Of a stretch of 64,000 bases of DNA, positions 1 through 64,000 are shown one piece after another (position 1 is the stretch's first letter; the number at the start of each line of letters is the position of its first letter). Origin of the DNA: Stenotrophomonas indicatrix (GTDB taxonomy: Bacteria > Pseudomonadota > Gammaproteobacteria > Xanthomonadales > Xanthomonadaceae); assembly GCF_002750975.1 (NCBI RefSeq), contig NZ_PEJS01000001.1, forward strand, positions 1,302,001-1,366,000, read 5' to 3'. The notes under the pieces were generated by a model, which was not told the DNA's origin, searched no databases, and was given only the letters and a program-made list of their open reading frames with translations. Both the position numbers and the translations under genes were made by a program.

Positions 1-1
1 C

Positions 2-1786
2 CACATCCGCGCCTGTTCGTTCCTGATCGTCGATGGCGTGCTGCCGTCCAACGAAGGCCGCGGCTACGTGCTGCGCCGGATCATCCGCCGCGCACTGCGA
101 CACGGCTGGATGCTGGGCGTGCGCCAGCCGTTCTTCAGCAAGCTGGTGCCGACCCTGGTCGAGCAGATGGGCGAGGCCTACCCGGAACTGCCGGCACAGG
201 CCGATACCGTGGTGCGTGCCCTGCAGGCAGAAGAAGAGCGTTTCGCCGAGACGCTGGACTCGGGCATGAAGATCTTCGACGACGTTGCGGCCAAGGTCAG
301 CAATGGCGTGATCCCGGGCGTGGACGCGTTCCGCCTGTACGACACCTACGGCTTCCCGCTCGACCTGACCCAGGACATCGCCCGCGAGCGTGACCTGACC
401 GTGGACATCGACGGCTTCAACGCCGCGATGGAGACGCAGCGCGAGACCGCGCGTGCCGCCGGCAAGTTCGGCGGTGGCGTGACGCTGTCGGCCGATCTGG
501 TCGCCACGCTCAAGCCGACTGTCTTCCTGGGCTATGACCGCCTGCAGGCCGACGGCCTCGGCGTGGTCGCGATCCTCAAGGATGGCCGCCCGGTGGACGC
601 TGCCCAGGCCGGTGACGAGGTCATCGTGCTGACCAACCAGACCCCGTTCTACGCCGAGTCCGGCGGCCAGGTCGGCGACACCGGCACCTTGTACGCTGCC
701 GGCGTACAGCTGCAGGTGAGCGATACCCAGAAGTTCGCGGGCCAGTTCCATGGCCACGTCGGCAAGATCACCCAGGGCAGCCTGAAGATCGGTGACGTGC
801 TGTCCGGCCAGGTCGATGGCGAGCGCCGTGGCGCGACCATCCTCAACCACTCGGCGACCCACCTGCTGCATGCTGCCCTGCGCGAAGTGCTGGGCACCCA
901 CGTGCAGCAGAAGGGCTCGCTGGTGGCGCCGGACCGCCTGCGCTTCGACTTCTCGCATTTCCAGCCGATCAGCGCCGAGGAACTGGCGATCATCGAGCGC
1001 AAGGTCAACCAGCAGGTGCGCGCCAACAACGCCGCCGAAGTGCACAACATGGGCATGCAGGAAGCGCTGGACTTCGGCGCGATGGCCCTGTTCGGCGAGA
1101 AGTACGGCGAGAACGTGCGCGTGCTGAAGATGGGCGACTACTCCACCGAGCTGTGTGGTGGCACCCACGTCAACCGGACCGGTGACATCGGTCTGTTCAA
1201 GATCACCTCCGAAGGCGGTGTCTCGGCCGGTGTGCGTCGTATCGAGGCCGTCACCGGCCAGGGCGCGCTGGACTACGTGGATGCCGAGGAGGCCCGTCTG
1301 GCCGAGGCCGCCGAGCTGCTGGGTGGCAGTGCTGCCGACGTGGTCGAAAAGATCCGTGCGCTGGGCCTGCGCCAGAAGCAGCTGGAGCGCGAGCTGGAGG
1401 CCGTGAAGGCCAAGGTAGCCGCCGGCGCCACCGCCGACCTGTCCGGCCAGGCCGTCGAGGTCGCCGGCGTGAAGGTTCTGGCTGTCCGCCTGGAAGGCTT
1501 CGACGCCAAGGCCCTGCGCGATGCCATGGACCGCCTGAAGCAGCAGCTGGGCGACGCGGTGATCGTGCTGGCCGGTGCCCAGGACGGCAAGGCGGCGCTG
1601 GTCGCGGGCGTGAACGGCAGTGCAATGGGCAAGGTCAAGGCCGGGGAACTGTTGTCCCATATCGCCGGTCAGATCGGGGGCAAGGGCGGCGGACGCCCGG
1701 ACCTCGCCCAGGGTGGTGGCGAGGACGGGCCCGCCCTTGCTACCGCGCTGGCTGCGGTCGTCGAATGGGTCAGCCCCCGCCTGTGA
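2..1786 (+). CDS. alaS: Alanyl-tRNA synthetase, C-terminal two thirds (5' end outside the window)
   Basis: AlaRS attaches alanine to tRNA-Ala and removes mischarged Ser/Gly. The reading frame is open from base 2, so the gene starts upstream; 594 residues of a roughly 875-residue protein are present. They begin inside the aminoacylation region (HIRACSFLIVDGVLPSNEG). The editing domain follows, with its zinc motifs HSATH (fragment residues 283-287) and CGGTH (385-389). The C-terminal DHHA1-type domain carries the glycine-rich GGKGGGRPDLAQGGG stretch. The order alaS-csrA-tRNA-Ser matches E. coli. The truncation is caused only by the window edge. Confidence 0.98.
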   Translation, partial: HIRACSFLIVDGVLPSNEGRGYVLRRIIRRALRHGWMLGVRQPFFSKLVPTLVEQMGEAYPELPAQADTVVRALQAEEERFAETLDSGMKIFDDVAAKVSNGVIPGVDAFRLYDTYGFPLDLTQDIARERDLTVDIDGFNAAMETQRETARAAGKFGGGVTLSADLVATLKPTVFLGYDRLQADGLGVVAILKDGRPVDAAQAGDEVIVLTNQTPFYAESGGQVGDTGTLYAAGVQLQVSDTQKFAGQFHGHVGKITQGSLKIGDVLSGQVDGERRGATILNHSATHLLHAALREVLGTHVQQKGSLVAPDRLRFDFSHFQPISAEELAIIERKVNQQVRANNAAEVHNMGMQEALDFGAMALFGEKYGENVRVLKMGDYSTELCGGTHVNRTGDIGLFKITSEGGVSAGVRRIEAVTGQGALDYVDAEEARLAEAAELLGGSAADVVEKIRALGLRQKQLERELEAVKAKVAAGATADLSGQAVEVAGVKVLAVRLEGFDAKALRDAMDRLKQQLGDAVIVLAGAQDGKAALVAGVNGSAMGKVKAGELLSHIAGQIGGKGGGRPDLAQGGGEDGPALATALAAVVEWVSPRL

Positions 1787-1871
1787 TGAATCCCTGCCGT
1801 CCCCCTCCTTGTAGGAGCGGGACGGCTGACGGTACCATTGCGAATCTTTTCCCTTTGTCGTGGGCGCGCTT

Positions 1872-1888
1872 CTTGACGGAGCGTCAAG
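1872..1888. promoter_or_regulatory. Inverted repeat in the csrA leader
   Basis: A perfect 7-bp inverted repeat, CTTGACG then GAG then CGTCAAG, lies about 47 bases upstream of the csrA start codon. It could be an operator or a leader hairpin. There is no T-run, so it is not an intrinsic terminator for alaS. Its function is unknown. Confidence 0.35.
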
Positions 1889-1934
1889 CCGGTGGGGGAT
1901 ACCCTTCCACACGGTTCCATGGAGACTTAAAAAA

Positions 1935-2138
1935 ATGTTGATCCTGACTCGCCGCGTCGGCGAAACCCTGATGATCGGTGACTCGGTCAGCGTCACCGTG
2001 CTTGGCGTCAAGGGTAACCAGGTGCGTATCGGCATCACTGCGCCGAAGGACGTCGCCGTGCATCGCGAAGAGATCTACCAGCGCATCCAGCGTGGTGACG
2101 AAGCCGGCAGCACCGGTGGTGAAAATTCTGCGGAATAA
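1935..2138 (+). CDS. csrA: Carbon storage regulator CsrA (RsmA)
   Basis: A 67-residue RNA-binding protein beginning [16 protein letters not shown], the invariant CsrA N-terminus. CsrA dimers bind GGA motifs in mRNA leaders and control translation and decay of transcripts for carbon storage, motility and virulence. The start is ATG 1935, with GGAG at 1921-1924 ten bases upstream. A longer frame opens at 1860 but adds residues absent from the family. The gene sits between alaS and tRNA-Ser, as in E. coli. A GacA-like regulator at 54345 would be a natural upstream partner through Rsm small RNAs (inference). Confidence 0.97.
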
Positions 2139-2141
2139 GGC

Positions 2142-2171
2142 TTTACCTTCGCGCGTGATTAACGTTATGAT
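2142..2171 (+). promoter_or_regulatory. Possible sigma-70 promoter of tRNA-Ser
   Basis: TTTACC at 2142-2147 and TATGAT at 2166-2171 are 18 bases apart. They would place transcription start near 2178, about 40 bases before the tRNA. The -10 match is good and the -35 match partial. This is a sequence-only call. Confidence 0.35.
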
Positions 2172-2216
2172 TCACGCCCCGCTGAGGTGCAACGCACCAG
2201 ACGCGGAGAAAACCCC

Positions 2217-2309
2217 GGAGCGATGCCCGAGCGGCTGAAGGGGCTCCCCTGCTAAGGGAGTATAGGGTCAAAAGCTCTATCGAGGGTTCGAATCCCTCTC
2301 GCTCCGCCA
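2217..2309 (+). tRNA. tRNA-Ser (anticodon GCT)
   Basis: A 93-nt class II tRNA with encoded CCA (2307-2309). The acceptor GGAGCGA (2217-2223) pairs with TCGCTCC (2299-2305). The anticodon stem CTCCC/GGGAG encloses a loop with GCT at 2251-2253. A long variable arm and a GGTTCGAATCC T-arm are present. It reads AGC/AGU codons. Its place after csrA is the same as serV in E. coli. Confidence 0.97.
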
Positions 2310-2319
2310 GATGCAAAAG

Positions 2320-2355
2320 AACGCCCGCAGATCCTGGATCTGCGGGCGTTTTCTT
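2320..2355 (+). terminator. Intrinsic terminator after tRNA-Ser
   Basis: Complementary arms at 2320-2334 and 2336-2350 form a very stable GC-rich hairpin, followed by TTCTTT. It lies 11 bases past the tRNA 3' end. From here to the next gene at 2598 (about 240 bases) I see no other convincing feature. Confidence 0.9.
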
Positions 2356-2597
2356 TGTGCGTCGCGTTGACCTGCGGCCCACGATCGCGGTGCCAGGTTC
2401 GCACCATGACCGCCGAGCGGAGCACGCGATGACCAGTGCGAAGAAGGCTACCTTCCTGCAGCGACGTCTGGCGTTTCCGTGACGGCAGGATGGCTACGCT
2501 CCGGGCCTTTGTTGTCGACCCCGGATCAGCTGCCTGATGCAGCCAGCGCCAGCCAAGGCCCGGCCAACGGGCCGCAGCTGGGTATGATCGACGCACC

Positions 2598-5500
2598 ATG
2601 ACGCCGCCTGATTCCCCGCAGGACCCGCTGCAGCGCTTCCATCCCGCGACGCAGGCCTGGTTCCGTGCCGCGTTCGACGCCTCCACGCCGGTGCAGGATC
2701 AGGCCTGGTCGTCGATCGGTGCCGGGCAACATACCCTGGTCATCGCGCCAACCGGATCGGGCAAGACACTTGCCGCATTCCTGCATGCCATCGACCAGCT
2801 GTTCGCCGAGCGTGATCGGCAAGCGCGCGCAGCGCCGTTGGCCAAGCCGGTGCGACGAACCCGCGTGCTTTACCTGTCGCCGATCAAGGCGCTGGGCAGC
2901 GACGTGCAGCGCAACCTGCAGGTGCCGCTGCAGGGCATCACCGACGAGCGCGCCCGACGCGGCGAGCCGGCGGTGCAGCTGACCGTCGCATTGCGTACCG
3001 GCGATACCTCCAGCAGTGAACGTGCAGGCCTGGTGCGGCGGCCGCCGGACATCCTGATCACTACGCCCGAGTCGCTCTACCTGATGCTGACCTCGCAGGC
3101 ACGCGAGATCCTGCGCGATGTGCAGACCGTCATCCTCGATGAAATCCATGCAGTGGCCGGTGGCAAACGCGGTTCGCATCTGGCGCTGAGCCTGGAACGG
3201 CTGGATGCGCTGCTGCACGAACCGGCGCAGCGCATCGGCCTGTCGGCCACGGTGCGGCCGGTCGACGAGGTGGCGGCGTTCCTGCGCGGCGACCGCCCGG
3301 TGAGCGTGGTCCAACCCGGCTCGGCGCGGCAGCTGCAGATGCGCATCGTTGTGCCGGTGGAAGACATGTCCAGCCTGGCTACGCAGGGCACGCCCAGGGA
3401 GCGCGACGGCGGCGCGCGGATCGGCTCGATCTGGCCGCACGTGGAGGCAAGCATTCTCGACAACGTGCTGCGCCATCGCTCGACGATTGTCTTTGCCAAT
3501 TCGCGCGGCGTAGCCGAAAAGCTGACCGCACGCCTGAACGAGCTGCACGCCGGACGCAGTGGCGAAGACGGCGCAATCCGTGGAGATTCGGGTAACGGGT
3601 TGGCCTATGGCTCTTTCACCGGCAGTACGGTCAACCGGGTCTCCGCTGCGCCGGCACTGATTGCACGCGCGCATCACGGGTCGGTCTCCAAGGAGCAGCG
3701 CGGCGAGATCGAGCAGGCGCTGAAATCGGGTGCACTGCGCTGCGTGGTGGCCACGTCCAGCCTGGAGCTGGGGATCGACATGGGGCTGGTTGACCTGGTG
3801 ATCCAGGTGGCCGCGCCGCCGTCGGTGGCCAGCGCCCTGCAGCGCGTTGGTCGCGCCGGCCACCAGGTGGGTGGCATGTCCCGCGGTCTGGTGTATCCGC
3901 GTACGCGGCGCGACCTGATCGATGCCGCCGTGGTGGTGGACAGCATGCTGGCCGGACGCATCGAGGCCATCGCTCCGCCGCGCAACCCGCTTGATGTGCT
4001 GGCCCAGCAGACGGTGGCGGCGGTGGCGATGGAGCCGTGGCAGGCCGATGCCTGGTATGCGCGGGTACGTCGTGCCGCGCCGTACCGCTCACTCCCGCGC
4101 AGTGCCTTCGACGCCGTGCTGGACATGCTTTCCGGCCGCTATCCGTCCGAGGATTTCGCCGGCTTCCGGCCGCGGCTGGTATGGAACCGGCAGAGCGGTG
4201 AGCTCAGCGCTCGCCCTGGTGCGAAGCAACTGGCGGTTACCAGCGGCGGCACCATTCCCGACCGTGGCATGTACAGCGTGGTGCTGCCTGAAGGAGAAGA
4301 GCGGGCCGGATCGCGCCGCGTCGGTGAGCTGGACGAGGAGATGGTCCACGAGTCGCGGGTGAATGATGTGATCACGCTGGGCGCGACCTCATGGCGGATC
4401 GACCAGATCACCCACGATCAGGTGGTGGTGACGCCTGCACCCGGACGTTCGGCGCGCCTGCCGTTCTGGCGTGGCGAAGGTGTGGGCCGCCCTGCCGAAC
4501 TGGGACAGGCCATCGGCGCGTTTCTCGCCGCGTTGGAGGCGCACATCGATAGCAGTGACACCCCTGCGACGGCGCTGCACGCACGCCTGCAGGCCAGTGG
4601 CCTGGACGCCAACGCGATCAGCAACATGCTCGGCCTGGTCGCCGAGCAGCGGCAGGCCACGGGCGTGCTGCCCACCGATCTGCGCCTGGTGGTGGAACGT
4701 TGCCGCGACGAGCTGGGCGACTGGCGGGTGATGCTGCATTCGCCGTATGGCCGCCGCGTGCATGATCCGTGGGCATTGGCGGTGGCAGCACGATTGCGCG
4801 AACGCTGGGGCATCGACCCGGCCGTGGTCGCCAGCGACGATGGCATCATCGCGCGGATTCCCGACAGTACCGGGCGCGTTCCGGGGGCGGACATGTTCGT
4901 GTTCGAACCGGAGCGGTTGCGCCGTACGATCACCGCGGCGGTCGGTCATTCGGCACTGTTCGCGGCGCGCTTCCGCGAGTGTGCCTCGCGCGCACTGCTG
5001 TTGCCGCGTCGCACGCCGGGGCGTCGATCGCCGCTGTGGCAGCAGCGCCTGCGCGCCGGCCAGTTGCTGGAAATCGCGCAGGCCCATGCGGAGTTCCCGA
5101 TCCTGATCGAGACCGCCCGCGAGTGCCTGCAGGATGTCTACGACCTGGATGCGCTGGACGCGCTGATGCAACGCGTTCAACGCGGCCAGGTGCAGTTGCT
5201 GGACGTCGCGACCGAGGTGCCTTCGCCGTTCGCGGCCAATCTGCTGTTCGGCTATGTCGCCGAGTTCATGTACGAGGCGGACGTGCCGCTGGCCGAGCGC
5301 CGCGCCTCGGTGCTGTCACTGGACAGTGGCCTGCTCGCCGAGCTGCTGGGCCAGGTAGACCTGGGCGAACTGCTGGATGCGGGGGTGGTCGATCAGGTTG
5401 AACGTGAACTGCAGCGGCTGGAACCTGCGCGCAGGGCCCATGGCATGGAAGGCGTGTCCGACCTGCTGCGCGAGCTGGGACCGTTACCTGCATCGGACCT

Positions 5501-7328
5501 GGCGCTGCGCCTGTCCGATCCGGAATTCGTGGAAGTGCACCTGGCAGCGCTGCAGGCGCAGCAGCGCGCCATCCCGGCTTCAATTGCCGGCCACACGCAG
5601 TGGGTCGCCGTGGAGGACGCCGCACGTGTGCGCGATGCGTTGGGTACGGCGCTGCCGGGCGGGCTGCCCGAGGTGTTTCTTGCAGACATGCCCGATCCCC
5701 TCGGCGATCTGCTGGCCCGCCACGCACGTACGCATGCGCCCTTCACCAGCAGCGCGCTGGCCAAGCGGTTCGGGCTGGGTGTGGCGGTGGTCGACGGCGC
5801 GCTGGAAAGGCTGCAGGAGCAGGGGCGGGTGCTGCGTGGCAATTTCGGCGCAGCGCGGCGACAGCAGGGAAATGAGCGGGTGCATCCGTCGCCGGACGTA
5901 GTGCACGAATGGGTCAGCGAAGATGTGTTGCAGCGTCTGCGCCTGCGTTCGCTGCAGGCCGCACGTGAAGCCACCCGGCCGGTGCCACCGGCAGCCTATG
6001 TGCGCCTGCTGCTGGAGGGGCAGGGGGTATTGCTGGAAGGCGGCGCCGGGCGTGCCCGCAATGGTGCCGTTGCGGCCATGCTTGAGGGCAGCGACGGCGT
6101 TGCCCGTGTGGTCGAGCAGCTGGCGGGGTTGCCGCTGCCGGTTTCGGTCTGGGAACACCAGGTCCTGCCGACCCGGGTGCGCGACTACGCACCGGCCCTG
6201 CTTGATGAGCTGCTGGCGACCGGCATGGTGCTGTGGGCCGGGCACGGGCGGCTGGGTGACGACGACGGCCTGGTGTCGCTGCACCTGCAGGACCATGCCG
6301 CCGAAACGTTGCCGCTGCTGCCGGAAGCGGATCCGGCGCTACGTACACCGATGCAGGACGCCATCGTGCAGGTCCTGGCCGATGGCGGCGCCTACTTCGC
6401 GCGGCAGCTGGCCACGCAGGTGCAGTCACGCCTGGCCGGCAGTGCGGCGGCGGCCGAGGACTTCCAGCTGGCGCTATGGCAGCTGGCCTGGAGGGGCGAA
6501 GTGAGCAGCGACCTGTGGTCGCCGTTGCGGGCCCTGGTCGGTGTGCGCCAGCAGCGGGCGCGCGTTGCGTCGGCCTCGCGGCGCACGCGGGGTTTCCGCT
6601 TCATGCCGATGCTGGACGCGCGGGCCACGGCGCTGGACCCGGCCATTGCCAGCGGGCCGACCCTGGCGGGGCGATGGTCGTTGCTGCCCCGCGAGCGCAG
6701 CAACGACACCGTCCGGGCGCTGGCGCTGGGCGAAAGCCTGCTTGATCGCTACCGGGTGGTGACCCGGGCGGCGGCAATGACCGAAGCGGTAACCGGTGGG
6801 TTCCCTGCACTGCAGCCTGTCTATCGAGGCATGGAAGATGCTGGGCAGGTCCTGCGCGGCCGCTTCGTGGCGGGGCTGGGCGGAGCACAGTTTGCAGATC
6901 GCGGCACCATCGACCATCTGCGCGAGCTGTCCGAGCGTGTGCCGCGTGAGCTGTCGGTCGTCGCGCTGTCAGCGCTTGATCCGGCCAATCCCTTCGGCAG
7001 CCTGCTGCCGTGGCCGCAGCCGGTGGCCGGTGCACGTCCGCTGCGGCGTTCCGGTGCGATGGTGGTGATCGGCAACGGCCGGTTGCTGCTGTACCTGGCG
7101 CAGGGCGGGCGGCAACTGTCCAGCTGGATCGAGGGCGGGGCAGAGGATGCGGCCAATACTCTGGTTGCCGCTGCACAGGCCCTGGCGGTGGCATTGCGCC
7201 GGGGGCGGCGCCTGTCCTTCACCCTGGAACGGATCAATGATGTGCCGGTGCATCGCGGCGCGCTGGTGGACGCGCTGCGGGCCGCAGGCTTCAGCAACGA
7301 ACCGCGCGGGCTGGGATGGAACGGCTGA
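2598..7328 (+). CDS. lhr: Lhr-type large ATP-dependent helicase
   Basis: A 1576-residue superfamily 2 helicase, close in size to E. coli Lhr (about 1538). Visible motifs are Walker A APTGSGKT (near residue 50), the DEIH box (near 180), LSATV, SLELGIDMG, and the motif VI-like QRVGRAGHQVG (near 415). The long remainder holds the Lhr winged-helix core and the bacterial Lhr C-terminal region. The family translocates 3' to 5' on single-stranded DNA and unwinds RNA:DNA hybrids; a role in DNA repair is likely. The gene is monocistronic, starts at ATG 2598 and is intact. No nuclease or ligase partner is adjacent. Confidence 0.93.
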   Translation: MTPPDSPQDPLQRFHPATQAWFRAAFDASTPVQDQAWSSIGAGQHTLVIAPTGSGKTLAAFLHAIDQLFAERDRQARAAPLAKPVRRTRVLYLSPIKALGSDVQRNLQVPLQGITDERARRGEPAVQLTVALRTGDTSSSERAGLVRRPPDILITTPESLYLMLTSQAREILRDVQTVILDEIHAVAGGKRGSHLALSLERLDALLHEPAQRIGLSATVRPVDEVAAFLRGDRPVSVVQPGSARQLQMRIVVPVEDMSSLATQGTPRERDGGARIGSIWPHVEASILDNVLRHRSTIVFANSRGVAEKLTARLNELHAGRSGEDGAIRGDSGNGLAYGSFTGSTVNRVSAAPALIARAHHGSVSKEQRGEIEQALKSGALRCVVATSSLELGIDMGLVDLVIQVAAPPSVASALQRVGRAGHQVGGMSRGLVYPRTRRDLIDAAVVVDSMLAGRIEAIAPPRNPLDVLAQQTVAAVAMEPWQADAWYARVRRAAPYRSLPRSAFDAVLDMLSGRYPSEDFAGFRPRLVWNRQSGELSARPGAKQLAVTSGGTIPDRGMYSVVLPEGEERAGSRRVGELDEEMVHESRVNDVITLGATSWRIDQITHDQVVVTPAPGRSARLPFWRGEGVGRPAELGQAIGAFLAALEAHIDSSDTPATALHARLQASGLDANAISNMLGLVAEQRQATGVLPTDLRLVVERCRDELGDWRVMLHSPYGRRVHDPWALAVAARLRERWGIDPAVVASDDGIIARIPDSTGRVPGADMFVFEPERLRRTITAAVGHSALFAARFRECASRALLLPRRTPGRRSPLWQQRLRAGQLLEIAQAHAEFPILIETARECLQDVYDLDALDALMQRVQRGQVQLLDVATEVPSPFAANLLFGYVAEFMYEADVPLAERRASVLSLDSGLLAELLGQVDLGELLDAGVVDQVERELQRLEPARRAHGMEGVSDLLRELGPLPASDLALRLSDPEFVEVHLAALQAQQRAIPASIAGHTQWVAVEDAARVRDALGTALPGGLPEVFLADMPDPLGDLLARHARTHAPFTSSALAKRFGLGVAVVDGALERLQEQGRVLRGNFGAARRQQGNERVHPSPDVVHEWVSEDVLQRLRLRSLQAAREATRPVPPAAYVRLLLEGQGVLLEGGAGRARNGAVAAMLEGSDGVARVVEQLAGLPLPVSVWEHQVLPTRVRDYAPALLDELLATGMVLWAGHGRLGDDDGLVSLHLQDHAAETLPLLPEADPALRTPMQDAIVQVLADGGAYFARQLATQVQSRLAGSAAAAEDFQLALWQLAWRGEVSSDLWSPLRALVGVRQQRARVASASRRTRGFRFMPMLDARATALDPAIASGPTLAGRWSLLPRERSNDTVRALALGESLLDRYRVVTRAAAMTEAVTGGFPALQPVYRGMEDAGQVLRGRFVAGLGGAQFADRGTIDHLRELSERVPRELSVVALSALDPANPFGSLLPWPQPVAGARPLRRSGAMVVIGNGRLLLYLAQGGRQLSSWIEGGAEDAANTLVAAAQALAVALRRGRRLSFTLERINDVPVHRGALVDALRAAGFSNEPRGLGWNG

Positions 7329-7498
7329 GCGCGGCGGAATCACCTCGATGAATGCTCACTCCGTGGGGCCTGGCCCCGGATCGGACTGCCGGACTGTGAT
7401 GCAGTTCGTTACGCGCCTGCCCCGGTGGCTGCAGAGTCCGGGTAGTGTGGCGATCGTGCACGTTGCGCAGACGGTTCTTCACTCGACAGGAGACTCAC

Positions 7499-7981
7499 AT
7501 GAAGCTGTTTTCTGCTGTGCTGCTGTCCCTTCTTTCGCTGCAGGCATCGACGGCGCAGGCGGCCGACGCTCTGCCTTCGCCCCTGCTCGGCCGCTGGTCG
7601 CTGGAGATCGCCACTTCCGCACTCCCTGAGGCACAGCGGCCGCAACAGGTCGTGCTGGAATTCAAGGATGCCGGTGCGGGCAGGTGGAGCTCGCACGTGG
7701 ACATCGTCCTGCATGATGGCAAGACCATGAAATCGGACGGTACGCTGGCACTGGATGGCACGCCCGCGGCGTTGACCGGCAGCTACGGCGCCAACCAGGC
7801 AACGCTGAAACTGCCAGCGCCGAACACGCTGGTGATGCAGCTGGTCGATCATGGCGCGCCGGCATCCACCCGCGTGTACACGGTGGCCGCCGATCGTTCA
7901 ACGATGACCGAGACCAAGGCCTTCTTCGGCCATGACGGCACGCCGATCCTGCAGACCAACCTGTTCAAGCGGTTGCCGTAG
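7499..7981 (+). CDS. Small exported protein of unknown function
   Basis: 160 residues with a clear Sec signal peptide (MKLFSAVLLSLLSLQASTAQA, probable cleavage after AQA near residue 21). The mature part is rich in beta-prone segments (GRWSLEI, VVLEFKDAG, THTRVYT-like stretches), which suggests a small beta-barrel or lipocalin-like periplasmic protein. I do not recognise the family. The start is ATG 7499, with CAGGAGA just upstream; the longer frame from 7445 would spoil the signal peptide. It has its own transcription unit, ending at the hairpin at 7995. Confidence 0.75.
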   Translation: MKLFSAVLLSLLSLQASTAQAADALPSPLLGRWSLEIATSALPEAQRPQQVVLEFKDAGAGRWSSHVDIVLHDGKTMKSDGTLALDGTPAALTGSYGANQATLKLPAPNTLVMQLVDHGAPASTRVYTVAADRSTMTETKAFFGHDGTPILQTNLFKRLP

Positions 7982-7994
7982 TGATGTGATGCAG

Positions 7995-8027
7995 CGGCAC
8001 CCACAGAAGCGTGCTCTGCGGGTGCCG
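7995..8027. terminator. Hairpin between convergent genes
   Basis: The arms CGGCACCCACAGA (7995-8007) and TCTGCGGGTGCCG (8015-8027) pair with one mismatch. They lie between the exported-protein gene and the aceE gene on the other strand. There is no strong T-run on either side, so termination may be weak or Rho-assisted. Confidence 0.5.
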
Positions 8028-8038
8028 TTGCTGTTCTG

Positions 8039-10711
8039 TCATGCTGCGGCGGGATCGCGCTTGCCGGTGTCGATGCCGTACCGGTCGATCGCCTGCTGCA
8101 GCAGGCCCCGTTCCACATGCCCGTCGTCGGCCAGGGCCTTCAGTGCCGCCAGTACGATGAAGTGACGATCGACTTCGAAGAACGTGCGCAGCGATTCGCG
8201 AGTATCCGAGCGGCCAAAGCCATCGGTGCCGAGTGCGATGAAGCGCCGGTCGTTGATGAAGGGGCGGATCTGGTCGCCGACGATCTTCATGTAGTCGGTC
8301 GCCACCACCACCGGGCCGGCATGGTCCTGCAGGCACTGCTGCACGTAGGGAACGCGCGGCTCGTCGGCCGGATGCAGCAGGTTCCAGCGCTCGGCAGCCA
8401 GGCCATCACGGCGCAGTTCGGTCAGGCTGGTGGCACTCCAGACATCGCTTGCGATGGCGAAATCCTGCTGCAGCAGATCGGCGGCGGCCAGCACCTCCCG
8501 CAGGATCGAGCCACTGCCCATCAGCTGCACGCGAGGCTGTGCCGTGCTGTCGGCAGCGGCGGGACGCAGCAGATAGAGCCCCTTCAGGATGCCGGCTTCG
8601 GCGCCGTCAGGCAGTGCAGGGTGCGGGTAGTTCTCGTTGAGCAGGGTGATGTAGTAGTAGATGTCTTCCTGGTCCACATACATGCGGCGCAGGCCGTCGT
8701 GGATGATCACTGCCAGTTCGAAGTTGTAGGTCGGGTCGTAGGACACGCAGCTTGGAATCACCGAGGACAGCACGTGGCTGTGGCCATCGTCGTGCTGCAG
8801 GCCTTCGCCCATCAGGGTAGTGCGGCCGGAGGTGGCGCCAAGCAGGAAGCCACGGGTGCGCGCGTCGGCCGCTGCCCAGGCCAGGTCACCGACGCGCTGC
8901 AGGCCGAACATCGAATAGAAGATGTAGAACGGAATCGTGGCCAGGCCGTGGTTGCTGTACGCGGTGCCCGCTGCGATCCACGAACAGATAGCGCCGGATT
9001 CGTTGATGCCTTCCTGCAGGATCTGGCCGTCCTTGGACTCCTTGTAATAGCTCAGCTGGCCGGCGTCCTGCGGGGTGTACAGCTGGCCCAGGAAGGAATG
9101 GATGCCGATCTGGCGGAACAGCCCTTCCATGCCGAAGGTACGCGATTCATCGGGCACGATCGGGATCACCAGCCTGCCCAGTTCGGGATCCTTGAGCAGG
9201 GTGGTGAGGATGCGTACGAAGCCCATGGTGGTGGATTGGCCACGATCACCGCTGCCCTGCAACTGCACGTTGAACGTGGACAGCGGCGGCAGCGGCAACG
9301 GATCGACCTGGGTCAACCGTGCCGGCAGCTGGCCGCCCTGCGCCTGGCGACGCTGTGCGAAGTAGAGCGCCTCGGCGCTGCCCGGTTGCGGGCGCAGGTA
9401 GGGCATCTCTTCCAGCTGCCCGTCGCTGACCGGCAGATCGAATCGGTCACGGAACGCACGCACCGCGTCGGCGCTCATCTTCTTCAGCTGGTGGTTGATG
9501 TTCTGGCCTTCGCCGGCCTCGCCCATGCCGAAGCCCTTCACCGTCTTGGCCAGCACCACGCTCGGGCGACCGCTGGTGTTCACCGCCTGCTGGTAGGCGG
9601 CGAATACCTTCTGCGGATCGTGGCCGCCGCGTGCCAGTGCCCAGATCTCGTCGTCGCTCATGTGCGCCACCAGCGCCAGCAGTTCCGGGTAGCGCCCGAA
9701 GAAGTGTTCGCGCACGTAGGCGCCGCTCTGCGACTTGAAGGTCTGGTAGTCGCCATCCACGCACTCCATCATGCGCTGGCGCAGCAGCCCGCTGTGATCG
9801 CGTGCCAGCAGCTCGTCCCAGCCGCTGCCCCAGATCACCTTGATCACGTTCCATCCCGCGGCGCGGAAGGTGCCTTCCAGTTCCTGGATCACCTTGGCGT
9901 TGCCACGCACCGGTCCGTCCAGACGTTGCAGGTTGCAGTTGACCACGAACACCAGGTTGTCCAGGCGCTCGCGCCCGGCCAGCGAAATGGCCGCCAGCGA
10001 TTCGGGCTGGTCCATTTCGCCGTCACCAAGGAAGGCCCAGACCTTTCGGCCCTGGTGCTGCTTCAGCCCCCGGTATTCCAGGTAGCGCATGTAGCGGGCT
10101 TGATAGGCCGCCGTCAGCGGGCCCAGGCCCATCGACACAGTGGGAAACTGCCAGAACCCGGGCATCAGCCGCGGGTGCGGATACGAGGACAGGCCCTCGC
10201 GTCCGGCTTCGCGGCGGAAGTTGTCCATCTGCTCGGCACTGATGCGGCCTTCCACGTACGCCCGGCCGTAGATGCCCGGGGCCGAATGACCCTGGATGTA
10301 GATCATGTCGCCGTCGAAGGTTTCGGTCCGTCCACGGAAGAAGTGATCGAAGCCCACGTCATACATGACTGCTGCGGACTGGTAGGTGGCGATGTGGCCG
10401 CCGACGTTGGAATGCCTGCCGGCACGCAGCACCATTACCATGGCGTTCCAGCGGATCATCGCGTTCAACCGCCGCTCGATGGCCAGGTCACCCGGGTAGG
10501 CGGGCTGGCGTTGGGGGGGAATCGTGTTGGTGTAGGCGGTCCACGCGCGGGTGTGCAGGTCGCCATGCTGCTGCACATCGAGTGCATCGAGCTGGTCCAG
10601 CAGATAGTGCGCGCGGGGGCGGCCGCCGGCCTCGATCACCGCCTGCAGGGACTCGCGCCATTCGCGGGTTTCCTGCGGATCGGCGTCGAGAGGGAAATGT
10701 GCCTGGTTCAT
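8039..10711 (-). CDS. aceE: Pyruvate dehydrogenase E1 component, homodimeric type
   Basis: 890 residues, the size of E. coli AceE (887). E1 decarboxylates pyruvate with thiamine diphosphate and acetylates the lipoyl group of E2. The ThDP-binding motif is present: GDGEMDQPES (from residue 229), then the asparagine motif NCNLQRLDG near 259. The start is ATG 10711, with GGAGACG eight bases upstream; a frame open to 10945 runs across the promoter region and was not used. No aceF (E2) or lpd (E3) gene lies beside it. It may therefore be a second E1 copy or a relocated one. Confidence 0.95.
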   Translation of the reverse strand: MNQAHFPLDADPQETREWRESLQAVIEAGGRPRAHYLLDQLDALDVQQHGDLHTRAWTAYTNTIPPQRQPAYPGDLAIERRLNAMIRWNAMVMVLRAGRHSNVGGHIATYQSAAVMYDVGFDHFFRGRTETFDGDMIYIQGHSAPGIYGRAYVEGRISAEQMDNFRREAGREGLSSYPHPRLMPGFWQFPTVSMGLGPLTAAYQARYMRYLEYRGLKQHQGRKVWAFLGDGEMDQPESLAAISLAGRERLDNLVFVVNCNLQRLDGPVRGNAKVIQELEGTFRAAGWNVIKVIWGSGWDELLARDHSGLLRQRMMECVDGDYQTFKSQSGAYVREHFFGRYPELLALVAHMSDDEIWALARGGHDPQKVFAAYQQAVNTSGRPSVVLAKTVKGFGMGEAGEGQNINHQLKKMSADAVRAFRDRFDLPVSDGQLEEMPYLRPQPGSAEALYFAQRRQAQGGQLPARLTQVDPLPLPPLSTFNVQLQGSGDRGQSTTMGFVRILTTLLKDPELGRLVIPIVPDESRTFGMEGLFRQIGIHSFLGQLYTPQDAGQLSYYKESKDGQILQEGINESGAICSWIAAGTAYSNHGLATIPFYIFYSMFGLQRVGDLAWAAADARTRGFLLGATSGRTTLMGEGLQHDDGHSHVLSSVIPSCVSYDPTYNFELAVIIHDGLRRMYVDQEDIYYYITLLNENYPHPALPDGAEAGILKGLYLLRPAAADSTAQPRVQLMGSGSILREVLAAADLLQQDFAIASDVWSATSLTELRRDGLAAERWNLLHPADEPRVPYVQQCLQDHAGPVVVATDYMKIVGDQIRPFINDRRFIALGTDGFGRSDTRESLRTFFEVDRHFIVLAALKALADDGHVERGLLQQAIDRYGIDTGKRDPAAA

Positions 10712-10983
10712 GCTGCGTCTCCAGAGAGCGCCGGTTCTGCACCTGCACGGCACCGCCGGCAGGGCGACAGCTCTGGAGCGGAGTCGCGCCGGCAGGTCCG
10801 TAGCGCGGGGGCGGCCGTGGTGGCTGCCGAGGAGACAAGCGTAGGCGCCGTATCGGCTGACCGGTAGACGGGCGACGATTGGGTCTGCGCGAACCTTCGC
10901 TTGGCCATGCGGCGTTGCAATGCGGATGTCATCCTTGGTGTGCACCCTGCTGGGTTTTCCAGCCTCGGGGTGGTTGGTCGGTT

Positions 10984-11499
10984 GTGAACAGCGTCAGGAT
11001 CTGGGAGAAGAGCTACGCCTTGCGGCGCCGCCTGCTGCGTGGCTTCTTCCTTCGGCGTGGTTCACAGGCTGCCGATGCCGAGGACCTGGCCCAGGAGGTC
11101 TACCTGCGGCTGCTGCGCAGTACCGGCGAAGATGCCCAGGCGATCGAGAACCCCGAAGCCTATCTGTTCGCGGTGGCGGCCAACCTGGCGCGTGAACAGG
11201 CACGCTCGCGCTCCGGCCTGCCACAGATCGAGGACGTCGACCTGCTGGCCGAGGTACTGCGCAGCGAGGAGGACATCGAAGCTGATTTCGAGCGGGCACA
11301 GCGCTGGAGCGGAATCCGCGGCGCCATCGCGCAACTGCCGCCGACAACGCGGCGGGTGATGGAGCTGCACTATCGCGATGGGCTGGATTGCCGGCAGGTG
11401 GGGGCACAGCTGGATGTGTCGGTGCACATGGTGCGCAAGCACATCGGCAAGGGACTGGATGCCTGCAGGAAGGCGCTCGGCGCCGGGAAGGATGGATGA
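10984..11499 (+). CDS. FecI-like ECF sigma factor
   Basis: 171 residues from GTG 10984. Region 2 is seen in the first half (AEDLAQEVYLRLLR, then NPEAYLFAVAANLA). Region 4 follows (LPPTTRRVMELHYRDG, then QVGAQLDVSVHMVRKHIGKG), a helix-turn-helix typical of FecI sigma factors. It would direct RNA polymerase to the downstream receptor gene when released by its anti-sigma partner. The stop overlaps the next start (ATGA at 11496), so the two are translationally coupled. The start codon is uncertain, because no ATG fits without running into the aceE promoter region. Confidence 0.88.
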   Translation: MNSVRIWEKSYALRRRLLRGFFLRRGSQAADAEDLAQEVYLRLLRSTGEDAQAIENPEAYLFAVAANLAREQARSRSGLPQIEDVDLLAEVLRSEEDIEADFERAQRWSGIRGAIAQLPPTTRRVMELHYRDGLDCRQVGAQLDVSVHMVRKHIGKGLDACRKALGAGKDG

Positions 11500-12533
11500 A
11501 CCGGCAGGAGCCTGCAGCGATGGATGACGAGGTGGCCGAGCAGGCCGCGCACTGGTTCCTGTGCAACCGCGAGGGTGACCTGAGCGCCGCTCAGCGCATC
11601 GAGTTCATGGCATGGATGAAGCGCTCTCCCGAACACATACGCGCGTACCTGCATGTCCTGCACGTGCACCGGCAGGTAGGCGCGGTGATGGTGGCGTACG
11701 GACAGGAGCAGGGGGACAGGGCCGCATTGCCGGAGCTGCCGGCAGCGGCGAAAGTCGTGCCGTTGTTTGCCGTACCGGTGCCCGTGCCGCGCGCCGTGGT
11801 CGCATCGCGATCACGCCGGCCACTCTGGAGGCGGGTGGCTGCGGTGGCCTGCTGCCTGTTGCTGGTGGCCGGACTGGTGCCGTGGCTGATGCCTCGCGAA
11901 CAGATGCTGATCGCCGGCCACGCGCAACTGCGTGAGGTGGTGCTGGCTGACCGGACGCAGGTGCGCCTGAACGCAGACAGCCGTCTGCGGGTGAACATCG
12001 GCTGGTTCAGCCGTCGGGTTGAACTGCTGAGCGGCGAGGCCACGTTCGATATCGCAGCGGATCACCGGCCGTTCGAGGTGCAGGTTGGCGATCTGCGGAT
12101 CCGCGACATCGGCACCGTGTTCGATGTCTCGCGCCGTTTGCAGAGTACGCGCATCGGCGTGGTGTCCGGCGAAGTGGAGGTCTGGACCGCCGGCAGCGGG
12201 CAACGACGGCTGGCGCAGCTGCCTGCCGGGAAGGTGGTCCAGGTCGATCACCACAGCCATGCGGTGCAGCCATTGGAAATACCGATGTCCATGCTGCTCG
12301 ACTGGCAACAGCGCCGGGTGTCGTTCCGCGATGAGCGGCTGGACGAGGTGGCGGCTGCCTTCAACCGCCACAACCAGGTACAGGTGCGGCTGACCGATGA
12401 CGCGGCGCGCGCGGCGCGCCTGTCAGGCAGCCTGGAGGCGCACCGGGTCGCAGCGCTGCAGGCATTCCTGCAGCGGGACGAAGGCTTCGTCATCCGCCGC
12501 GAAGCGGACACGGTATGGGTGTCCAGCCGTTGA
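11496..12533 (+). CDS. FecR-like transmembrane anti-sigma factor
   Basis: 345 residues. A DUF4880-like N-terminal cytoplasmic domain (AAHWFLCNREGDLSAAQR) binds the sigma factor. One transmembrane segment follows near residues 108-130 (VAAVACCLLLVAGLVPWLM). The periplasmic FecR domain comes next (GHAQLREVVLADRTQVRLN), then a DUF4974-like C-terminal part. In this family the periplasmic part senses the signalling domain of a TonB receptor and relays it to the sigma factor. It is coupled to the sigma gene by a 4-base overlap and lies upstream of the cognate receptor. Confidence 0.9.
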   Translation: MNRQEPAAMDDEVAEQAAHWFLCNREGDLSAAQRIEFMAWMKRSPEHIRAYLHVLHVHRQVGAVMVAYGQEQGDRAALPELPAAAKVVPLFAVPVPVPRAVVASRSRRPLWRRVAAVACCLLLVAGLVPWLMPREQMLIAGHAQLREVVLADRTQVRLNADSRLRVNIGWFSRRVELLSGEATFDIAADHRPFEVQVGDLRIRDIGTVFDVSRRLQSTRIGVVSGEVEVWTAGSGQRRLAQLPAGKVVQVDHHSHAVQPLEIPMSMLLDWQQRRVSFRDERLDEVAAAFNRHNQVQVRLTDDAARAARLSGSLEAHRVAALQAFLQRDEGFVIRREADTVWVSSR

Positions 12534-12551
12534 TCGCGGTTCGGCGAACGG

Positions 12552-12569
12552 TTGTCAGAAAAAATTCAT
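12552..12569 (+). promoter_or_regulatory. Degenerate PHO-box-like site (weak)
   Basis: TTGTCAG, AAAA, AATTCAT reads as two 7-mers with 11-bp phasing, with 9 of 14 positions matching the PhoB consensus CTGTCAT. It lies 106 bases upstream of the receptor start. The match is marginal alone. It is noted because the downstream genes include a PhoD-type phosphatase. Confidence 0.2.
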
Positions 12570-12674
12570 CGAATCGGCGTTCTCCACTTCCGCCGATGCC
12601 GGCTCTTACTTGGGAGAAGCCGCCGTCGCATGCCGATGCGGTACCAGCAGTCCTCTCTCCTCCAAGGAACCGTG

Positions 12675-15608
12675 ATGCGCAAGAAGCTCTATCTGTCGGT
12701 GGTACTGGCCTTGTCTCCCTGTCTGGGTGCGCATGCACAGGCGGCATCGGCCAATGGGCTTGAGACCCGGGTCACCGCAGCGATCGCCGCGCAGCCGCTG
12801 AGCCAGGCGCTGGAGCAGCTGTCACGCAGTTCGGGCGTGCAGTTCCTGTATGCCGGCGCGGGCGCTGCACCCATGGCGGGCGCGGTACCGCGAGGAGCCA
12901 CCGTCAAGCAGGCGCTGGACACGCTTCTGGCCGGCACCGGCCTGCGCTACACGGTGGTGGACGGCAACGTGATCGCCATCGACGCGGCACCGGTCTCGCG
13001 GGAAAGCCGGCAGGCCGCACCGGCATCGCGCCCACCGGAAGCGGTGGTGGCCCCGACCCTGGGCACGGTCAAGGTGATCGCCGCCCATGAGGTCATCGAC
13101 CAGAAGAAGACCTCGCCGGTGATCAAGGATTCGGTGATCTACGACGAGATGGACAGCTATGGCGATGAGACGCTGGCCGAGAGCCTGATGGCCGCGCCCG
13201 GCCTGAGTGCGGTGGAAGATGCGGGCGAACCGCGTTACGTGACCGTGCGCGGCGTGCAGGCCAATCTCAACTACACGACCATCGACGGCATCGCGATCGC
13301 AAGCGTGGGCGGCAGTGGCTCCGGCGAGCGCATGAACAACCTGCAGCTGATTCCCAGCGACATCGGCACCCGCACCGACATCTACAAGAGCTTCAGCGCC
13401 GAGCAGGCACCGGACGCCATCGGTGGTGTGATCGACATCATCAGCCGCAGCGCCTTTGACCGCTCCGGCAAGTACGTGTTCGCCGATGTGGCCGGCATCC
13501 ATTCCACGGCCGAGACCAATGTGGGGCGCAGCGCGGGGGGCGACCACAAGACCCTGGGCCACTTCGGCAAGAGCGCCAAAGCGGTTTTCTCCAATCAGTT
13601 CGGCGGCGATGATCAGTTCGGCATCGTCGCGGTCGCGCGCTATGAACAGCGCTCGCGCAACAGCGTCAAGCGCTGGGTGGAATCGAACTACTACTACAAC
13701 GATGCCGGCAAGTACCTCACCGATGGAACCACCGGCCCCGACGAGGCGAAAGGCTGGAACGGCCTGCGCGCGCCGGGCAACTTCAGCACCGGCACCTACA
13801 CCAACTACATCACCAACTTCGGTGGCTCGGCCAAGCTGGAATGGAAGCCATCGGACGACCCGTTCTATGCCTCTCTCCTGCTGTACTCGTACCGGTTCTA
13901 CGAGAACTCGACGATGAACAAGACCGATCTGTATGGCAACGCCAAGTTCCCGGTACGCAACCAGAGCGAGGACGGCGGCACCACCCAGATCAACAGCATC
14001 TACATCAAGAACCGCCACGACCGCTGGGACCGCAGCAACCGCGGCGCGATCGCCAGTTTCAACTGGGATATCGGTGACCTCTCGCGGCTGACCCTGCGTG
14101 CCGGCCACACCGAAGAGACCTTCCACAACAACCAGGTCTACTGGGGCGTGCGCGCCTACCCGAGCAACCTGTTCGTTGACTATGCCAACGACAGCCATGG
14201 TTTTCCGAACGCCGTGGGTGTTTCCGATTCCAGCCTGCTGACCAGCTCGGCGTTCAAGCTCAATCCGGCGCAGGCCTATATCTCGCCGCGCGACGCCAAG
14301 GAAAGCATCGACAACCTGCGCGCCGACTTCAGCTACAACATCGATGCCGATGCACGCGGTTTCGGTCTGGCTGCCGGTGCCGAGTATCGCCACCTGAAGA
14401 TCTGGCAGGACATCGATTTCGATTACTACAAGACCAGCGCGACCTTGAATGACTATCTGTACCCGGGTTCGACCCTGCTTGGCAGCGTTCCCGGTTTCCC
14501 GTTGATCGACAACCGCAAGTGGCATGACGAGCTTTACCCGAAGCTGGGCAACAACGATGCGGCGTACCCGAATGCCGACTTCACCAGCGATTACAAGTAC
14601 GTGGAAGACATTGCCAACGCCTACGTGTCGGCGCATTACGCCTGGGATCGGCTGCTGCTGATCGGCGGCCTGCGCTACGACCACACCACCTTCGATGCGC
14701 TCAGCCCGTTCAGTGAGGATGGTGGCACCACCTACACATCGGCATTCCGCAAGAGCAGTGGCGGCTACAACAACCTGCTGCCGTCGCTGAACGCCACCTT
14801 CAAGCTGAGCGAAGACCAGCGCCTGAGGTTCTCCGCCAGCCGCACGCTGGGCCGGCCGACGCCCAGCAACATCGCCCAGGCCACCAGCACCAGCTGCGGC
14901 GACGACGAGCTGGGCGGAGGCTTCTGCACCATCAAGCAGGGCAATGCCTCGCTGCAGCCGCGCCGCTCGACCAACCTCGATCTTGCCTGGGACCTGTACT
15001 TCAACGGCAACAACGGCCTGGTCTCGGTGGCGTTGTTCGACAAGGTCATCAAGGACGACATCTACACCCTGACCACGTTCGAGAACGTCGGCGACATCCG
15101 CTACCGGATCACCCAGCCGATGAACACCGATGAGTCGACGCTGCGCGGTGTCGAGTTCGCGGTAGCCAACCGCAACCTGCAGTGGGGCCGCCACCGCTTC
15201 GACATGTACCTCAATGCCACCCGCCTGGACGGGCAGACCAACTACCGCATCAGCGACGGCAGCGAGCGCCGCCTGGACCGCCTGCTGTACCAGCCGGACT
15301 GGTCGGTGAACGGCTCGGTGATCTGGCGCATGCCATGGAAGAGCTCGCAGCTGCGCGTATCCGGCACCTACCGCAGCCGGATGCTGGTCGACTTCGGCGA
15401 TACCCAGTGGCTGGATTCGTACTACGACCCGTACATGACCTTCAACCTGGCCTTCAGCCACAAGGTCAGCAAGCACGTGACGCTGAAGTACGAGGCCAAG
15501 AACCTGTTCAACACCCAGCCGACCTACAGCACCGGTCCGAACGGGCGCTTCCGCACCGAGATCGATGACTACGGCCGCTTCTTCTACTTCCACATCATCT
15601 ACAACTGA
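12675..15608 (+). CDS. TonB-dependent receptor with STN signalling domain
   Basis: 977 residues from ATG 12675 (AAGGA seven bases upstream). A signal peptide is present (MRKKLYLSVVLALSPCLGAHA). A secretin/TonB short N-terminal (STN) domain follows at about residues 40-100 (LSQALEQLSRSSGVQFLYAG), then the plug (APGLSAVEDAGEPRYVTVRG) and a C-terminal beta-barrel ending in an aromatic terminus (FFYFHIIYN). The STN domain marks a transducer receptor that signals to the FecR/FecI pair just upstream. The ligand is unknown. The PhoD-type phosphatase 11 bases downstream suggests a phosphorylated substrate rather than an iron chelate (inference). Confidence 0.93.
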   Translation: MRKKLYLSVVLALSPCLGAHAQAASANGLETRVTAAIAAQPLSQALEQLSRSSGVQFLYAGAGAAPMAGAVPRGATVKQALDTLLAGTGLRYTVVDGNVIAIDAAPVSRESRQAAPASRPPEAVVAPTLGTVKVIAAHEVIDQKKTSPVIKDSVIYDEMDSYGDETLAESLMAAPGLSAVEDAGEPRYVTVRGVQANLNYTTIDGIAIASVGGSGSGERMNNLQLIPSDIGTRTDIYKSFSAEQAPDAIGGVIDIISRSAFDRSGKYVFADVAGIHSTAETNVGRSAGGDHKTLGHFGKSAKAVFSNQFGGDDQFGIVAVARYEQRSRNSVKRWVESNYYYNDAGKYLTDGTTGPDEAKGWNGLRAPGNFSTGTYTNYITNFGGSAKLEWKPSDDPFYASLLLYSYRFYENSTMNKTDLYGNAKFPVRNQSEDGGTTQINSIYIKNRHDRWDRSNRGAIASFNWDIGDLSRLTLRAGHTEETFHNNQVYWGVRAYPSNLFVDYANDSHGFPNAVGVSDSSLLTSSAFKLNPAQAYISPRDAKESIDNLRADFSYNIDADARGFGLAAGAEYRHLKIWQDIDFDYYKTSATLNDYLYPGSTLLGSVPGFPLIDNRKWHDELYPKLGNNDAAYPNADFTSDYKYVEDIANAYVSAHYAWDRLLLIGGLRYDHTTFDALSPFSEDGGTTYTSAFRKSSGGYNNLLPSLNATFKLSEDQRLRFSASRTLGRPTPSNIAQATSTSCGDDELGGGFCTIKQGNASLQPRRSTNLDLAWDLYFNGNNGLVSVALFDKVIKDDIYTLTTFENVGDIRYRITQPMNTDESTLRGVEFAVANRNLQWGRHRFDMYLNATRLDGQTNYRISDGSERRLDRLLYQPDWSVNGSVIWRMPWKSSQLRVSGTYRSRMLVDFGDTQWLDSYYDPYMTFNLAFSHKVSKHVTLKYEAKNLFNTQPTYSTGPNGRFRTEIDDYGRFFYFHIIYN

Positions 15609-15619
15609 AGGCGACCGTC

Positions 15620-17215
15620 TTGGATACGATCAATCGCAGGCGTTTCCTTGCCCTGTCCGGACTTTCCGCATTGGGTGCGTGGGCCGGAACGGCCCGCGCG
15701 CTGGCCGCGCAGAACGATGTGGCAGCGCTGAATCCGCGCAATCTGCTCGCATCGCCGCGCTTTGCCAGTACACCGTTCACTCTCGGCGTGGCGTCGGGTG
15801 ATCCGTCGGCCGACGGCGTGGTGCTGTGGACGCGGCTGGCCACCGAGCCACTGGTGTTCGGCGGCGGCATGCCAACCCGGCCGATGGCGGTGGCATGGCA
15901 GCTGGCCGCCGACGAGAGCATGCGCACCGTGGTGCGGCAGGGCACCGCCCTGGCCCACCCCGAGCTCGGCCACGCGCTGCACGTGGAACTGGACGGCCTG
16001 CTGCCGGGGCGGCCGTACTGGTACCGCTTCACCGTGGGAGGCCATGCCAGTGCGATTGGCCGCACCCGCACCCTGCCTGCGGCCAACGCGCGGGTCGACC
16101 GCGTGCGCTTCGCGGTGGCCGGTTGCCAGCACTACGAGGAGGGGCACTACAGTGCATGGCGGCACATTGCCGAGGAGCCGCTCGACTTCGTGTTCCATTA
16201 CGGCGATTACATCTACGAGGGCGAAAGCCAGCCTGGCGTGCGCAGGATGAACGGCCAGCCGTTCACCAACCTGCGCAACCATGTTGGCCCGCAGACCTAC
16301 ACGCTCGACGACTATCGCCGGCGCTACGCGCAGTACAGGACCGATACGGACCTGCAGGCCGCGCACGCCGCGTCGCCGTGGTTCGTCACGTTCGATGACC
16401 ACGAAGTGGACAACAACTGGGCCGGCGCCGAGGACCAGGACGGCACGCCCAGTGAAGTGTTCCTGCTGCGCCGCGCACAGGCATTCCAGGCGTACTACGA
16501 GAACATGCCGCTGCGTGCTTCGTCGTTCCCGCGCGACGGCCATATGCAGATGTACCGGCGCGCGCGCTATGGCACGCTGCTGGACCTGCACCTGCTCGAT
16601 ACCCGCCAGTACCGCAGCAAGCAGGTGGACATCGCGCAGCGCGGGCAGGTGGAATCTCCCGAACGAAGCATTGTTGGCGCAAAGCAGGAGCAATGGCTGT
16701 TCGACGGCCTGGCCGACGCCGCGCCGCGCTGGCACACCATCGCCCACCAGGTTTCGCTGGGCAACTACCTGCGCGAGAAGGACGGCGTGGTGCAGGCCTC
16801 CGACGACCAGTGGTCCGGTTATCTATCCAGCCGCCGCCGCCTGCTCGATCACATCCAGAAGGTGGGCTTCGGCAACGTGGTAACCGCCTGTGGCGATGCG
16901 CACCGCCACTATGCCAGCGACCTGGTGCAGGACAATGCCGATTCCGGGGTGATTTCCAGTGAGTTCCTGGCCACTTCGATCACGTCGGGCGCGGACGGGC
17001 AGGGCGTGGATGCCTATGCAGAGAACCAGCTGCGGCACAGTCCGCACCTGAAGGCGACGACGGACAAGCGTGGTTATGTGCTGTGCGACGTCACCCGTGA
17101 TGCCTGGATCGGTGACATGAAGACGCTCGATACGGTCATGCAGCCGAACGGCGCGCTGCAGAGCTGGAAGCGCTATGCCGTGGAGCACGGTCGGCCGGGG
17201 TTGCAGGAGGCCTGA
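15620..17215 (+). CDS. phoD: PhoD-family alkaline phosphatase/phosphodiesterase, Tat-exported
   Basis: 531 residues beginning at TTG 15620 with GAAGG upstream. The N-terminus holds a twin-arginine signal (MDTINRRRFLALSGLSALG). Metal-site motifs of PhoD are visible: VASGDPSADGVVLWTRL (near 55), VAGCQHYEEG (near 170), YGDYIYEG (near 195) and FDDHEVDNNWAG (near 258). PhoD enzymes release phosphate from phosphodiesters and monoesters, usually with Ca2+ and Fe3+. The gene is 11 bases from the TonB receptor and surely in its operon. The assignment to PhoD rather than another related phosphoesterase is by motif. Confidence 0.88.
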   Translation: MDTINRRRFLALSGLSALGAWAGTARALAAQNDVAALNPRNLLASPRFASTPFTLGVASGDPSADGVVLWTRLATEPLVFGGGMPTRPMAVAWQLAADESMRTVVRQGTALAHPELGHALHVELDGLLPGRPYWYRFTVGGHASAIGRTRTLPAANARVDRVRFAVAGCQHYEEGHYSAWRHIAEEPLDFVFHYGDYIYEGESQPGVRRMNGQPFTNLRNHVGPQTYTLDDYRRRYAQYRTDTDLQAAHAASPWFVTFDDHEVDNNWAGAEDQDGTPSEVFLLRRAQAFQAYYENMPLRASSFPRDGHMQMYRRARYGTLLDLHLLDTRQYRSKQVDIAQRGQVESPERSIVGAKQEQWLFDGLADAAPRWHTIAHQVSLGNYLREKDGVVQASDDQWSGYLSSRRRLLDHIQKVGFGNVVTACGDAHRHYASDLVQDNADSGVISSEFLATSITSGADGQGVDAYAENQLRHSPHLKATTDKRGYVLCDVTRDAWIGDMKTLDTVMQPNGALQSWKRYAVEHGRPGLQEA

Positions 17216-17231
17216 GCGGGATGTTCCACCC

Positions 17232-17261
17232 TGTGGAGCCGAGCACGCGCCCGGCTCCACA
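17232..17261. terminator. Bidirectional hairpin between convergent operons
   Basis: TGTGGAGCCG (17232-17241) pairs perfectly with CGGCTCCACA (17252-17261) around a 10-base loop. It sits between the phoD-like stop and the phospholipase stop, and probably ends both transcripts. Confidence 0.6.
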
Positions 17262-17270
17262 GAATCACTT

Positions 17271-19379
17271 TCAGCCGTGATCGAAGCGCAGCGGTTCGCT
17301 GCCCATGGCAGGGTCGCTGGTGCCAGGCCGGCCGTCTTCGGCACGTCCGGCGAGGCGTTGCTCGACGCCCTGCGAGCGCACGATCAGGTCGTACCAGCCT
17401 GCGGTTGGTGCGGGATCCCAGGCCAGTACGGTTTCCGCGCCGGCCACCAGCTGCAGTTCGCGGGTGGGCATGTGGCCGGCGTAGGCGCCGGCCTGCACTT
17501 GGACCTTCCGCGCTGAAGGCGATGGATTGCGCAGTGTCAGGCGCATCTGGCCGTCCGCGCGCTCCACGTGCGCGTGCAGCGGCGCGAGCGTGCCATCGCC
17601 GCGATAATGGCGATGGAATCCATTCGGTCCCAGCAGCCAGAGATCGTAACGACCCTGCGCATCCAGCGGCCAGCGATCCTGCAGCGGGGCACCTGGTACC
17701 ACGGTGTAACGGCGCGGAACGGCGTCCAGGCGCAGGCGGTCGTAGACATGCAGCACGGCCGCGGCGCCATCGCTGGCCAGCTGCAGGGTGAGACCAGCGC
17801 CATCCACCGATGTGGCCTGCACGTGCGGCCGATAGGGCAGTGCCCGTGCAGGACGTACGCCGGGCTCCTGGCGGGCCGGATGCAGGCCATCGGGCAGCGC
17901 GGGCACGGTACGGCCGGGCAGGGCGGCGGCGCGCGCGGCGACAGCGGTGACATCGGGCAGCGCCTTGGCAAAGGGGCGGGTGTCGCGCTGGGCGAAGTCG
18001 AAGGCGTTGCTCAGATCACCGCAGACCGCACGCCGCCACGGCGAGATGTCCGGCGCGGCGACGCCGAAGCGGCGCTCGATCAGACGCAGCACCGACGTGT
18101 GGTCGTACACCTGCGAGTCGACCCAGCCGCCGCGGCTCCACGGTGAAATCACATACAACGGTACGCGCGGGCCAAGCCCATAGGGGCGCCCACGCAGCTC
18201 GGCGGCATCGTATTTCTGGTCGCCTGGTGCCGGGTGGCGGTGGTACTCGCCTTCGGTACTGACCGCCGACGCACCGGCCCAGCCGGCACCAAGCGGGGAG
18301 GGCGGTGCCGGTGGCGGCACATGGTCGAAGAAGCCATCGTTCTCATCGAACATCAGCAGCAGGGCGGTACGGCTCCACACCTCTGGATCGGCGGTCAGTG
18401 CATCCAGCAGGCGCGCAGTATAGGCGGCGCCCTGCGCGGGGCTGGACGGACCGGGGTGCTCGCTGCCGGCTGCGTCGGCAATGATGAAACTGACCTGCGG
18501 CAGGCGCCCGCTGATCGCGTCCTCGCGCAGCTGCGCCAGGCCACGGGTACTGACGCCGCGCGCGCGCAGCTCCGGGTCATGCCCCGGGGCGCCGCGGTAC
18601 GCCTGGCGGAAGGTCTCGAACCCGGCAAGCGGGTTGTCGGTGAAGTTGTCGGCCATGTCCTGGTAGATCTGCCAGGACACGCCGGCCTGCTGCAGCCGCT
18701 CGACATAGCTGGCCCAGCGGTACGAGTCCGGATGGCCGCCCAGCTCGGGGAAATTGTCGTGCGAATTGGCGATCACCGGGCCGCCTGCCTGGCCCTGGGC
18801 GTCGTTGTGGCCGGTCCACAGGAACACGCGGTTCGGGTTGGTGCCGGCCTGCATCGCGCAGTGGTAGGCATCGCACAGCGTGAACGCATCGGCCAGGGCG
18901 AACTGGAACGGCATGTCGCTGCGCTGGAAGTAGCCCATCGAATGGTTCTGCTTGGCCTTGGGCCAGTGCGCCATGCGCCCGTGGTCCCATGCCTGCTGTG
19001 CATCAGGCCAGGTGTGGGGCGTGCCTTCCACCCGCATGTAGCCGAAGTGCGCAGCGGTATCCAACGGAAAGGGGGCGATGGCGCGTTGTCCGCTGGCGTC
19101 GGGCTGCAGCCACAGGCTGCGCGGGCGGTCGCCACCGGGCAGCGGCGATGCCGGGGCAACGAAACGGTCACCGAAGCCACGCACGCCCGGCAACGTGCCG
19201 AAGTAGTGGTCGAACGAGCGGTTCTCCTGCATGAACACCACGATGTGCTGCAGGTCCTGCAGGCTGCGCGTGCGCGAAGCAGGGGCGATCGCTGCTGCCC
19301 GGGCGATGCTGGGCAGCAGCGGCGAAAGGCCGGCGGCGACGCCGGCCTGCAACAGTCGGCGTCGGCCGGTATCAGTCAC
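17271..19379 (-). CDS. plcN: Phosphocholine-type phospholipase C, Tat-exported
   Basis: 702 residues from GTG 19379. The Tat signal is DTGRRRLLQAGVAAGLSPLL. The phosphoesterase-family signature ENRSFDHYFGTLPGVRGFG starts near residue 52. LLMFDENDGFFDHVPPPAPP and the two C-terminal domains (from about residue 480) are as in non-haemolytic PlcN of Pseudomonas. The enzyme splits phosphatidylcholine-like lipids into diacylglycerol and phosphocholine. The start lies 10 bases after the upstream TonB receptor stop, so the two form an operon. A longer frame to 19469 overlaps the receptor and was rejected. Exact headgroup preference is not visible. Confidence 0.9.
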   Translation of the reverse strand: MTDTGRRRLLQAGVAAGLSPLLPSIARAAAIAPASRTRSLQDLQHIVVFMQENRSFDHYFGTLPGVRGFGDRFVAPASPLPGGDRPRSLWLQPDASGQRAIAPFPLDTAAHFGYMRVEGTPHTWPDAQQAWDHGRMAHWPKAKQNHSMGYFQRSDMPFQFALADAFTLCDAYHCAMQAGTNPNRVFLWTGHNDAQGQAGGPVIANSHDNFPELGGHPDSYRWASYVERLQQAGVSWQIYQDMADNFTDNPLAGFETFRQAYRGAPGHDPELRARGVSTRGLAQLREDAISGRLPQVSFIIADAAGSEHPGPSSPAQGAAYTARLLDALTADPEVWSRTALLLMFDENDGFFDHVPPPAPPSPLGAGWAGASAVSTEGEYHRHPAPGDQKYDAAELRGRPYGLGPRVPLYVISPWSRGGWVDSQVYDHTSVLRLIERRFGVAAPDISPWRRAVCGDLSNAFDFAQRDTRPFAKALPDVTAVAARAAALPGRTVPALPDGLHPARQEPGVRPARALPYRPHVQATSVDGAGLTLQLASDGAAAVLHVYDRLRLDAVPRRYTVVPGAPLQDRWPLDAQGRYDLWLLGPNGFHRHYRGDGTLAPLHAHVERADGQMRLTLRNPSPSARKVQVQAGAYAGHMPTRELQLVAGAETVLAWDPAPTAGWYDLIVRSQGVEQRLAGRAEDGRPGTSDPAMGSEPLRFDHG

Positions 19380-19389
19380 AGGGTCACAC

Positions 19390-21768
19390 TCACAGGTCCA
19401 CGCGGAAGGAGATGCCGACGGTGCGCGGGGCGCCGATGAAGGCGTTGTCGCGGCCGTCCACCCCTGCAAGATAACGCTTGTCGGTCAGGTTGCTCACCAC
19501 CAGGTTGGCGCCCATGCCCTTCAGGCGCGGCGACAGGCCCTGCAGGTCGAAGCCGATGTTGGCGTTGAACACGGTGGCCGAGGGCAGCTTGTTGACGTTG
19601 GCCGCATCCAGGTAGCGTTCGCCCAGGTAGCGGCCGGACAGGCCGAAGTTCCAGTTCTCACCCTGCCAGTCGGCCGATACCACCAGGATCTGCTCCGGCT
19701 GGCCGATCACCTTGGCGCCATCGACGATGCCCAGCTGCGTGTCGCGCGCGTCGTTGCCGCTGCCCAGGTACTTGGAACGGTTGTAGGTATAGGCCGCATT
19801 GATGCGCCAGCCATTGTCCCAGCCGTAGCCGAAGGCCGCTTCCAGGCCGTTGCTCTCCACGCCGCCGAAGTTCTCGTAGACGCCATCGGTCTCGCCGAGG
19901 TAGTCGATGCCGCTGACCAGGCCGGCCGGCAGGTAGACGATGCGGTTGTCGAACTTGATGTTGTACAGGGTGACCGAGGCGGTCAGCGGCCACCGGCTGA
20001 TGCGCATGCCCAGTTCGATGTTGTCGGCGGTCTCCGGTTCGACGTTGCGGAAGCGCTGGGGATCGGTTTCACCCAGCACCCCGGACGGGATCGCGGCGAA
20101 GTTCTGCGAGTAGCCGGCGAACAGTTCCAAGCCCCCCACGCCCGGGGCCCAGGTGAAGCCGGTGGACAGCAGCGGATCGGACTTCGAGTCGGACTTCACA
20201 TTCTCGGCGGCGCCGATCACGCGGCGGCGGGACTGGTCGACGAAGAACTGCTTTACGCCCAGGCGCGCGCTGAACGGGCCGAAGCGGGCCACGTCCTCGA
20301 CGTAGTACATCTGCTCATCGACCTTGTACTTGTCCTCGAACTGCACCCAGTAGGGCTGGTGGTCGAAGGCGATGTCCTGGCCGACGTTGAGCAGGCGGTG
20401 CCAATCGCGGCGCACGGAACGGTCCAGCTTCTCCACCCACAGCCCGCCGCGTACGGTGTTGTCGATGGCGCCGAAGGTCTGCCGCCATTCGACGTCGGCG
20501 GTCACGCCCACGCGATCGTTGTCGTAGTGGGAATGGCGGTAGGACTGCGCGCCCTGCACGTTGCCGGCGTAGCAGTTGGGGTCGTACTCGGCGCTGAAGC
20601 CGAGTCGCGGCGTGCAGCTGGCCAGGCGCTGGGCGGAACTGCCGTCGGGGTTCACGAAGTAGATCTGGCCGCGGTTGCTGCCACCGTAGACCGTCCTGCC
20701 GCCGAGGTACTCCGACTGCGGGCGACCGGCACCGTCGTCGTTGACGTCGGCCAGGTACGGCGGCAGCCAGTCACCGCGGCCCTGCATGCGGTGCCCGTAG
20801 GCGGCCATCGAGGCCTTGAAACCGTTGCCGCCATCGAAGGCTGCGCGCAGGTAGCCGAACGTGTTCTCGCGCAGTGCGCGCGAACCGGAGCGGTAGTTCT
20901 GGTCCAGGTACGGAATGCCGGTCAGGGTGCCGACCAGGCCGTCGCGGTCGGGGTTGGTGGCGAACCCCTTCGGCGAAACACTGGTGTACTCCGGCTCGTC
21001 GGCATCGTTGTAGGACAGGTAGCCAGTCAGGGTCCAGCGGTCCAGCTCGGTGATGAACTTGCCGGCGATGTTGTCGTTGCTGGTGTGGCCGGTGCCATCG
21101 ATCCAGTCATGCACGCGCGCCGACGATGCGCTGATCCACGCGCGGGTGTGTCCTGCAAGCAGGCCGGTGTCGTAGCGCACGTAATACTTGCGCGCTTCAT
21201 TGTCACCGGCACCCACCACCATGCGCAGTCGCTGCTCCTGCAGCGGGTCGCTGGTGAGGAAGTTCAGGGTGCCACCGAGTGCTTCGTTCGAGCGCGAGGA
21301 GATATCGGCCGTGCCCTGGCTCACTTCCACCGTTTCCAGGTCGAGCGTGTCGATGTAGCGGTTGGCCAGCGAGCCGCCGCCATAACCGGAACCACCATTG
21401 GGCAGGCCATCGATGGTGGTGCCGATCTGCTGGGTGTCGCGGTTGGTGACAAAGCCGCGCATGCTGATCTGCGTGCCCCACACCGAGGAACCGGTGGCAT
21501 CGGCTTCGCTGACGACCACGCCGGGCACTTCGTTGAGCGCGCCATTGACGCTGCTCAACACGGTCTGCCGGTTCAACGTTTCCTGGCGCACCGAGGTCTT
21601 GGCATAACTGGTGGCCTGGCCGATCACCTGTACCTGGTCCAGGGTCCGCGCGTCGGCGCTTCGCGTATCGGCCACATCGCCCTGCGGTGCTTCAGCCAGG
21701 GCATCCAGTGCGGGAGCAATCAGCAGGGCAAGCAGCGAGATACGGGGAAAGCGCGCAATCGTTCGCAT
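19390..21768 (-). CDS. TonB-dependent receptor, co-transcribed with phospholipase C
   Basis: 792 residues with a signal peptide (ISLLALLIAPALDALAEA), a TonB-box/plug region (TLDQVQVIGQATSY, then GALNEVPGVVVSEADATG), and a 22-strand-type barrel ending GAPRTVGISFRVDL. There is no STN domain, so it should transport without signalling through an anti-sigma factor. The pairing with a phospholipase C suggests uptake of a phosphorylated lipid headgroup or another organophosphate product. A possible PHO box lies 50 bases upstream. The ligand is inferred from context only. Confidence 0.9.
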   Translation of the reverse strand: MRTIARFPRISLLALLIAPALDALAEAPQGDVADTRSADARTLDQVQVIGQATSYAKTSVRQETLNRQTVLSSVNGALNEVPGVVVSEADATGSSVWGTQISMRGFVTNRDTQQIGTTIDGLPNGGSGYGGGSLANRYIDTLDLETVEVSQGTADISSRSNEALGGTLNFLTSDPLQEQRLRMVVGAGDNEARKYYVRYDTGLLAGHTRAWISASSARVHDWIDGTGHTSNDNIAGKFITELDRWTLTGYLSYNDADEPEYTSVSPKGFATNPDRDGLVGTLTGIPYLDQNYRSGSRALRENTFGYLRAAFDGGNGFKASMAAYGHRMQGRGDWLPPYLADVNDDGAGRPQSEYLGGRTVYGGSNRGQIYFVNPDGSSAQRLASCTPRLGFSAEYDPNCYAGNVQGAQSYRHSHYDNDRVGVTADVEWRQTFGAIDNTVRGGLWVEKLDRSVRRDWHRLLNVGQDIAFDHQPYWVQFEDKYKVDEQMYYVEDVARFGPFSARLGVKQFFVDQSRRRVIGAAENVKSDSKSDPLLSTGFTWAPGVGGLELFAGYSQNFAAIPSGVLGETDPQRFRNVEPETADNIELGMRISRWPLTASVTLYNIKFDNRIVYLPAGLVSGIDYLGETDGVYENFGGVESNGLEAAFGYGWDNGWRINAAYTYNRSKYLGSGNDARDTQLGIVDGAKVIGQPEQILVVSADWQGENWNFGLSGRYLGERYLDAANVNKLPSATVFNANIGFDLQGLSPRLKGMGANLVVSNLTDKRYLAGVDGRDNAFIGAPRTVGISFRVDL

Positions 21769-21817
21769 CGAAACCGGACCTTCAAGGGAGGAAAGTCCGG
21801 GAGTGTCGGCAGCGCCG

Positions 21818-21835
21818 ATGACATGGCGGTGACGC
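21818..21835 (-). promoter_or_regulatory. Candidate PHO box upstream of the receptor-plcN operon
   Basis: Read on the minus strand: GCGTCAC, spacer CGCC, ATGTCAT. The two 7-mers have 11-bp phasing and match the PhoB half-site CTGTCAT at 4 of 7 and 6 of 7 positions. It lies 50 bases upstream of the receptor ATG, a usable activator position. Phosphate-starvation control would suit a phospholipase C operon. Confidence 0.4.
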
Positions 21836-21885
21836 GCAGATGCAGGGAGTGTGTTGTGTGACGGCCGGCAAGACCGGGGCGTTGC

Positions 21886-22812
21886 TCAGTAGCGCGCGTC
21901 CTTCGGTTTCGGATCGCGCGGCCAGTCCTTGGCCTTGCCGGCGAAGTCCGGGCGCGGCTGGTTGATGAAGTAGCTGGCGATATCCACCGCGTCCTGGTCG
22001 GGCATCACCTGCTGGCCCAGTGGCGGTTCACGGGTCGTTGCCGGCGGCATGTTGTGCTTGACGAAGCCTGCGGCCTTGTACAGACGCGCCATGCCGGCAC
22101 CGATGTTGAAGCTGCGCTCGCCCCACAACGGCGGGAACGCGATATCGCCGCTGGCGTCGCGCCGGCCTTCGCCGTTGTCGCCGTGGCAGGCGGCGCACTG
22201 CGCGGCATACAGCGCCTGTCCACGTATCGGGTCCGGTGTCAGCGTGCTGTCGATCGGCCCTTCGCTGGGCGCGGCCACGCGCGCACCCTCCGGTACCGGG
22301 CGGCTCAGCCACGCCATGTATTCCAGCATCGCACGCATCTCCGGCGCGTCCTTGGCCAGCGGCTTGCCGTTCATCGAACGCTGCAGGCAACCGTTGATGC
22401 GCTCGGCCAGGCCGATTTCCCTGCCCGGTCGCGGCATGTAGCGCGGGTAGCTGCCGCCTCCGGTGTTCAAGTAGTGGTTGCCGAACGGTCGCTTGCCCTC
22501 GGCCATGTGGCACGAATTGCAGTTCAGATCATTGCCGACGTTGTCCGGCAGAAGGCGTGCGGTCTCGTTGAGCAGGCGACGGCCGAACATCACCGCGTCG
22601 GCGTTGCCGAGGCTGGCGATCTCCTCGGCACTGGGCACGTGGTACTGGCCCACCACCTGGCCGTGGCTGTCGAGGATGTCCAGGGTCCTCGCGACTTCCG
22701 CGTCCAGGTCCGGGTACAGGTGCTGGTACAGCAGCGTGCCAGCACCGGCCAGCAGCACCACAACGACCGCGCTGGCGATCAACGCTGTCGAACGCTTCTT
22801 CGAACGCCTCAT
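21886..22812 (-). CDS. tsdA: TsdA-like dihaem cytochrome c (thiosulfate dehydrogenase/tetrathionate reductase family)
   Basis: 308 residues with an N-terminal membrane anchor or signal (ALIASAVVVVLLAGAGTLLY). There are two c-haem sites, CNSCH (98-102) and CAACH (206-210). Between them RINGCLQRSMNGKPL carries Cys142, matching the TsdA cysteine that ligates the catalytic haem. FPPLWGERSFNIGAGMARL and VKHNMP also match TsdA. The residue before the haem-2 methionine (Met255) is Asn254; as I recall, Campylobacter TsdA has Asn-Met here and Allochromatium TsdA has Lys-Met. The enzyme joins two thiosulfates into tetrathionate or runs in reverse. It overlaps the upstream cytochrome gene by 4 bases. 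Confidence 0.8.
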   Translation of the reverse strand: MRRSKKRSTALIASAVVVVLLAGAGTLLYQHLYPDLDAEVARTLDILDSHGQVVGQYHVPSAEEIASLGNADAVMFGRRLLNETARLLPDNVGNDLNCNSCHMAEGKRPFGNHYLNTGGGSYPRYMPRPGREIGLAERINGCLQRSMNGKPLAKDAPEMRAMLEYMAWLSRPVPEGARVAAPSEGPIDSTLTPDPIRGQALYAAQCAACHGDNGEGRRDASGDIAFPPLWGERSFNIGAGMARLYKAAGFVKHNMPPATTREPPLGQQVMPDQDAVDIASYFINQPRPDFAGKAKDWPRDPKPKDARY

Positions 22813-24155
22813 TGCGCCGTCTCCTGCGGGACCACATGCGCCGGCTTGTCACGCACCACCCGGCGCATGCGCGCTACGTCCAGTTCAGTGACCGCGCTGG
22901 CCTGGTTGCCCCAGCTGTTGCGGATGAAGGTGAGGATGTCGGCGAGCTGCGCATTGGGCAGCTGCTCGAAGCCCGGCATGGTGAATGCCATGCGGTCGTG
23001 CGCGGTATGTGGCGTGCGCCCGCCGGTCAGGGTTACCTGCACCAGCGAGCTGGGATCATCGGCGAAGACGATGGAGTTGCCCGCCAGGGCTGGGTAGACC
23101 CGTGGCATGCCGCGGCCATCTGTGCGATGGCAGGCCTGGCAGTGTTCGGCGTAGGCCAGCGAACCGGCCACCCGGTAGTCGCCGCCGCGCAGTGCGGCGG
23201 TAGTGGTGTCGGTGCCCGGCGTCCACTGCGCGCTGCGCCCTTCGCGGGCCGGCAGCTGCTTCAGGTACCGCGCCATCGCCAGCAGATCGGCGTCGGACAG
23301 GTACTGCGTGCTGTGCTCGACCACATCGGCCATGCCGCCAAAAGCTGCGGAGCGATCGGTGCGGCCGGTACGCAGGAACTCGACGATTTCGGCTTCGCTC
23401 CAGTTGGCCAGGCCGGTCTGTTCATTGCGCAGGTTCTTCGCGTACCAGCCTTCCAGCACCGAGCCGGACAGGAACTGGCGGCTGCCATCGTCGGCCATCG
23501 CCTTTTCCTGGAAGGCCAGCCCGCGCGGGGTATGGCACGCGCCGCAATGGGCCAGGCCTTCAACCAGTTCGGCGCCGCGCTGCTGGCCGGCATCCAGGGT
23601 GGGATCAGGGCTGAAGCTGCGCGGGCGTGCGAACAACAGCTGCCACCAGGCAAGCGGCCAGCGCATGTTTGCCGGCCACGGAATCGTGCTGTCGGCGTTG
23701 TCCTGCCGGACCGGCTGCACCGCACCCATGAAGTAGGCATACAGCGCCTTGATCTCGGCATCGCTGGCGATCACGTACGAGGCGTAGGGCATGGCCGGAT
23801 ACAGCGGCTGGCCGTCATGGCGGATGCCACGCCGCACCGCGCGCTCGAAATCGGCGTAGTCGTATGCGCCGATGCCGGTCTCCGTGTCCGGTGTGATGTT
23901 GGTCGAGTACAGCGTGCCCATCGGGGTCTGCATGCCAAGGCCACCGGCGAACGGCCTGCCGCCCGGTGCGGTATGGCAGGCGGCGCAGTCGGCAGCACGC
24001 GACAGGTACCGGCCCTGTTCGATCAGGGCCGGGTCGTGGATGTCGACCTCGGCGTGTTGCGGTGGGGCGAACCAGTACGGTGTACTGCGGGCGATGCCGT
24101 AAGCGGCGGCCAAGGTGGCGGCCAGGGCAATGGCGAGCTTGAACGGGGTGCGCAT
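22809..24155 (-). CDS. Trihaem cytochrome c, likely electron-transfer subunit
   Basis: 448 residues with an N-terminal signal/anchor (MRTPFKLAIALAATLAAAYG). There are three c-haem motifs: CAACH (57-61), CGACH (203-207) and CQACH (338-342). The layout is that of the cytochrome subunits of membrane-bound alcohol, aldehyde or gluconate dehydrogenases. No flavin or PQQ subunit is present; instead the gene is coupled by ATGA overlap to the TsdA-like gene, so it probably passes electrons between that enzyme and the quinone pool or an oxidase. The start at 24155 gives a clean signal sequence; a frame open to 24224 would read through the FNR box. Confidence 0.85.
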   Translation of the reverse strand: MRTPFKLAIALAATLAAAYGIARSTPYWFAPPQHAEVDIHDPALIEQGRYLSRAADCAACHTAPGGRPFAGGLGMQTPMGTLYSTNITPDTETGIGAYDYADFERAVRRGIRHDGQPLYPAMPYASYVIASDAEIKALYAYFMGAVQPVRQDNADSTIPWPANMRWPLAWWQLLFARPRSFSPDPTLDAGQQRGAELVEGLAHCGACHTPRGLAFQEKAMADDGSRQFLSGSVLEGWYAKNLRNEQTGLANWSEAEIVEFLRTGRTDRSAAFGGMADVVEHSTQYLSDADLLAMARYLKQLPAREGRSAQWTPGTDTTTAALRGGDYRVAGSLAYAEHCQACHRTDGRGMPRVYPALAGNSIVFADDPSSLVQVTLTGGRTPHTAHDRMAFTMPGFEQLPNAQLADILTFIRNSWGNQASAVTELDVARMRRVVRDKPAHVVPQETAQ

Positions 24156-24189
24156 GCCGGCACTGTGGCCATTCGTGCGATGGCGTTCA

Positions 24190-24203
24190 TTGATCCGGAT
24201 CAA
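24190..24203. promoter_or_regulatory. Perfect FNR/Anr-type binding site
   Basis: TTGATCCGGATCAA is an exact match to the symmetric FNR/Anr consensus TTGAT-N4-ATCAA. Its centre is 41.5 bases upstream of the predicted trihaem cytochrome ATG and about 142 bases upstream of the divergent lipoprotein gene. It implies oxygen-responsive control of the cytochrome operon. The position would put a class II start site at the ATG itself, so the transcript may be leaderless or the spacing non-standard. Confidence 0.75.
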
Positions 24204-24338
24204 TGCTTTGGCCGGTCGCGACATTGTGACAAGCTGAATCGATCCTGCGCTGTCATCAACCCGTCATCCAGCTGCGATAGATAGCGCTGGGCGTGGCCGC
24301 TAACCTGCCACGCTGTCGCACTTTTCCCCTGACTGCCC

Positions 24339-25490
24339 ATGAAGCGCCTGCTGCTGCTTTTGCTGGCGTGCGCCGGCCTGTGGCTGGCTGCATGCTCTTC
24401 CTCGATGACGGCCTCGTCCACCTCGCTCAGCGACCGCCTGATCGCGCCCGGTGGCGTCTCGACCCTGCTTGATCAACCGCGTATCGCCGCAGCTGTGGCC
24501 GCGCTGCCGAACCGGCATGGCTTCGCCGCGGGCCGTGATGGCGTGCCGATCTTCTGGCGTGCTTTCGATGCGGGCGACTACGGTGCGCGCTACCACTACC
24601 TGCCGCAGCAGCACCAGAACGGCCTGCCGCTGGATACCGGGTTGAGCCTGTCCGTACCGCAGCCGTTCCGCGCGCAGGCACCACGCGGCACCGTGGTGCT
24701 GCTGCACGGCTGGATGATGAACGGTGATTCGATGCTGCCATGGTCGCTGCAGCTGGCCGAGTCGGGCTACCGCGTGATCACCCTGGACCTGCGCAACCAT
24801 GGCCAGTCCGGCGCCGGTCCCTCCGGCTACGGCACCTACGAGTCGGACGATGTTGTGGATGTCATCGCCGAACTGCGCGCGCGCGGCGAAGTGACCGGCC
24901 CGCTGTACCTGTTCGGTGTTTCCTACGGCGCTGCCACCGCATTGTTCACCGCCGACAAGCTGGGCGACCAGGTCGCCGGCGTGGTGGCGATGGAATCGTT
25001 CGCCAATGCCGGGGTTGCGATCCGCACCATGATTCCGCATCTGATGGCCCTGCAGCCGGAAGGGTTGAAGGCACAGGCCATCGCTTCGTATGCACGCTGG
25101 CGCTACGGCAGCCAGGACATCAACCAGGTGGTGGCCGCCGCCAGCCGCCGCATCGACGTGGATCTGGACAAGGTGGATGTTGCCCGCGCGCTGGCCGATA
25201 CCCGCGCCTGCGTGCTGCTGCTGCACGGGCAGGGCGACCAGCACATTCCGGTCAGCCAAGGCCGCGCGTTGGCGCAGGCCAATCCGCGTGCGCACTACAT
25301 CGAGATGCGCGGCGAAGATCACATCACCCTGCCGCTGCGGCTGGACCTGCTGGCCGGGGTGGTCGATGACTGGATGGCGCGCGACGAGCACCATCCGAAA
25401 GCCGCGTGTCCGGCACCGCAGTTGCCGGACCAGGCCGAATGGCTGGTGCATGGCGTCGACACACCCGCAAAAACCCCAGCACGCGGCTGA
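24339..25490 (+). CDS. Alpha/beta-hydrolase lipoprotein
   Basis: 383 residues with a lipoprotein signal (MKRLLLLLLACAGLWLAAC; lipobox LAAC, Cys19). The hydrolase fold follows, with the oxyanion segment VVLLHGWMMNG and nucleophile elbow GVSYGAA (Ser195). A late Asp lies in LLHGQGDQHIP, and the His is in GEDHITLPL near 328. It should be anchored to the inner or outer membrane facing the periplasm or surface. The substrate is unknown; esterase or lipase activity is likely. It is divergent from the cytochrome operon, with the FNR box in the shared 183-base gap. Confidence 0.85.
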   Translation: MKRLLLLLLACAGLWLAACSSSMTASSTSLSDRLIAPGGVSTLLDQPRIAAAVAALPNRHGFAAGRDGVPIFWRAFDAGDYGARYHYLPQQHQNGLPLDTGLSLSVPQPFRAQAPRGTVVLLHGWMMNGDSMLPWSLQLAESGYRVITLDLRNHGQSGAGPSGYGTYESDDVVDVIAELRARGEVTGPLYLFGVSYGAATALFTADKLGDQVAGVVAMESFANAGVAIRTMIPHLMALQPEGLKAQAIASYARWRYGSQDINQVVAAASRRIDVDLDKVDVARALADTRACVLLLHGQGDQHIPVSQGRALAQANPRAHYIEMRGEDHITLPLRLDLLAGVVDDWMARDEHHPKAACPAPQLPDQAEWLVHGVDTPAKTPARG

Positions 25491-25493
25491 GCT

Positions 25494-26633
25494 TCAGGGC
25501 AGGCGGCGGGCCAGCGAACGTGCAGATGCCGCTACACCCAGCAGCATCGCTGCCACGCACAGGAAGGCAAAGCCCAGGCTGGTGGCATGGGCGAGCGCGC
25601 CGATCGCTGCGGGGCCTGCAAGAATGCCGGCATAGCCCAGCGTGGTGACTGCGGTGATCGCAATGCTCTCCGGCATCGCGCGCTGCTGGCCCGCCATCGA
25701 GAACAGGGCGGGCACGATGTTGGCGCAGCCCAGGCCCACCAGCACGTAGCCAACCAGCGCCATGGCGAAGGAGGGCACCAGCGTGGCCAGCGCGAAACCG
25801 GCCGCAGCGGTGATGCCGCCAATGACGATGGTACGGGTTCGGCCGAGGCGCTCGACGATGCCATCGCCGAACAGGCGCATCGCCGTCATCGCCAGCGTGA
25901 ACACGGCAAAACCGGCACCGGCCTGGTCGCGCGGCACGTGGCGTATTTCGGCCAGGAACACCGCGCTCCAGTCCAGCATCGAACCCTCGGCCAGGAACAC
26001 CACGAAGGCGAGCACGCTGATGAACAGCACCACGCCGTGCGGCAGGGCCAGCATCGGGCCGTCATGCAGAATGCGCTGCGGGCGCCAGTGCGGTGCCGAC
26101 AACAGGGCCACCAGCAGCATCGCCGCCACGGCAACCAATGACGCCAGCCACAGGGGCGTGCCGAGAACCAGCAGGCCGGTCATGCAGCCGGCGCCGATGA
26201 AGCCGCCGATGCTGTAGAACGCGTGGAAGCCGGACATCATCGGCCGCCCTGCATCGCGCTCGACGGCCACCGCCTGCATGTTCATCGTGCAGTCCATCGC
26301 CCCCACACCCGCACCGAAGACGAACAGCGTTGCTCCCAGTGCCAGCGGCGTGGGGGCGAGCGTCAGCAGTGGCAGGGCGAGCAGGATCAAGGCCGTGGTC
26401 GCGATCATCAAGCGGCGCGAGCCCAGGCGCGCGGTCAACGCACCGGCCAGTGGCATCGCCAGCAGCGAGCCGAGGCCAAGGCACAGCAGCAGCCCGCCCA
26501 GGCTGGCGTCGGACAACCCGGCCTTGGCCTTGGCGAAGGGCACCATCGGTGCCCAGGCAGCGGTGGCAAAGCCGGGAATGAAGAACGCAGCGCGGGTCGC
26601 GTGCTGCTGGGCGCGGGGAGAAGAGGGCGTCAT
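25494..26633 (-). CDS. MFS transporter, YbjJ-like
   Basis: 379 residues, about 12 hydrophobic segments. It starts at ATG 26633 with a short soluble lead, then FFIPGFATAAWAPMVPFAKA. The MFS loop motif between helices 2 and 3 is recognisable (GALTARLGSRRLM). It resembles YbjJ/MosC-type exporters or sugar-related carriers; the substrate is not known. The gene converges on the lipoprotein hydrolase, leaving 3 bases between the stops. A perfect LacI-family operator lies 32 bases upstream, so a sugar-responsive repressor probably controls it. Confidence 0.85.
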   Translation of the reverse strand: MTPSSPRAQQHATRAAFFIPGFATAAWAPMVPFAKAKAGLSDASLGGLLLCLGLGSLLAMPLAGALTARLGSRRLMIATTALILLALPLLTLAPTPLALGATLFVFGAGVGAMDCTMNMQAVAVERDAGRPMMSGFHAFYSIGGFIGAGCMTGLLVLGTPLWLASLVAVAAMLLVALLSAPHWRPQRILHDGPMLALPHGVVLFISVLAFVVFLAEGSMLDWSAVFLAEIRHVPRDQAGAGFAVFTLAMTAMRLFGDGIVERLGRTRTIVIGGITAAAGFALATLVPSFAMALVGYVLVGLGCANIVPALFSMAGQQRAMPESIAITAVTTLGYAGILAGPAAIGALAHATSLGFAFLCVAAMLLGVAASARSLARRLP

Positions 26634-26664
26634 GCGCGAGGAAGGCTCCAGAGGATCGCCTTCA

Positions 26665-26678
26665 TGAAAACGTTTTCA
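26665..26678. promoter_or_regulatory. LacI-family operator upstream of the MFS gene
   Basis: TGAAAACGTTTTCA is a perfect 14-bp palindrome with the central CG typical of LacI-family operators. It lies 32 bases upstream of the MFS start codon. A near-identical site occurs at 61515-61528 in the zwf/ABC-ATPase divergent region. Confidence 0.7.
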
Positions 26679-26820
26679 GAAGCCATCGGCAAGTGCCATG
26701 GATGACATCGGGCGACGCATACGAATGCAGTGGTCCGGATGCGTCACCGTTGATTAACGCCATCAGTGGAGAGTAGCCCGACGGTCGGCATTCCGCCCGG
26801 CCGCCGCCGGAGATCAGCGC

Positions 26821-27516
26821 ATGAGCACCACACCGACCATCCTCCTCGTCCATGGGTTCTGGGGCGGGGCCGCACACTGGGGCAAGGTCATCCTGGAGCT
26901 GCACCGCAAGGGCCACGACCAGGTGAAGGCGGTCGAACTGCCGCTGACCTCGCTGGTCAACGACGCAGAGCGGACGCGCAGGATGATCCGCCAGATCGAT
27001 GGCCCGGTCGTACTGGTCGGGCACTCCTACGGGGGCGCGGTGATCACCGAAGCCGGCAACCAGCCGAATGTGCAGGCGCTGGTCTACATCGCCGCATTTG
27101 CGCCGGACAGTGGTGAGAGCCCCGGTGGCATCACCCAGCAGCACCTGCCCGAAGCGGCGCCGAACCTCGCCCCGGACAGCGATGGCTATCTGTGGCTGCG
27201 TGCCGACAAGTTCCATGAGAGCTTCTGCCAGGACCTCAGCGCCGACGAAGGCTGGGTGATGGCGGTGACCCAGAAGGCGCCGCTGGCCAGCACCTTCGGC
27301 GATGCGATCAGCGATCCGGCGTGGAAGCACAAGCCGAGCTGGTACCAGCTTTCCAGCCAGGACCGGATGATCGCGCCACAGAACCAGAAGGCCATGGCCG
27401 AACGCATGCAGCCCAAGCGCCTGCTGCAGCTGGAGGCAAGCCATGCCTCGCTGGCCTCGCATCCCTCCGAAGTGGCAGCACTGATCCTGGAGGCCGTGGC
27501 TGCCGTCGACGGCTGA
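26821..27516 (+). CDS. Alpha/beta hydrolase (EstC-like esterase)
   Basis: 231 cytoplasmic residues with no signal peptide. Oxyanion motif LLVHGFWGGAAHW; nucleophile elbow GHSYGG (Ser69); acid in SSQDRMI (Asp181); histidine in EASHASL (His208). This is a complete catalytic triad in family order. It resembles small alpha/beta hydrolases such as salicylate-esterase-like and EstC-like enzymes; the natural substrate is unknown. Monocistronic, with a hairpin about 56 bases past its stop. Confidence 0.85.
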   Translation: MSTTPTILLVHGFWGGAAHWGKVILELHRKGHDQVKAVELPLTSLVNDAERTRRMIRQIDGPVVLVGHSYGGAVITEAGNQPNVQALVYIAAFAPDSGESPGGITQQHLPEAAPNLAPDSDGYLWLRADKFHESFCQDLSADEGWVMAVTQKAPLASTFGDAISDPAWKHKPSWYQLSSQDRMIAPQNQKAMAERMQPKRLLQLEASHASLASHPSEVAALILEAVAAVDG

Positions 27517-27571
27517 CTATCGCCAGGCAGCAGTCCCAGGTCAGGCACTGGCGCCACCCCACGACAGCGGG

Positions 27572-27597
27572 GGCGCAGGAGAGTAAACTCCTGCGCC
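27572..27597. terminator. Perfect 10-bp hairpin between hydrolase and siderophore receptor
   Basis: GGCGCAGGAG (27572-27581) and CTCCTGCGCC (27588-27597) pair perfectly around AGTAAA. There is no T-run. It could end the hydrolase transcript or act in the receptor leader. I see no Fur box in the 157-base gap. Confidence 0.45.
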
Positions 27598-27673
27598 GGC
27601 CGCCCTTGGCCGCATTTCCCCCTTCCCCTCGAGCCGCCGCCAGAGGATCCCACCCCTTCGTGGAGGTCCCGTC

Positions 27674-29869
27674 GTGTCGTCTGTGCCTGTTCGTTTTTCC
27701 GTGCTGTCCCTGCGTCGCCGCCCATTGGCGAAGGCCCTTGCCAATGGTCTTCTGCTGACCACACTGGCCACTGCCGGCGCCGCCTCGGCGCAATCGGCGC
27801 CGGCTGAAGAAGAGGGCAAGACGCCCTCGCAGACGCTGCAGACCGTACAGGTCACCGCCAACCAGCTGGGCACCATCACCGAGGGCAGCGGCGCGTACAC
27901 GCCGGGTACCATCGCCACCGCCACCCGCCTGGTGCTGACCCCTCGGCAGACCCCGCAGACCATCAGCGTGATCACCCGTGCGCAGATGGACGACTTCGGT
28001 CTGGATGGCATCGATGACGTGATGCGGGTGACCCCGGGCATCAGCATCGTCACCTACGACAGTGAGCGCACCGAGTACTACGCACGTGGTTTTGCCGTGC
28101 AGAACTTCCAGTACGACGGCATTCCGATGTCACGCGACTCGGCGTACTCGGCCGGCAATACGCTCAGCGATACCGCGATCTACGACCGCATCGAAGTGCT
28201 CAAGGGCGCCACCGGCCTGCTGACCGGCATGGGCGACCCCGGCGCGACCATCAACCTGGTGCGCAAGAAGCCGGGCAAGGAATTTGCTGGCAGTGCGACG
28301 CTGGGGGTCGGCCGCTGGGACGACTACCGTGCCGAAGTCGATGTCGGCGGACCGTTGACCGCCGATGGCCGCGTGCGCGGGCGCGCGGTAGGTGCCTGGC
28401 AGGACAAGCATTCCAATCTGGATTTCTACCAGCGCACCAGCAAGGTCGGCTATGCCGTGCTGGAAGCCGATCTGGGCGAACGCACGCTGCTGACAGTCGG
28501 TGGCGACGTGCTGGAGAGCGATCCCAAGGGCTCGACCTGGGGCGGTATTCCGCTGCTGGACAGCCAGGGCAATTTCAACGACATGCCGCGCTCGTTCAAC
28601 AACGGCACCCACTGGAGCGGTTGGCGCCAATACGTGCGCACCGGCTTTGCCACGCTGGAACATACCTTCGACAACGACTGGGTAGCCAAGCTGCAGCTCA
28701 ACCATCAGGTCAACGGCTACGATGCGGCACTGGCCGGTGCGGCCGGTGGCAATCCCGATCCGGTCACCGGCGAAGGCGTCTCGTTGTGGCTGGGCAAGTA
28801 CGTCGGCAAGACGGTCAGCAACGCGGCCGACTTCTATCTGAGCGGCAATTTCGGCCTGTTCGGTCGCCAGCATGAACTGGTGGTCGGCGGCAGTGCCTCG
28901 CGCAAGCGCTGGACCAACACCGGCTATTCGCCGCAGCCCGGGTACCCGACCGCCGTTGCCGACTACAACAGCTGGAAGGGCGACATCCCGGAGCCGGAAT
29001 GGCAGCGCGGTTATGGCAACAATGAGGTGACCCGCGAGAACGGCCTGTACGTGGTCGGTCGCTTCGACGTGGCCGACCCGTTGAAGGTGATCGTCGGCAG
29101 CCGCCTGGCCAGCTACCGTTCGCCGCAGACGCGCGAGACCGGCGTGTTCGTGCCTTATGCCGGCGTGGTCTACGACCTTGGCCAGCACTATTCGGTCTAC
29201 GCCAGCTACAGCACCATCTTCAAGCCGCACAGCGAACGCGACGAACAGGGCAAGGCACTGGATCCGCTGGAAGGCCGCAGCTATGAAATGGGCCTGAAGG
29301 CGGAGTTCCTCGATGGCCGCTTCAATGCCAGCGCGGCACTGTTCCAGCTCGACCAGGACAATTTCGCCCAGCCTACAGGCGGCAAAACGCCCAACGGAGA
29401 AGATGCCTATCGCGCACTGATGGGCGTACGCACCAAGGGCTACGAACTGGAGATGTCCGGGCAGTTGGCCGAGGGCTGGCAGGTGCAGGGCGGCTTTGCG
29501 CACAAGATCGCCCGCCAGGCCGGCAGCAAGGTGACCACGCTGGAGCCGGAAAACCAGTTCAGCCTGCACACCAGCTACCGCCTGCGCGGCGACTGGCAGG
29601 GCCTGACTGTCGGTGGCGGTGCGCGCTGGCAGGACTCCACGTTCGGCGACATCACCAACCCGGCCAGTGGCACGTCGGTGGTTCATCGCACCCAGCCGTA
29701 CTGGCTGCTGGATGCCATGGCCCGGTACCAGTTCAACGATCGCCTGTCGGCCACGGTCAACGTCAACAACCTGCTGGACAAGCGCTATTACACGATCTTC
29801 AGCTGGTACAGCACCTACACCTGGGGCGAGCCGCGCAACGTGCGGCTGGCAGTGACGTACAAGTTCTGA
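27674..29869 (+). CDS. TonB-dependent siderophore receptor
   Basis: 731 residues from GTG 27674, with GGAGGT at 27662-27667. A signal sequence is present (LANGLLLTTLATAGAASA). The plug carries siderophore-receptor features: TPRQTPQTISVITRAQMDD, then VMRVTPGISIVTYDSER and RIEVLKGATGLLTGMGDPG. The barrel ends GEPRNVRLAVTYKF. It resembles FhuE/FpvA-type ferric-siderophore receptors but lacks a clear STN domain, so it transports without transducing. The exact siderophore cannot be read from the sequence. It ends at a strong terminator. Confidence 0.92.
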   Translation: MSSVPVRFSVLSLRRRPLAKALANGLLLTTLATAGAASAQSAPAEEEGKTPSQTLQTVQVTANQLGTITEGSGAYTPGTIATATRLVLTPRQTPQTISVITRAQMDDFGLDGIDDVMRVTPGISIVTYDSERTEYYARGFAVQNFQYDGIPMSRDSAYSAGNTLSDTAIYDRIEVLKGATGLLTGMGDPGATINLVRKKPGKEFAGSATLGVGRWDDYRAEVDVGGPLTADGRVRGRAVGAWQDKHSNLDFYQRTSKVGYAVLEADLGERTLLTVGGDVLESDPKGSTWGGIPLLDSQGNFNDMPRSFNNGTHWSGWRQYVRTGFATLEHTFDNDWVAKLQLNHQVNGYDAALAGAAGGNPDPVTGEGVSLWLGKYVGKTVSNAADFYLSGNFGLFGRQHELVVGGSASRKRWTNTGYSPQPGYPTAVADYNSWKGDIPEPEWQRGYGNNEVTRENGLYVVGRFDVADPLKVIVGSRLASYRSPQTRETGVFVPYAGVVYDLGQHYSVYASYSTIFKPHSERDEQGKALDPLEGRSYEMGLKAEFLDGRFNASAALFQLDQDNFAQPTGGKTPNGEDAYRALMGVRTKGYELEMSGQLAEGWQVQGGFAHKIARQAGSKVTTLEPENQFSLHTSYRLRGDWQGLTVGGGARWQDSTFGDITNPASGTSVVHRTQPYWLLDAMARYQFNDRLSATVNVNNLLDKRYYTIFSWYSTYTWGEPRNVRLAVTYKF

Positions 29870-29886
29870 TCGCGTTGCAACAGGAC

Positions 29887-29918
29887 ATGCCCGCGATGCC
29901 GGATGGCATCGCGGGCAT
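29887..29918. terminator. Bidirectional hairpin, 14-bp perfect stem
   Basis: ATGCCCGCGATGCC (29887-29900) pairs fully with GGCATCGCGGGCAT (29905-29918). It sits between the convergent siderophore receptor and pirin genes. Confidence 0.75.
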
Positions 29919-29923
29919 GCTGG

Positions 29924-30625
29924 TTACAGCTTCAGGTCGAACACCAGCACTTCGGCGTCGTTGCCGTTTTCCAGGGTCAGCTGTGCCTCGTCGCTGACCT
30001 GCAGTGCGTCACCCGCTTCCAGGGTGATGCCATTGACCTGCAGCTGGCCACGCGCCACCTGCACATACGCGCCGCGGCCGGCAGCCAGGGCGTGGTGCAG
30101 CTTCTGCTCGCCATCGAGGATGGTGGCGAAGATGCGCGCATCCTGATGGATGTGCAGCGAACCATCGGCGCCATCCGGCGAGGCGATCAGGCGCAGCTGG
30201 CCGCGCTTGCTCTCCGGCGTGAAGTGGGTCTCCTCATACGACGGCGCGATGTTCTCGGCCTCCGGGAAGATCCAGATCTGCAGGAAATGCACCGGATCGC
30301 TGGCCGAATGATTGAACTCGCTGTGGCTGACGCCGCTGCCTGCGCTCATGCGCTGCACGTCGCCGTAGCGCAGCACCGAACCGGTGCCCATCGAGTCCTT
30401 GTGTTCCAGCGCGCCGCCCAGCACGTAGGAGACGATCTCCATGTTGCTGTGGCTGTGGGTGCCGAAACCCTGGCCGCCGATCACCTTGTCTTCGTTGATG
30501 ACCCGCAGCGGGCCGAAGCTCACATAGCGGGGGTCGTAGTAGCTGGCGAACGAGAAGGTATGGCGCGAGGACAGCCAGCCATGCTCGGCCAGGCCACGGG
30601 TAGCGCTCTTGCGGATCTGCAGCAT
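29924..30625 (-). CDS. Pirin-family protein (YhhW-like)
   Basis: 233 residues, bicupin fold. The N-terminal cupin carries the metal-ligand pattern GFGTHSHSNMEIVSYVLGG and then GSGVSHSEFNHS, as in YhhW-type quercetin dioxygenases. The usual physiological role is unclear: quercetinase activity is seen in vitro. The start is ATG 30625 with AAGGAGA upstream; the frame extends to 30715 but that part has no pirin similarity. Divergent from a LysR gene that probably regulates it. Confidence 0.9.
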   Translation of the reverse strand: MLQIRKSATRGLAEHGWLSSRHTFSFASYYDPRYVSFGPLRVINEDKVIGGQGFGTHSHSNMEIVSYVLGGALEHKDSMGTGSVLRYGDVQRMSAGSGVSHSEFNHSASDPVHFLQIWIFPEAENIAPSYEETHFTPESKRGQLRLIASPDGADGSLHIHQDARIFATILDGEQKLHHALAAGRGAYVQVARGQLQVNGITLEAGDALQVSDEAQLTLENGNDAEVLVFDLKL

Positions 30626-30752
30626 GATGGAATCTCCTTGTTCGATGGTTTCGATGGGGCGGGGTGGGCGGGTAGCCGCTGTGTTTCCCCGTTGAAGAGA
30701 AGTATCCGCTTGCACCTTGGGTTTGAAAAACGGATAGTTTTGACAGCCATCA

Positions 30753-30765
30753 TCGAAAATTTCGA
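30753..30765. promoter_or_regulatory. Palindrome abutting the LysR start codon
   Basis: TCGAAAATTTCGA is a perfect 13-base palindrome ending directly before the LysR ATG. ATCCG and CGGAT form another, wider inverted pair (about 30702-30706 and 30731-30735). Either could be the LysR operator in the 140-base divergent region. This is inference from symmetry only. Confidence 0.35.
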
Positions 30766-31686
30766 ATGCTCAAGCTCAGCCTCGATGCCCTGCAGATCCT
30801 GGATGCGATCGACCGCCGAGGCTCCTTTGCCGGCGCCGGCAAGGCCCTGCACAAGGTGCCTTCGACCATTTCCTACACCGTGGCCAAGCTGGAAGAGGAT
30901 CTGGGGGTGCAGCTGTTCGACCGGATCGGCCCGCGGGCGGAGCCGACCGAGGCCGGGCGCGCGCTGCTGGAGGAGGGCAGGCACCTGCTGCGTGCGGCCC
31001 GGGAGCTCGAGCTGCGGGTGCGGCGGGTGGCCTCGGGCTGGGAGGCGGAATTGACCCTGGCGGTGGATTCGGTGTTCCCGACCTGGCTGCTGGGGCCGGA
31101 TATCGCCGCGTTCCGCGAGGTGGCGGCGCCTACCCGGCTGCGCCTGTTTGGCGAAGCACTGTCCGGTACCTGGGAAGCGCTGCTGGACCGGCGCGCCGAC
31201 CTGTTGGTCGCGGCTCCCGGTGAGGGTCCCAGTGGCGGGGGCTACGTGGTCGAGCCACTGGGCAGCGTTGATTTTGTGTTTGCGGTGGCGCCCGGGCATC
31301 CGCTGGCGTCCGTACCGGGTGTGCTGGGCCGCGAGCAGTTGGCGCCGTATTGCGCGATCGCCGTGTCCGACTCGGCGCGGCGGCTGCTGCCACGAACGGT
31401 GGGCCTGTTGATGGGCCAGGAGACGTTGACCGTGCCGGACATGGCCAGCAAGTTGAAGCTGCAGTGTCAGGGGCTGGGATTCGGCTTCCTGCCCGAGCCC
31501 TGCGCGCGCGCGGCGGTGGCGCGCGGCCAGCTGGTGATCCGCGAGGTCGAGGAGCACAAGCCGGAAGAGACCTTCTGGTTGGCCTGGCGCACCGGCGAGG
31601 ATGGCGCGGCCCTGCGCTGGTGGCGCGAGCGTCTGCGGCGGCCGGAGCTGCTGGCGCAATGGTGGCAGGCGATGGCAGAGGGGTAG
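30766..31686 (+). CDS. LysR-family transcriptional regulator
   Basis: 306 residues. The winged helix-turn-helix is at residues 5-63 (LQILDAIDRRGSFAGAGKAL, then KVPSTISYTVAKLEEDLG). A periplasmic-binding-protein-like effector domain follows. It is divergent from the pirin gene at 140 bases, the classic arrangement for a LysR activator and its target. The co-inducer is unknown. Downstream (31687-32305) lies a repeat-rich gap with no gene. Confidence 0.92.
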   Translation: MLKLSLDALQILDAIDRRGSFAGAGKALHKVPSTISYTVAKLEEDLGVQLFDRIGPRAEPTEAGRALLEEGRHLLRAARELELRVRRVASGWEAELTLAVDSVFPTWLLGPDIAAFREVAAPTRLRLFGEALSGTWEALLDRRADLLVAAPGEGPSGGGYVVEPLGSVDFVFAVAPGHPLASVPGVLGREQLAPYCAIAVSDSARRLLPRTVGLLMGQETLTVPDMASKLKLQCQGLGFGFLPEPCARAAVARGQLVIREVEEHKPEETFWLAWRTGEDGAALRWWRERLRRPELLAQWWQAMAEG

Positions 31687-31739
31687 GGTTCGGCAGGGCT
31701 GCGCCCTGCACCTGCAGTAGTGCCGGCCGCTGGCCGGCA
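31683..31739. repeat. Two GTAG-headed REP hairpins
   Basis: A GTAG-type palindrome with GGCAGGGCTGCGCCCTGC (from 31683) is followed by GTAG-TGCCGGCC-GC-TGGCCGGCA (31717-31739). Both match the Stenotrophomonas REP (SMAG) form. A CAACAG-type run (31741-31773) follows, leading into the structured element at 31783. Confidence 0.85.
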
Positions 31740-31743
31740 ACCT

Positions 31744-31776
<33 letters not shown>

Positions 31777-31782
31777 AAGCTG

Positions 31783-31910
31783 GTTTCCTGTGGGGAGGCG
31801 GGGTGGGTCCGGTTGCGGGAGACGCCGTAAACCCGTCCATGGGGGCTTGGCCGCGGCATCCATGCCGCGGACACTCCCGCAACCGGCCCCCCCCCGCCTT
31901 CGACAGATTT
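31783..31910 (+). repeat. Structured repeat, copy A (forward)
   Basis: Outer arms at 31797-31821 and 31874-31898 pair at 23 of 25 positions. The core starts ACGCCGTAAACCCGTCC. An internal hairpin, CCGCGGCAT-CC-ATGCCGCGG, lies at 31851-31870. The flanks are TTTCCTGTGGGGAG before and TTCGACAGAT after. It is preceded by REP hairpins and a CAACAG run. See the finding on the seven-copy family. Confidence 0.85.
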
Positions 31911-31948
31911 TCGCGATCTGCCGGAATGGCTTGGCCTGCTCTTGGTGG

Positions 31949-32056
31949 GTGTCGACCTTGGTCGACACGTAGATCCACGCCAGGCATGGATGTCCTTCGT
32001 TCAACTGTCGAAATATTCGAATTCAAAGGAGTCATCCACGCACGGCGTGGATCTAC
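31949..32056. repeat. REP cluster: inverted pair of GTAGATCC elements
   Basis: A GTGTCGACC/GGTCGACAC hairpin (about 31949-31968) is followed by GTAGATCCACGC (from 31969). At 32033-32056 the same element occurs inverted, ending GGATCTAC. The AT-rich stretch between the two (AAATATTCGAATTC) differs in composition from its surroundings. This is a typical REP doublet. Confidence 0.8.
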
Positions 32057-32071
32057 CGCAGATCGCGGTGA

Positions 32072-32198
32072 TCTGTCAGGGGCGGGGCGGTATGGGTAGG
32101 CAGGACCGTTGGCGCCATGGATGGCGCCATCGAGCCCCCATGGATGGGTTTACGGCGTGTCCTGCCTATCCATACCGCCCCGCCATCCCACGGAATGC
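32072..32198 (-). repeat. Structured repeat, copy B (inverted)
   Basis: Arms 32081-32106 and 32159-32184 pair at 26 positions with one G-T wobble. The internal hairpin GGCGCCAT-GG-ATGGCGCC is at 32111-32128. Read in its own orientation it follows a REP hairpin (32233-32255) and CAACAG-type bases, the same order as copies A and C. Confidence 0.85.
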
Positions 32199-32266
32199 CA
32201 GCTGTTGCTGTCGCTTGCGCAGTGGCTTCTGCAGGTGCAGGGCGCAGCCCTGCCGAAAAACACACA

Positions 32267-32297
32267 TAAAAAAACAGCAGGCCGAGGCCTGCTGTTT
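32267..32297 (-). terminator. Intrinsic terminator of the tRNA-Arg cluster
   Basis: AAACAGCAGGCC (32272-32283) pairs with GGCCTGCTGTTT (32286-32297). On the minus strand the stem is followed by a run of seven T. It lies 9 bases past the last tRNA. Confidence 0.9.
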
Positions 32298-32305
32298 CGG
32301 TGTAA

Positions 32306-32382
32306 TGGTGCGCCCGGAGAGATTCGAACTCCCGACCGCCTGGTTCGTAGCCAGGTACTCTATCCAACTGAGCTACGGGCGC
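32306..32382 (-). tRNA. tRNA-Arg (anticodon ACG), copy 1
   Basis: 77 nt with encoded CCA. Acceptor GCGCCCG at 32382-32376. Anticodon stem CCTGG/CCAGG with loop CTACGAA, hence anticodon ACG. It reads CGU/CGC/CGA after deamination to inosine. It is the last of three near-identical tandem copies in transcription order. Confidence 0.97.
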
Positions 32383-32414
32383 CAATTACATAAACTTGTT
32401 GTGTTGATCGTGTG

Positions 32415-32491
32415 TGGTGCGCCCGGAGAGATTCGAACTCCCGACCGCCTGGTTCGTAGCCAGGTACTCTATCCAACTGAGCTACGGGCGC
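32415..32491 (-). tRNA. tRNA-Arg (anticodon ACG), copy 2
   Basis: Apparently identical in sequence to the copy at 32306-32382, and 32 bases from it. The central member of the triplet, 77 nt with encoded CCA. Confidence 0.97.
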
Positions 32492-32549
32492 GCGGTACAC
32501 AATCAAATTTTACTGCACTTCCAGCGGCGGATGCTGAAGGTCTGTCGAG

Positions 32550-32626
32550 TGGTGCGCCCGGAGAGATTCGAACTCCCGACCGCCTGGTTCGTAGCCAGGT
32601 ACTCTATCCAACTGAGCTACGGGCGC
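32550..32626 (-). tRNA. tRNA-Arg (anticodon ACG), copy 3
   Basis: The first of the triplet in transcription order and the same 77-nt sequence. Its 5' end (32626) overlaps the last 10 bases of the upstream hydrolase gene, which stops at 32617. The tRNA must therefore be processed out of a transcript that can include the hydrolase mRNA, unless a promoter lies within that gene. Confidence 0.97.
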
Positions 32627-33543
32627 CCTGCGACAGGAGCGGAATTATGCGGATGTCGGCGCGAGTCGTCAACGCTTTTGTGAAAATTTTCACCCAACTG
32701 AATGAAAAACGCCTCTGCGACAGCCTCCGGGTGTTTCATCCACGCGAAGTGATCGGCCTGCGTACCCAGCTCCTGCGCAGAAAGCACGCGTAATTCCGAG
32801 GCGACATTCGGCAGTTTCGCCAGCAGCGCCTGCATTGATCCGCTTGGCGCCAGCCAATCGTCTTCCATCAGCACCGCCTGCGCACTGCCGTGCACGCGCG
32901 CCATCTGCGCATCCAGGTCCTCGTCCATGCCTGCGGCGGCATAGTGATTGCTCAGCCCTACGCGTGCCCAGTCGGCGATCAGTCCGCGTGCTTCGGTGCC
33001 GCCGAAACCCAGCCGGCGCCCGTGCAGCACGCCCTGGCGCCGCGCGATCCACGGCAGGAAGCGATAGATCAGTGGCAGCAGCCAACCGCGTGGTGGCGGG
33101 AACGTGCGCCAGAACGGTGTGCCGCTGGCGGCCAGCCACAATCGATCGAACGCCTGTGGCCGTCGTCCGGCGTGCACGCAGGCCAGCTGCCCGCCCAGGC
33201 TGTGGCCACCGATGATCCATGGCAGTACCTCCTGCGCGTCATCGGCATCGGCGAGCAGGGCCTGGCTGGCCGGCAGATCGTGGTCGAGAATCTGCCGGTA
33301 GCCCCAATCCTGGCTGCGCGACGGGCGCAGCGAACTGCTGCCATTGCCACGCCATTCGTGCAGGTAGACCGCCACGCCCCTGGCTGCAAGTGCCTGCGCC
33401 AGTGGTACGTAGTGGCGCGCGGCCACGCCCAGCGCCGGCAGCCACAACAGCCGTGCCAGCGGCTGTGCGGGCACGCAGGCGATCACGTCGAAACGGTGGC
33501 CATCGCCGCTGTTCACAGTGAGCGCGCGTAGCGAATCGCTCAT
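32617..33543 (-). CDS. Alpha/beta hydrolase downstream of thiD
   Basis: 308 residues, cytoplasmic. Nucleophile elbow GGHSLGG (Ser115); oxyanion segment WLPALGVAARHY; a late Asp in MEDDWLAPSG and His in QADHFAWM complete a likely triad. It resembles serine aminopeptidase/lysophospholipase-like hydrolases; the substrate is unknown. The start overlaps the thiD stop (ATGA at 33540-33543), so it is translationally coupled to a thiamine gene. The stop codon lies inside the tRNA-Arg gene. Confidence 0.85.
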   Translation of the reverse strand: MSDSLRALTVNSGDGHRFDVIACVPAQPLARLLWLPALGVAARHYVPLAQALAARGVAVYLHEWRGNGSSSLRPSRSQDWGYRQILDHDLPASQALLADADDAQEVLPWIIGGHSLGGQLACVHAGRRPQAFDRLWLAASGTPFWRTFPPPRGWLLPLIYRFLPWIARRQGVLHGRRLGFGGTEARGLIADWARVGLSNHYAAAGMDEDLDAQMARVHGSAQAVLMEDDWLAPSGSMQALLAKLPNVASELRVLSAQELGTQADHFAWMKHPEAVAEAFFIQLGENFHKSVDDSRRHPHNSAPVAGRP

Positions 33544-34349
33544 GCGTGGGGCGCCGCGCCGAAGTGGTCCAGTACCAGCACCTCGCTGCGACCGGGCGCA
33601 TAGCCCTGCTGCAATCCGCGCGCTACGTAGTCGATGCCGGCTTCGCAGGCATTGGCCAGGCTCAGCCCGTTGCAGAGCTGCGCGGCGATGGCCGAGGCCA
33701 GCGTGCAGCCCGTGCCATGCGCATCCAGTGGCAGGCGGGCATGGATGAATTCTTCGCTGCTGACGCCGTCGAAGTAGCGGTCGACCACGCGGTTGCCTTC
33801 GTGCAGGTGCCCGCCCTTCAGCAGCACTGCACCGGCGCCCAGATCAAGGAGCGAGGCGGCGGCCCGCTCTGCGTCGTTGCCATTGGCGATGCTGCGGCCG
33901 ACCAGCAGCTCCGCTTCGGGTGCATTGGGGGTGGCCAGGGTGGCCAGTGGCAGCAGCCGTTGGCGCATTGCCTGCAGCGCGCTGTCCTCCAGCAGGCGCG
34001 CACCGCTGGTGGCCACCATCACCGGGTCGAGCACCACGTGCGGTGGTCGATGGCGTTCCAGTGCATCGGCCACCGCGTGGATCACCTCGGCGTTGGCCAG
34101 CATGCCCAGCTTCACCGCGTGGATGTCGAAGTCGTCGAAGCAGGCTTCGATCTGCGCGCGCAGGAAGTCGATCGGTGGCACGTGCACGGCGCGGACGCCG
34201 CGGGTGTTCTGCGCGGTCAGTGCGGCAATCACCGACAGCCCATGCACGCGATGCGCGGCGAAGGCCTTCAGGTCAGCCTGGATGCCGGCGCCGCCGCCGG
34301 AGTCGGAGCCAGCGATGGTCAGGGCGGAAACAGGGGTGGTCGGGCTCAT
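33540..34349 (-). CDS. thiD: Hydroxymethylpyrimidine/phosphomethylpyrimidine kinase
   Basis: 269 residues, usual ThiD size. Ribokinase-fold motifs: TIAGSDSGGGAGIQADLKAF near the N-terminus, DPVMVATSGARLL centrally, and the anion-hole motif DAHGTGCTLASAIAA with catalytic Asp near residue 215. It phosphorylates HMP and HMP-P for thiamine synthesis. The start is ATG 34349 (MSPTTPVSALTIAGSDS); the open frame to 34544 runs through a repeat element. No TPP riboswitch is visible upstream; the gap to 34669 (about 320 bases) holds REPs and structured repeat C. Confidence 0.95.
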   Translation of the reverse strand: MSPTTPVSALTIAGSDSGGGAGIQADLKAFAAHRVHGLSVIAALTAQNTRGVRAVHVPPIDFLRAQIEACFDDFDIHAVKLGMLANAEVIHAVADALERHRPPHVVLDPVMVATSGARLLEDSALQAMRQRLLPLATLATPNAPEAELLVGRSIANGNDAERAAASLLDLGAGAVLLKGGHLHEGNRVVDRYFDGVSSEEFIHARLPLDAHGTGCTLASAIAAQLCNGLSLANACEAGIDYVARGLQQGYAPGRSEVLVLDHFGAAPHA

Positions 34350-34380
34350 GCAGCGATTGTGCCGTGCTGCCTTGCCAGGG

Positions 34381-34412
34381 GGTAGTGCCTGCCGGGCTGC
34401 GCCCGGCACCGG
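34381..34412. repeat. GTAG-headed REP hairpin
   Basis: GTAG-TGCCTGCCGGGCTGC followed by GCCCGGCACC. It is followed by CAACAG-type bases (34425-34436) and then structured repeat C, the same composite order as at 31683-31910. Confidence 0.75.
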
Positions 34413-34446
34413 CAGAAGCCGGGGCAACAGCAACAGCGGCTCTGGA

Positions 34447-34570
34447 TTTCTGCGGGGGAGGCGGGGCGGTGTCGGATTGCGGGGACGCCGCAAGTACGTC
34501 CTTGTAGGCTTGGCCGCGCCATCCATGGCGCGGACACCCCGCAATCCGACACCGCCCCGCCTTCGATAGC
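34447..34570 (+). repeat. Structured repeat, copy C (forward)
   Basis: Arms 34460-34484 and 34537-34561 are perfectly complementary over 25 bp. The core begins ACGCCGCAAGTACGTCC, with internal hairpins TACG/TGTA and CCGCGCCAT-CC-ATGGCGCGG (34513-34532). It lies between the DUF1275 stop and the thiD start. Confidence 0.88.
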
Positions 34571-34586
34571 TTCCTGGTGACGGTCA

Positions 34587-34658
34587 GTAGATCCACGCCA
34601 TGCGTGGATATCGCGGAAAAGATCGGATGGACAACGTAGATCCACGCCATGCGTGGAT
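34587..34658. repeat. Two direct GTAGATCC REP hairpins
   Basis: GTAG-ATCCACGC-CAT-GCGTGGAT occurs at 34587-34609 and again at 34636-34658, spaced 49 bases. The same sequence is found at 62863-62885. Confidence 0.88.
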
Positions 34659-34668
34659 GACGCCATGC

Positions 34669-35337
34669 TCAACGCCGCCAGCGTGCCCACTGCTGGTAGG
34701 ACACATAGCCCAGGCCGGTCAGGCCGGTCAGCAGGGCAGGGGCCAGCAGGGCGTCGTACTGCCAGCGCACGAACAGCCAGGCGCCGATCACGCCGCCAGC
34801 AAGGAAGCCGCTGATGATCAGGCCGCTCAGGGTCAGGCGTCGTACCTGCAGCGGCAGTCCGCGCAGCAGGTGGCCCAGGCCGATGCCGAGATCGGTGAAC
34901 ATGCCGCTGAGATGAGTGGTGCGTACGACGGCACCACTGAAGGTGGTGGCCATCGCATTCTGCAGTCCGCAGGCCATCGCGGCCGCCAATGCGCCCCATA
35001 TCTGATGCTGCTTGAACAGCGGAATGGCCGCCAGCAGCAACAGCGATTCCAATGCCAGCGCCACGCCGTAGTGCCGGCCGAGCTGCAGTGCGCTGTCCTG
35101 GATCAGCAGTCCGCTGACCATCGCGCCCAGCGAAAACGCGATCAGCAGACCCCACAAATGGCCGACCGCGCGCCAGTCACCTTGCGCCAGTGCCATGCCG
35201 AGCTGGCTGGTGCTGCCGGTCATGTGGCTGACCGCCTGGTGTTCAAAACCGAGGAAGCCAACCACATTGACCATGCCGGCCACGCACGACAGGGCGACCG
35301 CGCCGATCCAGACCCAGGTGGGCAGGCGGATTCCCAT
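34669..35337 (-). CDS. DUF1275 (YoaK-like) membrane protein
   Basis: 222 residues with about six transmembrane segments. The family start MGIRLPTWVWIGAVALSCVAGMVN is followed by GFEHQAVSHMTGSTSQLG, the DUF1275 hallmark, and later TTFSGAVVRTTHLSGMFTDL. Function in the family is unknown. Start ATG 35337 with GAGGGG upstream; a frame open to 35439 overlaps the neighbouring gene. It lies 10 bases after the upstream lipoprotein stop and is probably co-transcribed with it and the PhoH gene. Confidence 0.9.
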   Translation of the reverse strand: MGIRLPTWVWIGAVALSCVAGMVNVVGFLGFEHQAVSHMTGSTSQLGMALAQGDWRAVGHLWGLLIAFSLGAMVSGLLIQDSALQLGRHYGVALALESLLLLAAIPLFKQHQIWGALAAAMACGLQNAMATTFSGAVVRTTHLSGMFTDLGIGLGHLLRGLPLQVRRLTLSGLIISGFLAGGVIGAWLFVRWQYDALLAPALLTGLTGLGYVSYQQWARWRR

Positions 35338-35347
35338 GGCAGGCCCC

Positions 35348-35854
35348 TCAGGGCCCGCCGAAGCCGCCGTTGAACTGCAGCTCGCTGAAGGTCCCGCTGG
35401 TCGGGTCGAAGACCGCGCCCCAGAACTGCGCGCCGCCATCGCAGACCCGCACCGCCTCGCGGGCGGGCCGCAGGCTGTTGTCTTCAGGCAGATGGAACGC
35501 GTTGATGTAGATCACCTGCTTTCCGTCCAGCTCGATGCCGACGTACTGGCGATCGAAATCCAGCACGTGTGGCACCTGCGCTTCCAGCGATGCCAGCTTC
35601 GCTTCCAGCTGGTCCACCTGCTGCCGGCTCGGTGCCCAGTAGCCGCTGACCCGCCCGGCCTCGCGGCCGGGGCTGGGGCGCGAGCAGGTGTCGAGCACCT
35701 GCGCGGCGATGATCGGGCGGGTGACCACCCAGGACTGGCCACTGCGTTCTGTGGTCGGCACGCTGGCCGGTCCCTGCGTGGTCGCGCAGGCACCGAGCAG
35801 CGTGGCAATGGCGACCGCCAGCGATGGCAGCAGCAGACGGGTGCAGCGGTTCAC
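35348..35854 (-). CDS. Lipoprotein of unknown function
   Basis: 168 residues with a lipoprotein signal (lipobox LLGAC, Cys near residue 23), starting at GTG 35854. That codon overlaps the PhoH stop and is preceded by GGAGG at a good distance. The mature protein has a short coiled-coil-like stretch (QQVDQLEAKLASLEAQ) followed by DRQYVGIELDGKQVIYINAF. I do not recognise the family. Operon position suggests an envelope role linked to its PhoH/DUF1275 neighbours, with no known mechanism. Confidence 0.75.
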   Translation of the reverse strand: MNRCTRLLLPSLAVAIATLLGACATTQGPASVPTTERSGQSWVVTRPIIAAQVLDTCSRPSPGREAGRVSGYWAPSRQQVDQLEAKLASLEAQVPHVLDFDRQYVGIELDGKQVIYINAFHLPEDNSLRPAREAVRVCDGGAQFWGAVFDPTSGTFSELQFNGGFGGP

Positions 35855-37254
35855 AACACCTCCGAGGCGTAATCGGCCAGCCGCGAGCGTTCACCGCGAC
35901 GCAGCGTGATGTGCGCGCTGTGCGGCCAGTTCTTGAAGCGGTCCACGGCGTAGGTCAGGCCCGACGTGGTTTCGGTCAGGTACGGGGTGTCGATCTGTTC
36001 GACGTTGCCCAGGCAGACGATCTTGGTGCCGGGGCCGGCACGGGTGATCAGCGTCTTCATCTGCTTGGGGGTCAGGTTCTGCGCCTCGTCCAGGATCAGG
36101 TAACGCGACAGGAACGTACGGCCGCGCATGAAGTTCATCGAGCGGATCTTGATGCGGCTGGCGAGCAGGTCATTGGTGGCCTGGCGGCCCCAGGTGCCGC
36201 CTTCCTGGTTGTGCGTCAGCACTTCCAGGTTGTCGGTCAGCGCGCCCATCCACGGCGTCATCTTCTCTTCCTCGGTACCGGGCAGGAAGCCGATGTCCTC
36301 GCCGACGCTGACGGTGGCGCGGGTCATGATGATCTCGCGGTAGCGCTGTTGGTCCATCGTCTGCGCCAGGCCGGCGGCCAGTGCCAGCAGGGTCTTGCCG
36401 GTGCCGGCGGTACCGAGCAGGGTGACGAAGTCGATCTCCGGATCCATCAGTGCGTTGAGTGCGAAGTTCTGCTCGCGGTTGCGCGCGCTGATGCCCCACA
36501 CGGCATGGCTGCCGTGGCGGAAGTCATCGACCAGCGACAACACCACCTTGCCATCGCCGACGATCCTGCTGACGCGCAGCTCGACTTCGTCTTCGCCCGG
36601 CAGGTACACGTACTGGTTCGGGTACCACTCTTCGCCGTCCTGGGCGAGGATTTCGTAGTGCGTGCGGCCCTTGTCGCTCCAGCTGCGCAGATCCTCGCCG
36701 TGGCGCTTCCAGAAGTCTTCCGGCAGCTCGGTGGCGCCGGTGTAGAGCAGGCTGAAATCGTCCAGCGCGCGGTCGTTCTCGTAGTCTTCCGAGACGATGC
36801 CGGCGATGGCCGCCTTGATGCGCAGGTTGATGTCCTTGGAAACGAACACCACCGGGATCTCCGGCGTTTCTTCCTTCAGCGCCAGGATCGCGCCGAGGAT
36901 GGCGTTGTCCGGGATGACCTTGCCAAAGCTCTTGCCCGCGTCGAAATGGCTGGTCTGGAAGCGCAGCAGGCCCACGCTCTGCTTGCCGCGCAGCTGCAGG
37001 CCCTGCGGCCGCTGCAGCGGAATGCCCTCGGCCAGGTTGTCCAGGCCCGAAGCCTGCACCAGCTCGTTGAGGAAGCGGCTGACCTGGCGGGCATTGCGGC
37101 TCGCTTCGGTCGTGCCCTTCTTGCCGTTGTCCAGCTCCTCGATCACCTGCATGGGCAGGTAGACATCGTGCTCCTCGAATTTGAACAGCGCGGTGGGATC
37201 GTGCATCAGCACGTTGGTATCCAGCACGTAGATGCGCTTGCCTCGGGTCATCAT
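35851..37254 (-). CDS. PIN-PhoH fusion ATPase (PhoH2/YlaK type)
   Basis: 467 residues. N-terminal PIN domain (YVLDTNVLMHDPTALF; acidic residues for nuclease activity) at about 1-150; C-terminal PhoH ATPase with Walker A LGTAGTGKTLLALAAG near 245 and Walker B-like LDEAQNLTPKQMKTLITRAG near 350. Such fusions unwind and cleave RNA in other bacteria. Two adjacent ATGs at 37254 and 37251 are possible; AGGAA is better spaced for the second. It overlaps the downstream lipoprotein by 4 bases. Confidence 0.92.
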   Translation of the reverse strand: MMTRGKRIYVLDTNVLMHDPTALFKFEEHDVYLPMQVIEELDNGKKGTTEASRNARQVSRFLNELVQASGLDNLAEGIPLQRPQGLQLRGKQSVGLLRFQTSHFDAGKSFGKVIPDNAILGAILALKEETPEIPVVFVSKDINLRIKAAIAGIVSEDYENDRALDDFSLLYTGATELPEDFWKRHGEDLRSWSDKGRTHYEILAQDGEEWYPNQYVYLPGEDEVELRVSRIVGDGKVVLSLVDDFRHGSHAVWGISARNREQNFALNALMDPEIDFVTLLGTAGTGKTLLALAAGLAQTMDQQRYREIIMTRATVSVGEDIGFLPGTEEEKMTPWMGALTDNLEVLTHNQEGGTWGRQATNDLLASRIKIRSMNFMRGRTFLSRYLILDEAQNLTPKQMKTLITRAGPGTKIVCLGNVEQIDTPYLTETTSGLTYAVDRFKNWPHSAHITLRRGERSRLADYASEVL

Positions 37255-37335
37255 CGGTTCCTGGTTACGGACAGGGAAAAACCACCACGGCCTGCTGCAG
37301 GGCAGGGTGGTGGCGGACAAAGTGGGCGATGGGAC

Positions 37336-37815
37336 TCACTTGGACTGATTGGCCTTCAGTTCGGCGAGGACGGCGTCGGCATGGCCGGCGACCTTGACCT
37401 TGCGCCATGACTGCACGATGCGGCTGTCGGGGGAAATCAGGAAGGTGCTGCGCTCGATGCCACGTACCTGCTTGCCGTACATGTTCTTCATCTTGATCAC
37501 GTCGAAGGCGCTGCACAGCGCTTCGTCGGCATCACTGACCAGCGGGAACGCGAAGCCCTGCTTGGCACAGAAGTTGTCGTGGGACTTCACCGAGTCGCGC
37601 GAGACGCCAAGCACGACCGCGCCCGCTTTCCTGAAGTCGGGCAACAGTGCGTTGAAGTCGATGCCCTCGGTGGTGCAGCCCGGGGTGCTGTCCTTGGGGT
37701 AGAAGTACAGCACCAGCCACTGGCCGGCGTAATCGCCGAGGGTGGCCTGGGCGCCGCCGGACAGCGCCAGCGGCAGGGAGAGGGTGGTGCTGTCCAGGGT
37801 ATCGCCGTTGTTCAT
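37336..37815 (-). CDS. bcp: Peroxiredoxin PrxQ/Bcp
   Basis: 159 residues reducing peroxides with thioredoxin. The peroxidatic cysteine is Cys47 in KDSTPGCTTEG. The resolving cysteine five residues later, found in E. coli Bcp, is missing (TTEGID). Instead Cys83 lies in SHDNFCAKQ. As I recall, Xylella PrxQ uses exactly this Cys47/Cys83 pair, so this is the atypical two-Cys form. Start ATG 37815 with AAGGA upstream. It is in the same direction as PhoH, 81 bases upstream of it. Confidence 0.93.
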   Translation of the reverse strand: MNNGDTLDSTTLSLPLALSGGAQATLGDYAGQWLVLYFYPKDSTPGCTTEGIDFNALLPDFRKAGAVVLGVSRDSVKSHDNFCAKQGFAFPLVSDADEALCSAFDVIKMKNMYGKQVRGIERSTFLISPDSRIVQSWRKVKVAGHADAVLAELKANQSK

Positions 37816-37906
37816 GAGGTCCTTCTGTCGAGCCTGGGTTCTTTCTACGACAATTGCATGAAACGCCACGCGCCCGTGAGGAGCGCGCGAAGAATCAGGG
37901 TTTCAA

Positions 37907-38467
37907 TCAGAACTTCATCGGGTCCATGATCGCGTCCAGGTTCAAGTGGTCGCAGAACTCGAGGAAATCATCGCGCAGGGCGGCGATATGCATGTTGGCC
38001 GGCACGCCGATGGTGACCTGTGCGCTGAACATTTCCGCACCGGTCTGCATGGCGCGGTAGCGCGTGCTCTGCAGGGTCTCGATGGTGATGCCCTGGCGGT
38101 CGAAGAAATCGGCCAGCTGGAACAGGATGCCCGGCTTGTCGGCGGCGATCACCTCGACGATGTACGGCAGCAGGTTGGACTGCGCCTGCTTGGCTTCGGT
38201 GCGATACCACACCAGCTTCAGGCCTTCCTCGCGCTCGAGCCGGGTCAGCATCGCTTCCAGCTTGGCGACCGAATCCCAGGAGCCGGTGGCCAGCGCGGTC
38301 ACCGAGACATCGCGGCCCACGGTGGCCAGGCGTGCATCCACCAGATTGCACCCGCTGTCGGCGATGCGGCGGGTGACGGACAACAGGGGGGACTCCGGAT
38401 GCGTCGTATAGGCGTTGATCAGGAGGTGGTTTTCGCTCGGCGCTGGGCGCGGGGTGGTGTCGGTCAA
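37907..38467 (-). CDS. gcvR: GcvR-like tandem ACT-domain regulator
   Basis: 186 residues from TTG 38467 (GGAATC upstream). Two ACT domains: the first from about 10 to 90 (NHLLINAYTTHPESPLLSVT), the second from about 100 (IVEVIAADKPGILFQLADFF). It resembles the glycine cleavage repressor accessory protein GcvR (190 residues in E. coli). It should bind glycine and modulate a GcvA-type regulator. The start is uncertain because the frame stays open to 38569 without an ATG. Divergent from dapA, as in several gammaproteobacteria. Confidence 0.82.
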   Translation of the reverse strand: MTDTTPRPAPSENHLLINAYTTHPESPLLSVTRRIADSGCNLVDARLATVGRDVSVTALATGSWDSVAKLEAMLTRLEREEGLKLVWYRTEAKQAQSNLLPYIVEVIAADKPGILFQLADFFDRQGITIETLQSTRYRAMQTGAEMFSAQVTIGVPANMHIAALRDDFLEFCDHLNLDAIMDPMKF

Positions 38468-38631
38468 GGCGATTCCGGGTAATGCATGCGTTAGTCTGAA
38501 TGCCCGCCAGAGGCGGGGATCCACCGGTGTCCAGCATACTTGCCCGTGCTTTCGCGCCGCAAGTAACATTCAGAACGCCCGCGCCCTTCCGTGGCGGACG
38601 TTTTCCCTCCCCAGCCAAGAGCAGCACGTCC

Positions 38632-39525
38632 TTGTCCCTTTCCGGCCTCATCACCGCGCTGGCGACCCCCTTCCGGGCCGACGGCGCACTCGACCCCGAC
38701 GGTTGGCAGCGCCTGCTGCACCTGCAGCTGGAGGGCGGCGTCCAAGGCGTTGTCGTTGCCGGCTCCACCGGCGAGGCAGCCACCCTGTCCGATGCGGAGT
38801 ACGACCAGCTGCTGGCCAGCGCGGTCGAACGCATTGCCGGCCGCGTTCCGGTCCTGGCCGGTACCGGCCTGTCCGGCACCGCCAAAACCATCGAACAGAC
38901 CCGCCGTGCTGCCGCGCTTGGCGCCACCCACGCGCTGGTGGTCACCCCGCCGTACGTGCGGCCGACCCAGGCTGGCCTGATCGCGCATTACCGCGCGGTC
39001 GCCGACCAGGCCGGAGTGCCGGTGGTGCTGTACAACGTGCCTGGCCGCACCGGCTGCGACATGCTGCCGGAGACCGTGGCCGAGCTCGCCAGCCATCCGA
39101 ACATCGTCGGCATCAAGGAAGCGGTGGGCGACACCGGCCGCGTGCGGGCACTGCTGGACCTGCGCAGCTCGACCTTTGCCGTGCTCACCGGCGATGACGG
39201 CACGGCCGCACGTTCGATCCAGGCCGGCATGGACGGTCTGATCTCGGTCGGTTCCAACGTGCTGCCCGGCGCCTATCGCCGGATGTGCGACCTGGCCGCT
39301 GCCCGCGACCACGAAGCCGTTGAATCCTGGGACGCTCGCCTGCAGCCGTTCCATGACTTCTGCGGTGTCGAATCCAACCCGATTCCGGTCAAGGCGCTGT
39401 TGCGTCGGATCGGCATCGGTCACGATCTGCGCCTGCCGCTGCTGCCGCTTTCGGCCGCACACGCGCCTGCCGCCGACCATCTCGCCGGCGATATCGCCGC
39501 CCTCGAAGCCCTTTCCAGCCACTGA
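38632..39525 (+). CDS. dapA: 4-Hydroxy-tetrahydrodipicolinate synthase
   Basis: 297 residues, first committed step of lysine and diaminopimelate synthesis, joining pyruvate and aspartate semialdehyde. Motifs: [18 protein letters not shown], the catalytic Tyr in [11 protein letters not shown] and the Schiff-base Lys in [14 protein letters not shown]. The family N-terminus [13 protein letters not shown] follows TTG 38632, which I take as the start; no ATG is available nearby and the ribosome site is weak. Followed after 32 bases by a BamC-like lipoprotein, as dapA-bamC in E. coli. Confidence 0.95.
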
Positions 39526-39557
39526 CCTTCCGTCTTGGTCTGATCCAGGAGATTCAC

Positions 39558-40073
39558 ATGCGCCAATCCGTTTCCGCCGTCCGCGTGCTGTCCTTCGCGC
39601 TCCTTGCCGTGGCCACCGCAGCCGGCACCACCGGTTGCTTCAAGCGTGGCGTCAAGGGCGACTACGCTCTGGCCCCGGAAGTGCGTCCGCTGGAAGTGCC
39701 GCCGGACCTGAACCTGCCGGCAGGCGCCGGCAACAACCAGGTGCCGACCCTGAGCTCGGCGACCAAGCCGGCCACCCCGGCCGCCGCTGCCCCCGCCGTC
39801 AGCGCCACCGGTTTCACCATTGCCGGCAGCAAGGATGAAGCCTTCGCCAAGGTCGGTACCGCGCTGGAAGGCGTGGAAGGCCTGACCATCGCTACCCGCG
39901 CGCAGCTGCTGGGTTCGTACGACGTGGCCTATGAAGGCAGCAACTTCCTGGTCCGCGTGGTCGCCGTCGACGCCGGCGCCTACATCTCCGCGGTCGACCC
40001 GCGTGGCCTGCCGGCCACCGCCGAAGCCCCGGTGAAGCTGATTGCCGCGCTGAAGGCCAAGCTGGCCCCGTAA
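39558..40073 (+). CDS. BamC-like (NlpB) short lipoprotein
   Basis: 171 residues, with a lipobox near ATAAGTTGC and a lipidated Cys near residue 27. The N-terminal region carries the PLEVPPDLNLP motif found in BamC, the part that packs on BamD. After an alanine/proline-rich linker a single helix-grip-like domain follows (SKDEAFAKVGTALEGVEG). E. coli BamC has two such domains and 344 residues, so this is a half-length version. Position after dapA supports the assignment. Start ATG 39558 with AGGAG upstream. Confidence 0.8.
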   Translation: MRQSVSAVRVLSFALLAVATAAGTTGCFKRGVKGDYALAPEVRPLEVPPDLNLPAGAGNNQVPTLSSATKPATPAAAAPAVSATGFTIAGSKDEAFAKVGTALEGVEGLTIATRAQLLGSYDVAYEGSNFLVRVVAVDAGAYISAVDPRGLPATAEAPVKLIAALKAKLAP

Positions 40074-40100
40074 TGGCCGGTTGGGCGGGTGCGGACCCTG

Positions 40101-40535
40101 CTGGTTCGCACCTGCCGTGGTAGAGGCCGACCCTGGTCGGCGACTTTGTCCCAACCAAGGTTGGCAGCTACCAGGGCCAGAACAGAAAAGGGCGCCTTGG
40201 GCGCCCTTTTCATTGCCCGCTGGTTCGCACCTGCCGTGGTGGAGGCCGACCTTGGTCGGCGCTTTTGTGCCAACCAAGGTTGGCAGCTACCAGGGCCAGA
40301 ACAGGAAAGGGCGCCTTGGGCGCCCTTTTCATTGCCCGCTGGTTCGCACCTGCCGTGGTGGAGGCCGACCTTGGTCGGCGCTTTTGTGCCAACCAAGGTT
40401 GGCAGCTACCAGGGCCAGAACGGAAAAGGGCGCCCTGGGCGCCCTTTTCATTGCCTGCTGGTTGGTACCCGTTGTGGTAGGGGCCGACCTTGGTCGCGCC
40501 TTTGCGCCAACCAAGGTTGGCAGCTACCACGGCCA
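40101..40535. repeat. Tandem repeat, 119-bp unit, about 3.7 copies
   Basis: Units begin at 40101, 40220, 40339 and 40458 (last one partial). Each full unit holds a REP-like hairpin (GGCCGACC/GGTCGGC), a second inverted hairpin with AACCAAGGTTGG ending CAGCTACC, and an intrinsic terminator. Copies differ at only a few bases. The array fills the gap between the convergent bamC-like and ferredoxin genes. Copy number may vary between strains. Confidence 0.9.
40186..40210. terminator. Intrinsic terminator in repeat unit 1 (repeated at 40305 and 40424)
   Basis: AAAAGGGCGCC, loop TTG, GGCGCCCTTTT: a symmetrical stem with A and T runs, able to stop transcription on both strands. The same hairpin recurs at 40305-40329 and, with a CTG loop, at 40424-40448, giving three terminators in series. 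Confidence 0.88.
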
Positions 40536-40548
40536 TGGTGCCTGCGCC

Positions 40549-40872
40549 TCAGCGCTCCAGCAGCTTCAGCTTGTCCGGCTTGCCATCCCACTCACCGGCG
40601 TCGGCCGGCGGGTCCTTGCGCACGGTCAGCACCGGCCATTCCTTCGCCAGTTCTGCATTGAGGGCGACGAAACCTTCCTGGCCGGCGGGAACATCGTCTT
40701 CCGGGAAGATCGCGTTGACCGGGCACTCGGGTTCGCAGAGGGTGCAGTCAATGCACTCGTCCGGGTCGATCACCAGGAAGTTCGGGCCTTCGTGGAAGCA
40801 ATCCACGGGACACACTTCCACGCAATCGGTGTGTTTGCACTTGATGCAGTTTTCGGTGACGACAAATGGCAT
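40549..40872 (-). CDS. fdxA: Seven-iron ferredoxin FdxA
   Basis: 107 residues. N-terminal iron-sulphur motifs [18 protein letters not shown] and [13 protein letters not shown] give sites for a [3Fe-4S] and a [4Fe-4S] cluster, as in Azotobacter ferredoxin I. The C-terminal extension ([20 protein letters not shown]) is typical of this class. A soluble low-potential electron carrier; partners are not evident nearby. Single gene, converging on the dapA operon across the tandem terminators. Confidence 0.95.
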
Positions 40873-41058
40873 GGGTAGAGGGCGAATCGCTTTCTGAACC
40901 TGCCAATTCTAGAACAGGTTGGCCCCCGGTGTCGGTTGCCGTGTGAAAGTGGGGCGGATGGGCGGCCCGGAGGCCCATTTGGCGGCGTGCCCGCCCTGTG
41001 CGACGCTGCCAGGGCCGCCGGCCCGCTTCGGTCGGCTCCCTTCCCTGCAGGATCCTTC

Positions 41059-42483
41059 ATGTCGCCAGTCCAGCCCGGTGCCGCCTCCAACGGCGGTGAG
41101 AACACTGCCTTCATCGTCCTGATCAGTTGCGCCGCCACCCTCGGCGGGTTCCTGTTCGGCTTCGATAGTGGCGTCATCAATGGCACCGTCGATGGCCTGC
41201 GCCAGGCCTTCAACTCCAGCGAGGCCGCGCTCGGCTTCGAGGTCGCCTCGATGCTGCTGGGGTGCGCGATCGGGGCGTTCGTGGCCGGTTGGCTTGGCGA
41301 TCGGCTGGGACGTCGCGGCGTGCTGATCGTGGCGGCCGTGATGTTCCTGGTGTCGGCGCTGGGCGCCGGCGCTGCACATGCCTCCTGGTTGTTCGTCTGC
41401 GCACGCGTGCTCGGCGGGTTCGCTGTCGGTGCGGCCAGCGTGATGTCGCCGGCCTACATCGCCGAAGTCGCCTCTGCGCGCTATCGCGGCCGGCTGGCGA
41501 CCGTGCAGCAGATGGCGATCATCTGCGGCCTGTTCGCAGCGTTCCTCAGCAACTATCTGCTGGCCCGTGCGGCGGGTGCGTCGACCGAGCCGCTCTGGCT
41601 GGGGCAGGAAGCCTGGCGCTGGATGTTCTGGATGCAGGCACTGCCGTCGCTGCTGTTCCTGCTGTTGTTGCTGGTGATCCCGGAAAGCCCGCGCTTCCTG
41701 GTGATGAAGGGCCGGCAGGCGCAGGCGAGGGCGGTGCTTGGCCGGTTGTACGGCGAACGTGCCGCGGTGAACAAGCAGGCCGAGATCGAAGCCAGCCTGT
41801 CCCAGGACCAGCACAAGCCGCGATTCGGCGACCTGCTCAACAAGGCCACCGGCAAGCTGCGCCCCATCGTCTGGGTCGGCATCGGCCTGGCGATGTTCCA
41901 GCAGCTGGTCGGCATCAATGTGGTGTTCTATTACGGCGCGGTGCTGTGGCAGGCGGTGGGTTTCTCGGAAAGCGATGCGCTGCTGATCAACGTCCTGTCC
42001 GGTGCGCTGAGCATCGGCGCCTGCCTGCTGACGGTGATGCTGATCGATCGCATCGGCCGCAAGCCGCTGCTGTGGGTCGGTTCGGTCGGTATGTCGGTGG
42101 CCCTGGTGCTGATGGTGGTGGCCTTCGCCAGCGGCAGCCTGGCCGAGGGGCGCCTGCAGCTGTCCGACGGCATGGGGCGGCTGGCGCTGGTAGCGGCCAA
42201 CGTCTATGTGGTGTTCTTCAACATGTCGTGGGGCCCGGTGATGTGGGTGATGCTGGGCGAGATGTTCCCGAACCAGATCCGCGGCCCGGCGTTGGCCGTG
42301 GCCGGTGCGGCGCAGTGGACGTCGAATTTCGCGATCACCGTGACCTTCCCGATGCTGCTGGCCGGCATCGGCCTGGCCGGTGCGTACGGCATCTACACCG
42401 TGGCCGCGATCCTCTCGATCATCTTCGTCGTCCGCTACGTGCGCGAGACCAAGGGCAAAGAGCTGGAGCAGATGGAAGGCTGA
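41059..42483 (+). CDS. Sugar porter family MFS transporter
   Basis: 474 residues with 12 predicted membrane helices. Sugar-porter signatures: FGFDSGVINGTVDGL, GWLGDRLGRRGVL, PESPRFLVMKGR, QQLVGINVVFYY and the C-terminal RETKGKELEQME. These match XylE/GalP-type proton symporters; the sugar is not certain (glucose, galactose or xylose). Start ATG 41059 with AGGATCC upstream. No catabolic gene is adjacent. Downstream to 42944 (about 460 bases) lie two structured repeats and a terminator, no gene. Confidence 0.9.
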   Translation: MSPVQPGAASNGGENTAFIVLISCAATLGGFLFGFDSGVINGTVDGLRQAFNSSEAALGFEVASMLLGCAIGAFVAGWLGDRLGRRGVLIVAAVMFLVSALGAGAAHASWLFVCARVLGGFAVGAASVMSPAYIAEVASARYRGRLATVQQMAIICGLFAAFLSNYLLARAAGASTEPLWLGQEAWRWMFWMQALPSLLFLLLLLVIPESPRFLVMKGRQAQARAVLGRLYGERAAVNKQAEIEASLSQDQHKPRFGDLLNKATGKLRPIVWVGIGLAMFQQLVGINVVFYYGAVLWQAVGFSESDALLINVLSGALSIGACLLTVMLIDRIGRKPLLWVGSVGMSVALVLMVVAFASGSLAEGRLQLSDGMGRLALVAANVYVVFFNMSWGPVMWVMLGEMFPNQIRGPALAVAGAAQWTSNFAITVTFPMLLAGIGLAGAYGIYTVAAILSIIFVVRYVRETKGKELEQMEG

Positions 42484-42511
42484 TGGCTTGGCCTGAATTT
42501 CAGCGCCTCCC

Positions 42512-42637
42512 TGTTCCGAGGGGAGGCGGCAGGCCAGCCGCTCCAGGACACGCCGTATACCCATCCATGGGGGCTCGATGGCGCCATCCATGGCGCCAAC
42601 GGCCCTGGAGCGGCTGGCCTGCCGCCTTTCGACAGAT
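42512..42637 (+). repeat. Structured repeat, copy D (forward)
   Basis: Arms 42525-42547 and 42604-42626 are perfectly complementary over 23 bp. Core hairpins are CCCAT/ATGGG and GGCGCCAT-CC-ATGGCGCC (42580-42597). The flanks are TTCCGAGGGGAGG before and TTTCGACAGAT after. Confidence 0.88.
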
Positions 42638-42723
42638 CGCGGGTGGCGGACACACGCAAGCGCGTCCGGGCTGATCTGCTTCGGAGGAGCGAGGCTGTTC
42701 TTGATCTTGCCGCCGGCGCGGGA

Positions 42724-42846
42724 ATTGTCAGGAGGGGGCGGGCCACCCTGTCCTGGACCGTTGGCGCCATGGATGGCGCCATCGAGCACCATGGATGGGC
42801 TTTTGCGTGTCCAGGACAGGGTGGCCCGCCCCCTCCCTCGCAGGAA
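42724..42846 (-). repeat. Structured repeat, copy E (inverted)
   Basis: Arms 42731-42757 and 42810-42836 are perfectly complementary over 27 bp, with a sequence unrelated to the arms of copy D 100 bases away. Internal hairpin at 42763-42780. D and E face each other. Confidence 0.88.
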
Positions 42847-42900
42847 CAAGGAGGCGCTCAAGCGACCAGCCCAGTCGGCGACACGATTCCGGAAAACAGA

Positions 42901-42926
42901 AAAGCCCGCACAAGGCGGGCTTTTTC
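42901..42926 (-). terminator. Intrinsic terminator of tRNA-Glu
   Basis: AAAGCCCGC (42901-42909) pairs with GCGGGCTTT (42915-42923). On the minus strand, a T-rich tail follows. It lies 19 bases past the tRNA. Confidence 0.88.
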
Positions 42927-42944
42927 GGTTCCTGCTGCGGCGAC

Positions 42945-43019
42945 TGGTGCTCCCTAGGGGACTCGAACCCCTGTTTTAGCCTTGAGAGGGCCACGTCCTA
43001 ACCACTAGACGAAGGGAGC
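42945..43019 (-). tRNA. tRNA-Glu (anticodon CTC)
   Basis: 75 nt with encoded CCA. Acceptor GCTCCCT at 43019-43013. The anticodon stem TGGCC/GGCTA (one G-T pair) surrounds loop CTCTCAA, giving anticodon CTC for GAG codons. T-arm GGGGTTCGAGTCCCC. Divergent from pcnB, 43 bases away. Confidence 0.96.
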
Positions 43020-43062
43020 AGTGTGTCGCTGCCGGTGCAGGAGCGCTAGTATATGCACCTCG

Positions 43063-44448
43063 ATGCCATTGGGCAATCCCGAAACTTCAACCGGAAGCGC
43101 CAACATCATTTCCTCTGCTACATCACCGTTCAGCCTGCGCGTCATCCCGCGCGACCAGCACACGATCTCCCGCAAGGACATCAGCCCGAACGCTTTGCGC
43201 GTGCTTTATCGACTGCGCGATGCCGGCTTCGGCGCCTACCTTGTCGGCGGCGCGGTGCGCGATCTGCTGGTCAATGGCCAACCCAAGGATTTCGACGTGG
43301 CCACCGATGCCACGCCCGAACAGGTCAAGCAGTTGTTCCGCAACTGCCGCCTGATCGGCCGCCGTTTCCGCCTGGCCCATGTTGTGTTCGGCCGCGAGAT
43401 CATCGAAGTCGCCACCTTCCGTGCCAACATCGATGACGGCAGCGGCGACCGCGAGATGGAAAACGGCATGCTCGTGCGCGACAACGTGTACGGCAGCATC
43501 GAAGACGACGCCATCCGCCGCGACTTCACCTGCAATGCCCTGTATTACGCCATCGAGGACTTCTCGGTGCGTGACTACACCGGCGGCTTCGAAGACGTGC
43601 AGGCACGCCTGATGAAGCTCATCGGCGACCCGGTGCAGCGTTACCAGGAAGACCCGGTGCGCATGCTGCGTGCGGTCCGCCTGGCGGCCAAGCTCGGCTT
43701 CCAGATCGAAGAGGGAACCGCCGCACCGATCCCGCAGCTGGCCGGCCTGCTCAACGAAGCCGCACCGGCGCGTCTGTTCGAGGAAGTCCTGAAGCTGTTC
43801 CTGTCCGGGCATGGCGTTGCCAGCTTCGAAGGACTGGAACGCTACGGCCTGTTCGACGTGCTGTTCCCGGAAAGCGCCAAGGCGCTGAAGTCGAACCGCA
43901 CCGGCGCGCTGCGTCGCATGCTGGTCGAGGGCCTGGCCAACACCGATGCACGCGTGGCCAATGACGAGCCCGTGTCGCCGGCGTTCCTGTTCGCGCTGCT
44001 CCTGTGGCCGGCGTATTGCCGCGCACAGGCAACGCTGCTCAAGCAGGGCGTGGCACCGGAAGAGGCACAGCGTCGTGCCGCCGACCGTGTCACCGTGCAG
44101 CAGCTGAGCACCATTGCATTGCCGCGCCGTTTCTCGCTGCCGATGCAGGAGATCTGGCTGCTGCAGGCGCGCTTCAGTTCGCGCCAGCGCAAGCGCGTGA
44201 TGCGCACGCTCAGCCACCCCCGTTTCCGTGCCGCCTTCGATTTCCTGGCCCTGCGCCAGGTGGCATCGGCAGAGCACGAAGCCGACGTCGCGTTCTGGCG
44301 CGAAGCGCAGGCGCAGTCCGGGCATGAGCTGGATTCGTCGCTGGATTCCCTGCACAGCGATGCCGGCGATGAGGAGGGTGGAGCGCCGCGCAAGCGTCGT
44401 CGTCGCCGTCGTCGTCCCGATGGCGCAGCTGCCGGTGCTGCCGAGTAA
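43063..44448 (+). CDS. pcnB: Poly(A) polymerase I
   Basis: 461 residues, near the 465 of E. coli PcnB. Class II nucleotidyltransferase motifs: YLVGGAVRDLLV, KDFDVATDATPEQV (catalytic aspartates) and RRFRLAHVVFGREIIEV; the N-terminal lead VIPRDQHTISRKDIS is that of PcnB rather than a CCA enzyme. A basic C-terminal tail (RKRRRRRRRP) suits RNA binding. It adds 3' A-tails that speed RNA decay. Start ATG 43063 is the best available, though its ribosome site is weak. Followed after 3 bases by folK, a widely conserved pair. Confidence 0.94.
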   Translation: MPLGNPETSTGSANIISSATSPFSLRVIPRDQHTISRKDISPNALRVLYRLRDAGFGAYLVGGAVRDLLVNGQPKDFDVATDATPEQVKQLFRNCRLIGRRFRLAHVVFGREIIEVATFRANIDDGSGDREMENGMLVRDNVYGSIEDDAIRRDFTCNALYYAIEDFSVRDYTGGFEDVQARLMKLIGDPVQRYQEDPVRMLRAVRLAAKLGFQIEEGTAAPIPQLAGLLNEAAPARLFEEVLKLFLSGHGVASFEGLERYGLFDVLFPESAKALKSNRTGALRRMLVEGLANTDARVANDEPVSPAFLFALLLWPAYCRAQATLLKQGVAPEEAQRRAADRVTVQQLSTIALPRRFSLPMQEIWLLQARFSSRQRKRVMRTLSHPRFRAAFDFLALRQVASAEHEADVAFWREAQAQSGHELDSSLDSLHSDAGDEEGGAPRKRRRRRRRPDGAAAGAAE

Positions 44449-44451
44449 TCC

Positions 44452-44937
44452 ATGACCGGTGCCTGGATCGGGCTGGGCGCCAATCTTGGCGACGCAGCCA
44501 ACACCGTCCGCGCGGCCATTGCCGCGCTGGACGAGCTGCCCGGAACCCGGCTGAGGCAGGCCTCGCGGTTGTACGCGACGCCGGCATGGGGCAACGAGGA
44601 CCAGCCACCGTTCGTCAACGCAGTGGCCTCGGTCGACACCGATCTGCCCGCCGTCGAGCTGCTGCAGGCCATGCTCGCGCTGGAGCAGCGCTTCGGCCGC
44701 GTACGTGATCCCGCCGTGCACTGGGGGCCGCGTGCGCTGGATCTGGATCTGCTGCTGTTCGGCGAGCAGGTGCTGGACCTGCCCGAGCTGAAGGTGCCGC
44801 ATCCCTACCTGCACGAGCGTGCGTTCGTGTTGGTGCCATTGGCCGAAATCGCCGCCGATCTGGCCATTCCCGGCCACGGTCGCGTACGGGATGCAGTGAT
44901 GCGGGTGGATGCCTGCGGGATCGCGCCGTTAGGGTGA
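44452..44937 (+). CDS. folK: HPPK, 6-hydroxymethyl-dihydropterin pyrophosphokinase
   Basis: 161 residues. It transfers pyrophosphate from ATP to hydroxymethyl-dihydropterin in folate synthesis. Motifs: [14 protein letters not shown] at the N-terminus, [16 protein letters not shown], and the signature [15 protein letters not shown] with metal-binding aspartates, then [16 protein letters not shown]. It follows pcnB directly and precedes panB, so folate and pantothenate genes share a cluster, as in many gammaproteobacteria. Confidence 0.95.
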
Positions 44938-44971
44938 TAATGCCCGGGTTATCTCCCCCGGTTATCAGCAC

Positions 44972-45787
44972 ATGAGCACCCACGCAGACAGCAAGCCCTG
45001 GACCGTTCCCGCCCTGGCCGAGGCCAAGCGCAATGGCCAGAAGCTGGTCATGTTGACCGCCTACGACGCAGGCTTCGCCCGCACCTTCGATGCCAATGGC
45101 GTCGACCTGATCCTGATCGGCGATTCGCTGGGCATGGTCGTGCAGGGGCACGATTCGACCCTGCCGGTGACCGTCGCCGACATGGTCTATCACACCCGCG
45201 CAGTCGCCCGCGTGCTGCAGCGTGCGCTGCTGATCGCCGACCTGCCGTTCGGCGCCGATGCCACCCCGGAACGCGCGCTGGATGCTTCGCTGCAGCTGCT
45301 GCAGGCGGGTGCGGAGATGGTCAAGATCGAAGGCGCCGGCTTCAAGGTCGACATCATCCGCTACCTGGTCGAGCGCGAGATCCCGGTCTGTTCGCACCTG
45401 GGCCTGACCCCGCAGTCGGTGCTGCGCCTGGGTGGCTTCAAGATCCAGGGTCGTGGTGATGCCGCGCGCCAGCTGGTGGACGATGCCAAGGCCGTGGCTG
45501 AAGCCGGTGCCAGCATCATGGTGCTCGAATGCGTGCCGACCCCGGTTGCCGCCGCCGTCACCGCCGCAGTGCCTGTGCCGACCATCGGTATCGGTGCCGG
45601 TCCGCAGTGCGACGGCCAGGTGCTGGTGCTGCACGATTTCCTCGGTCTGGACAGCGGCCACCGTCGCCCGAAGTTCGTCAAGGACTTCCTGGCTGAAGGC
45701 GGTTCGGTGGCCGGCGCCACCCGTGCCTACGCCGATGCCGTGCGCGATGGCAGCTTCCCCGACGAAGAACACGCGTACGCCCAATGA
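44972..45787 (+). CDS. panB: Ketopantoate hydroxymethyltransferase
   Basis: 271 residues; first step of pantothenate synthesis, adding a one-carbon unit from methylene-THF to ketoisovalerate. Motifs: [37 protein letters not shown] (Mg-binding Asp) and VKIEGAG with catalytic Glu; [15 protein letters not shown] near 210. Its stop overlaps panC (ATGA at 45784). Upstream, the short repeat CCCGGGTTATC / CCCCGGTTATC precedes the start; its role is unknown. Confidence 0.97.
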
Positions 45788-46623
45788 TCCAGACCTTCAA
45801 CGAACTCGGTGCGCTGCGCGCGCAGATCGCGCAGTGGAAGGGCGAGGGCCTGCGCGTGGCGCTGGTGCCGACCATGGGCAACCTGCACGGCGGGCACCAC
45901 GCGCTGGTCACCCTGGCAAAGCAGTACGCCGACAAGGTGGTGGCCAGCATCTTCGTCAACCCGACACAGTTCGGGCCGAACGAGGATTTCAGCCGCTATC
46001 CGCGCACCCCCGAAGCCGATGTAGCCGGGCTGGAGCAGGTGGGCTGCGATGCGGTGTGGCTGCCCAGCGTCGAAGCGATGTACCCGCTGGGCGTGGACAA
46101 GACCACGCAGATGCATGCGCCTGGCGTCAGCGAGGTACTGGAAGGCGCCAGCCGCCCGGGCCATTTCGATGGCGTGTGCACGGTGGTGGCGCGGCTGTTC
46201 CTGCAGGTACAGCCGGATGTGGCCGTGTTCGGCCGCAAGGACTACCAGCAGCTGGCGGTCATCAAGCAGATGGTGGCCGAGCTGTCGTTCCCGATCCAGA
46301 TCGTCGGTGCCGAGATCGTGCGTGATGAGGATGGCCTGGCCAAGAGCTCGCGCAACCAGTACCTCAGCGCCGAGCAGCGCCCCTTGGCGACCACCCTTCA
46401 CCGCACCCTGCTGGGCATGCGCGAAGGCTATGTGGCCGGGCATGCGCGTGAACGCATCGAGGCCGACGCCGTCGCTGCGCTGCAGGCAGCGGGCTTCCAG
46501 GTGGATTACGCGGTACTGCGCACTCCGGAGCTGGCCGAGCCGAGTTTCGATGGCGGCGGCCGCGTGGCCCTGATCGCCGCGCGCCTGGGCACCACCCGGT
46601 TGATCGACAACCTGGAGTTCTGA
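45784..46623 (+). CDS. panC: Pantothenate synthetase
   Basis: 279 residues; condenses pantoate with beta-alanine using ATP. HIGH-like motif in [15 protein letters not shown], substrate motif [27 protein letters not shown] and the KMSKS-like segment [13 protein letters not shown]. Translationally coupled to panB by a 4-base overlap. Between it and panD lies a small membrane-protein gene not usually present in this operon. Confidence 0.97.
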
Positions 46624-46695
46624 ACCGCCCCGCGCGGTTGTGCAGGGCGCCCGCAGTGGGCGCCCGTGTTCGCCGGGCAAGGATGACCTGCCGAT

Positions 46696-47190
46696 ATGAC
46701 CTCGTTTCCAGCCAGCCCCGGCCGCCGCGCCGTGGCGGCGATCCTGGCGGTGTTCGCCGCCGCGCTGCTGCCTTCGCTGGTGATCGGTGGCCTGATCGCC
46801 GGTCTCAGTCTCGGCCAGGAAGTGGCCACGGCCGCGCTGGCGGCCGCATTGATGTTCGTGCTGGCCTTCGCCCACGCCGTGGCGGTGCTGCTGCCGATGG
46901 GCCTGATCCTGCTGTCTTCCGGCCGCCTGCGCTGGGTGTGGTTCGCGCTGGTCGGGGCAGGGCTGGGCGCGCTGGCCATGGCCACTTGTGCCTGGCCCGA
47001 CGGCTCTGGCGGCGCTCTGATGAGCCCGCTGTCCTCTGCGGGCAACTTCGACTGGGCCAGCTATGCCTTCTCGGTACTGGTGGCGGCCGGATTCGGCCTG
47101 ATGGCCGGACTGGCGTTCCATGCCGTGTTCCGGGCCGTGCTGGCCGGTGCCGCGGCGCCATCGCCGGGCGCACAGCAGCGCACCGGCTGA
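46696..47190 (+). CDS. Four-helix membrane protein, unknown function
   Basis: 164 residues, alanine-rich, with about four transmembrane helices (near 15-38, 44-72, 78-98 and 122-150). It starts at ATG 46696 with AAGGATG upstream. I do not recognise a family. It sits between panC and panD in the same direction, with gaps of 72 and 87 bases, and might have a separate promoter. A role in pantothenate or beta-alanine transport would be a guess only. Confidence 0.65.
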   Translation: MTSFPASPGRRAVAAILAVFAAALLPSLVIGGLIAGLSLGQEVATAALAAALMFVLAFAHAVAVLLPMGLILLSSGRLRWVWFALVGAGLGALAMATCAWPDGSGGALMSPLSSAGNFDWASYAFSVLVAAGFGLMAGLAFHAVFRAVLAGAAAPSPGAQQRTG

Positions 47191-47277
47191 ACGGTCTTCA
47201 GCATCCTGCGGCCGCTACCTGACGGTTGCCGCGTGGGTGCTAGAATCCGCTCTTTCCTTTGCCGTTGCAGCGCCCCC

Positions 47278-47658
47278 ATGCACCTGTCCCTGCTCAAGAC
47301 CAAGATCCACCGCGCCACCGTCACCCATTCCGAGCTGAACTACGAAGGCTCCATCGCCATCGATGACAACCTGCTGGCTGCCACCGGCATCCGTGAGTTC
47401 GAGCAGGTGCACATCTGGGACGTGACCAACGGTGCGCGCTTCTCGACCTATGCGATCCGCGCCGAAGCCGGCAGCGGCGTCGTCTCGCTCAATGGTGGCG
47501 CCGCGCGCCACGTGCAGGTCGGTGACATCATCATCATTGCCGCCTTCGCCAGCATGACCGAGCAGGAAGCCGACAGCTTCAAGCCGAAGCTGGTGTACGT
47601 GGATGGCAACAACCAGATTTCCCACACCAACGACACGATCCCGACCCAGGCCGCATGA
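47278..47658 (+). CDS. panD: Aspartate 1-decarboxylase
   Basis: 126 residues, identical in length to E. coli PanD. The proenzyme self-cleaves between Gly24 and Ser25 ([10 protein letters not shown]) to make the pyruvoyl cofactor, then makes beta-alanine from aspartate for pantothenate. Start ATG 47278 ([20 protein letters not shown]). Its stop overlaps the pgi start. Confidence 0.97.
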
Positions 47659-49169
47659 CAACGAACAACGGATTCGACTCGCTGCATTCCCACGCCCAGC
47701 GCCTGAAGGGCGCAAGCATTCCCGGCCTGCTCGCCGCCGAACCCGGCCGTGTACAGGACCTGGCGCTGCGGGTCGGTCCGTTGTATGTCAACTTCGCCCG
47801 GCAGAAATACGATGCCGCAGCGTTGCAGGCGCTGTTGGCGCTGGCTGCCGAACGTGATGTCGGCGGCGCCATCACGCGCCTGTTCCGTGGCGAGCAGGTC
47901 AACCTGACCGAAGGCCGCGCTGCGCTGCATACCGCGTTGCGCGGTGATGTAGTCGATGCGCCGGTGGCGGCCGAGGCCTATGCCACCGCGCGCGGCATCC
48001 GCCAGCGCATGGGCGTGCTGGTGCGCGCGCTGGAAGACAGCGGCGTGACCGATGTGGTCAGCGTCGGCATTGGCGGTTCCGATCTCGGCCCGCGACTGGT
48101 CGCCGATGCGCTGCGCCCGGTCACAGGCGCACGCCTGCGCGTGCATTTCGTGTCGAACGTGGACGGCGCCGCCATGCAGCGCACGCTGGCCACGCTGGAT
48201 CCGGCGAAGACCGCCGGCATCCTCATTTCCAAGACCTTTGGTACCCAGGAAACCCTGCTCAACGGCCAGATCCTGCATGACTGGCTGGGCGGCAGCGACC
48301 GTCTGTACGCGGTCAGCGCCAATCCGGAACGCGCCGCCAAGGCCTTCGCCATTGCCGCCGAGCGCGTGCTGCCGATGTGGGACTGGGTGGGCGGCCGCTA
48401 TTCGCTGTGGTCGGCCGTCGGTTTCCCGATCGCACTGGCCATCGGCTTCGAGCGCTTCGAGCAGCTGCTGGAAGGTGCCGCGCAGATGGATGCGCATGCG
48501 CTGGACGCACCGTTGGAGCGCAACCTGCCGGTGCTGCACGGCCTGACCGACATCTGGAACCGCAATCTGCTGGGCTACGCCACGCATGCGGTGATGACCT
48601 ACGACCAGCGCCTGGCGCTGCTGCCGGCCTACCTGCAGCAGCTGGTGATGGAAAGCCTGGGCAAGCGCGTGCAGCGCGATGGCCAGCCGGTCACCACCGA
48701 CACCGTGCCGGTGTGGTGGGGCGGTGCGGGCACCGATGTGCAGCACAGCTTCTTCCAGGCGCTGCACCAGGGCACCAGCATCATCCCAGCCGATTTCATC
48801 GGCTGCGTGCACAACGATGATCCGTATACGGTCAACCACCAGGCGCTGATGGCCAACCTGCTGGCGCAGACCGAAGCACTGGCCAACGGCCAGGGCAGCG
48901 ACGATCCGCACCGCGATTACCCGGGCGGCCGCCCGAGCACGATGATCCTGCTCGACGCGCTCACCCCGCAGGCGCTGGGCGCCTTGATCGCGATGTACGA
49001 GCACGCGGTGTACGTGCAGTCGGTGATCTGGAACATCAACGCTTTCGACCAGTTCGGTGTCGAACTGGGCAAGCAGCTGGCCAGTGGCCTGCTGCCGGCC
49101 CTGCAGGGCGAGGATGTCCAGATCAATGATCCGCTGACCCGTGAGTTGCTGGCTCAGCTGAAGGGCTGA
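47655..49169 (+). CDS. pgi: Glucose-6-phosphate isomerase
   Basis: 504 residues, interconverts glucose-6-phosphate and fructose-6-phosphate. Motifs: [52 protein letters not shown] and the late signature [17 protein letters not shown]. It is shorter than E. coli Pgi (549) but regular for Xanthomonadaceae. ATGA overlap with panD. The last 66 bases (49104-49169) recur at 50090-50155, at the end of the following gene. Confidence 0.96.
49104..49169 (+). repeat. Direct repeat, left copy (pgi 3' end)
   Basis: 66 bases encoding [21 protein letters not shown] and the stop. The right copy at 50090-50155 differs at only three bases and encodes the same peptide with LRG. The repeats are 986 bases apart. 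Confidence 0.93.
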
Positions 49170-49183
49170 GCGCGGCGCGCCGG

Positions 49184-50155
49184 ATGCGTGCGTCGATGCA
49201 CTGGCGCGACCTCGTTCGACGAAGGCAGCCCGAGGTGTGGGCGGGTCTGCACCTGACCGTGCAGGCCCCCGTGCGCCCTGCGCTTGTGGTTTCGGTCTGC
49301 CCGCCGGACCGCATACGGGTGGGTACCGAGGAACGCCCCATGTTGTGGGCGAGGGTGGAGCCCGACTACTTCGGCGTGGACCTGCTTCGCAGCGCCTCCC
49401 CGGCCTCGCCGGCGATCATTCCACCGATCACGGCTGCCGAGGCGCGGGCGTTGCATTCGGATGATCCGGTGCGGACTGCCGCAGCGTGGGCACGTCATTT
49501 CGCACGGGCCCTTACCCGTTCGGATCGATCTCCGCTGGCACAGGGCGAATGGCTGCTGCAGCCGACGCTGCATGGCCTGGAGCGTGCGCGGATGCCGCTC
49601 ACGCTCGCGTCAGATGCGCTGGCCCGACCGGCGGTCGATACCTTGGACTGGTCGAGCGTGACGCACGGCGAATGCCTGCCTCCTGTCCTGCTGCGGGCAC
49701 CGTCACTGGCCACGGATGGGCGGGTCAAGGCCTGGGCCAGGCAGGCCCGGGCAGGATCACTGCCACCGGTGCTGCTGATGTGGATCAGTGGCCTGCAGGC
49801 ACACGTGGTGCTGGACGGACACGACCGGCTGCAGGCCGCCGTGCAGGAGGGCGCAGATGTGCCGGTGCTGGTTCTGCTGCGTCATGGCGAGCGGTGCGTG
49901 GATGAGCAGGGCCTGGCGCGGGCTGACATCATCGTCGAGCGGTCTGGCGGCGCGGACATGACAGTCGAGGCCCGCAACCGACTGCTGCTCGATCTGTATA
50001 GCCCTGCGCGCGACGTCCTGCCCAGTCGGGCAGATCTGATGCGTGGTGGGGTGGATCAATGGGTTGCAGAAGTGGACGCCGAGGCCAGGCAGGGCGAGGA
50101 TGTCCAGATCAATGATCCGCTGACCCGTGAGCTGCTGGCGCAGCTGAGGGGCTGA
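49184..50155 (+). CDS. Unknown protein ending in a copied Pgi tail
   Basis: 323 residues from ATG 49184, 14 bases after pgi. No signal peptide or membrane helix. A central motif, AHVVLDGHDRLQAAVQEG (about residues 206-223), resembles the ParB/sulfiredoxin-like fold signature LDGHHRL, but a full domain is not clear. The last 21 residues are nearly identical to the Pgi C-terminus, and the DNA behind them is a direct repeat. The gene therefore arrived by, or was fused through, duplication of the pgi 3' end. Function unknown. Confidence 0.7.
   Translation: MRASMHWRDLVRRRQPEVWAGLHLTVQAPVRPALVVSVCPPDRIRVGTEERPMLWARVEPDYFGVDLLRSASPASPAIIPPITAAEARALHSDDPVRTAAAWARHFARALTRSDRSPLAQGEWLLQPTLHGLERARMPLTLASDALARPAVDTLDWSSVTHGECLPPVLLRAPSLATDGRVKAWARQARAGSLPPVLLMWISGLQAHVVLDGHDRLQAAVQEGADVPVLVLLRHGERCVDEQGLARADIIVERSGGADMTVEARNRLLLDLYSPARDVLPSRADLMRGGVDQWVAEVDAEARQGEDVQINDPLTRELLAQLRG
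50090..50155 (+). repeat. Direct repeat, right copy
   Basis: Near-identical to 49104-49169 (63 of 66 bases) and includes a stop codon. Together the copies bracket one gene. Confidence 0.93.
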
Positions 50156-50167
50156 CGCGGGCGGGGA

Positions 50168-50233
50168 ATGCCGCCGGGCATTGCCCGGCGCTACCCTTCG
50201 TCATGCCGGTAGCGCCGGGCCATGCCCGGCGAA
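50168..50233. repeat. Inverted pair of GTAG REP hairpins
   Basis: GCCGGGCATTGCCCGGCGCTACC and, facing it, GGTAGCGCCGGGC-CATGCCCGGCG. A REP doublet between convergent genes (unknown protein and response regulator). Confidence 0.88.
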
Positions 50234-50245
50234 TACGACGACGCA

Positions 50246-50809
50246 TCACCGGCTCGGATCGCGTTCCGGGCTCGGCCGCTTGGCCAGCTTGCGCTGCAGC
50301 GAACGCCGGTGCATGCCGAGCAGCCGCGCGGCCGCCGACACATTGCCGCCGGTTTCATGCATCGCCTGCTGGATGTGTTCCCACTGCAGGCGGCTGATCG
50401 GGGTCATCGCATCAGGCACTTCCATCTCGCCGTCATCGGCGGGGCCATCGTCTTCCTCGCCCAGCGCACGCAGGATCATCGGCACCGTCGATGGCTTCGG
50501 CAGGTAGTCGTCGGCGCCCAGCTTGATCGCCTCCACTGCGGTGGCGATGCTGGCATAGCCGGTCACCAGCAGGATCCGCATGTCTGCGCGCAGCGCGCGC
50601 AACGGCTGTATCAGGGCCAGCCCGGAATCGCTGCCCAGCTTCAGGTCGATCAGCGCGAACGCCGGCGGATGCTGGCGGGCCAGTGCCAGCGCGCTGGCGG
50701 CATCCTGTGCGGTCTGCGTCTCCAGCCCTTTGCGGGCCAGGCTGCGCTGCAGGGTGCGCAGGTAGAGTTCGTCGTCGTCGACCAGCAGGCCAAGGGTGGA
50801 AGCAGTCAT
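50246..50809 (-). CDS. RegA/ActR/PrrA-type response regulator
   Basis: 187 residues from ATG 50809, properly spaced from GAGGA; an in-frame ATG at 50815 touches the ribosome site. N-terminal receiver with acidic pocket LLVDDDELY and phospho-Asp in FALIDLKLGSDSG; conserved Lys in DYLPKPS. C-terminal Fis-type helix-turn-helix (GGNVSAAARLLGMHRRSLQRKL). This two-domain form without an AAA+ domain is diagnostic of RegA. It follows the sensor kinase by 2 bases. It should control redox and energy genes. Confidence 0.92.
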   Translation of the reverse strand: MTASTLGLLVDDDELYLRTLQRSLARKGLETQTAQDAASALALARQHPPAFALIDLKLGSDSGLALIQPLRALRADMRILLVTGYASIATAVEAIKLGADDYLPKPSTVPMILRALGEEDDGPADDGEMEVPDAMTPISRLQWEHIQQAMHETGGNVSAAARLLGMHRRSLQRKLAKRPSPERDPSR

Positions 50810-50811
50810 GG

Positions 50812-52032
50812 TCATTCCTCGCGGGGGGCCAACGGCAGGCGGAAGCCGACGCGGCTACCGGCCCCTTGGGCCGGGCGCATCCACATCTCGCCGTCCAGGC
50901 GTTCGATGGTGGCATGGGACAGGGCAAGACCGACGCCCATGCCTTCACTCTTGCTGCTGCCGAACAGCTTGCCCGGCAGCACGGCGGCGCGGGCGTTGAA
51001 GCCATGGCCGTAGTCGCGCACTTCGCCGATCAGGTCGTCGCCTTCGATGCGCAGGCTGAGATCGACGCGCGGTCGGCCGGCCTGCTCGCCGGCATCGGCC
51101 GCGTTGTTCAGCAGCACCATCAGCAGGTGGCCGACGCCCGGGTCCAGCGGCAGGCGCAGGGGTGCGTCGTCGTTGCGATGCAGGTCGATGGTCGGGCGCA
51201 CCAGCCGCCATTGCTCCAGCACCTGCTGGGCCGTGGAGTGGGCGCGCCCGGGGCCGTCATTGGAGGCCGGGGCGGCCAGGGCCAGCACGCGCTCCCGGCA
51301 CTGCACCAGCAGTTCGCGCAGGGTTTCCATGTCCTCGCGCACTTCCGGTTCTTCGCTGCGTTCGGCCACGTCGTCGGCGAGCAGGGTCATCGTCGCCAGC
51401 GGCGTGTTCAGTTCATGCGCCACCGAGGCTGCATGCGTGGCCAGGGCGACGATGCCCTCGTTGCGCGCGAAGCGTTCGCGCAGTGCCGACAGTTCCAGCT
51501 CGCGCTCGCGCAGCGCGATCGCCAGCCGGGTAGAGAAGATCAGTACGACCGCAGCGGACAGCAGGAAGGTGGCGATCACGCCCCAGCGATTGAGGTCCAG
51601 TGCGTTGAAATAGCCCGCCGGCAGCGGTTGCCCGAACAGTCCGCTGGCGGCGTAGCCCAGCAGGCAGGCGCTGGCCACGGCCAGGGCCCAGCGCAGGGGC
51701 AGGGCGAAGGCCGCCAGGGCGATCAGGATCAGGAACAGCGAGCCGAACGGATTGGCGATGCCGCCGCTCCAGCTGACCATCCATGTGAGGATGATCACGT
51801 CCACCAGGATGTGGCCGAAGGCGGTCAGCGGCGCGGTATCGGCCGGCTCCGGGCGCAGCTGCGTATACAGGTTGAATACGGCGAGCACGGCAACGCCCGA
51901 CCACAGCGGCAGTTGCGGCAAGGGCAGTCCCAGCACCCAGGTCGCAACCAGGATGGTGGCCGCCTGGCCAGCCACGGCCAACCAGCGCAGGCTGCACAGG
52001 GTTCGGAGAAACGGGGCGTCGGGACCGGTCAT
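50812..52032 (-). CDS. RegB/ActS/PrrB-type redox sensor kinase
   Basis: 406 residues. Six N-terminal transmembrane helices (about 15-175) include SGGIANPFGSL, the quinone-binding GGxxNPF motif of RegB. The H-box HAASVAHELNTPLATM follows. A cysteine 39 residues after the phospho-histidine (LLVQCRERV) sits close to the redox-active cysteine of RegB. The ATPase domain shows LNNAADAG, VRDYGHGF and GMGVGLALSHATIERL. Start ATG 52032. Divergent from ispG with a 114-base gap. Confidence 0.92.
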   Translation of the reverse strand: MTGPDAPFLRTLCSLRWLAVAGQAATILVATWVLGLPLPQLPLWSGVAVLAVFNLYTQLRPEPADTAPLTAFGHILVDVIILTWMVSWSGGIANPFGSLFLILIALAAFALPLRWALAVASACLLGYAASGLFGQPLPAGYFNALDLNRWGVIATFLLSAAVVLIFSTRLAIALRERELELSALRERFARNEGIVALATHAASVAHELNTPLATMTLLADDVAERSEEPEVREDMETLRELLVQCRERVLALAAPASNDGPGRAHSTAQQVLEQWRLVRPTIDLHRNDDAPLRLPLDPGVGHLLMVLLNNAADAGEQAGRPRVDLSLRIEGDDLIGEVRDYGHGFNARAAVLPGKLFGSSKSEGMGVGLALSHATIERLDGEMWMRPAQGAGSRVGFRLPLAPREE

Positions 52033-52146
52033 TCGCGCCCATCGTATGCGTTCGCGGGGACGGCTGCCTGCGACAATCGGCCGCAGCCGGACTGTCGCCT
52101 GAATGCGACACACCCGGAAGGTCGGGGCGGGCGTTAGAATGCCCGC

Positions 52147-53412
52147 ATGCATGACGCCGTCACCCGCCCTACAGCCCCCTCCGATGCCACTTCCTGGCCC
52201 CGTCGCCTGACCCAAGCGGTCCAGATCGGTGGAGTCACCGTGGGCGGTGGCAAGCCGGTCGTGGTGCAGTCGATGACCAATACCGACACGTCCGATGTGG
52301 CGTCCAGCGTCAAGCAGGTCGCTGAGCTCTGGCGTGCCGGCTCGGAAATGGTGCGCCTGACCGTCAACACGGTCGAAGCGGCCGCGGCGATCCCGCGCAT
52401 CGTCGACAAGCTGGCGATGATGGGCATCGACGTACCGCTGATCGGCGACTTCCACTACAACGGCCACCAGCTGCTGACGGCCGAGCCGGCCTGCGCCGAA
52501 GCACTGGCCAAGTACCGCATCAACCCGGGCAACGTAGGCTTCGGCAAGAAGAAGGACCTGCAGTTCGCGCAGCTGATCGAGTTCGCCATCCGCTACAACA
52601 AGCCGGTGCGCATCGGCGCCAACTGGGGCTCGCTGGACCAGGCCCTGGCGGCCAAGCTGATGGACGAGAACAACCACCGCGAACAGCCCTGGGACGCCGG
52701 CCGCGTGCTGCGCGAGGCGCTGATCCGTTCGGCACTGGATTCGGCCGAGCAGGCCGTCGAGCTGGGGTTGCCGCGCGATCGCATCATCCTGTCGGCCAAG
52801 GTCAGCGGCGTGCAGGAGCTGATCGCGGTCTACCGCGACCTGGCCCAGCGTTCGGACTTCGCCCTGCATCTGGGTCTGACCGAAGCCGGTATCGGCAGCA
52901 AGGGCATCGTCGCCTCGGCGGCGGCGCTCAGCGTGCTGCTGCAGGAAGGCATCGGCGACACCATCCGCATTTCGCTGACGCCCGAACCGGGCCAGTCGCG
53001 CACGCAGGAAGTGATCGTCGCCCAGGAACTGCTGCAGACCACCGGCCAGCGCGCCTTCACTCCGCTGGTCACGGCGTGCCCGGGCTGCGGCCGTACCACC
53101 TCGGAATTCTTCCAGGAGCTGGCCAAGGTGGTGCAGAACCACGTGCGCGAAAAGATGCCGCTGTGGAAGATCCAGCACCCGGGTGCGGAGAACATGACCC
53201 TGGCGGTGATGGGCTGCGTGGTTAACGGGCCGGGTGAGTCGCGGCATGCCAACATCGGCATCTCGCTGCCGGGCACCGGTGAAGCACCGTCGGCACCGGT
53301 GTTCGTCGATGGCGAGAAGAAGGTGACCCTGCGTGGCGAGAACATCGCCCAGGAATTCGTCGCCCTGATCGATGATTACGTTGAACGCACCTATGTCCGA
53401 AGCGCCGGGTAA
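52147..53412 (+). CDS. ispG: HMBPP synthase (4-hydroxy-3-methylbut-2-enyl diphosphate synthase)
   Basis: 421 residues; penultimate MEP-pathway step for isoprenoids, using a [4Fe-4S] cluster. The cluster ligands lie in [17 protein letters not shown] and [20 protein letters not shown]-terminal TIM-barrel motifs [19 protein letters not shown] and [14 protein letters not shown] are present. Start ATG 52147. Its end overlaps the PAP2 gene by 20 bases. It is divergent from a redox two-component system, which may or may not regulate it. Confidence 0.96.
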
Positions 53413-54142
53413 GCCGACGATCCTCGCTGCACCGGAGCCCGCCTCCGGCTTCCGCCACTGGATGGCGCGCAATGCTTGGCGGCTGCTGCTGCTGTTTGCC
53501 GGCGTGCTGCTGCCGCTGGCCGGATTCGTCGCCCTGGCCGACGAGGTGCACGAGTTCGAATCCTTCCATTTCGATGCGCCGCTGCTGTGGCAGATGCACG
53601 GCCTGCATTCGCCGTGGCTGGACCATGTGTTCGTGCTGCTGTCGAAGCTGGGCTACGAGTGGTTCCTGATCCCGGCCGATGTGCTGATTGTCGGTGCACT
53701 GGCCTGGCACCGGCGTTGGCGTGAAGCGACCTTCGTGGCCGTGAGCTTCGTAGGGTCGGCGCTGCTCAACATGGGCAGCAAGCACTTCTTCCAGCGTGAC
53801 CGGCCCAGCCTGTGGGAATCGATCGCGCCGGAATCCACGTTCAGTTTCCCCAGTGGCCACGCGATGGGCTCGATGACCCTGGCGGTCACCCTGGTGCTGC
53901 TGGCCTGGAATACCCGCTGGCGCTGGCCGGTACTGCTGCTGGCGCCGTCGTTCAGCCTGCTGGTAAGCGTTTCCCGGGTCTATCTGGGGGTGCATTACCC
54001 CTCCGACATCCTCGCCGGGTGGTGTGCCGCGCTGGTTTGGGTGGTAGGGTGCTATCTGGTCATGTTCAGCCGCCGTCATCCATGGCGACGGCACGGTTCG
54101 CCGCCAGCGACGGCCAGCGAAGCGATCACGCAAGGGGAGTGA
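53393..54142 (+). CDS. PAP2-family membrane phosphatase
   Basis: 249 residues with about six membrane helices. The three-part acid phosphatase signature is complete: [17 protein letters not shown] and [17 protein letters not shown]. Likely to dephosphorylate undecaprenyl pyrophosphate or phosphatidic-type lipids. Start ATG 53393 (MSEAPGKPT) lies inside ispG; 53372 is also possible. Overlap with ispG, an isoprenoid gene, fits a role in undecaprenyl carrier recycling (inference). Confidence 0.87.
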
Positions 54143-54344
54143 CGTGGATGCCCTCCCAAGGGCGTCTACCTGAGGGACGGGTTGTTTCGTTGTAACGGGT
54201 TCTGCAGGGCAAGGGGCACGATCAGTGCGTGAAGAATGTGATGCGCAAGGCAGAACGCCGGAATTGCGCAACATCCGCGCTTGCAGTGGTCAGGTGCTCC
54301 TGCCTAGGTTGACCCGTATTGGCCGCATTCGAAGAGGTACGTGA

Positions 54345-54992
54345 ATGACGATTCGAGTCTACCTGGTGGATGACCATGCGTTGGTCCGCACCGGGATGAA
54401 AATGATACTGTCGAGTGAAACCGACATTGAAGTGGTGGGCGAGGCCGAAACGGGCGAAGACGCGCTGCCCGCGATCCGCCAGCTGCAACCGGACGTGGTG
54501 CTGTGTGATCTGCACCTGCCCGGCGTGAGCGGGATGGAAGTAACCGAGCGCATCGTCCGTGGCCACCGCAGCACGCGGGTGGTGATCGTGTCGGTGCTGG
54601 AAGACGGTCCGCTGCCCAAGCGCCTGCTCGAGGCCGGCGCCGCCGGTTACATCGGCAAGGGCTGCGATGCGCAGGAACTGCTGCGTGCGGTGCGCGACGT
54701 AGCTGCCGGACGGCGCTACCTGGGCACGAGCATCGCGCAGAACCTGGCGTTGTCCACCGTGGAAGGCAACGGCTCGCCGTTCGACAACCTGTCGCCGCGT
54801 GAGCTGGAAGTGGCATTGCTGCTGACCCAGGGCCTGCGCCAGGAAGATATCGCCCGTCGTCTGAGCCTGAGCGCGAAGACGGTCAACACGCACAAGGCGC
54901 GGTTGTTCGAGAAGATGGGAATCCACGACAACATCGCGTTGGCGCGGATGGCCAGCCAGTACGGGCTGGTGGATCCGGCACGGCCGCTGTAA
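54345..54992 (+). CDS. GacA/UvrY-like LuxR-type response regulator
   Basis: 215 residues. Receiver domain with YLVDDHALVRTGMKM and phospho-Asp in VVLCDLHLPGVSG; linker; C-terminal LuxR helix-turn-helix LSPRELEVALLLTQGLRQED followed by LSLSAKTVNTHKARLFEKMG. Size and pattern match GacA, which turns on Rsm small RNAs that titrate CsrA. The uvrC gene usually downstream of gacA is absent here. Start ATG 54345 with GAAGAGG upstream. The 200-base upstream gap holds no gene. Confidence 0.87.
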   Translation: MTIRVYLVDDHALVRTGMKMILSSETDIEVVGEAETGEDALPAIRQLQPDVVLCDLHLPGVSGMEVTERIVRGHRSTRVVIVSVLEDGPLPKRLLEAGAAGYIGKGCDAQELLRAVRDVAAGRRYLGTSIAQNLALSTVEGNGSPFDNLSPRELEVALLLTQGLRQEDIARRLSLSAKTVNTHKARLFEKMGIHDNIALARMASQYGLVDPARPL

Positions 54993-55035
54993 GGATTTCA
55001 GCCAACGGCTGAGCCCCTCGCGGTGGTGGGACGGA

Positions 55036-55160
55036 GTTCGTGGGGTTGGCCCTGCGGAGGGATCGCGCAGGGGACGCCGTGAATCCATCCCTGGAGGCTC
55101 GGGCGCGCCATCCATGGCGCTTACGCCCCTGCGCGATCCCTCCGCAGGGCCACGGACAGG
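55036..55160 (+). repeat. Structured repeat, copy F (forward)
   Basis: Arms 55048-55073 and 55126-55151 are perfectly complementary over 26 bp. Internal hairpins are TCCA/TGGA and GCGCCAT-CC-ATGGCGC. It lies between the convergent response regulator and eda genes. Confidence 0.88.
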
Positions 55161-55211
55161 TTCCGTGCGCTGCCACCGCAGAATGAAGAAGGGAACGGAA
55201 GGAGCGGGTCG

Positions 55212-55257
55212 CGCGCTTTGCGCGCTTGGGGCGGATCCCTTTCCCGGCGGGAAAGGG
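55212..55257. terminator. Two hairpins after eda
   Basis: CCCTTTCCC-GGC-GGGAAAGGG (55237-55257) and GCGCGC-TTT-GCGCGC (about 55211-55225). They lie just past the eda stop on the minus strand and probably end the Entner-Doudoroff transcript. Confidence 0.55.
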
Positions 55258-55275
55258 CTCTGACCCCGCAGTGCG

Positions 55276-55935
55276 TCAGTTGCCGCGTACGCGCTTGACG
55301 ATCTTCGCGGCCTGCGCGGCGCTTTCGCGCACCTTGTCCCACTGGCCGGCCTCGATCCAGCTGCCCGGCACCATCCACGAGCCACCGATGCAGACCACGT
55401 TCTTCTGCTCCAGGTACTCGGCGGCGGTGTTCTCGGTGATGCCACCGGTCGGGCACAGCTTGAGGTCGGCGATCGGGCCGGCTACGCCCTTGATCATCGC
55501 CAGGCCGCCCACGGCCGTGGCCGGGAACAGCTTGCACACGCGGAAACCGCGCGCGTAGAGCGCCAGCAGTTCGGTCGGCGTCGCCGCACCCGGTACCACC
55601 GGCAGCGGTGCCGCAGCCAACGCATCGGCCAGCCCCGGCGGCGTGCCCGGGGTCACCAGGAAATCGGCGCCCGCATCGATCGACTGCTGCATCTGCTCCA
55701 CCGTCAGCACCGTACCGGCGCCGACCACCACATCCGGCAGCTCACGCTTGAGCATCGCCAGCGCTTCCATCGCCACCGGCGTACGCAGCGTCAGCTCGAT
55801 CGCCGGCAATCCGCCTTCCAGCAGCGCCGCGCTGACCGCACGTGCCTGGTCCAGCGTATGAATCGTCACCACCGGCAGGATGCCGGCCGCATGCAACAGC
55901 TCCGCCGCCCGCACCTGATGTTGTTCGATACCCAT
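55276..55935 (-). CDS. eda: KDPG/KHG aldolase
   Basis: 219 residues; splits 2-keto-3-deoxy-6-phosphogluconate into pyruvate and glyceraldehyde-3-phosphate. Motifs: general acid Glu in IELTLRTPVA, PGTPPG, and Schiff-base Lys in VCKLFPATAVGG; LCPTGGITENTAAEYL near the C-terminus. Last gene of the zwf-glk-pgl-edd-eda operon. A structured repeat (copy G) separates it from edd, leaving a 237-base gap, in contrast to the tight packing of the earlier genes. Confidence 0.96.
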   Translation of the reverse strand: MGIEQHQVRAAELLHAAGILPVVTIHTLDQARAVSAALLEGGLPAIELTLRTPVAMEALAMLKRELPDVVVGAGTVLTVEQMQQSIDAGADFLVTPGTPPGLADALAAAPLPVVPGAATPTELLALYARGFRVCKLFPATAVGGLAMIKGVAGPIADLKLCPTGGITENTAAEYLEQKNVVCIGGSWMVPGSWIEAGQWDKVRESAAQAAKIVKRVRGN

Positions 55936-56007
55936 AGCTCTGCTTCTGCCTTTGCTTTCGCTCTAGTTGTGCTTTCAATGATCACTTCGCGGCGTATCGG
56001 CGCCGGA

Positions 56008-56137
56008 AACTGTGATGCGGCGGAGGGCAGGGCGTCGCCAGGACCGTTCGCGCCATGGATGGCGCGATCGAGCCTACAGGGATGTATTTACGGCGTGTCC
56101 TGGCGACGGCCTGCCCTTCGCCGCCCCCTGGAAACCA
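56008..56137 (-). repeat. Structured repeat, copy G (inverted), inside edd-eda
   Basis: Arms 56017-56043 and 56098-56124 pair at 25 of 27 positions, plus one G-T wobble. Internal hairpins are TACA/TGTA and CGCGCCAT/ATGGCGCG. It is the only copy inside an operon, between edd and eda. Confidence 0.85.
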
Positions 56138-56172
56138 ACCGCCGCCACATACCCGCAACGCGCTTCAATCCC

Positions 56173-58089
56173 TCAGGCGTCCTTCGTCTCATGCGGCGCC
56201 GCCGCCGCAGCAGCATCGTGCCCCAGCTCATACTCCGCGTCGTAGTCCCACGGCCCACCGTCAGCCGCCGCCGGACCACACGAAATCGAGATCGCGCCCT
56301 GATCGGCCGGACCCACCACGCGCCGGTTGATCGCGAACAGGTTGCGGCCCAGGTCATTGGCGGCCGGCGCCGTATTCGGCGCATGTGTACGCGCGGCCCA
56401 TTCGGCTGCGTCCACCAGCACTTCAAGCGTGCCGGCCTCACCATCCAGGCGGATGATGTCGCCCTCGCGCACCTTGCCCAGCGGACCACCGCGTGCAGCT
56501 TCCGGCGTCACGTGGATGGCGGCGGGAATCTTGCCCGACGCACCAGACAGGCGACCATCGGTGACCAGCGCCACACGCCGGCCCTGGTTCTGCAGCAGGC
56601 CCAGCAGCGGCGCCAGCGAATGCAGTTCCGGCATGCCGTTCGCACGCGGCCCCTGGTAACGCACCACCGCCACGAAATGCTCGGGCAGCAGGCCGCCGGC
56701 GTGCAGCTTGTTCAGCACCTGCGGCGCATCAACCACCACGGCCGGCGCTTCGATGGTGCGGTACTGCGGCTTCACTGCCGACAATTTGATCAGCGACTTG
56801 CCGAGGTTGCCGCGCAGCAGGCGCAGGCCGCCCTGGCTCTCGAACGGGTTGTCGACACCGCGCACCACTTCTTCATCGGCGCTGCGTTCCAGGCCCGGCA
56901 GGTACACCAGCTTGCCATCGCGCAGCTGCGGCTCGCGCGCGTAGTCGGCCATGCCGCCACGGGCAACGCTGACCAGGTCGCCATGCATCAGGCCGGCCTT
57001 GATCAGTTCACCGAACACGAACGCCGGGCCACCCGCTGCAGCGAAGCGGTTCACGTCGGCTTCGCCGTTCGGATAGACGCGCGCCAGCAGCGGGATCAGC
57101 TGCGACAGCTCGTCGAAGTCGTCCCAGGTCAGCACGATGCCGGCCGCACGTGCCACCGCGATCCAGTGGATGGTGTGGTTGGTCGAGCCGCCGGTGGCCA
57201 TCAGCGCGATGATCGCGTTGATGATCGCGCGCTCGTCGATGATCCGGCCCAGCGGACGGAAGTCGTCGCCCAGCGCGGTGATGTCCAGTGCGCGCTCGGT
57301 GGCTTCGCGGGTCAGTGCATCGCGAAGCGCTGTGTCCGGATTGACGAACGATGCGCCCGGCAGCTGCACGCCCATCGCTTCCAGCAGCACCTGGTTGGAA
57401 TTGGCGGTGCCGTAGAAGGTGCAGGTGCCTGCGCCGTGGTAGGACGCCGATTCGGCTTCCAGCAGTTCTTCGCGGGTGGCTTCGCCGGCGGCGTAGCGCT
57501 CGCGCACTTCGGCCTTCTGCTTGTTGGGAATGCCCGGCGTCATCGGGCCGGCCGGCACGAACACCGCCGGAAGATGGCCGAAGGCGAGGGCGCCGATCAG
57601 CAGGCCCGGCACGATCTTGTCGCACACACCGAGGTACACGGTGGTATCGAACATGTCGTGGCTGAGCCCGATCGCAGTGGCCTGGGCAATGACATCGCGC
57701 GAGAACAGCGACAGCTCCATGCCGCCACGGCCCTGGGTGACGCCGTCGCACATCGCCGGCACAGCGCCGGCAACCTGTGCCGTCGCGCCCAGTTCGCGGG
57801 CCACCGCACGGATCTGTTCGGGATAGGTCTCGAACGGCTGGTGCGCCGACAGCATGTCGTTGTAGGCGGTGATGATGCCCAGGTTGGCCGTCACGCCGCC
57901 GCGCAGGCGGCTCTTGTCGGTGCCACCACAGGCGGCGAAACCGTGGGCGAGGTTGCCGCAGCTGAGGCGGCTGCGGAACGGGCCATCGCGCAGGGAGGCG
58001 TCGATCGCTGCCAGATAGGCGGCGCGCGAAGCGGCGCTGCGGCGGATGACGCGCTCAGTGATGGCTTGCAGTTGCGGATGGAGGCTCAT
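56173..58089 (-). CDS. edd: Phosphogluconate dehydratase
   Basis: 638 residues, slightly longer than E. coli Edd (603). It dehydrates 6-phosphogluconate to KDPG with an iron-sulphur cluster. Motifs: [49 protein letters not shown] and [13 protein letters not shown]; the C-terminus bears [19 protein letters not shown]. Start ATG 58089. It follows pgl by 58 bases. Confidence 0.96.
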
Positions 58090-58147
58090 TGGCTACCGGC
58101 GTTCGAGGTGGCGAGAGGCAAGCGGCAGCAAGGCGCCGCCGCCGACA

Positions 58148-58870
58148 TCAATCAGCCCAGTGGACGCGCAGGCGCGCGCCTTCCAGGTTGATCGCGTTGA
58201 GGATCGGATACTGCTGCGGGTCGTTGCTGTCCAATGCCTGGCGCAGCACCTGCAGCTTCTGCTTGCCGCGCAGCAGCAGCAGACGCTGGCGGCACTGGGC
58301 CAGGCCGCGCGGGGTCAGGGTGATGCGCAGCGGCCACTGGTTGGCACCGGGGCATCCGGTGGCATCCAGCGCGGCGTACGGCAGGGTGCTTTCCAGCGCG
58401 CGGGTCAGGTCCTTCGAGCCCGGGAACAGCGAGGCGGTATGGCCGTCGTTGCCCATGCCCAGTGCGACCAGGCTTGGCGCCTGGCTGTGCTGGGCCTGCA
58501 GGTTGGCGGTGTACACGCATTCGGGCAGCGGCTTGCCGATCCGCACCAGCGGATCGAAGTGCGCACCTTCGGCACGTGTGAGCAGGTTCTCGCGCACCAG
58601 CCATGCATTGCTGTCGCGATCCTGCGGCGACAACCAGCGCTCGTCGGCCAGGCTCACTTCAACGCGGTCCCAATGCACGTCCAGCTCGGCCAGCGCCTGG
58701 TATACCGGGGCCGGCGTAGTACCGCCGGACAGCAGGATGCGTGCGCGGCCCAGTTCGGTGATGTCGTGGTTGATCGCCTGCGCCATTTCGGCTGCAACCG
58801 CTTCGATCCAGCCATCGGCATCGCCATGGTTGATGAAGTCGATACGGTCGTCCTGGAAGATGGGGGTCAT
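58148..58870 (-). CDS. pgl: 6-Phosphogluconolactonase, DevB type
   Basis: 240 residues. NagB-like fold with LSGGTTPAPVYQAL, SLADERWLSPQDRDSN and LGMGNDGHTASLFPGS, the DevB signature. Hydrolyses 6-phosphogluconolactone, the product of Zwf. Start ATG 58870, overlapping the glk stop (ATGA), so production is coupled. Confidence 0.95.
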   Translation of the reverse strand: MTPIFQDDRIDFINHGDADGWIEAVAAEMAQAINHDITELGRARILLSGGTTPAPVYQALAELDVHWDRVEVSLADERWLSPQDRDSNAWLVRENLLTRAEGAHFDPLVRIGKPLPECVYTANLQAQHSQAPSLVALGMGNDGHTASLFPGSKDLTRALESTLPYAALDATGCPGANQWPLRITLTPRGLAQCRQRLLLLRGKQKLQVLRQALDSNDPQQYPILNAINLEGARLRVHWAD

Positions 58871-59874
58871 GCGGCAACTCCTGGTGCGTCACGTTCGGCG
58901 TCGGCAGCATAGGCAGCGGCGCCCAGCAGTCCGGCGTGGGGATGCATCACGGCCAGCGATGGCACCCGCGCCATGATCGAAGAGAACCGGCCCTTGTGTT
59001 CGAAGCGCTGGCGGAAACCGGAGTGCTGCAATGAATCGAGCATCTTCGGAGTCAGCCCACCGGTCAGGAACACACCATCCCAGGCGCCCTGGGTCAGCAC
59101 CAGATCACCGGCAATGGCGCCGAACACCGCGCAGAACACATCCACGGTACGCATCGCCTGTGGATCGCCGTGCAGGGCGCGGGCGGTCACGTCCACCGGT
59201 TGCAGTTGGCCCGGGTCGATACCCGCCATCTCGCAGATTGCGCGATGGATGTTGACCAGGCCGGGGCCGCAGATCAGCCGCTCGTTGGAGACACGCCCGA
59301 ACTGCTCGGACAGGATCTCCAGGATGCGGATCTCTTCCGGCGTTCCCGGCGGGAAGCTGACATGGCCGCCCTCGGTTTCCAGCGGGTAACAGCGGCCGTG
59401 GCGAAGGATCAGGCCGCCGACGCCGAGGCCAGTACCTGGGCCGATCACTGCGTAGTTGCGCGGCTGACCCGGCTTGCCCGGAACCCAGGCGGCACCGCCG
59501 ACCTGGACCACGTCATCGGGTTGCAGCAGCGAAATCGCCATCGCCTGCGCGGCGAAGTCGTTGATCAGGTGCAGTTCGTTGAAACCAAGCATCGCGGCCG
59601 TGCGGCTGCGCGAGATCACCCACGGATGGTTGGTGATGCGGGCTTCGTCACCATCGACACGACCGGCGACTGCGAACACGCCACGGCTTGCGGTGGCACC
59701 GATCTGCTCCAGATGGTGGCGCGCGGCATCACCCAGCGACGGGAACTCCGCCACGGCGTACTCGCGGATGCTCTCTTTCAGCAGCGGGGCGTCCTGCGAG
59801 GTGTCGGCAAGGGCGAAGCGGGCATTGGTACCACCGATGTCGGCGACCAGCACGGGCTGCGAGCTGGCACTCAT
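58867..59874 (-). CDS. glk: Glucokinase
   Basis: 335 residues of the bacterial glucokinase family. Phosphate-binding motif VADIGGTNARFALAD at the N-terminus, catalytic region LINDFAAQAMAI, VIGPGTGLGVGGLI, then EGGHVSFPP. Phosphorylates glucose for the Entner-Doudoroff route. Coupled by 4-base overlaps to zwf upstream and pgl downstream. Confidence 0.95.
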   Translation of the reverse strand: MSASSQPVLVADIGGTNARFALADTSQDAPLLKESIREYAVAEFPSLGDAARHHLEQIGATASRGVFAVAGRVDGDEARITNHPWVISRSRTAAMLGFNELHLINDFAAQAMAISLLQPDDVVQVGGAAWVPGKPGQPRNYAVIGPGTGLGVGGLILRHGRCYPLETEGGHVSFPPGTPEEIRILEILSEQFGRVSNERLICGPGLVNIHRAICEMAGIDPGQLQPVDVTARALHGDPQAMRTVDVFCAVFGAIAGDLVLTQGAWDGVFLTGGLTPKMLDSLQHSGFRQRFEHKGRFSSIMARVPSLAVMHPHAGLLGAAAYAADAERDAPGVAA

Positions 59875-61307
59875 TCCGACGCTCCGCTATCTGGCGCATC
59901 CACGCCCTGCGGCAGGAAGTCGACCGCGTTGGCCGGGCCCCACTGGCCGGCAGGGTAGGGTTCCAGCGGCAGGTTGGCCGCCTTCCAGGCATCGGCAACG
60001 CTGTCGATCCAGGCCCAGGCGGCACGCACTTCGTCATCGCGCACGAACAGGGTGTGGTTGCCGTTGAACGCGTCCAGGAACAGGCGCTCGTAGGCGATAC
60101 GGCGATGCAGGCCGGTCGGCACCGACAGCTCCAGCTCCAGCGGCTGCAGTTCCAGCGCGCCCCATTCCGGCCCGGCCAGGCTGCTCATCAGGCCCAGTTC
60201 GATGTTCTCCTGCGGCTGCAGCTGGAACACCAGGCGGTTCGGTGCGGCCTGCGCACGCTGCGGACGCTCGAACAACCAATGCGTGACCGGCTTGAGGGTC
60301 ACCACCACGCGGGTGGTGCGCTCGGGCAGGCGCTTGCCGGTGACCAGGTGGAACGGCACCCCGCTCCAGCGCCAGTTGTCGATGTGCGCGGTGACACCGG
60401 CGAAGGTCTCCACGTCGCTGCCTTCCGGCGGCTGGTAGGCCTGTGCGGGCTGGCCGTTGATGCTGCCGGCGGTATAGCGGCCGCGCACGCTGTCACGCGC
60501 GGCGTGCTTGGCATCCAGCGGGCGCAGTGCGCGCAGCACCTTGACCTTCTCATCGCGGATGCGGTCGGCTTCCAGCGACGCCGGCGGCTCCATCGCCACC
60601 ATGCACAGCAGCTGCAGGATGTGGCTCTGCACCATGTCGCGCAGGGCGCCGGAGCGCGCGTAGTAGGCATCGCGGCCATCCACGCCTTCGCTTTCGGCGA
60701 CCAGGATGTGCACCGATTCGATGTAATTGCGGTTCCACACCGCTTCCAGCAGCGTGTTGCCGAAGCGCAGCGCGATCAGGTTCTGTACCGCCGCCTTGCC
60801 CAGGTAGTGATCGAGGCGGAACACGCGGTCTTCGTCGATCCACTGGCCGATGGTGGTGATGATCTCCTCGGCGCTTTCGCTGTCGCTGCCGATCGGCTTC
60901 TCCAGCATCAGGCGCGCGGGTGCGGCCAGCGCGCCGCCCTTGGCCAGGCCCTCGCAGGTGGAGATGTACAGGCCCGGCGGGATCGCCAGGTAGCTCACGC
61001 AGCGGCGGTCGACCAGGTCGGACACGGCAGCGGCGACCGAGTCGACGTCGCGCAGGTCCACCGAGCGGTAGTCGATGCGGCGCAGCAGGGAGGCGATGTC
61101 CCCCTGGCTGGCCATCGGCATCGCCTGCTGCAGGCGCGGGCGCAGGATGTCATGGAAGGCTTCGGTGTCGTGGCCCGACAGGGCCAGCGCACGGATGCGG
61201 AAATCCTCCGGCAGCAGGCCGTCGCCGAGCAGGCGCAGCAGCGAAGGGAACAGGTAGCGCTGGGCCAGATCACCTGTGGCACCAAACAGGAAGAGTGTGT
61301 CGTGCAT
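59871..61307 (-). CDS. zwf: Glucose-6-phosphate 1-dehydrogenase
   Basis: 478 residues; oxidises glucose-6-phosphate with NAD(P). Coenzyme fingerprint LFLFGATGDLAQRYLFPSLL at the start, and active-site RLDHYLGKAAVQNLIALRF (conserved His-Tyr-Leu-Gly-Lys). Start ATG 61307, five bases inside a longer open frame that reads into the promoter region. First gene of the Entner-Doudoroff operon. A LacI-type operator lies 208 bases upstream, shared with the divergent ATPase gene. Confidence 0.96.
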   Translation of the reverse strand: MHDTLFLFGATGDLAQRYLFPSLLRLLGDGLLPEDFRIRALALSGHDTEAFHDILRPRLQQAMPMASQGDIASLLRRIDYRSVDLRDVDSVAAAVSDLVDRRCVSYLAIPPGLYISTCEGLAKGGALAAPARLMLEKPIGSDSESAEEIITTIGQWIDEDRVFRLDHYLGKAAVQNLIALRFGNTLLEAVWNRNYIESVHILVAESEGVDGRDAYYARSGALRDMVQSHILQLLCMVAMEPPASLEADRIRDEKVKVLRALRPLDAKHAARDSVRGRYTAGSINGQPAQAYQPPEGSDVETFAGVTAHIDNWRWSGVPFHLVTGKRLPERTTRVVVTLKPVTHWLFERPQRAQAAPNRLVFQLQPQENIELGLMSSLAGPEWGALELQPLELELSVPTGLHRRIAYERLFLDAFNGNHTLFVRDDEVRAAWAWIDSVADAWKAANLPLEPYPAGQWGPANAVDFLPQGVDAPDSGASE

Positions 61308-61514
61308 CGCTCGAGTTTCAGATCCGGGTGACATCGTTGTCAATCGCTTCATGGCTGGGTTCGGGGGACATCCGCGCAACTGCCTGTCCGAGGCTCATCT
61401 GGATCGGTTTTCCGGGTTGGCGGAGCACCGTTCCAATCGAAACCACTACAGCGGCAACCCTTCGTTCGGTCGACGATGCAGGTCGGCGCGCACCGACTGT
61501 CGGATAGTGCCACG

Positions 61515-61528
61515 TGAAAACGTTTACA
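61515..61528. promoter_or_regulatory. LacI-family operator in the zwf/ATPase divergent region
   Basis: TGAAAACGTTTACA: 12 of 14 positions are palindromic, and it differs by one base from the site at 26665-26678. It lies 208 bases from the zwf ATG and about 132 from the ABC ATPase start. It probably binds a sugar-responsive LacI-type repressor. Nothing else gene-like is seen in this 352-base divergent gap. Confidence 0.65.
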
Positions 61529-61659
61529 TGGCAGAATGGGCAACTGTATTCGATTGCAGTGGTCGCCGTCATGCGGCAACCGCGCAATCATCACTGCCAT
61601 CGGGAGGGCCGAGGCAGTCCCAAAAGACAGCCCGGCGTCGGGCGGACTGGATGAGTGAA

Positions 61660-62742
<1,083 letters not shown>

Positions 62743-62744
62743 CC

Positions 62745-62885
62745 GGTAGTGCCGGCCGCTGGCCGGCAACCTCAACCCGGCCTGGTTGCCGGCCAGTGGC
62801 CGGCACTACCTTCCTTCGCCGAAGGCGTGCGGACCAACGGTCCGCACCCACCGTGATCCCCAGTAGATCCACGCCATGCGTGGAT
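62745..62885. repeat. REP cluster between convergent genes
   Basis: An inverted GTAG pair (62745-62771 and 62784-62810) forms a large palindrome with one mismatch. Then GTGCGGACC-AAC-GGTCCGCAC (62827-62847), then GTAG-ATCCACGC-CAT-GCGTGGAT (62863-62885). The gap of 175 bases contains no gene. Confidence 0.88.
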
Positions 62886-62917
62886 GACATGCGTGGATGA
62901 AATGCCGGATCGGCGCC

Positions 62918-63793
62918 TCAGCGCGCCAGGCCGTCCAGCAGCGGCATCCGCTGCGCGACCGCGTTGCCCACCTGCAGTTCGCTGTCGCCGGTCTCCAGCG
63001 GCAGCACAGCCAGTGCCAGATCGCCGGCCACGCTGGCCAGGGTGCCGAGCGCGACCCCGTCCTGCTGCACGCCATCGCCTGCCTGCGCAGGTGCAGCGGT
63101 ATGCAGCAGCTGCACCGCGCGCTTGGCCTTGCCGAGGAAATGGGTGCGCGCGACGATTTCCTGGCCGGGGTAGCAGCCCTTCTTCACGCTGTAGCCGTTG
63201 AGGCGGTCCAGACCCAGCTGCTGCGGGGTCCACACCTCGCGCTGGCTCTCTGCCAAGCGTGGCAGGCCAAAGCGCAGGTCGGCCTGGCGCCAGGCCAGGG
63301 CGAAGGCGGCATCTTCGGCTTCGTCGCTGGCCGGGAAGGCCTCGACCGGGCCGATGCGCAGCGTACGGGGAAGTGCGTCGCTGCCCAGATCCAGCTCCCA
63401 ACCCTGACTGCCGACCAGCGCGATGGCGGCGCCAGCGGCGGCTTCCGGCGCAGTAAAGGCACCGGCCACGGCCAGGTCCGCATGCACCTGCAGTTTCACT
63501 TTGCGGCGGAACACGAAGCGCTGCAGTTGCGACGCAATCGCATCGGCATCACCGTCGGCGAGCACCAGCAGCACATGGTCATCGGCCAGCCGCAGCAGCT
63601 GGAACACCGCCAGGGTGCGGCCTTTGGCGCTCAGCCACGCGCTCCACTGCCAGTGCAGCAGGGGCAGGGCGGTCACGTCGCTGCTGAACTGGGCATGGGC
63701 AAAAGCCACTGCATCCACGCCCTGCAGGCTCAGCAATTGATGGCCGGGCAGGCGCGGATATGCGACGAAAGCAGGGGGAAGGTTGTCAGGCAC
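62918..63793 (-). CDS. ygfZ: YgfZ-type folate-binding Fe-S repair protein
   Basis: 291 residues from GTG 63793. GcvT-like fold with the YgfZ signature KKGCYPGQEIVARTHFLGKA (Lys-Gly-Cys-Tyr-x-Gly-Gln-Glu). It binds tetrahydrofolate and helps maintain certain iron-sulphur enzymes such as MiaB. A frame open to 63913 reaches into the divergent gene's leader. Divergent from an SDH assembly factor gene, another iron-sulphur-related protein. Confidence 0.9.
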   Translation of the reverse strand: MPDNLPPAFVAYPRLPGHQLLSLQGVDAVAFAHAQFSSDVTALPLLHWQWSAWLSAKGRTLAVFQLLRLADDHVLLVLADGDADAIASQLQRFVFRRKVKLQVHADLAVAGAFTAPEAAAGAAIALVGSQGWELDLGSDALPRTLRIGPVEAFPASDEAEDAAFALAWRQADLRFGLPRLAESQREVWTPQQLGLDRLNGYSVKKGCYPGQEIVARTHFLGKAKRAVQLLHTAAPAQAGDGVQQDGVALGTLASVAGDLALAVLPLETGDSELQVGNAVAQRMPLLDGLAR

Positions 63794-63832
63794 GTGAACG
63801 AGGTCTAAAATTTGTGCGTTGCGAGACCCATC

Positions 63833-64000
63833 ATGATAGGCCAAACAACCCCCACTCCCGACGCCGAAGCTGAAGCCCCGCTGGTTCCCCCGGTCCCTGT
63901 GCCCGTGGAACAACCAGAGGTGGAAGAGGAATTCGGTGGCCGCGGCGGACTTGATCCGGTGCGGTATGGCGATTGGGAAAAAAACGGACGCTGCATCGAT
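63833..64000 (+). CDS. DUF1674 protein, SDH assembly factor 4-like (3' end outside the window)
   Basis: The first 56 codons are visible from ATG 63833. A proline/glutamate-rich lead is followed by the family motif FGGRGGLDPVRYGDWEKNG and GRCID, characteristic of DUF1674/SdhAF4. That motif lies at the C-terminus in this family, so the stop should follow within a few codons of the window edge. It is thought to help insert FAD or protect the flavoprotein subunit of succinate dehydrogenase. Confidence 0.85.
   Translation, partial: MIGQTTPTPDAEAEAPLVPPVPVPVEQPEVEEEFGGRGGLDPVRYGDWEKNGRCID

What the first reader, a model, noticed from the sequence alone, without database searches (positions are those of the whole stretch)
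31783..56137. A seven-copy dispersed element whose long outer stem differs in every copy but stays self-complementary
Elements at 31783-31910, 32072-32198, 34447-34570, 42512-42637, 42724-42846, 55036-55160 and 56008-56137 share a core of about 52 nt. The core begins near ACGCCGTAAACCCATCCATG and ends near GGCGCCATCCATGGCGCC. The core is closed by arms of 23-27 bp whose sequences differ between copies; four arm pairs are perfect and three have one or two non-Watson-Crick positions. The conserved flanks are TTTCCTGTGGGGAG-like before and GACAG-like after. Conserved loop with free but compensated stem is strong evidence for selection on a folded RNA or folded single-stranded DNA. I do not know a named family that fits; a REP/RAYT-linked mobile element or a structured RNA class are both possible.
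Basis: seen in the sequence. Interest (0 to 1): 0.92.

Follow-up and report, generated by a model that had tools for sequence, protein, structure and literature searches.

The report
Dispersed RNA hairpins likely binding RsmA/CsrA
The window holds seven of many scattered copies of a folded RNA element, related to the little-studied TwoAYGGAY family, whose two conserved loops look like docking sites for the global regulator RsmA/CsrA while its long stem differs, yet stays self-complementary, from copy to copy.

Summary
In detail: seven elements, each with a ~52-nt core closed by its own 24-28-bp arms, four perfect and three with one or two mismatches. In 68 copies outside Stenotrophomonas 91.7% of stem cells pair (shuffled 55.6%).

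On it, departures from Watson-Crick in the arms are G-U 221 against A-C 26, and both apical loops read C[ANGGAN]G, the published high-affinity RsmA/CsrA hexaloop, usually 23 nt apart: room for one dimer.

Rfam RF01731 (TwoAYGGAY; same clan as RsmY/RsmW) finds nine sites in the own genome, all of them these elements and on that strand; one passes the cut-off, none in the window. So this is a divergent, high-copy relative of a known orphan RNA; no RAYT link was found.

Most likely mechanism: RNA read through these intergenic sites presents a stable RsmA-dimer dock, marking transcripts locally and together buffering RsmA. Transcription and binding are inferred, not shown; no promoter or terminator signal was found.

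The parts
31796..31899 (-). Element 1 (strand given is the GGA strand, inferred functional): 26-bp arms with 2 mismatches, 52-nt core; left member of a '+-' pair
32081..32184 (+). Element 2 (GGA strand): 26-bp arms with 1 mismatch; right member of the pair with element 1
34459..34562 (-). Element 3 (GGA strand): 26-bp perfect arms
42524..42627 (-). Element 4 (GGA strand): 24-bp perfect arms; left member of a '+-' pair
42731..42836 (+). Element 5 (GGA strand): 28-bp perfect arms; right member of the pair with element 4
55047..55152 (-). Element 6 (GGA strand): 27-bp perfect arms; between a response-regulator gene and the KDPG aldolase gene
56017..56124 (+). Element 7 (GGA strand): 28-bp arms with 2 mismatches; upstream of the KDPG aldolase gene
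1935..2138 (+). rsmA/csrA gene, 67 aa: the proposed protein partner, by chance in the same window

Best explanation
A self-complementary stem of 24-30 bp lifts a three-way junction with two apical hairpins; each ends in the RsmA/CsrA hexaloop C[ANGGAN]G (a few pentaloops elsewhere), and the two GGA motifs usually lie 23 nt apart, so that one RsmA dimer could clamp both. Shown: fold, covariation, strand asymmetry, loop letters, spacing. Inferred: transcripts running through the intergenic sites on the GGA strand carry a stable RsmA dock, RsmA there affects the fate of that transcript, and 150 or more docks per genome together buffer free RsmA. Stem letters are free because only duplex stability counts, so they drift with compensation.
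For: GGA-strand arm departures G-U 221 v A-C 26, G-A 74 v C-U 16, G-G 34 v C-C 2 in 332 distinct arm pairs; flanks are not C-poor on that strand, so a C-specific mutation bias is not indicated. GGA strand more stable as RNA in 279, the other in 87, of 369 folded. A at -2 in 245/245, 252/253, 41/41, 188/191 hexaloops of four sets, base -1 free, closing C-G in 245/245, 253/253, 41/41, 181/191; GGA spacing 23 nt in 120/121, 116/120, 18/19, 72/88 two-loop elements; hairpin 2 of the broad set, not fixed by its search pattern: A in 88 of 89 hexaloops, plus 12 pentaloops. Published high-affinity site is an ANGGAX hexaloop directly on a stem (PMC4005645, passages). RF01731 matches: 9 of 9 in the own genome and 7 of 7 in two S. 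maltophilia lie on elements, opposite strand; clan shared with RsmY/RsmW. CsrA found in 62 of 69 element-positive genomes; the other seven are at most 90% complete.
Against: No binding or transcription data. No promoter-like or T-tract signal. No orientation bias to genes: the GGA strand is sense to a preceding gene in 80, the other strand in 85, of 126. G-A v C-U 74:16 is not what RNA energetics alone would predict (recalled parameters) and would also fit folded single-stranded DNA. In the first 250 elements the excess was about tenfold for all three mismatch classes, so it does not single out the RNA wobble. 132 of 194 CsrA-positive genomes show no element. GGA in both hairpins is required by my finder, and own-genome loci were partly picked by a pattern fixing loop letters.
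Confidence: 0.6

Rival explanations
1. A non-autonomous mobile DNA hairpin, moved as folded single-stranded DNA by a transposase acting in trans (RAYT/IS200-like or unknown), the loops being recognition letters.
For: 150 dispersed intergenic copies, inverted '+-' pairs, one arm sequence recurring in 19 of 250 elements, patchy distribution (69 of 250 genomes). The mismatch order G-T, G-A, G-G over A-C, C-T, C-C also fits folded DNA.
Against: Y1 genes do not lie near elements and do not follow their distribution; other transposase families were not tested. The pair at 55047/56017 brackets a KDPG aldolase gene, not a transposase. At the eda locus element-free alleles inspected include one-arm remnants. 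No precise insertion was seen, though only this locus was inspected closely.
Confidence: 0.2
2. An mRNA 3'-end stabiliser, processing site or terminator that needs a strong hairpin, with RsmA playing no part.
For: Divergent gaps hold only 11 of 126 elements, convergent 50.
Against: No T-tract. Stability alone does not explain invariant ANGGAN loops and their spacing or the core conserved across genera.
Confidence: 0.12
3. Neutral palindrome correction by template switching during replication keeps the arms matched without selection on a fold.
For: Arm departures are only about 4% of arm cells (389 of 8852); different arm alleles at one locus are perfect or nearly so; one-arm remnants suggest replication trouble at the hairpin.
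Against: It predicts strand-symmetric departures, but G-U:A-C is 221:26 on the GGA strand; it does not explain the conserved core and loops. It may still help the arms change quickly.
Confidence: 0.05

Closest known systems
TwoAYGGAY RNA (Rfam RF01731, clan CL00106)
   Same: Three-way junction closed by a long, poorly conserved stem; two hairpins with AUGGAU-type loops; nine own-genome matches, all on these elements. Listed for gamma-Proteobacteria (PMC2864571, table row); CsrA binding proposed (PMC4333381, passages)
   Different: One of 150 own-genome copies reaches the cut-off, none in the window, none in twelve other genomes. Copies here run to 100-150 or more per genome; hairpin 1 allows any base before GGA
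CsrB/RsmX/Y/Z-type RsmA/CsrA sponge RNAs
   Same: GGA in hairpin hexaloops; Rfam clan CL00106 holds RsmY and RsmW as well as RF01731
   Different: Many two-site copies instead of one or a few multi-site genes; no promoter or terminator signal seen
RsmU (Xanthomonas, PMC7694677; abstract and passages)
   Same: RsmA-binding RNA of a related genus, processed from a 3'-untranslated region
   Different: A single-locus RNA described there as without Rfam homologue; in its EMSA, changing all four GGAs did not abolish RsmA binding, a caution for loop-based arguments; its sequence was not compared here
SMAG/GTAG REP repeats and RAYT-linked REPINs
   Same: High-copy intergenic palindromes in the same genomes, often beside or between the elements (the name SMAG for these sequences is recalled)
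   Different: 20-40 bp with a GTAG tag (abstract and passages of PMC3733652); these elements are about 105 bp with variable arms and two conserved loops, and no linked Y1 gene was found

Membership tests
TwoAYGGAY (RF01731) | Two hairpins with AYGGAY loops on one strand | tested here: met
   Two ANGGAN hexaloops in 121 of 125 own-genome elements; base -1 is T or C in 187 of 245 hexaloops, otherwise G or A
TwoAYGGAY (RF01731) | Both hairpins on a junction closed by a long, poorly conserved outer stem | tested here: met
   cmscan alignment of one copy, 1-168 of 168; outer stem as in passages of PMC4333381
TwoAYGGAY (RF01731) | Score at or above Rfam's gathering cut-off (43 bits) | tested here: not met
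   Window: none. Own genome: 1 of 9 matches, 43.2 bits. Twelve other genomes: 0 of 17. Hence filed as a relative, not a member
TwoAYGGAY (RF01731) | Tandem G-A pairs in one stem | not tested
   Mentioned in PMC4333381 (passage); not looked for here
CsrA/RsmA sponge RNAs | High-affinity loops: ANGGAX directly on a stem | tested here: met
   against PMC4005645 (passages)
CsrA/RsmA sponge RNAs | Own transcription unit (promoter, terminator) | tested here: inconclusive
   No position-specific AT peak, TATAAT excess or T-tract; crude test
CsrA/RsmA sponge RNAs | Binds CsrA/RsmA in vitro or in vivo | not testable with these tools
   Needs EMSA or CLIP
REP/RAYT elements | Linked Y1 (RAYT) transposase gene | tested here: not met
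   4 Y1 matches in the own genome, nearest listed element more than 5 kb away; Y1 in 51 of 61 and elements in 33 of 61 genomes
REP/RAYT elements | GTAG or CGTC tag at the foot of a short palindrome | tested here: not met
   No such consensus at the arm feet of 125-126 own-genome copies (by eye)

The most novel reading that the evidence does not exclude
Many Gammaproteobacteria carry a chromosome-wide array of up to 100-150 or more RsmA/CsrA-dimer docks, each on its own evolving stem, that works as a distributed sponge and as marks on transcripts. That would be a mode of CsrA control unlike dedicated sRNA genes, and a candidate for what titrates RsmA in Stenotrophomonas.
Probability: 0.35. Interest if true: 0.87.

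Novelty: new variant of a known kind. Interest (0 to 1): 0.7.

Why it matters
An RNA family of unknown function, mostly invisible here at its own database threshold, has close relatives that are among the abundant structured intergenic elements of several gammaproteobacterial genomes. Both loops match the published high-affinity RsmA/CsrA site. If bound, a genome would hold about as many dimer docks as elements, which bears on how much free RsmA there is. The set also offers hundreds of natural variants of one helix with an inferred functional strand, useful for studying compensatory evolution.

Tried and rejected
Promoter or terminator signals around the elements: none seen. Arms as pre-existing gene terminators entered by a mobile core: rejected, because arms of about 24-30 bp are palindromic in each lineage looked at and element-free eda alleles include one-arm remnants. 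A first gene caller, trained on the longest frames, put known genes on the wrong strand and was replaced; only the second is used, and it still shortens some starts. Rfam at gathering score on the window gave only tRNAs; at E up to 1 on 42400-42950 RF01731 did not appear and RsmW (23.3 bits, cut-off 52) and RsmY (15.2, cut-off 57) were far below threshold; seven further loci at gathering score gave only a tRNA and one locus at E up to 10 gave no RF01731. The family showed when its own model was run on the whole genome. Plasmid and phage records: no blastn match to one 100-bp copy. Six core strings occur in no held paper; other searches bearing on novelty. Outer stems beyond the long arms: 53 of 245 elements have 8 or more complementary bases against 24 of 245 shuffled; suggestive for one flank class, not pursued.

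Results that do not help the reading: the number of pairs with double changes (39, shuffled mean 37.0, 19 of 500 shuffles as high) and of pair types (127, shuffled 140.2) is not above shuffles; only cells paired, cells doubly changed and the covariation score are.

Dropped rows: the finder needs TCC in both hairpins and recovered 126 elements in the own-genome stretches held, against 150 model matches; 60 of 70 planned regions were fetched. Own-genome loop and mismatch counts use 125 elements and 106 distinct arm pairs. The output was cut in the middle, so I read only part of it.
Full report
OBSERVATION. The seven elements exist as described. Each is a long stem closing a core with two small hairpins, i.e. 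a three-way junction. A model was built from an alignment of 32 copies of the own genome; it has 43 pairs, 33 of them with double changes. The own genome (4.56 Mb, 9 contigs) gives 150 matches, which is the number scored, so the true number may be higher. Among 46 neighbouring pairs of matches under 1.5 kb apart, 45 are in the order '+-' and one is '++'; in 39 of the 45 the gap is 106-166 bp. This order is not universal: in two Xanthomonas loci (L286, L312) neighbouring matches are '-+'.

DISTRIBUTION. With the model, 33 of 61 relatives and 69 of 250 genomes of the order, in 23 of 77 genera, have matches; several genomes of the same genus have none. The genus is inferred to be Stenotrophomonas: same-genus contig G017:C1 has the length of the S. 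maltophilia E301 record.

COVARIATION AND STRAND. In 68 copies from 56 loci not titled Stenotrophomonas, 91.7% of cells pair (shuffled 55.6), 1063 cells are doubly changed (shuffled 314) and the covariation score is 0.847 (shuffled 0.204, slid at most 0.112). That alignment was fitted to the model and leans towards the structure; its count of pairs with double changes (39 of 43) is no higher than chance shuffles allow (37.0) and its count of pair types is lower. On the GGA strand, arm departures from Watson-Crick are G-U 221, G-A 74, G-G 34 against A-C 26, C-U 16, C-C 2 (also U-U 9, A-A 7), in 332 distinct arm pairs with 8463 Watson-Crick cells. Flanks are not C-poor on the GGA strand (own genome C 0.31, G 0.28), so a C-specific mutation bias is not indicated. 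RNA folding is more stable on the GGA strand in 279 and on the other in 87 of 369 elements. The near-equal excess in all three mismatch classes means that folded single-stranded DNA is not excluded.

LOOPS. On that strand nearly every hexaloop is C[ANGGAN]G: an A two bases before GGA, a free base, GGA, and a C-G closing pair. GGA itself is required by my finder. Own-genome loci were partly picked by a pattern that fixed loop letters, and hairpin 1 of the broad set by the pattern. Hairpin 2 of the broad set (101 elements of loci L238-L361, some of them Stenotrophomonas) is free of this and has 89 hexaloops, A at -2 in 88, and 12 pentaloops. The passages read of PMC4005645 define the high-affinity RsmE/CsrA site as an ANGGAX hexaloop directly on a stem and name AGGGA and AAGGA pentaloops as strong too; the pentaloops seen here are mostly of other sequence.

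KNOWN FAMILY. I recalled TwoAYGGAY from memory and then tested it. RF01731 gives nine matches in the own genome, all of them listed elements on the opposite strand, the best 43.2 bits against 43. In twelve other genomes it gives 17 sub-threshold matches; the seven in the two S. maltophilia lie on elements, opposite strand, the other ten were not compared. RF01731 rang in none of the 14 control genomes. Its clan is CL00106, which RsmY and RsmW share. PMC2864571 (table row) lists it for human gut, gamma-Proteobacteria and Clostridiales; PMC4333381 (passages) proposes CsrA binding. In the searches (listings and starts of abstracts) I saw no paper that reports it as a high-copy dispersed element.

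EVOLUTION AT ONE LOCUS. Around eda, 30 loci of the genus were read. They carry several different arm alleles, mostly perfect or nearly so, with variants that differ by matched changes in both arms (for instance L101, L108, L111). Four alleles upstream of eda without a recognised element (L105, L109, L118, L122) keep one arm, as after a hairpin deletion. In-place change, allele exchange and loss are visible; precise gain is not.

CONTEXT. With a home-made gene caller, 126 own-genome elements lie in convergent (50), tandem (65) or divergent (11) gaps. The GGA strand is sense to a preceding gene in 80 and the other strand in 85 of 126. No promoter-like or T-tract signal is seen. In the own genome 85% of 125 elements have a further GGA within 20 nt 5' of the stem against 13% TCC, but in family f7 only 17% of 23, so this is a lineage feature.

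PROTEIN. RsmA/CsrA is encoded in the window at 1935-2138. Of 250 genomes of the order 194 have CsrA. Of 69 with elements 62 have it; the seven without are at most 90% complete (I assume the two calls drew the same genomes, since brought no new handles). None of the 20 CsrA-negative genomes listed is element-positive; 36 further negatives are not listed, and the seven are among them. Fisher's test gives p 0.004 but related genomes are not independent. This is a necessary condition largely met, not proof.

VERDICT. A structured element folded on the GGA strand, RsmA/CsrA-dock-like, related to but mostly below the threshold of TwoAYGGAY, and present in unusually many copies. Binding, transcription and effect remain to be shown.

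Noticed in passing
L103, L106, L057, L275 (hairpin 2); L050, L124 (hairpin 1 side): Some copies carry another hairpin-rich sequence inserted within an apical hairpin; in L103, L106, L057 and L275 it is much the same insert, as if the folded loops were a target for another repeat.
   Followed up: no
L005, L007, L012 and about 25 other copies: One flank class (block GCCAACGGCTGAGCCCCT) adds an 8-12-bp outer stem that itself varies with compensation.
   Followed up: partly
L057 (G020) and L070 (G012): Two same-genus genomes with a single R1 match have it at what looks like the same locus, between ORFs with matching sequences on either side (gene names fadA and galU only recalled).
   Followed up: partly
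window 32309-32626: Three tRNA genes with the same score lie beside the first element pair.
   Followed up: no
window 31740-32300 and many loci: CAACAG-type tandem units lie on the outer side of many elements, and GTAG- or GTCGACC-type palindromes on the inner side.
   Followed up: no
L357-L361: Five contigs of the viral collection hold the core pattern with palindromic arms; whether phage or adjoining host DNA was not checked.
   Followed up: no
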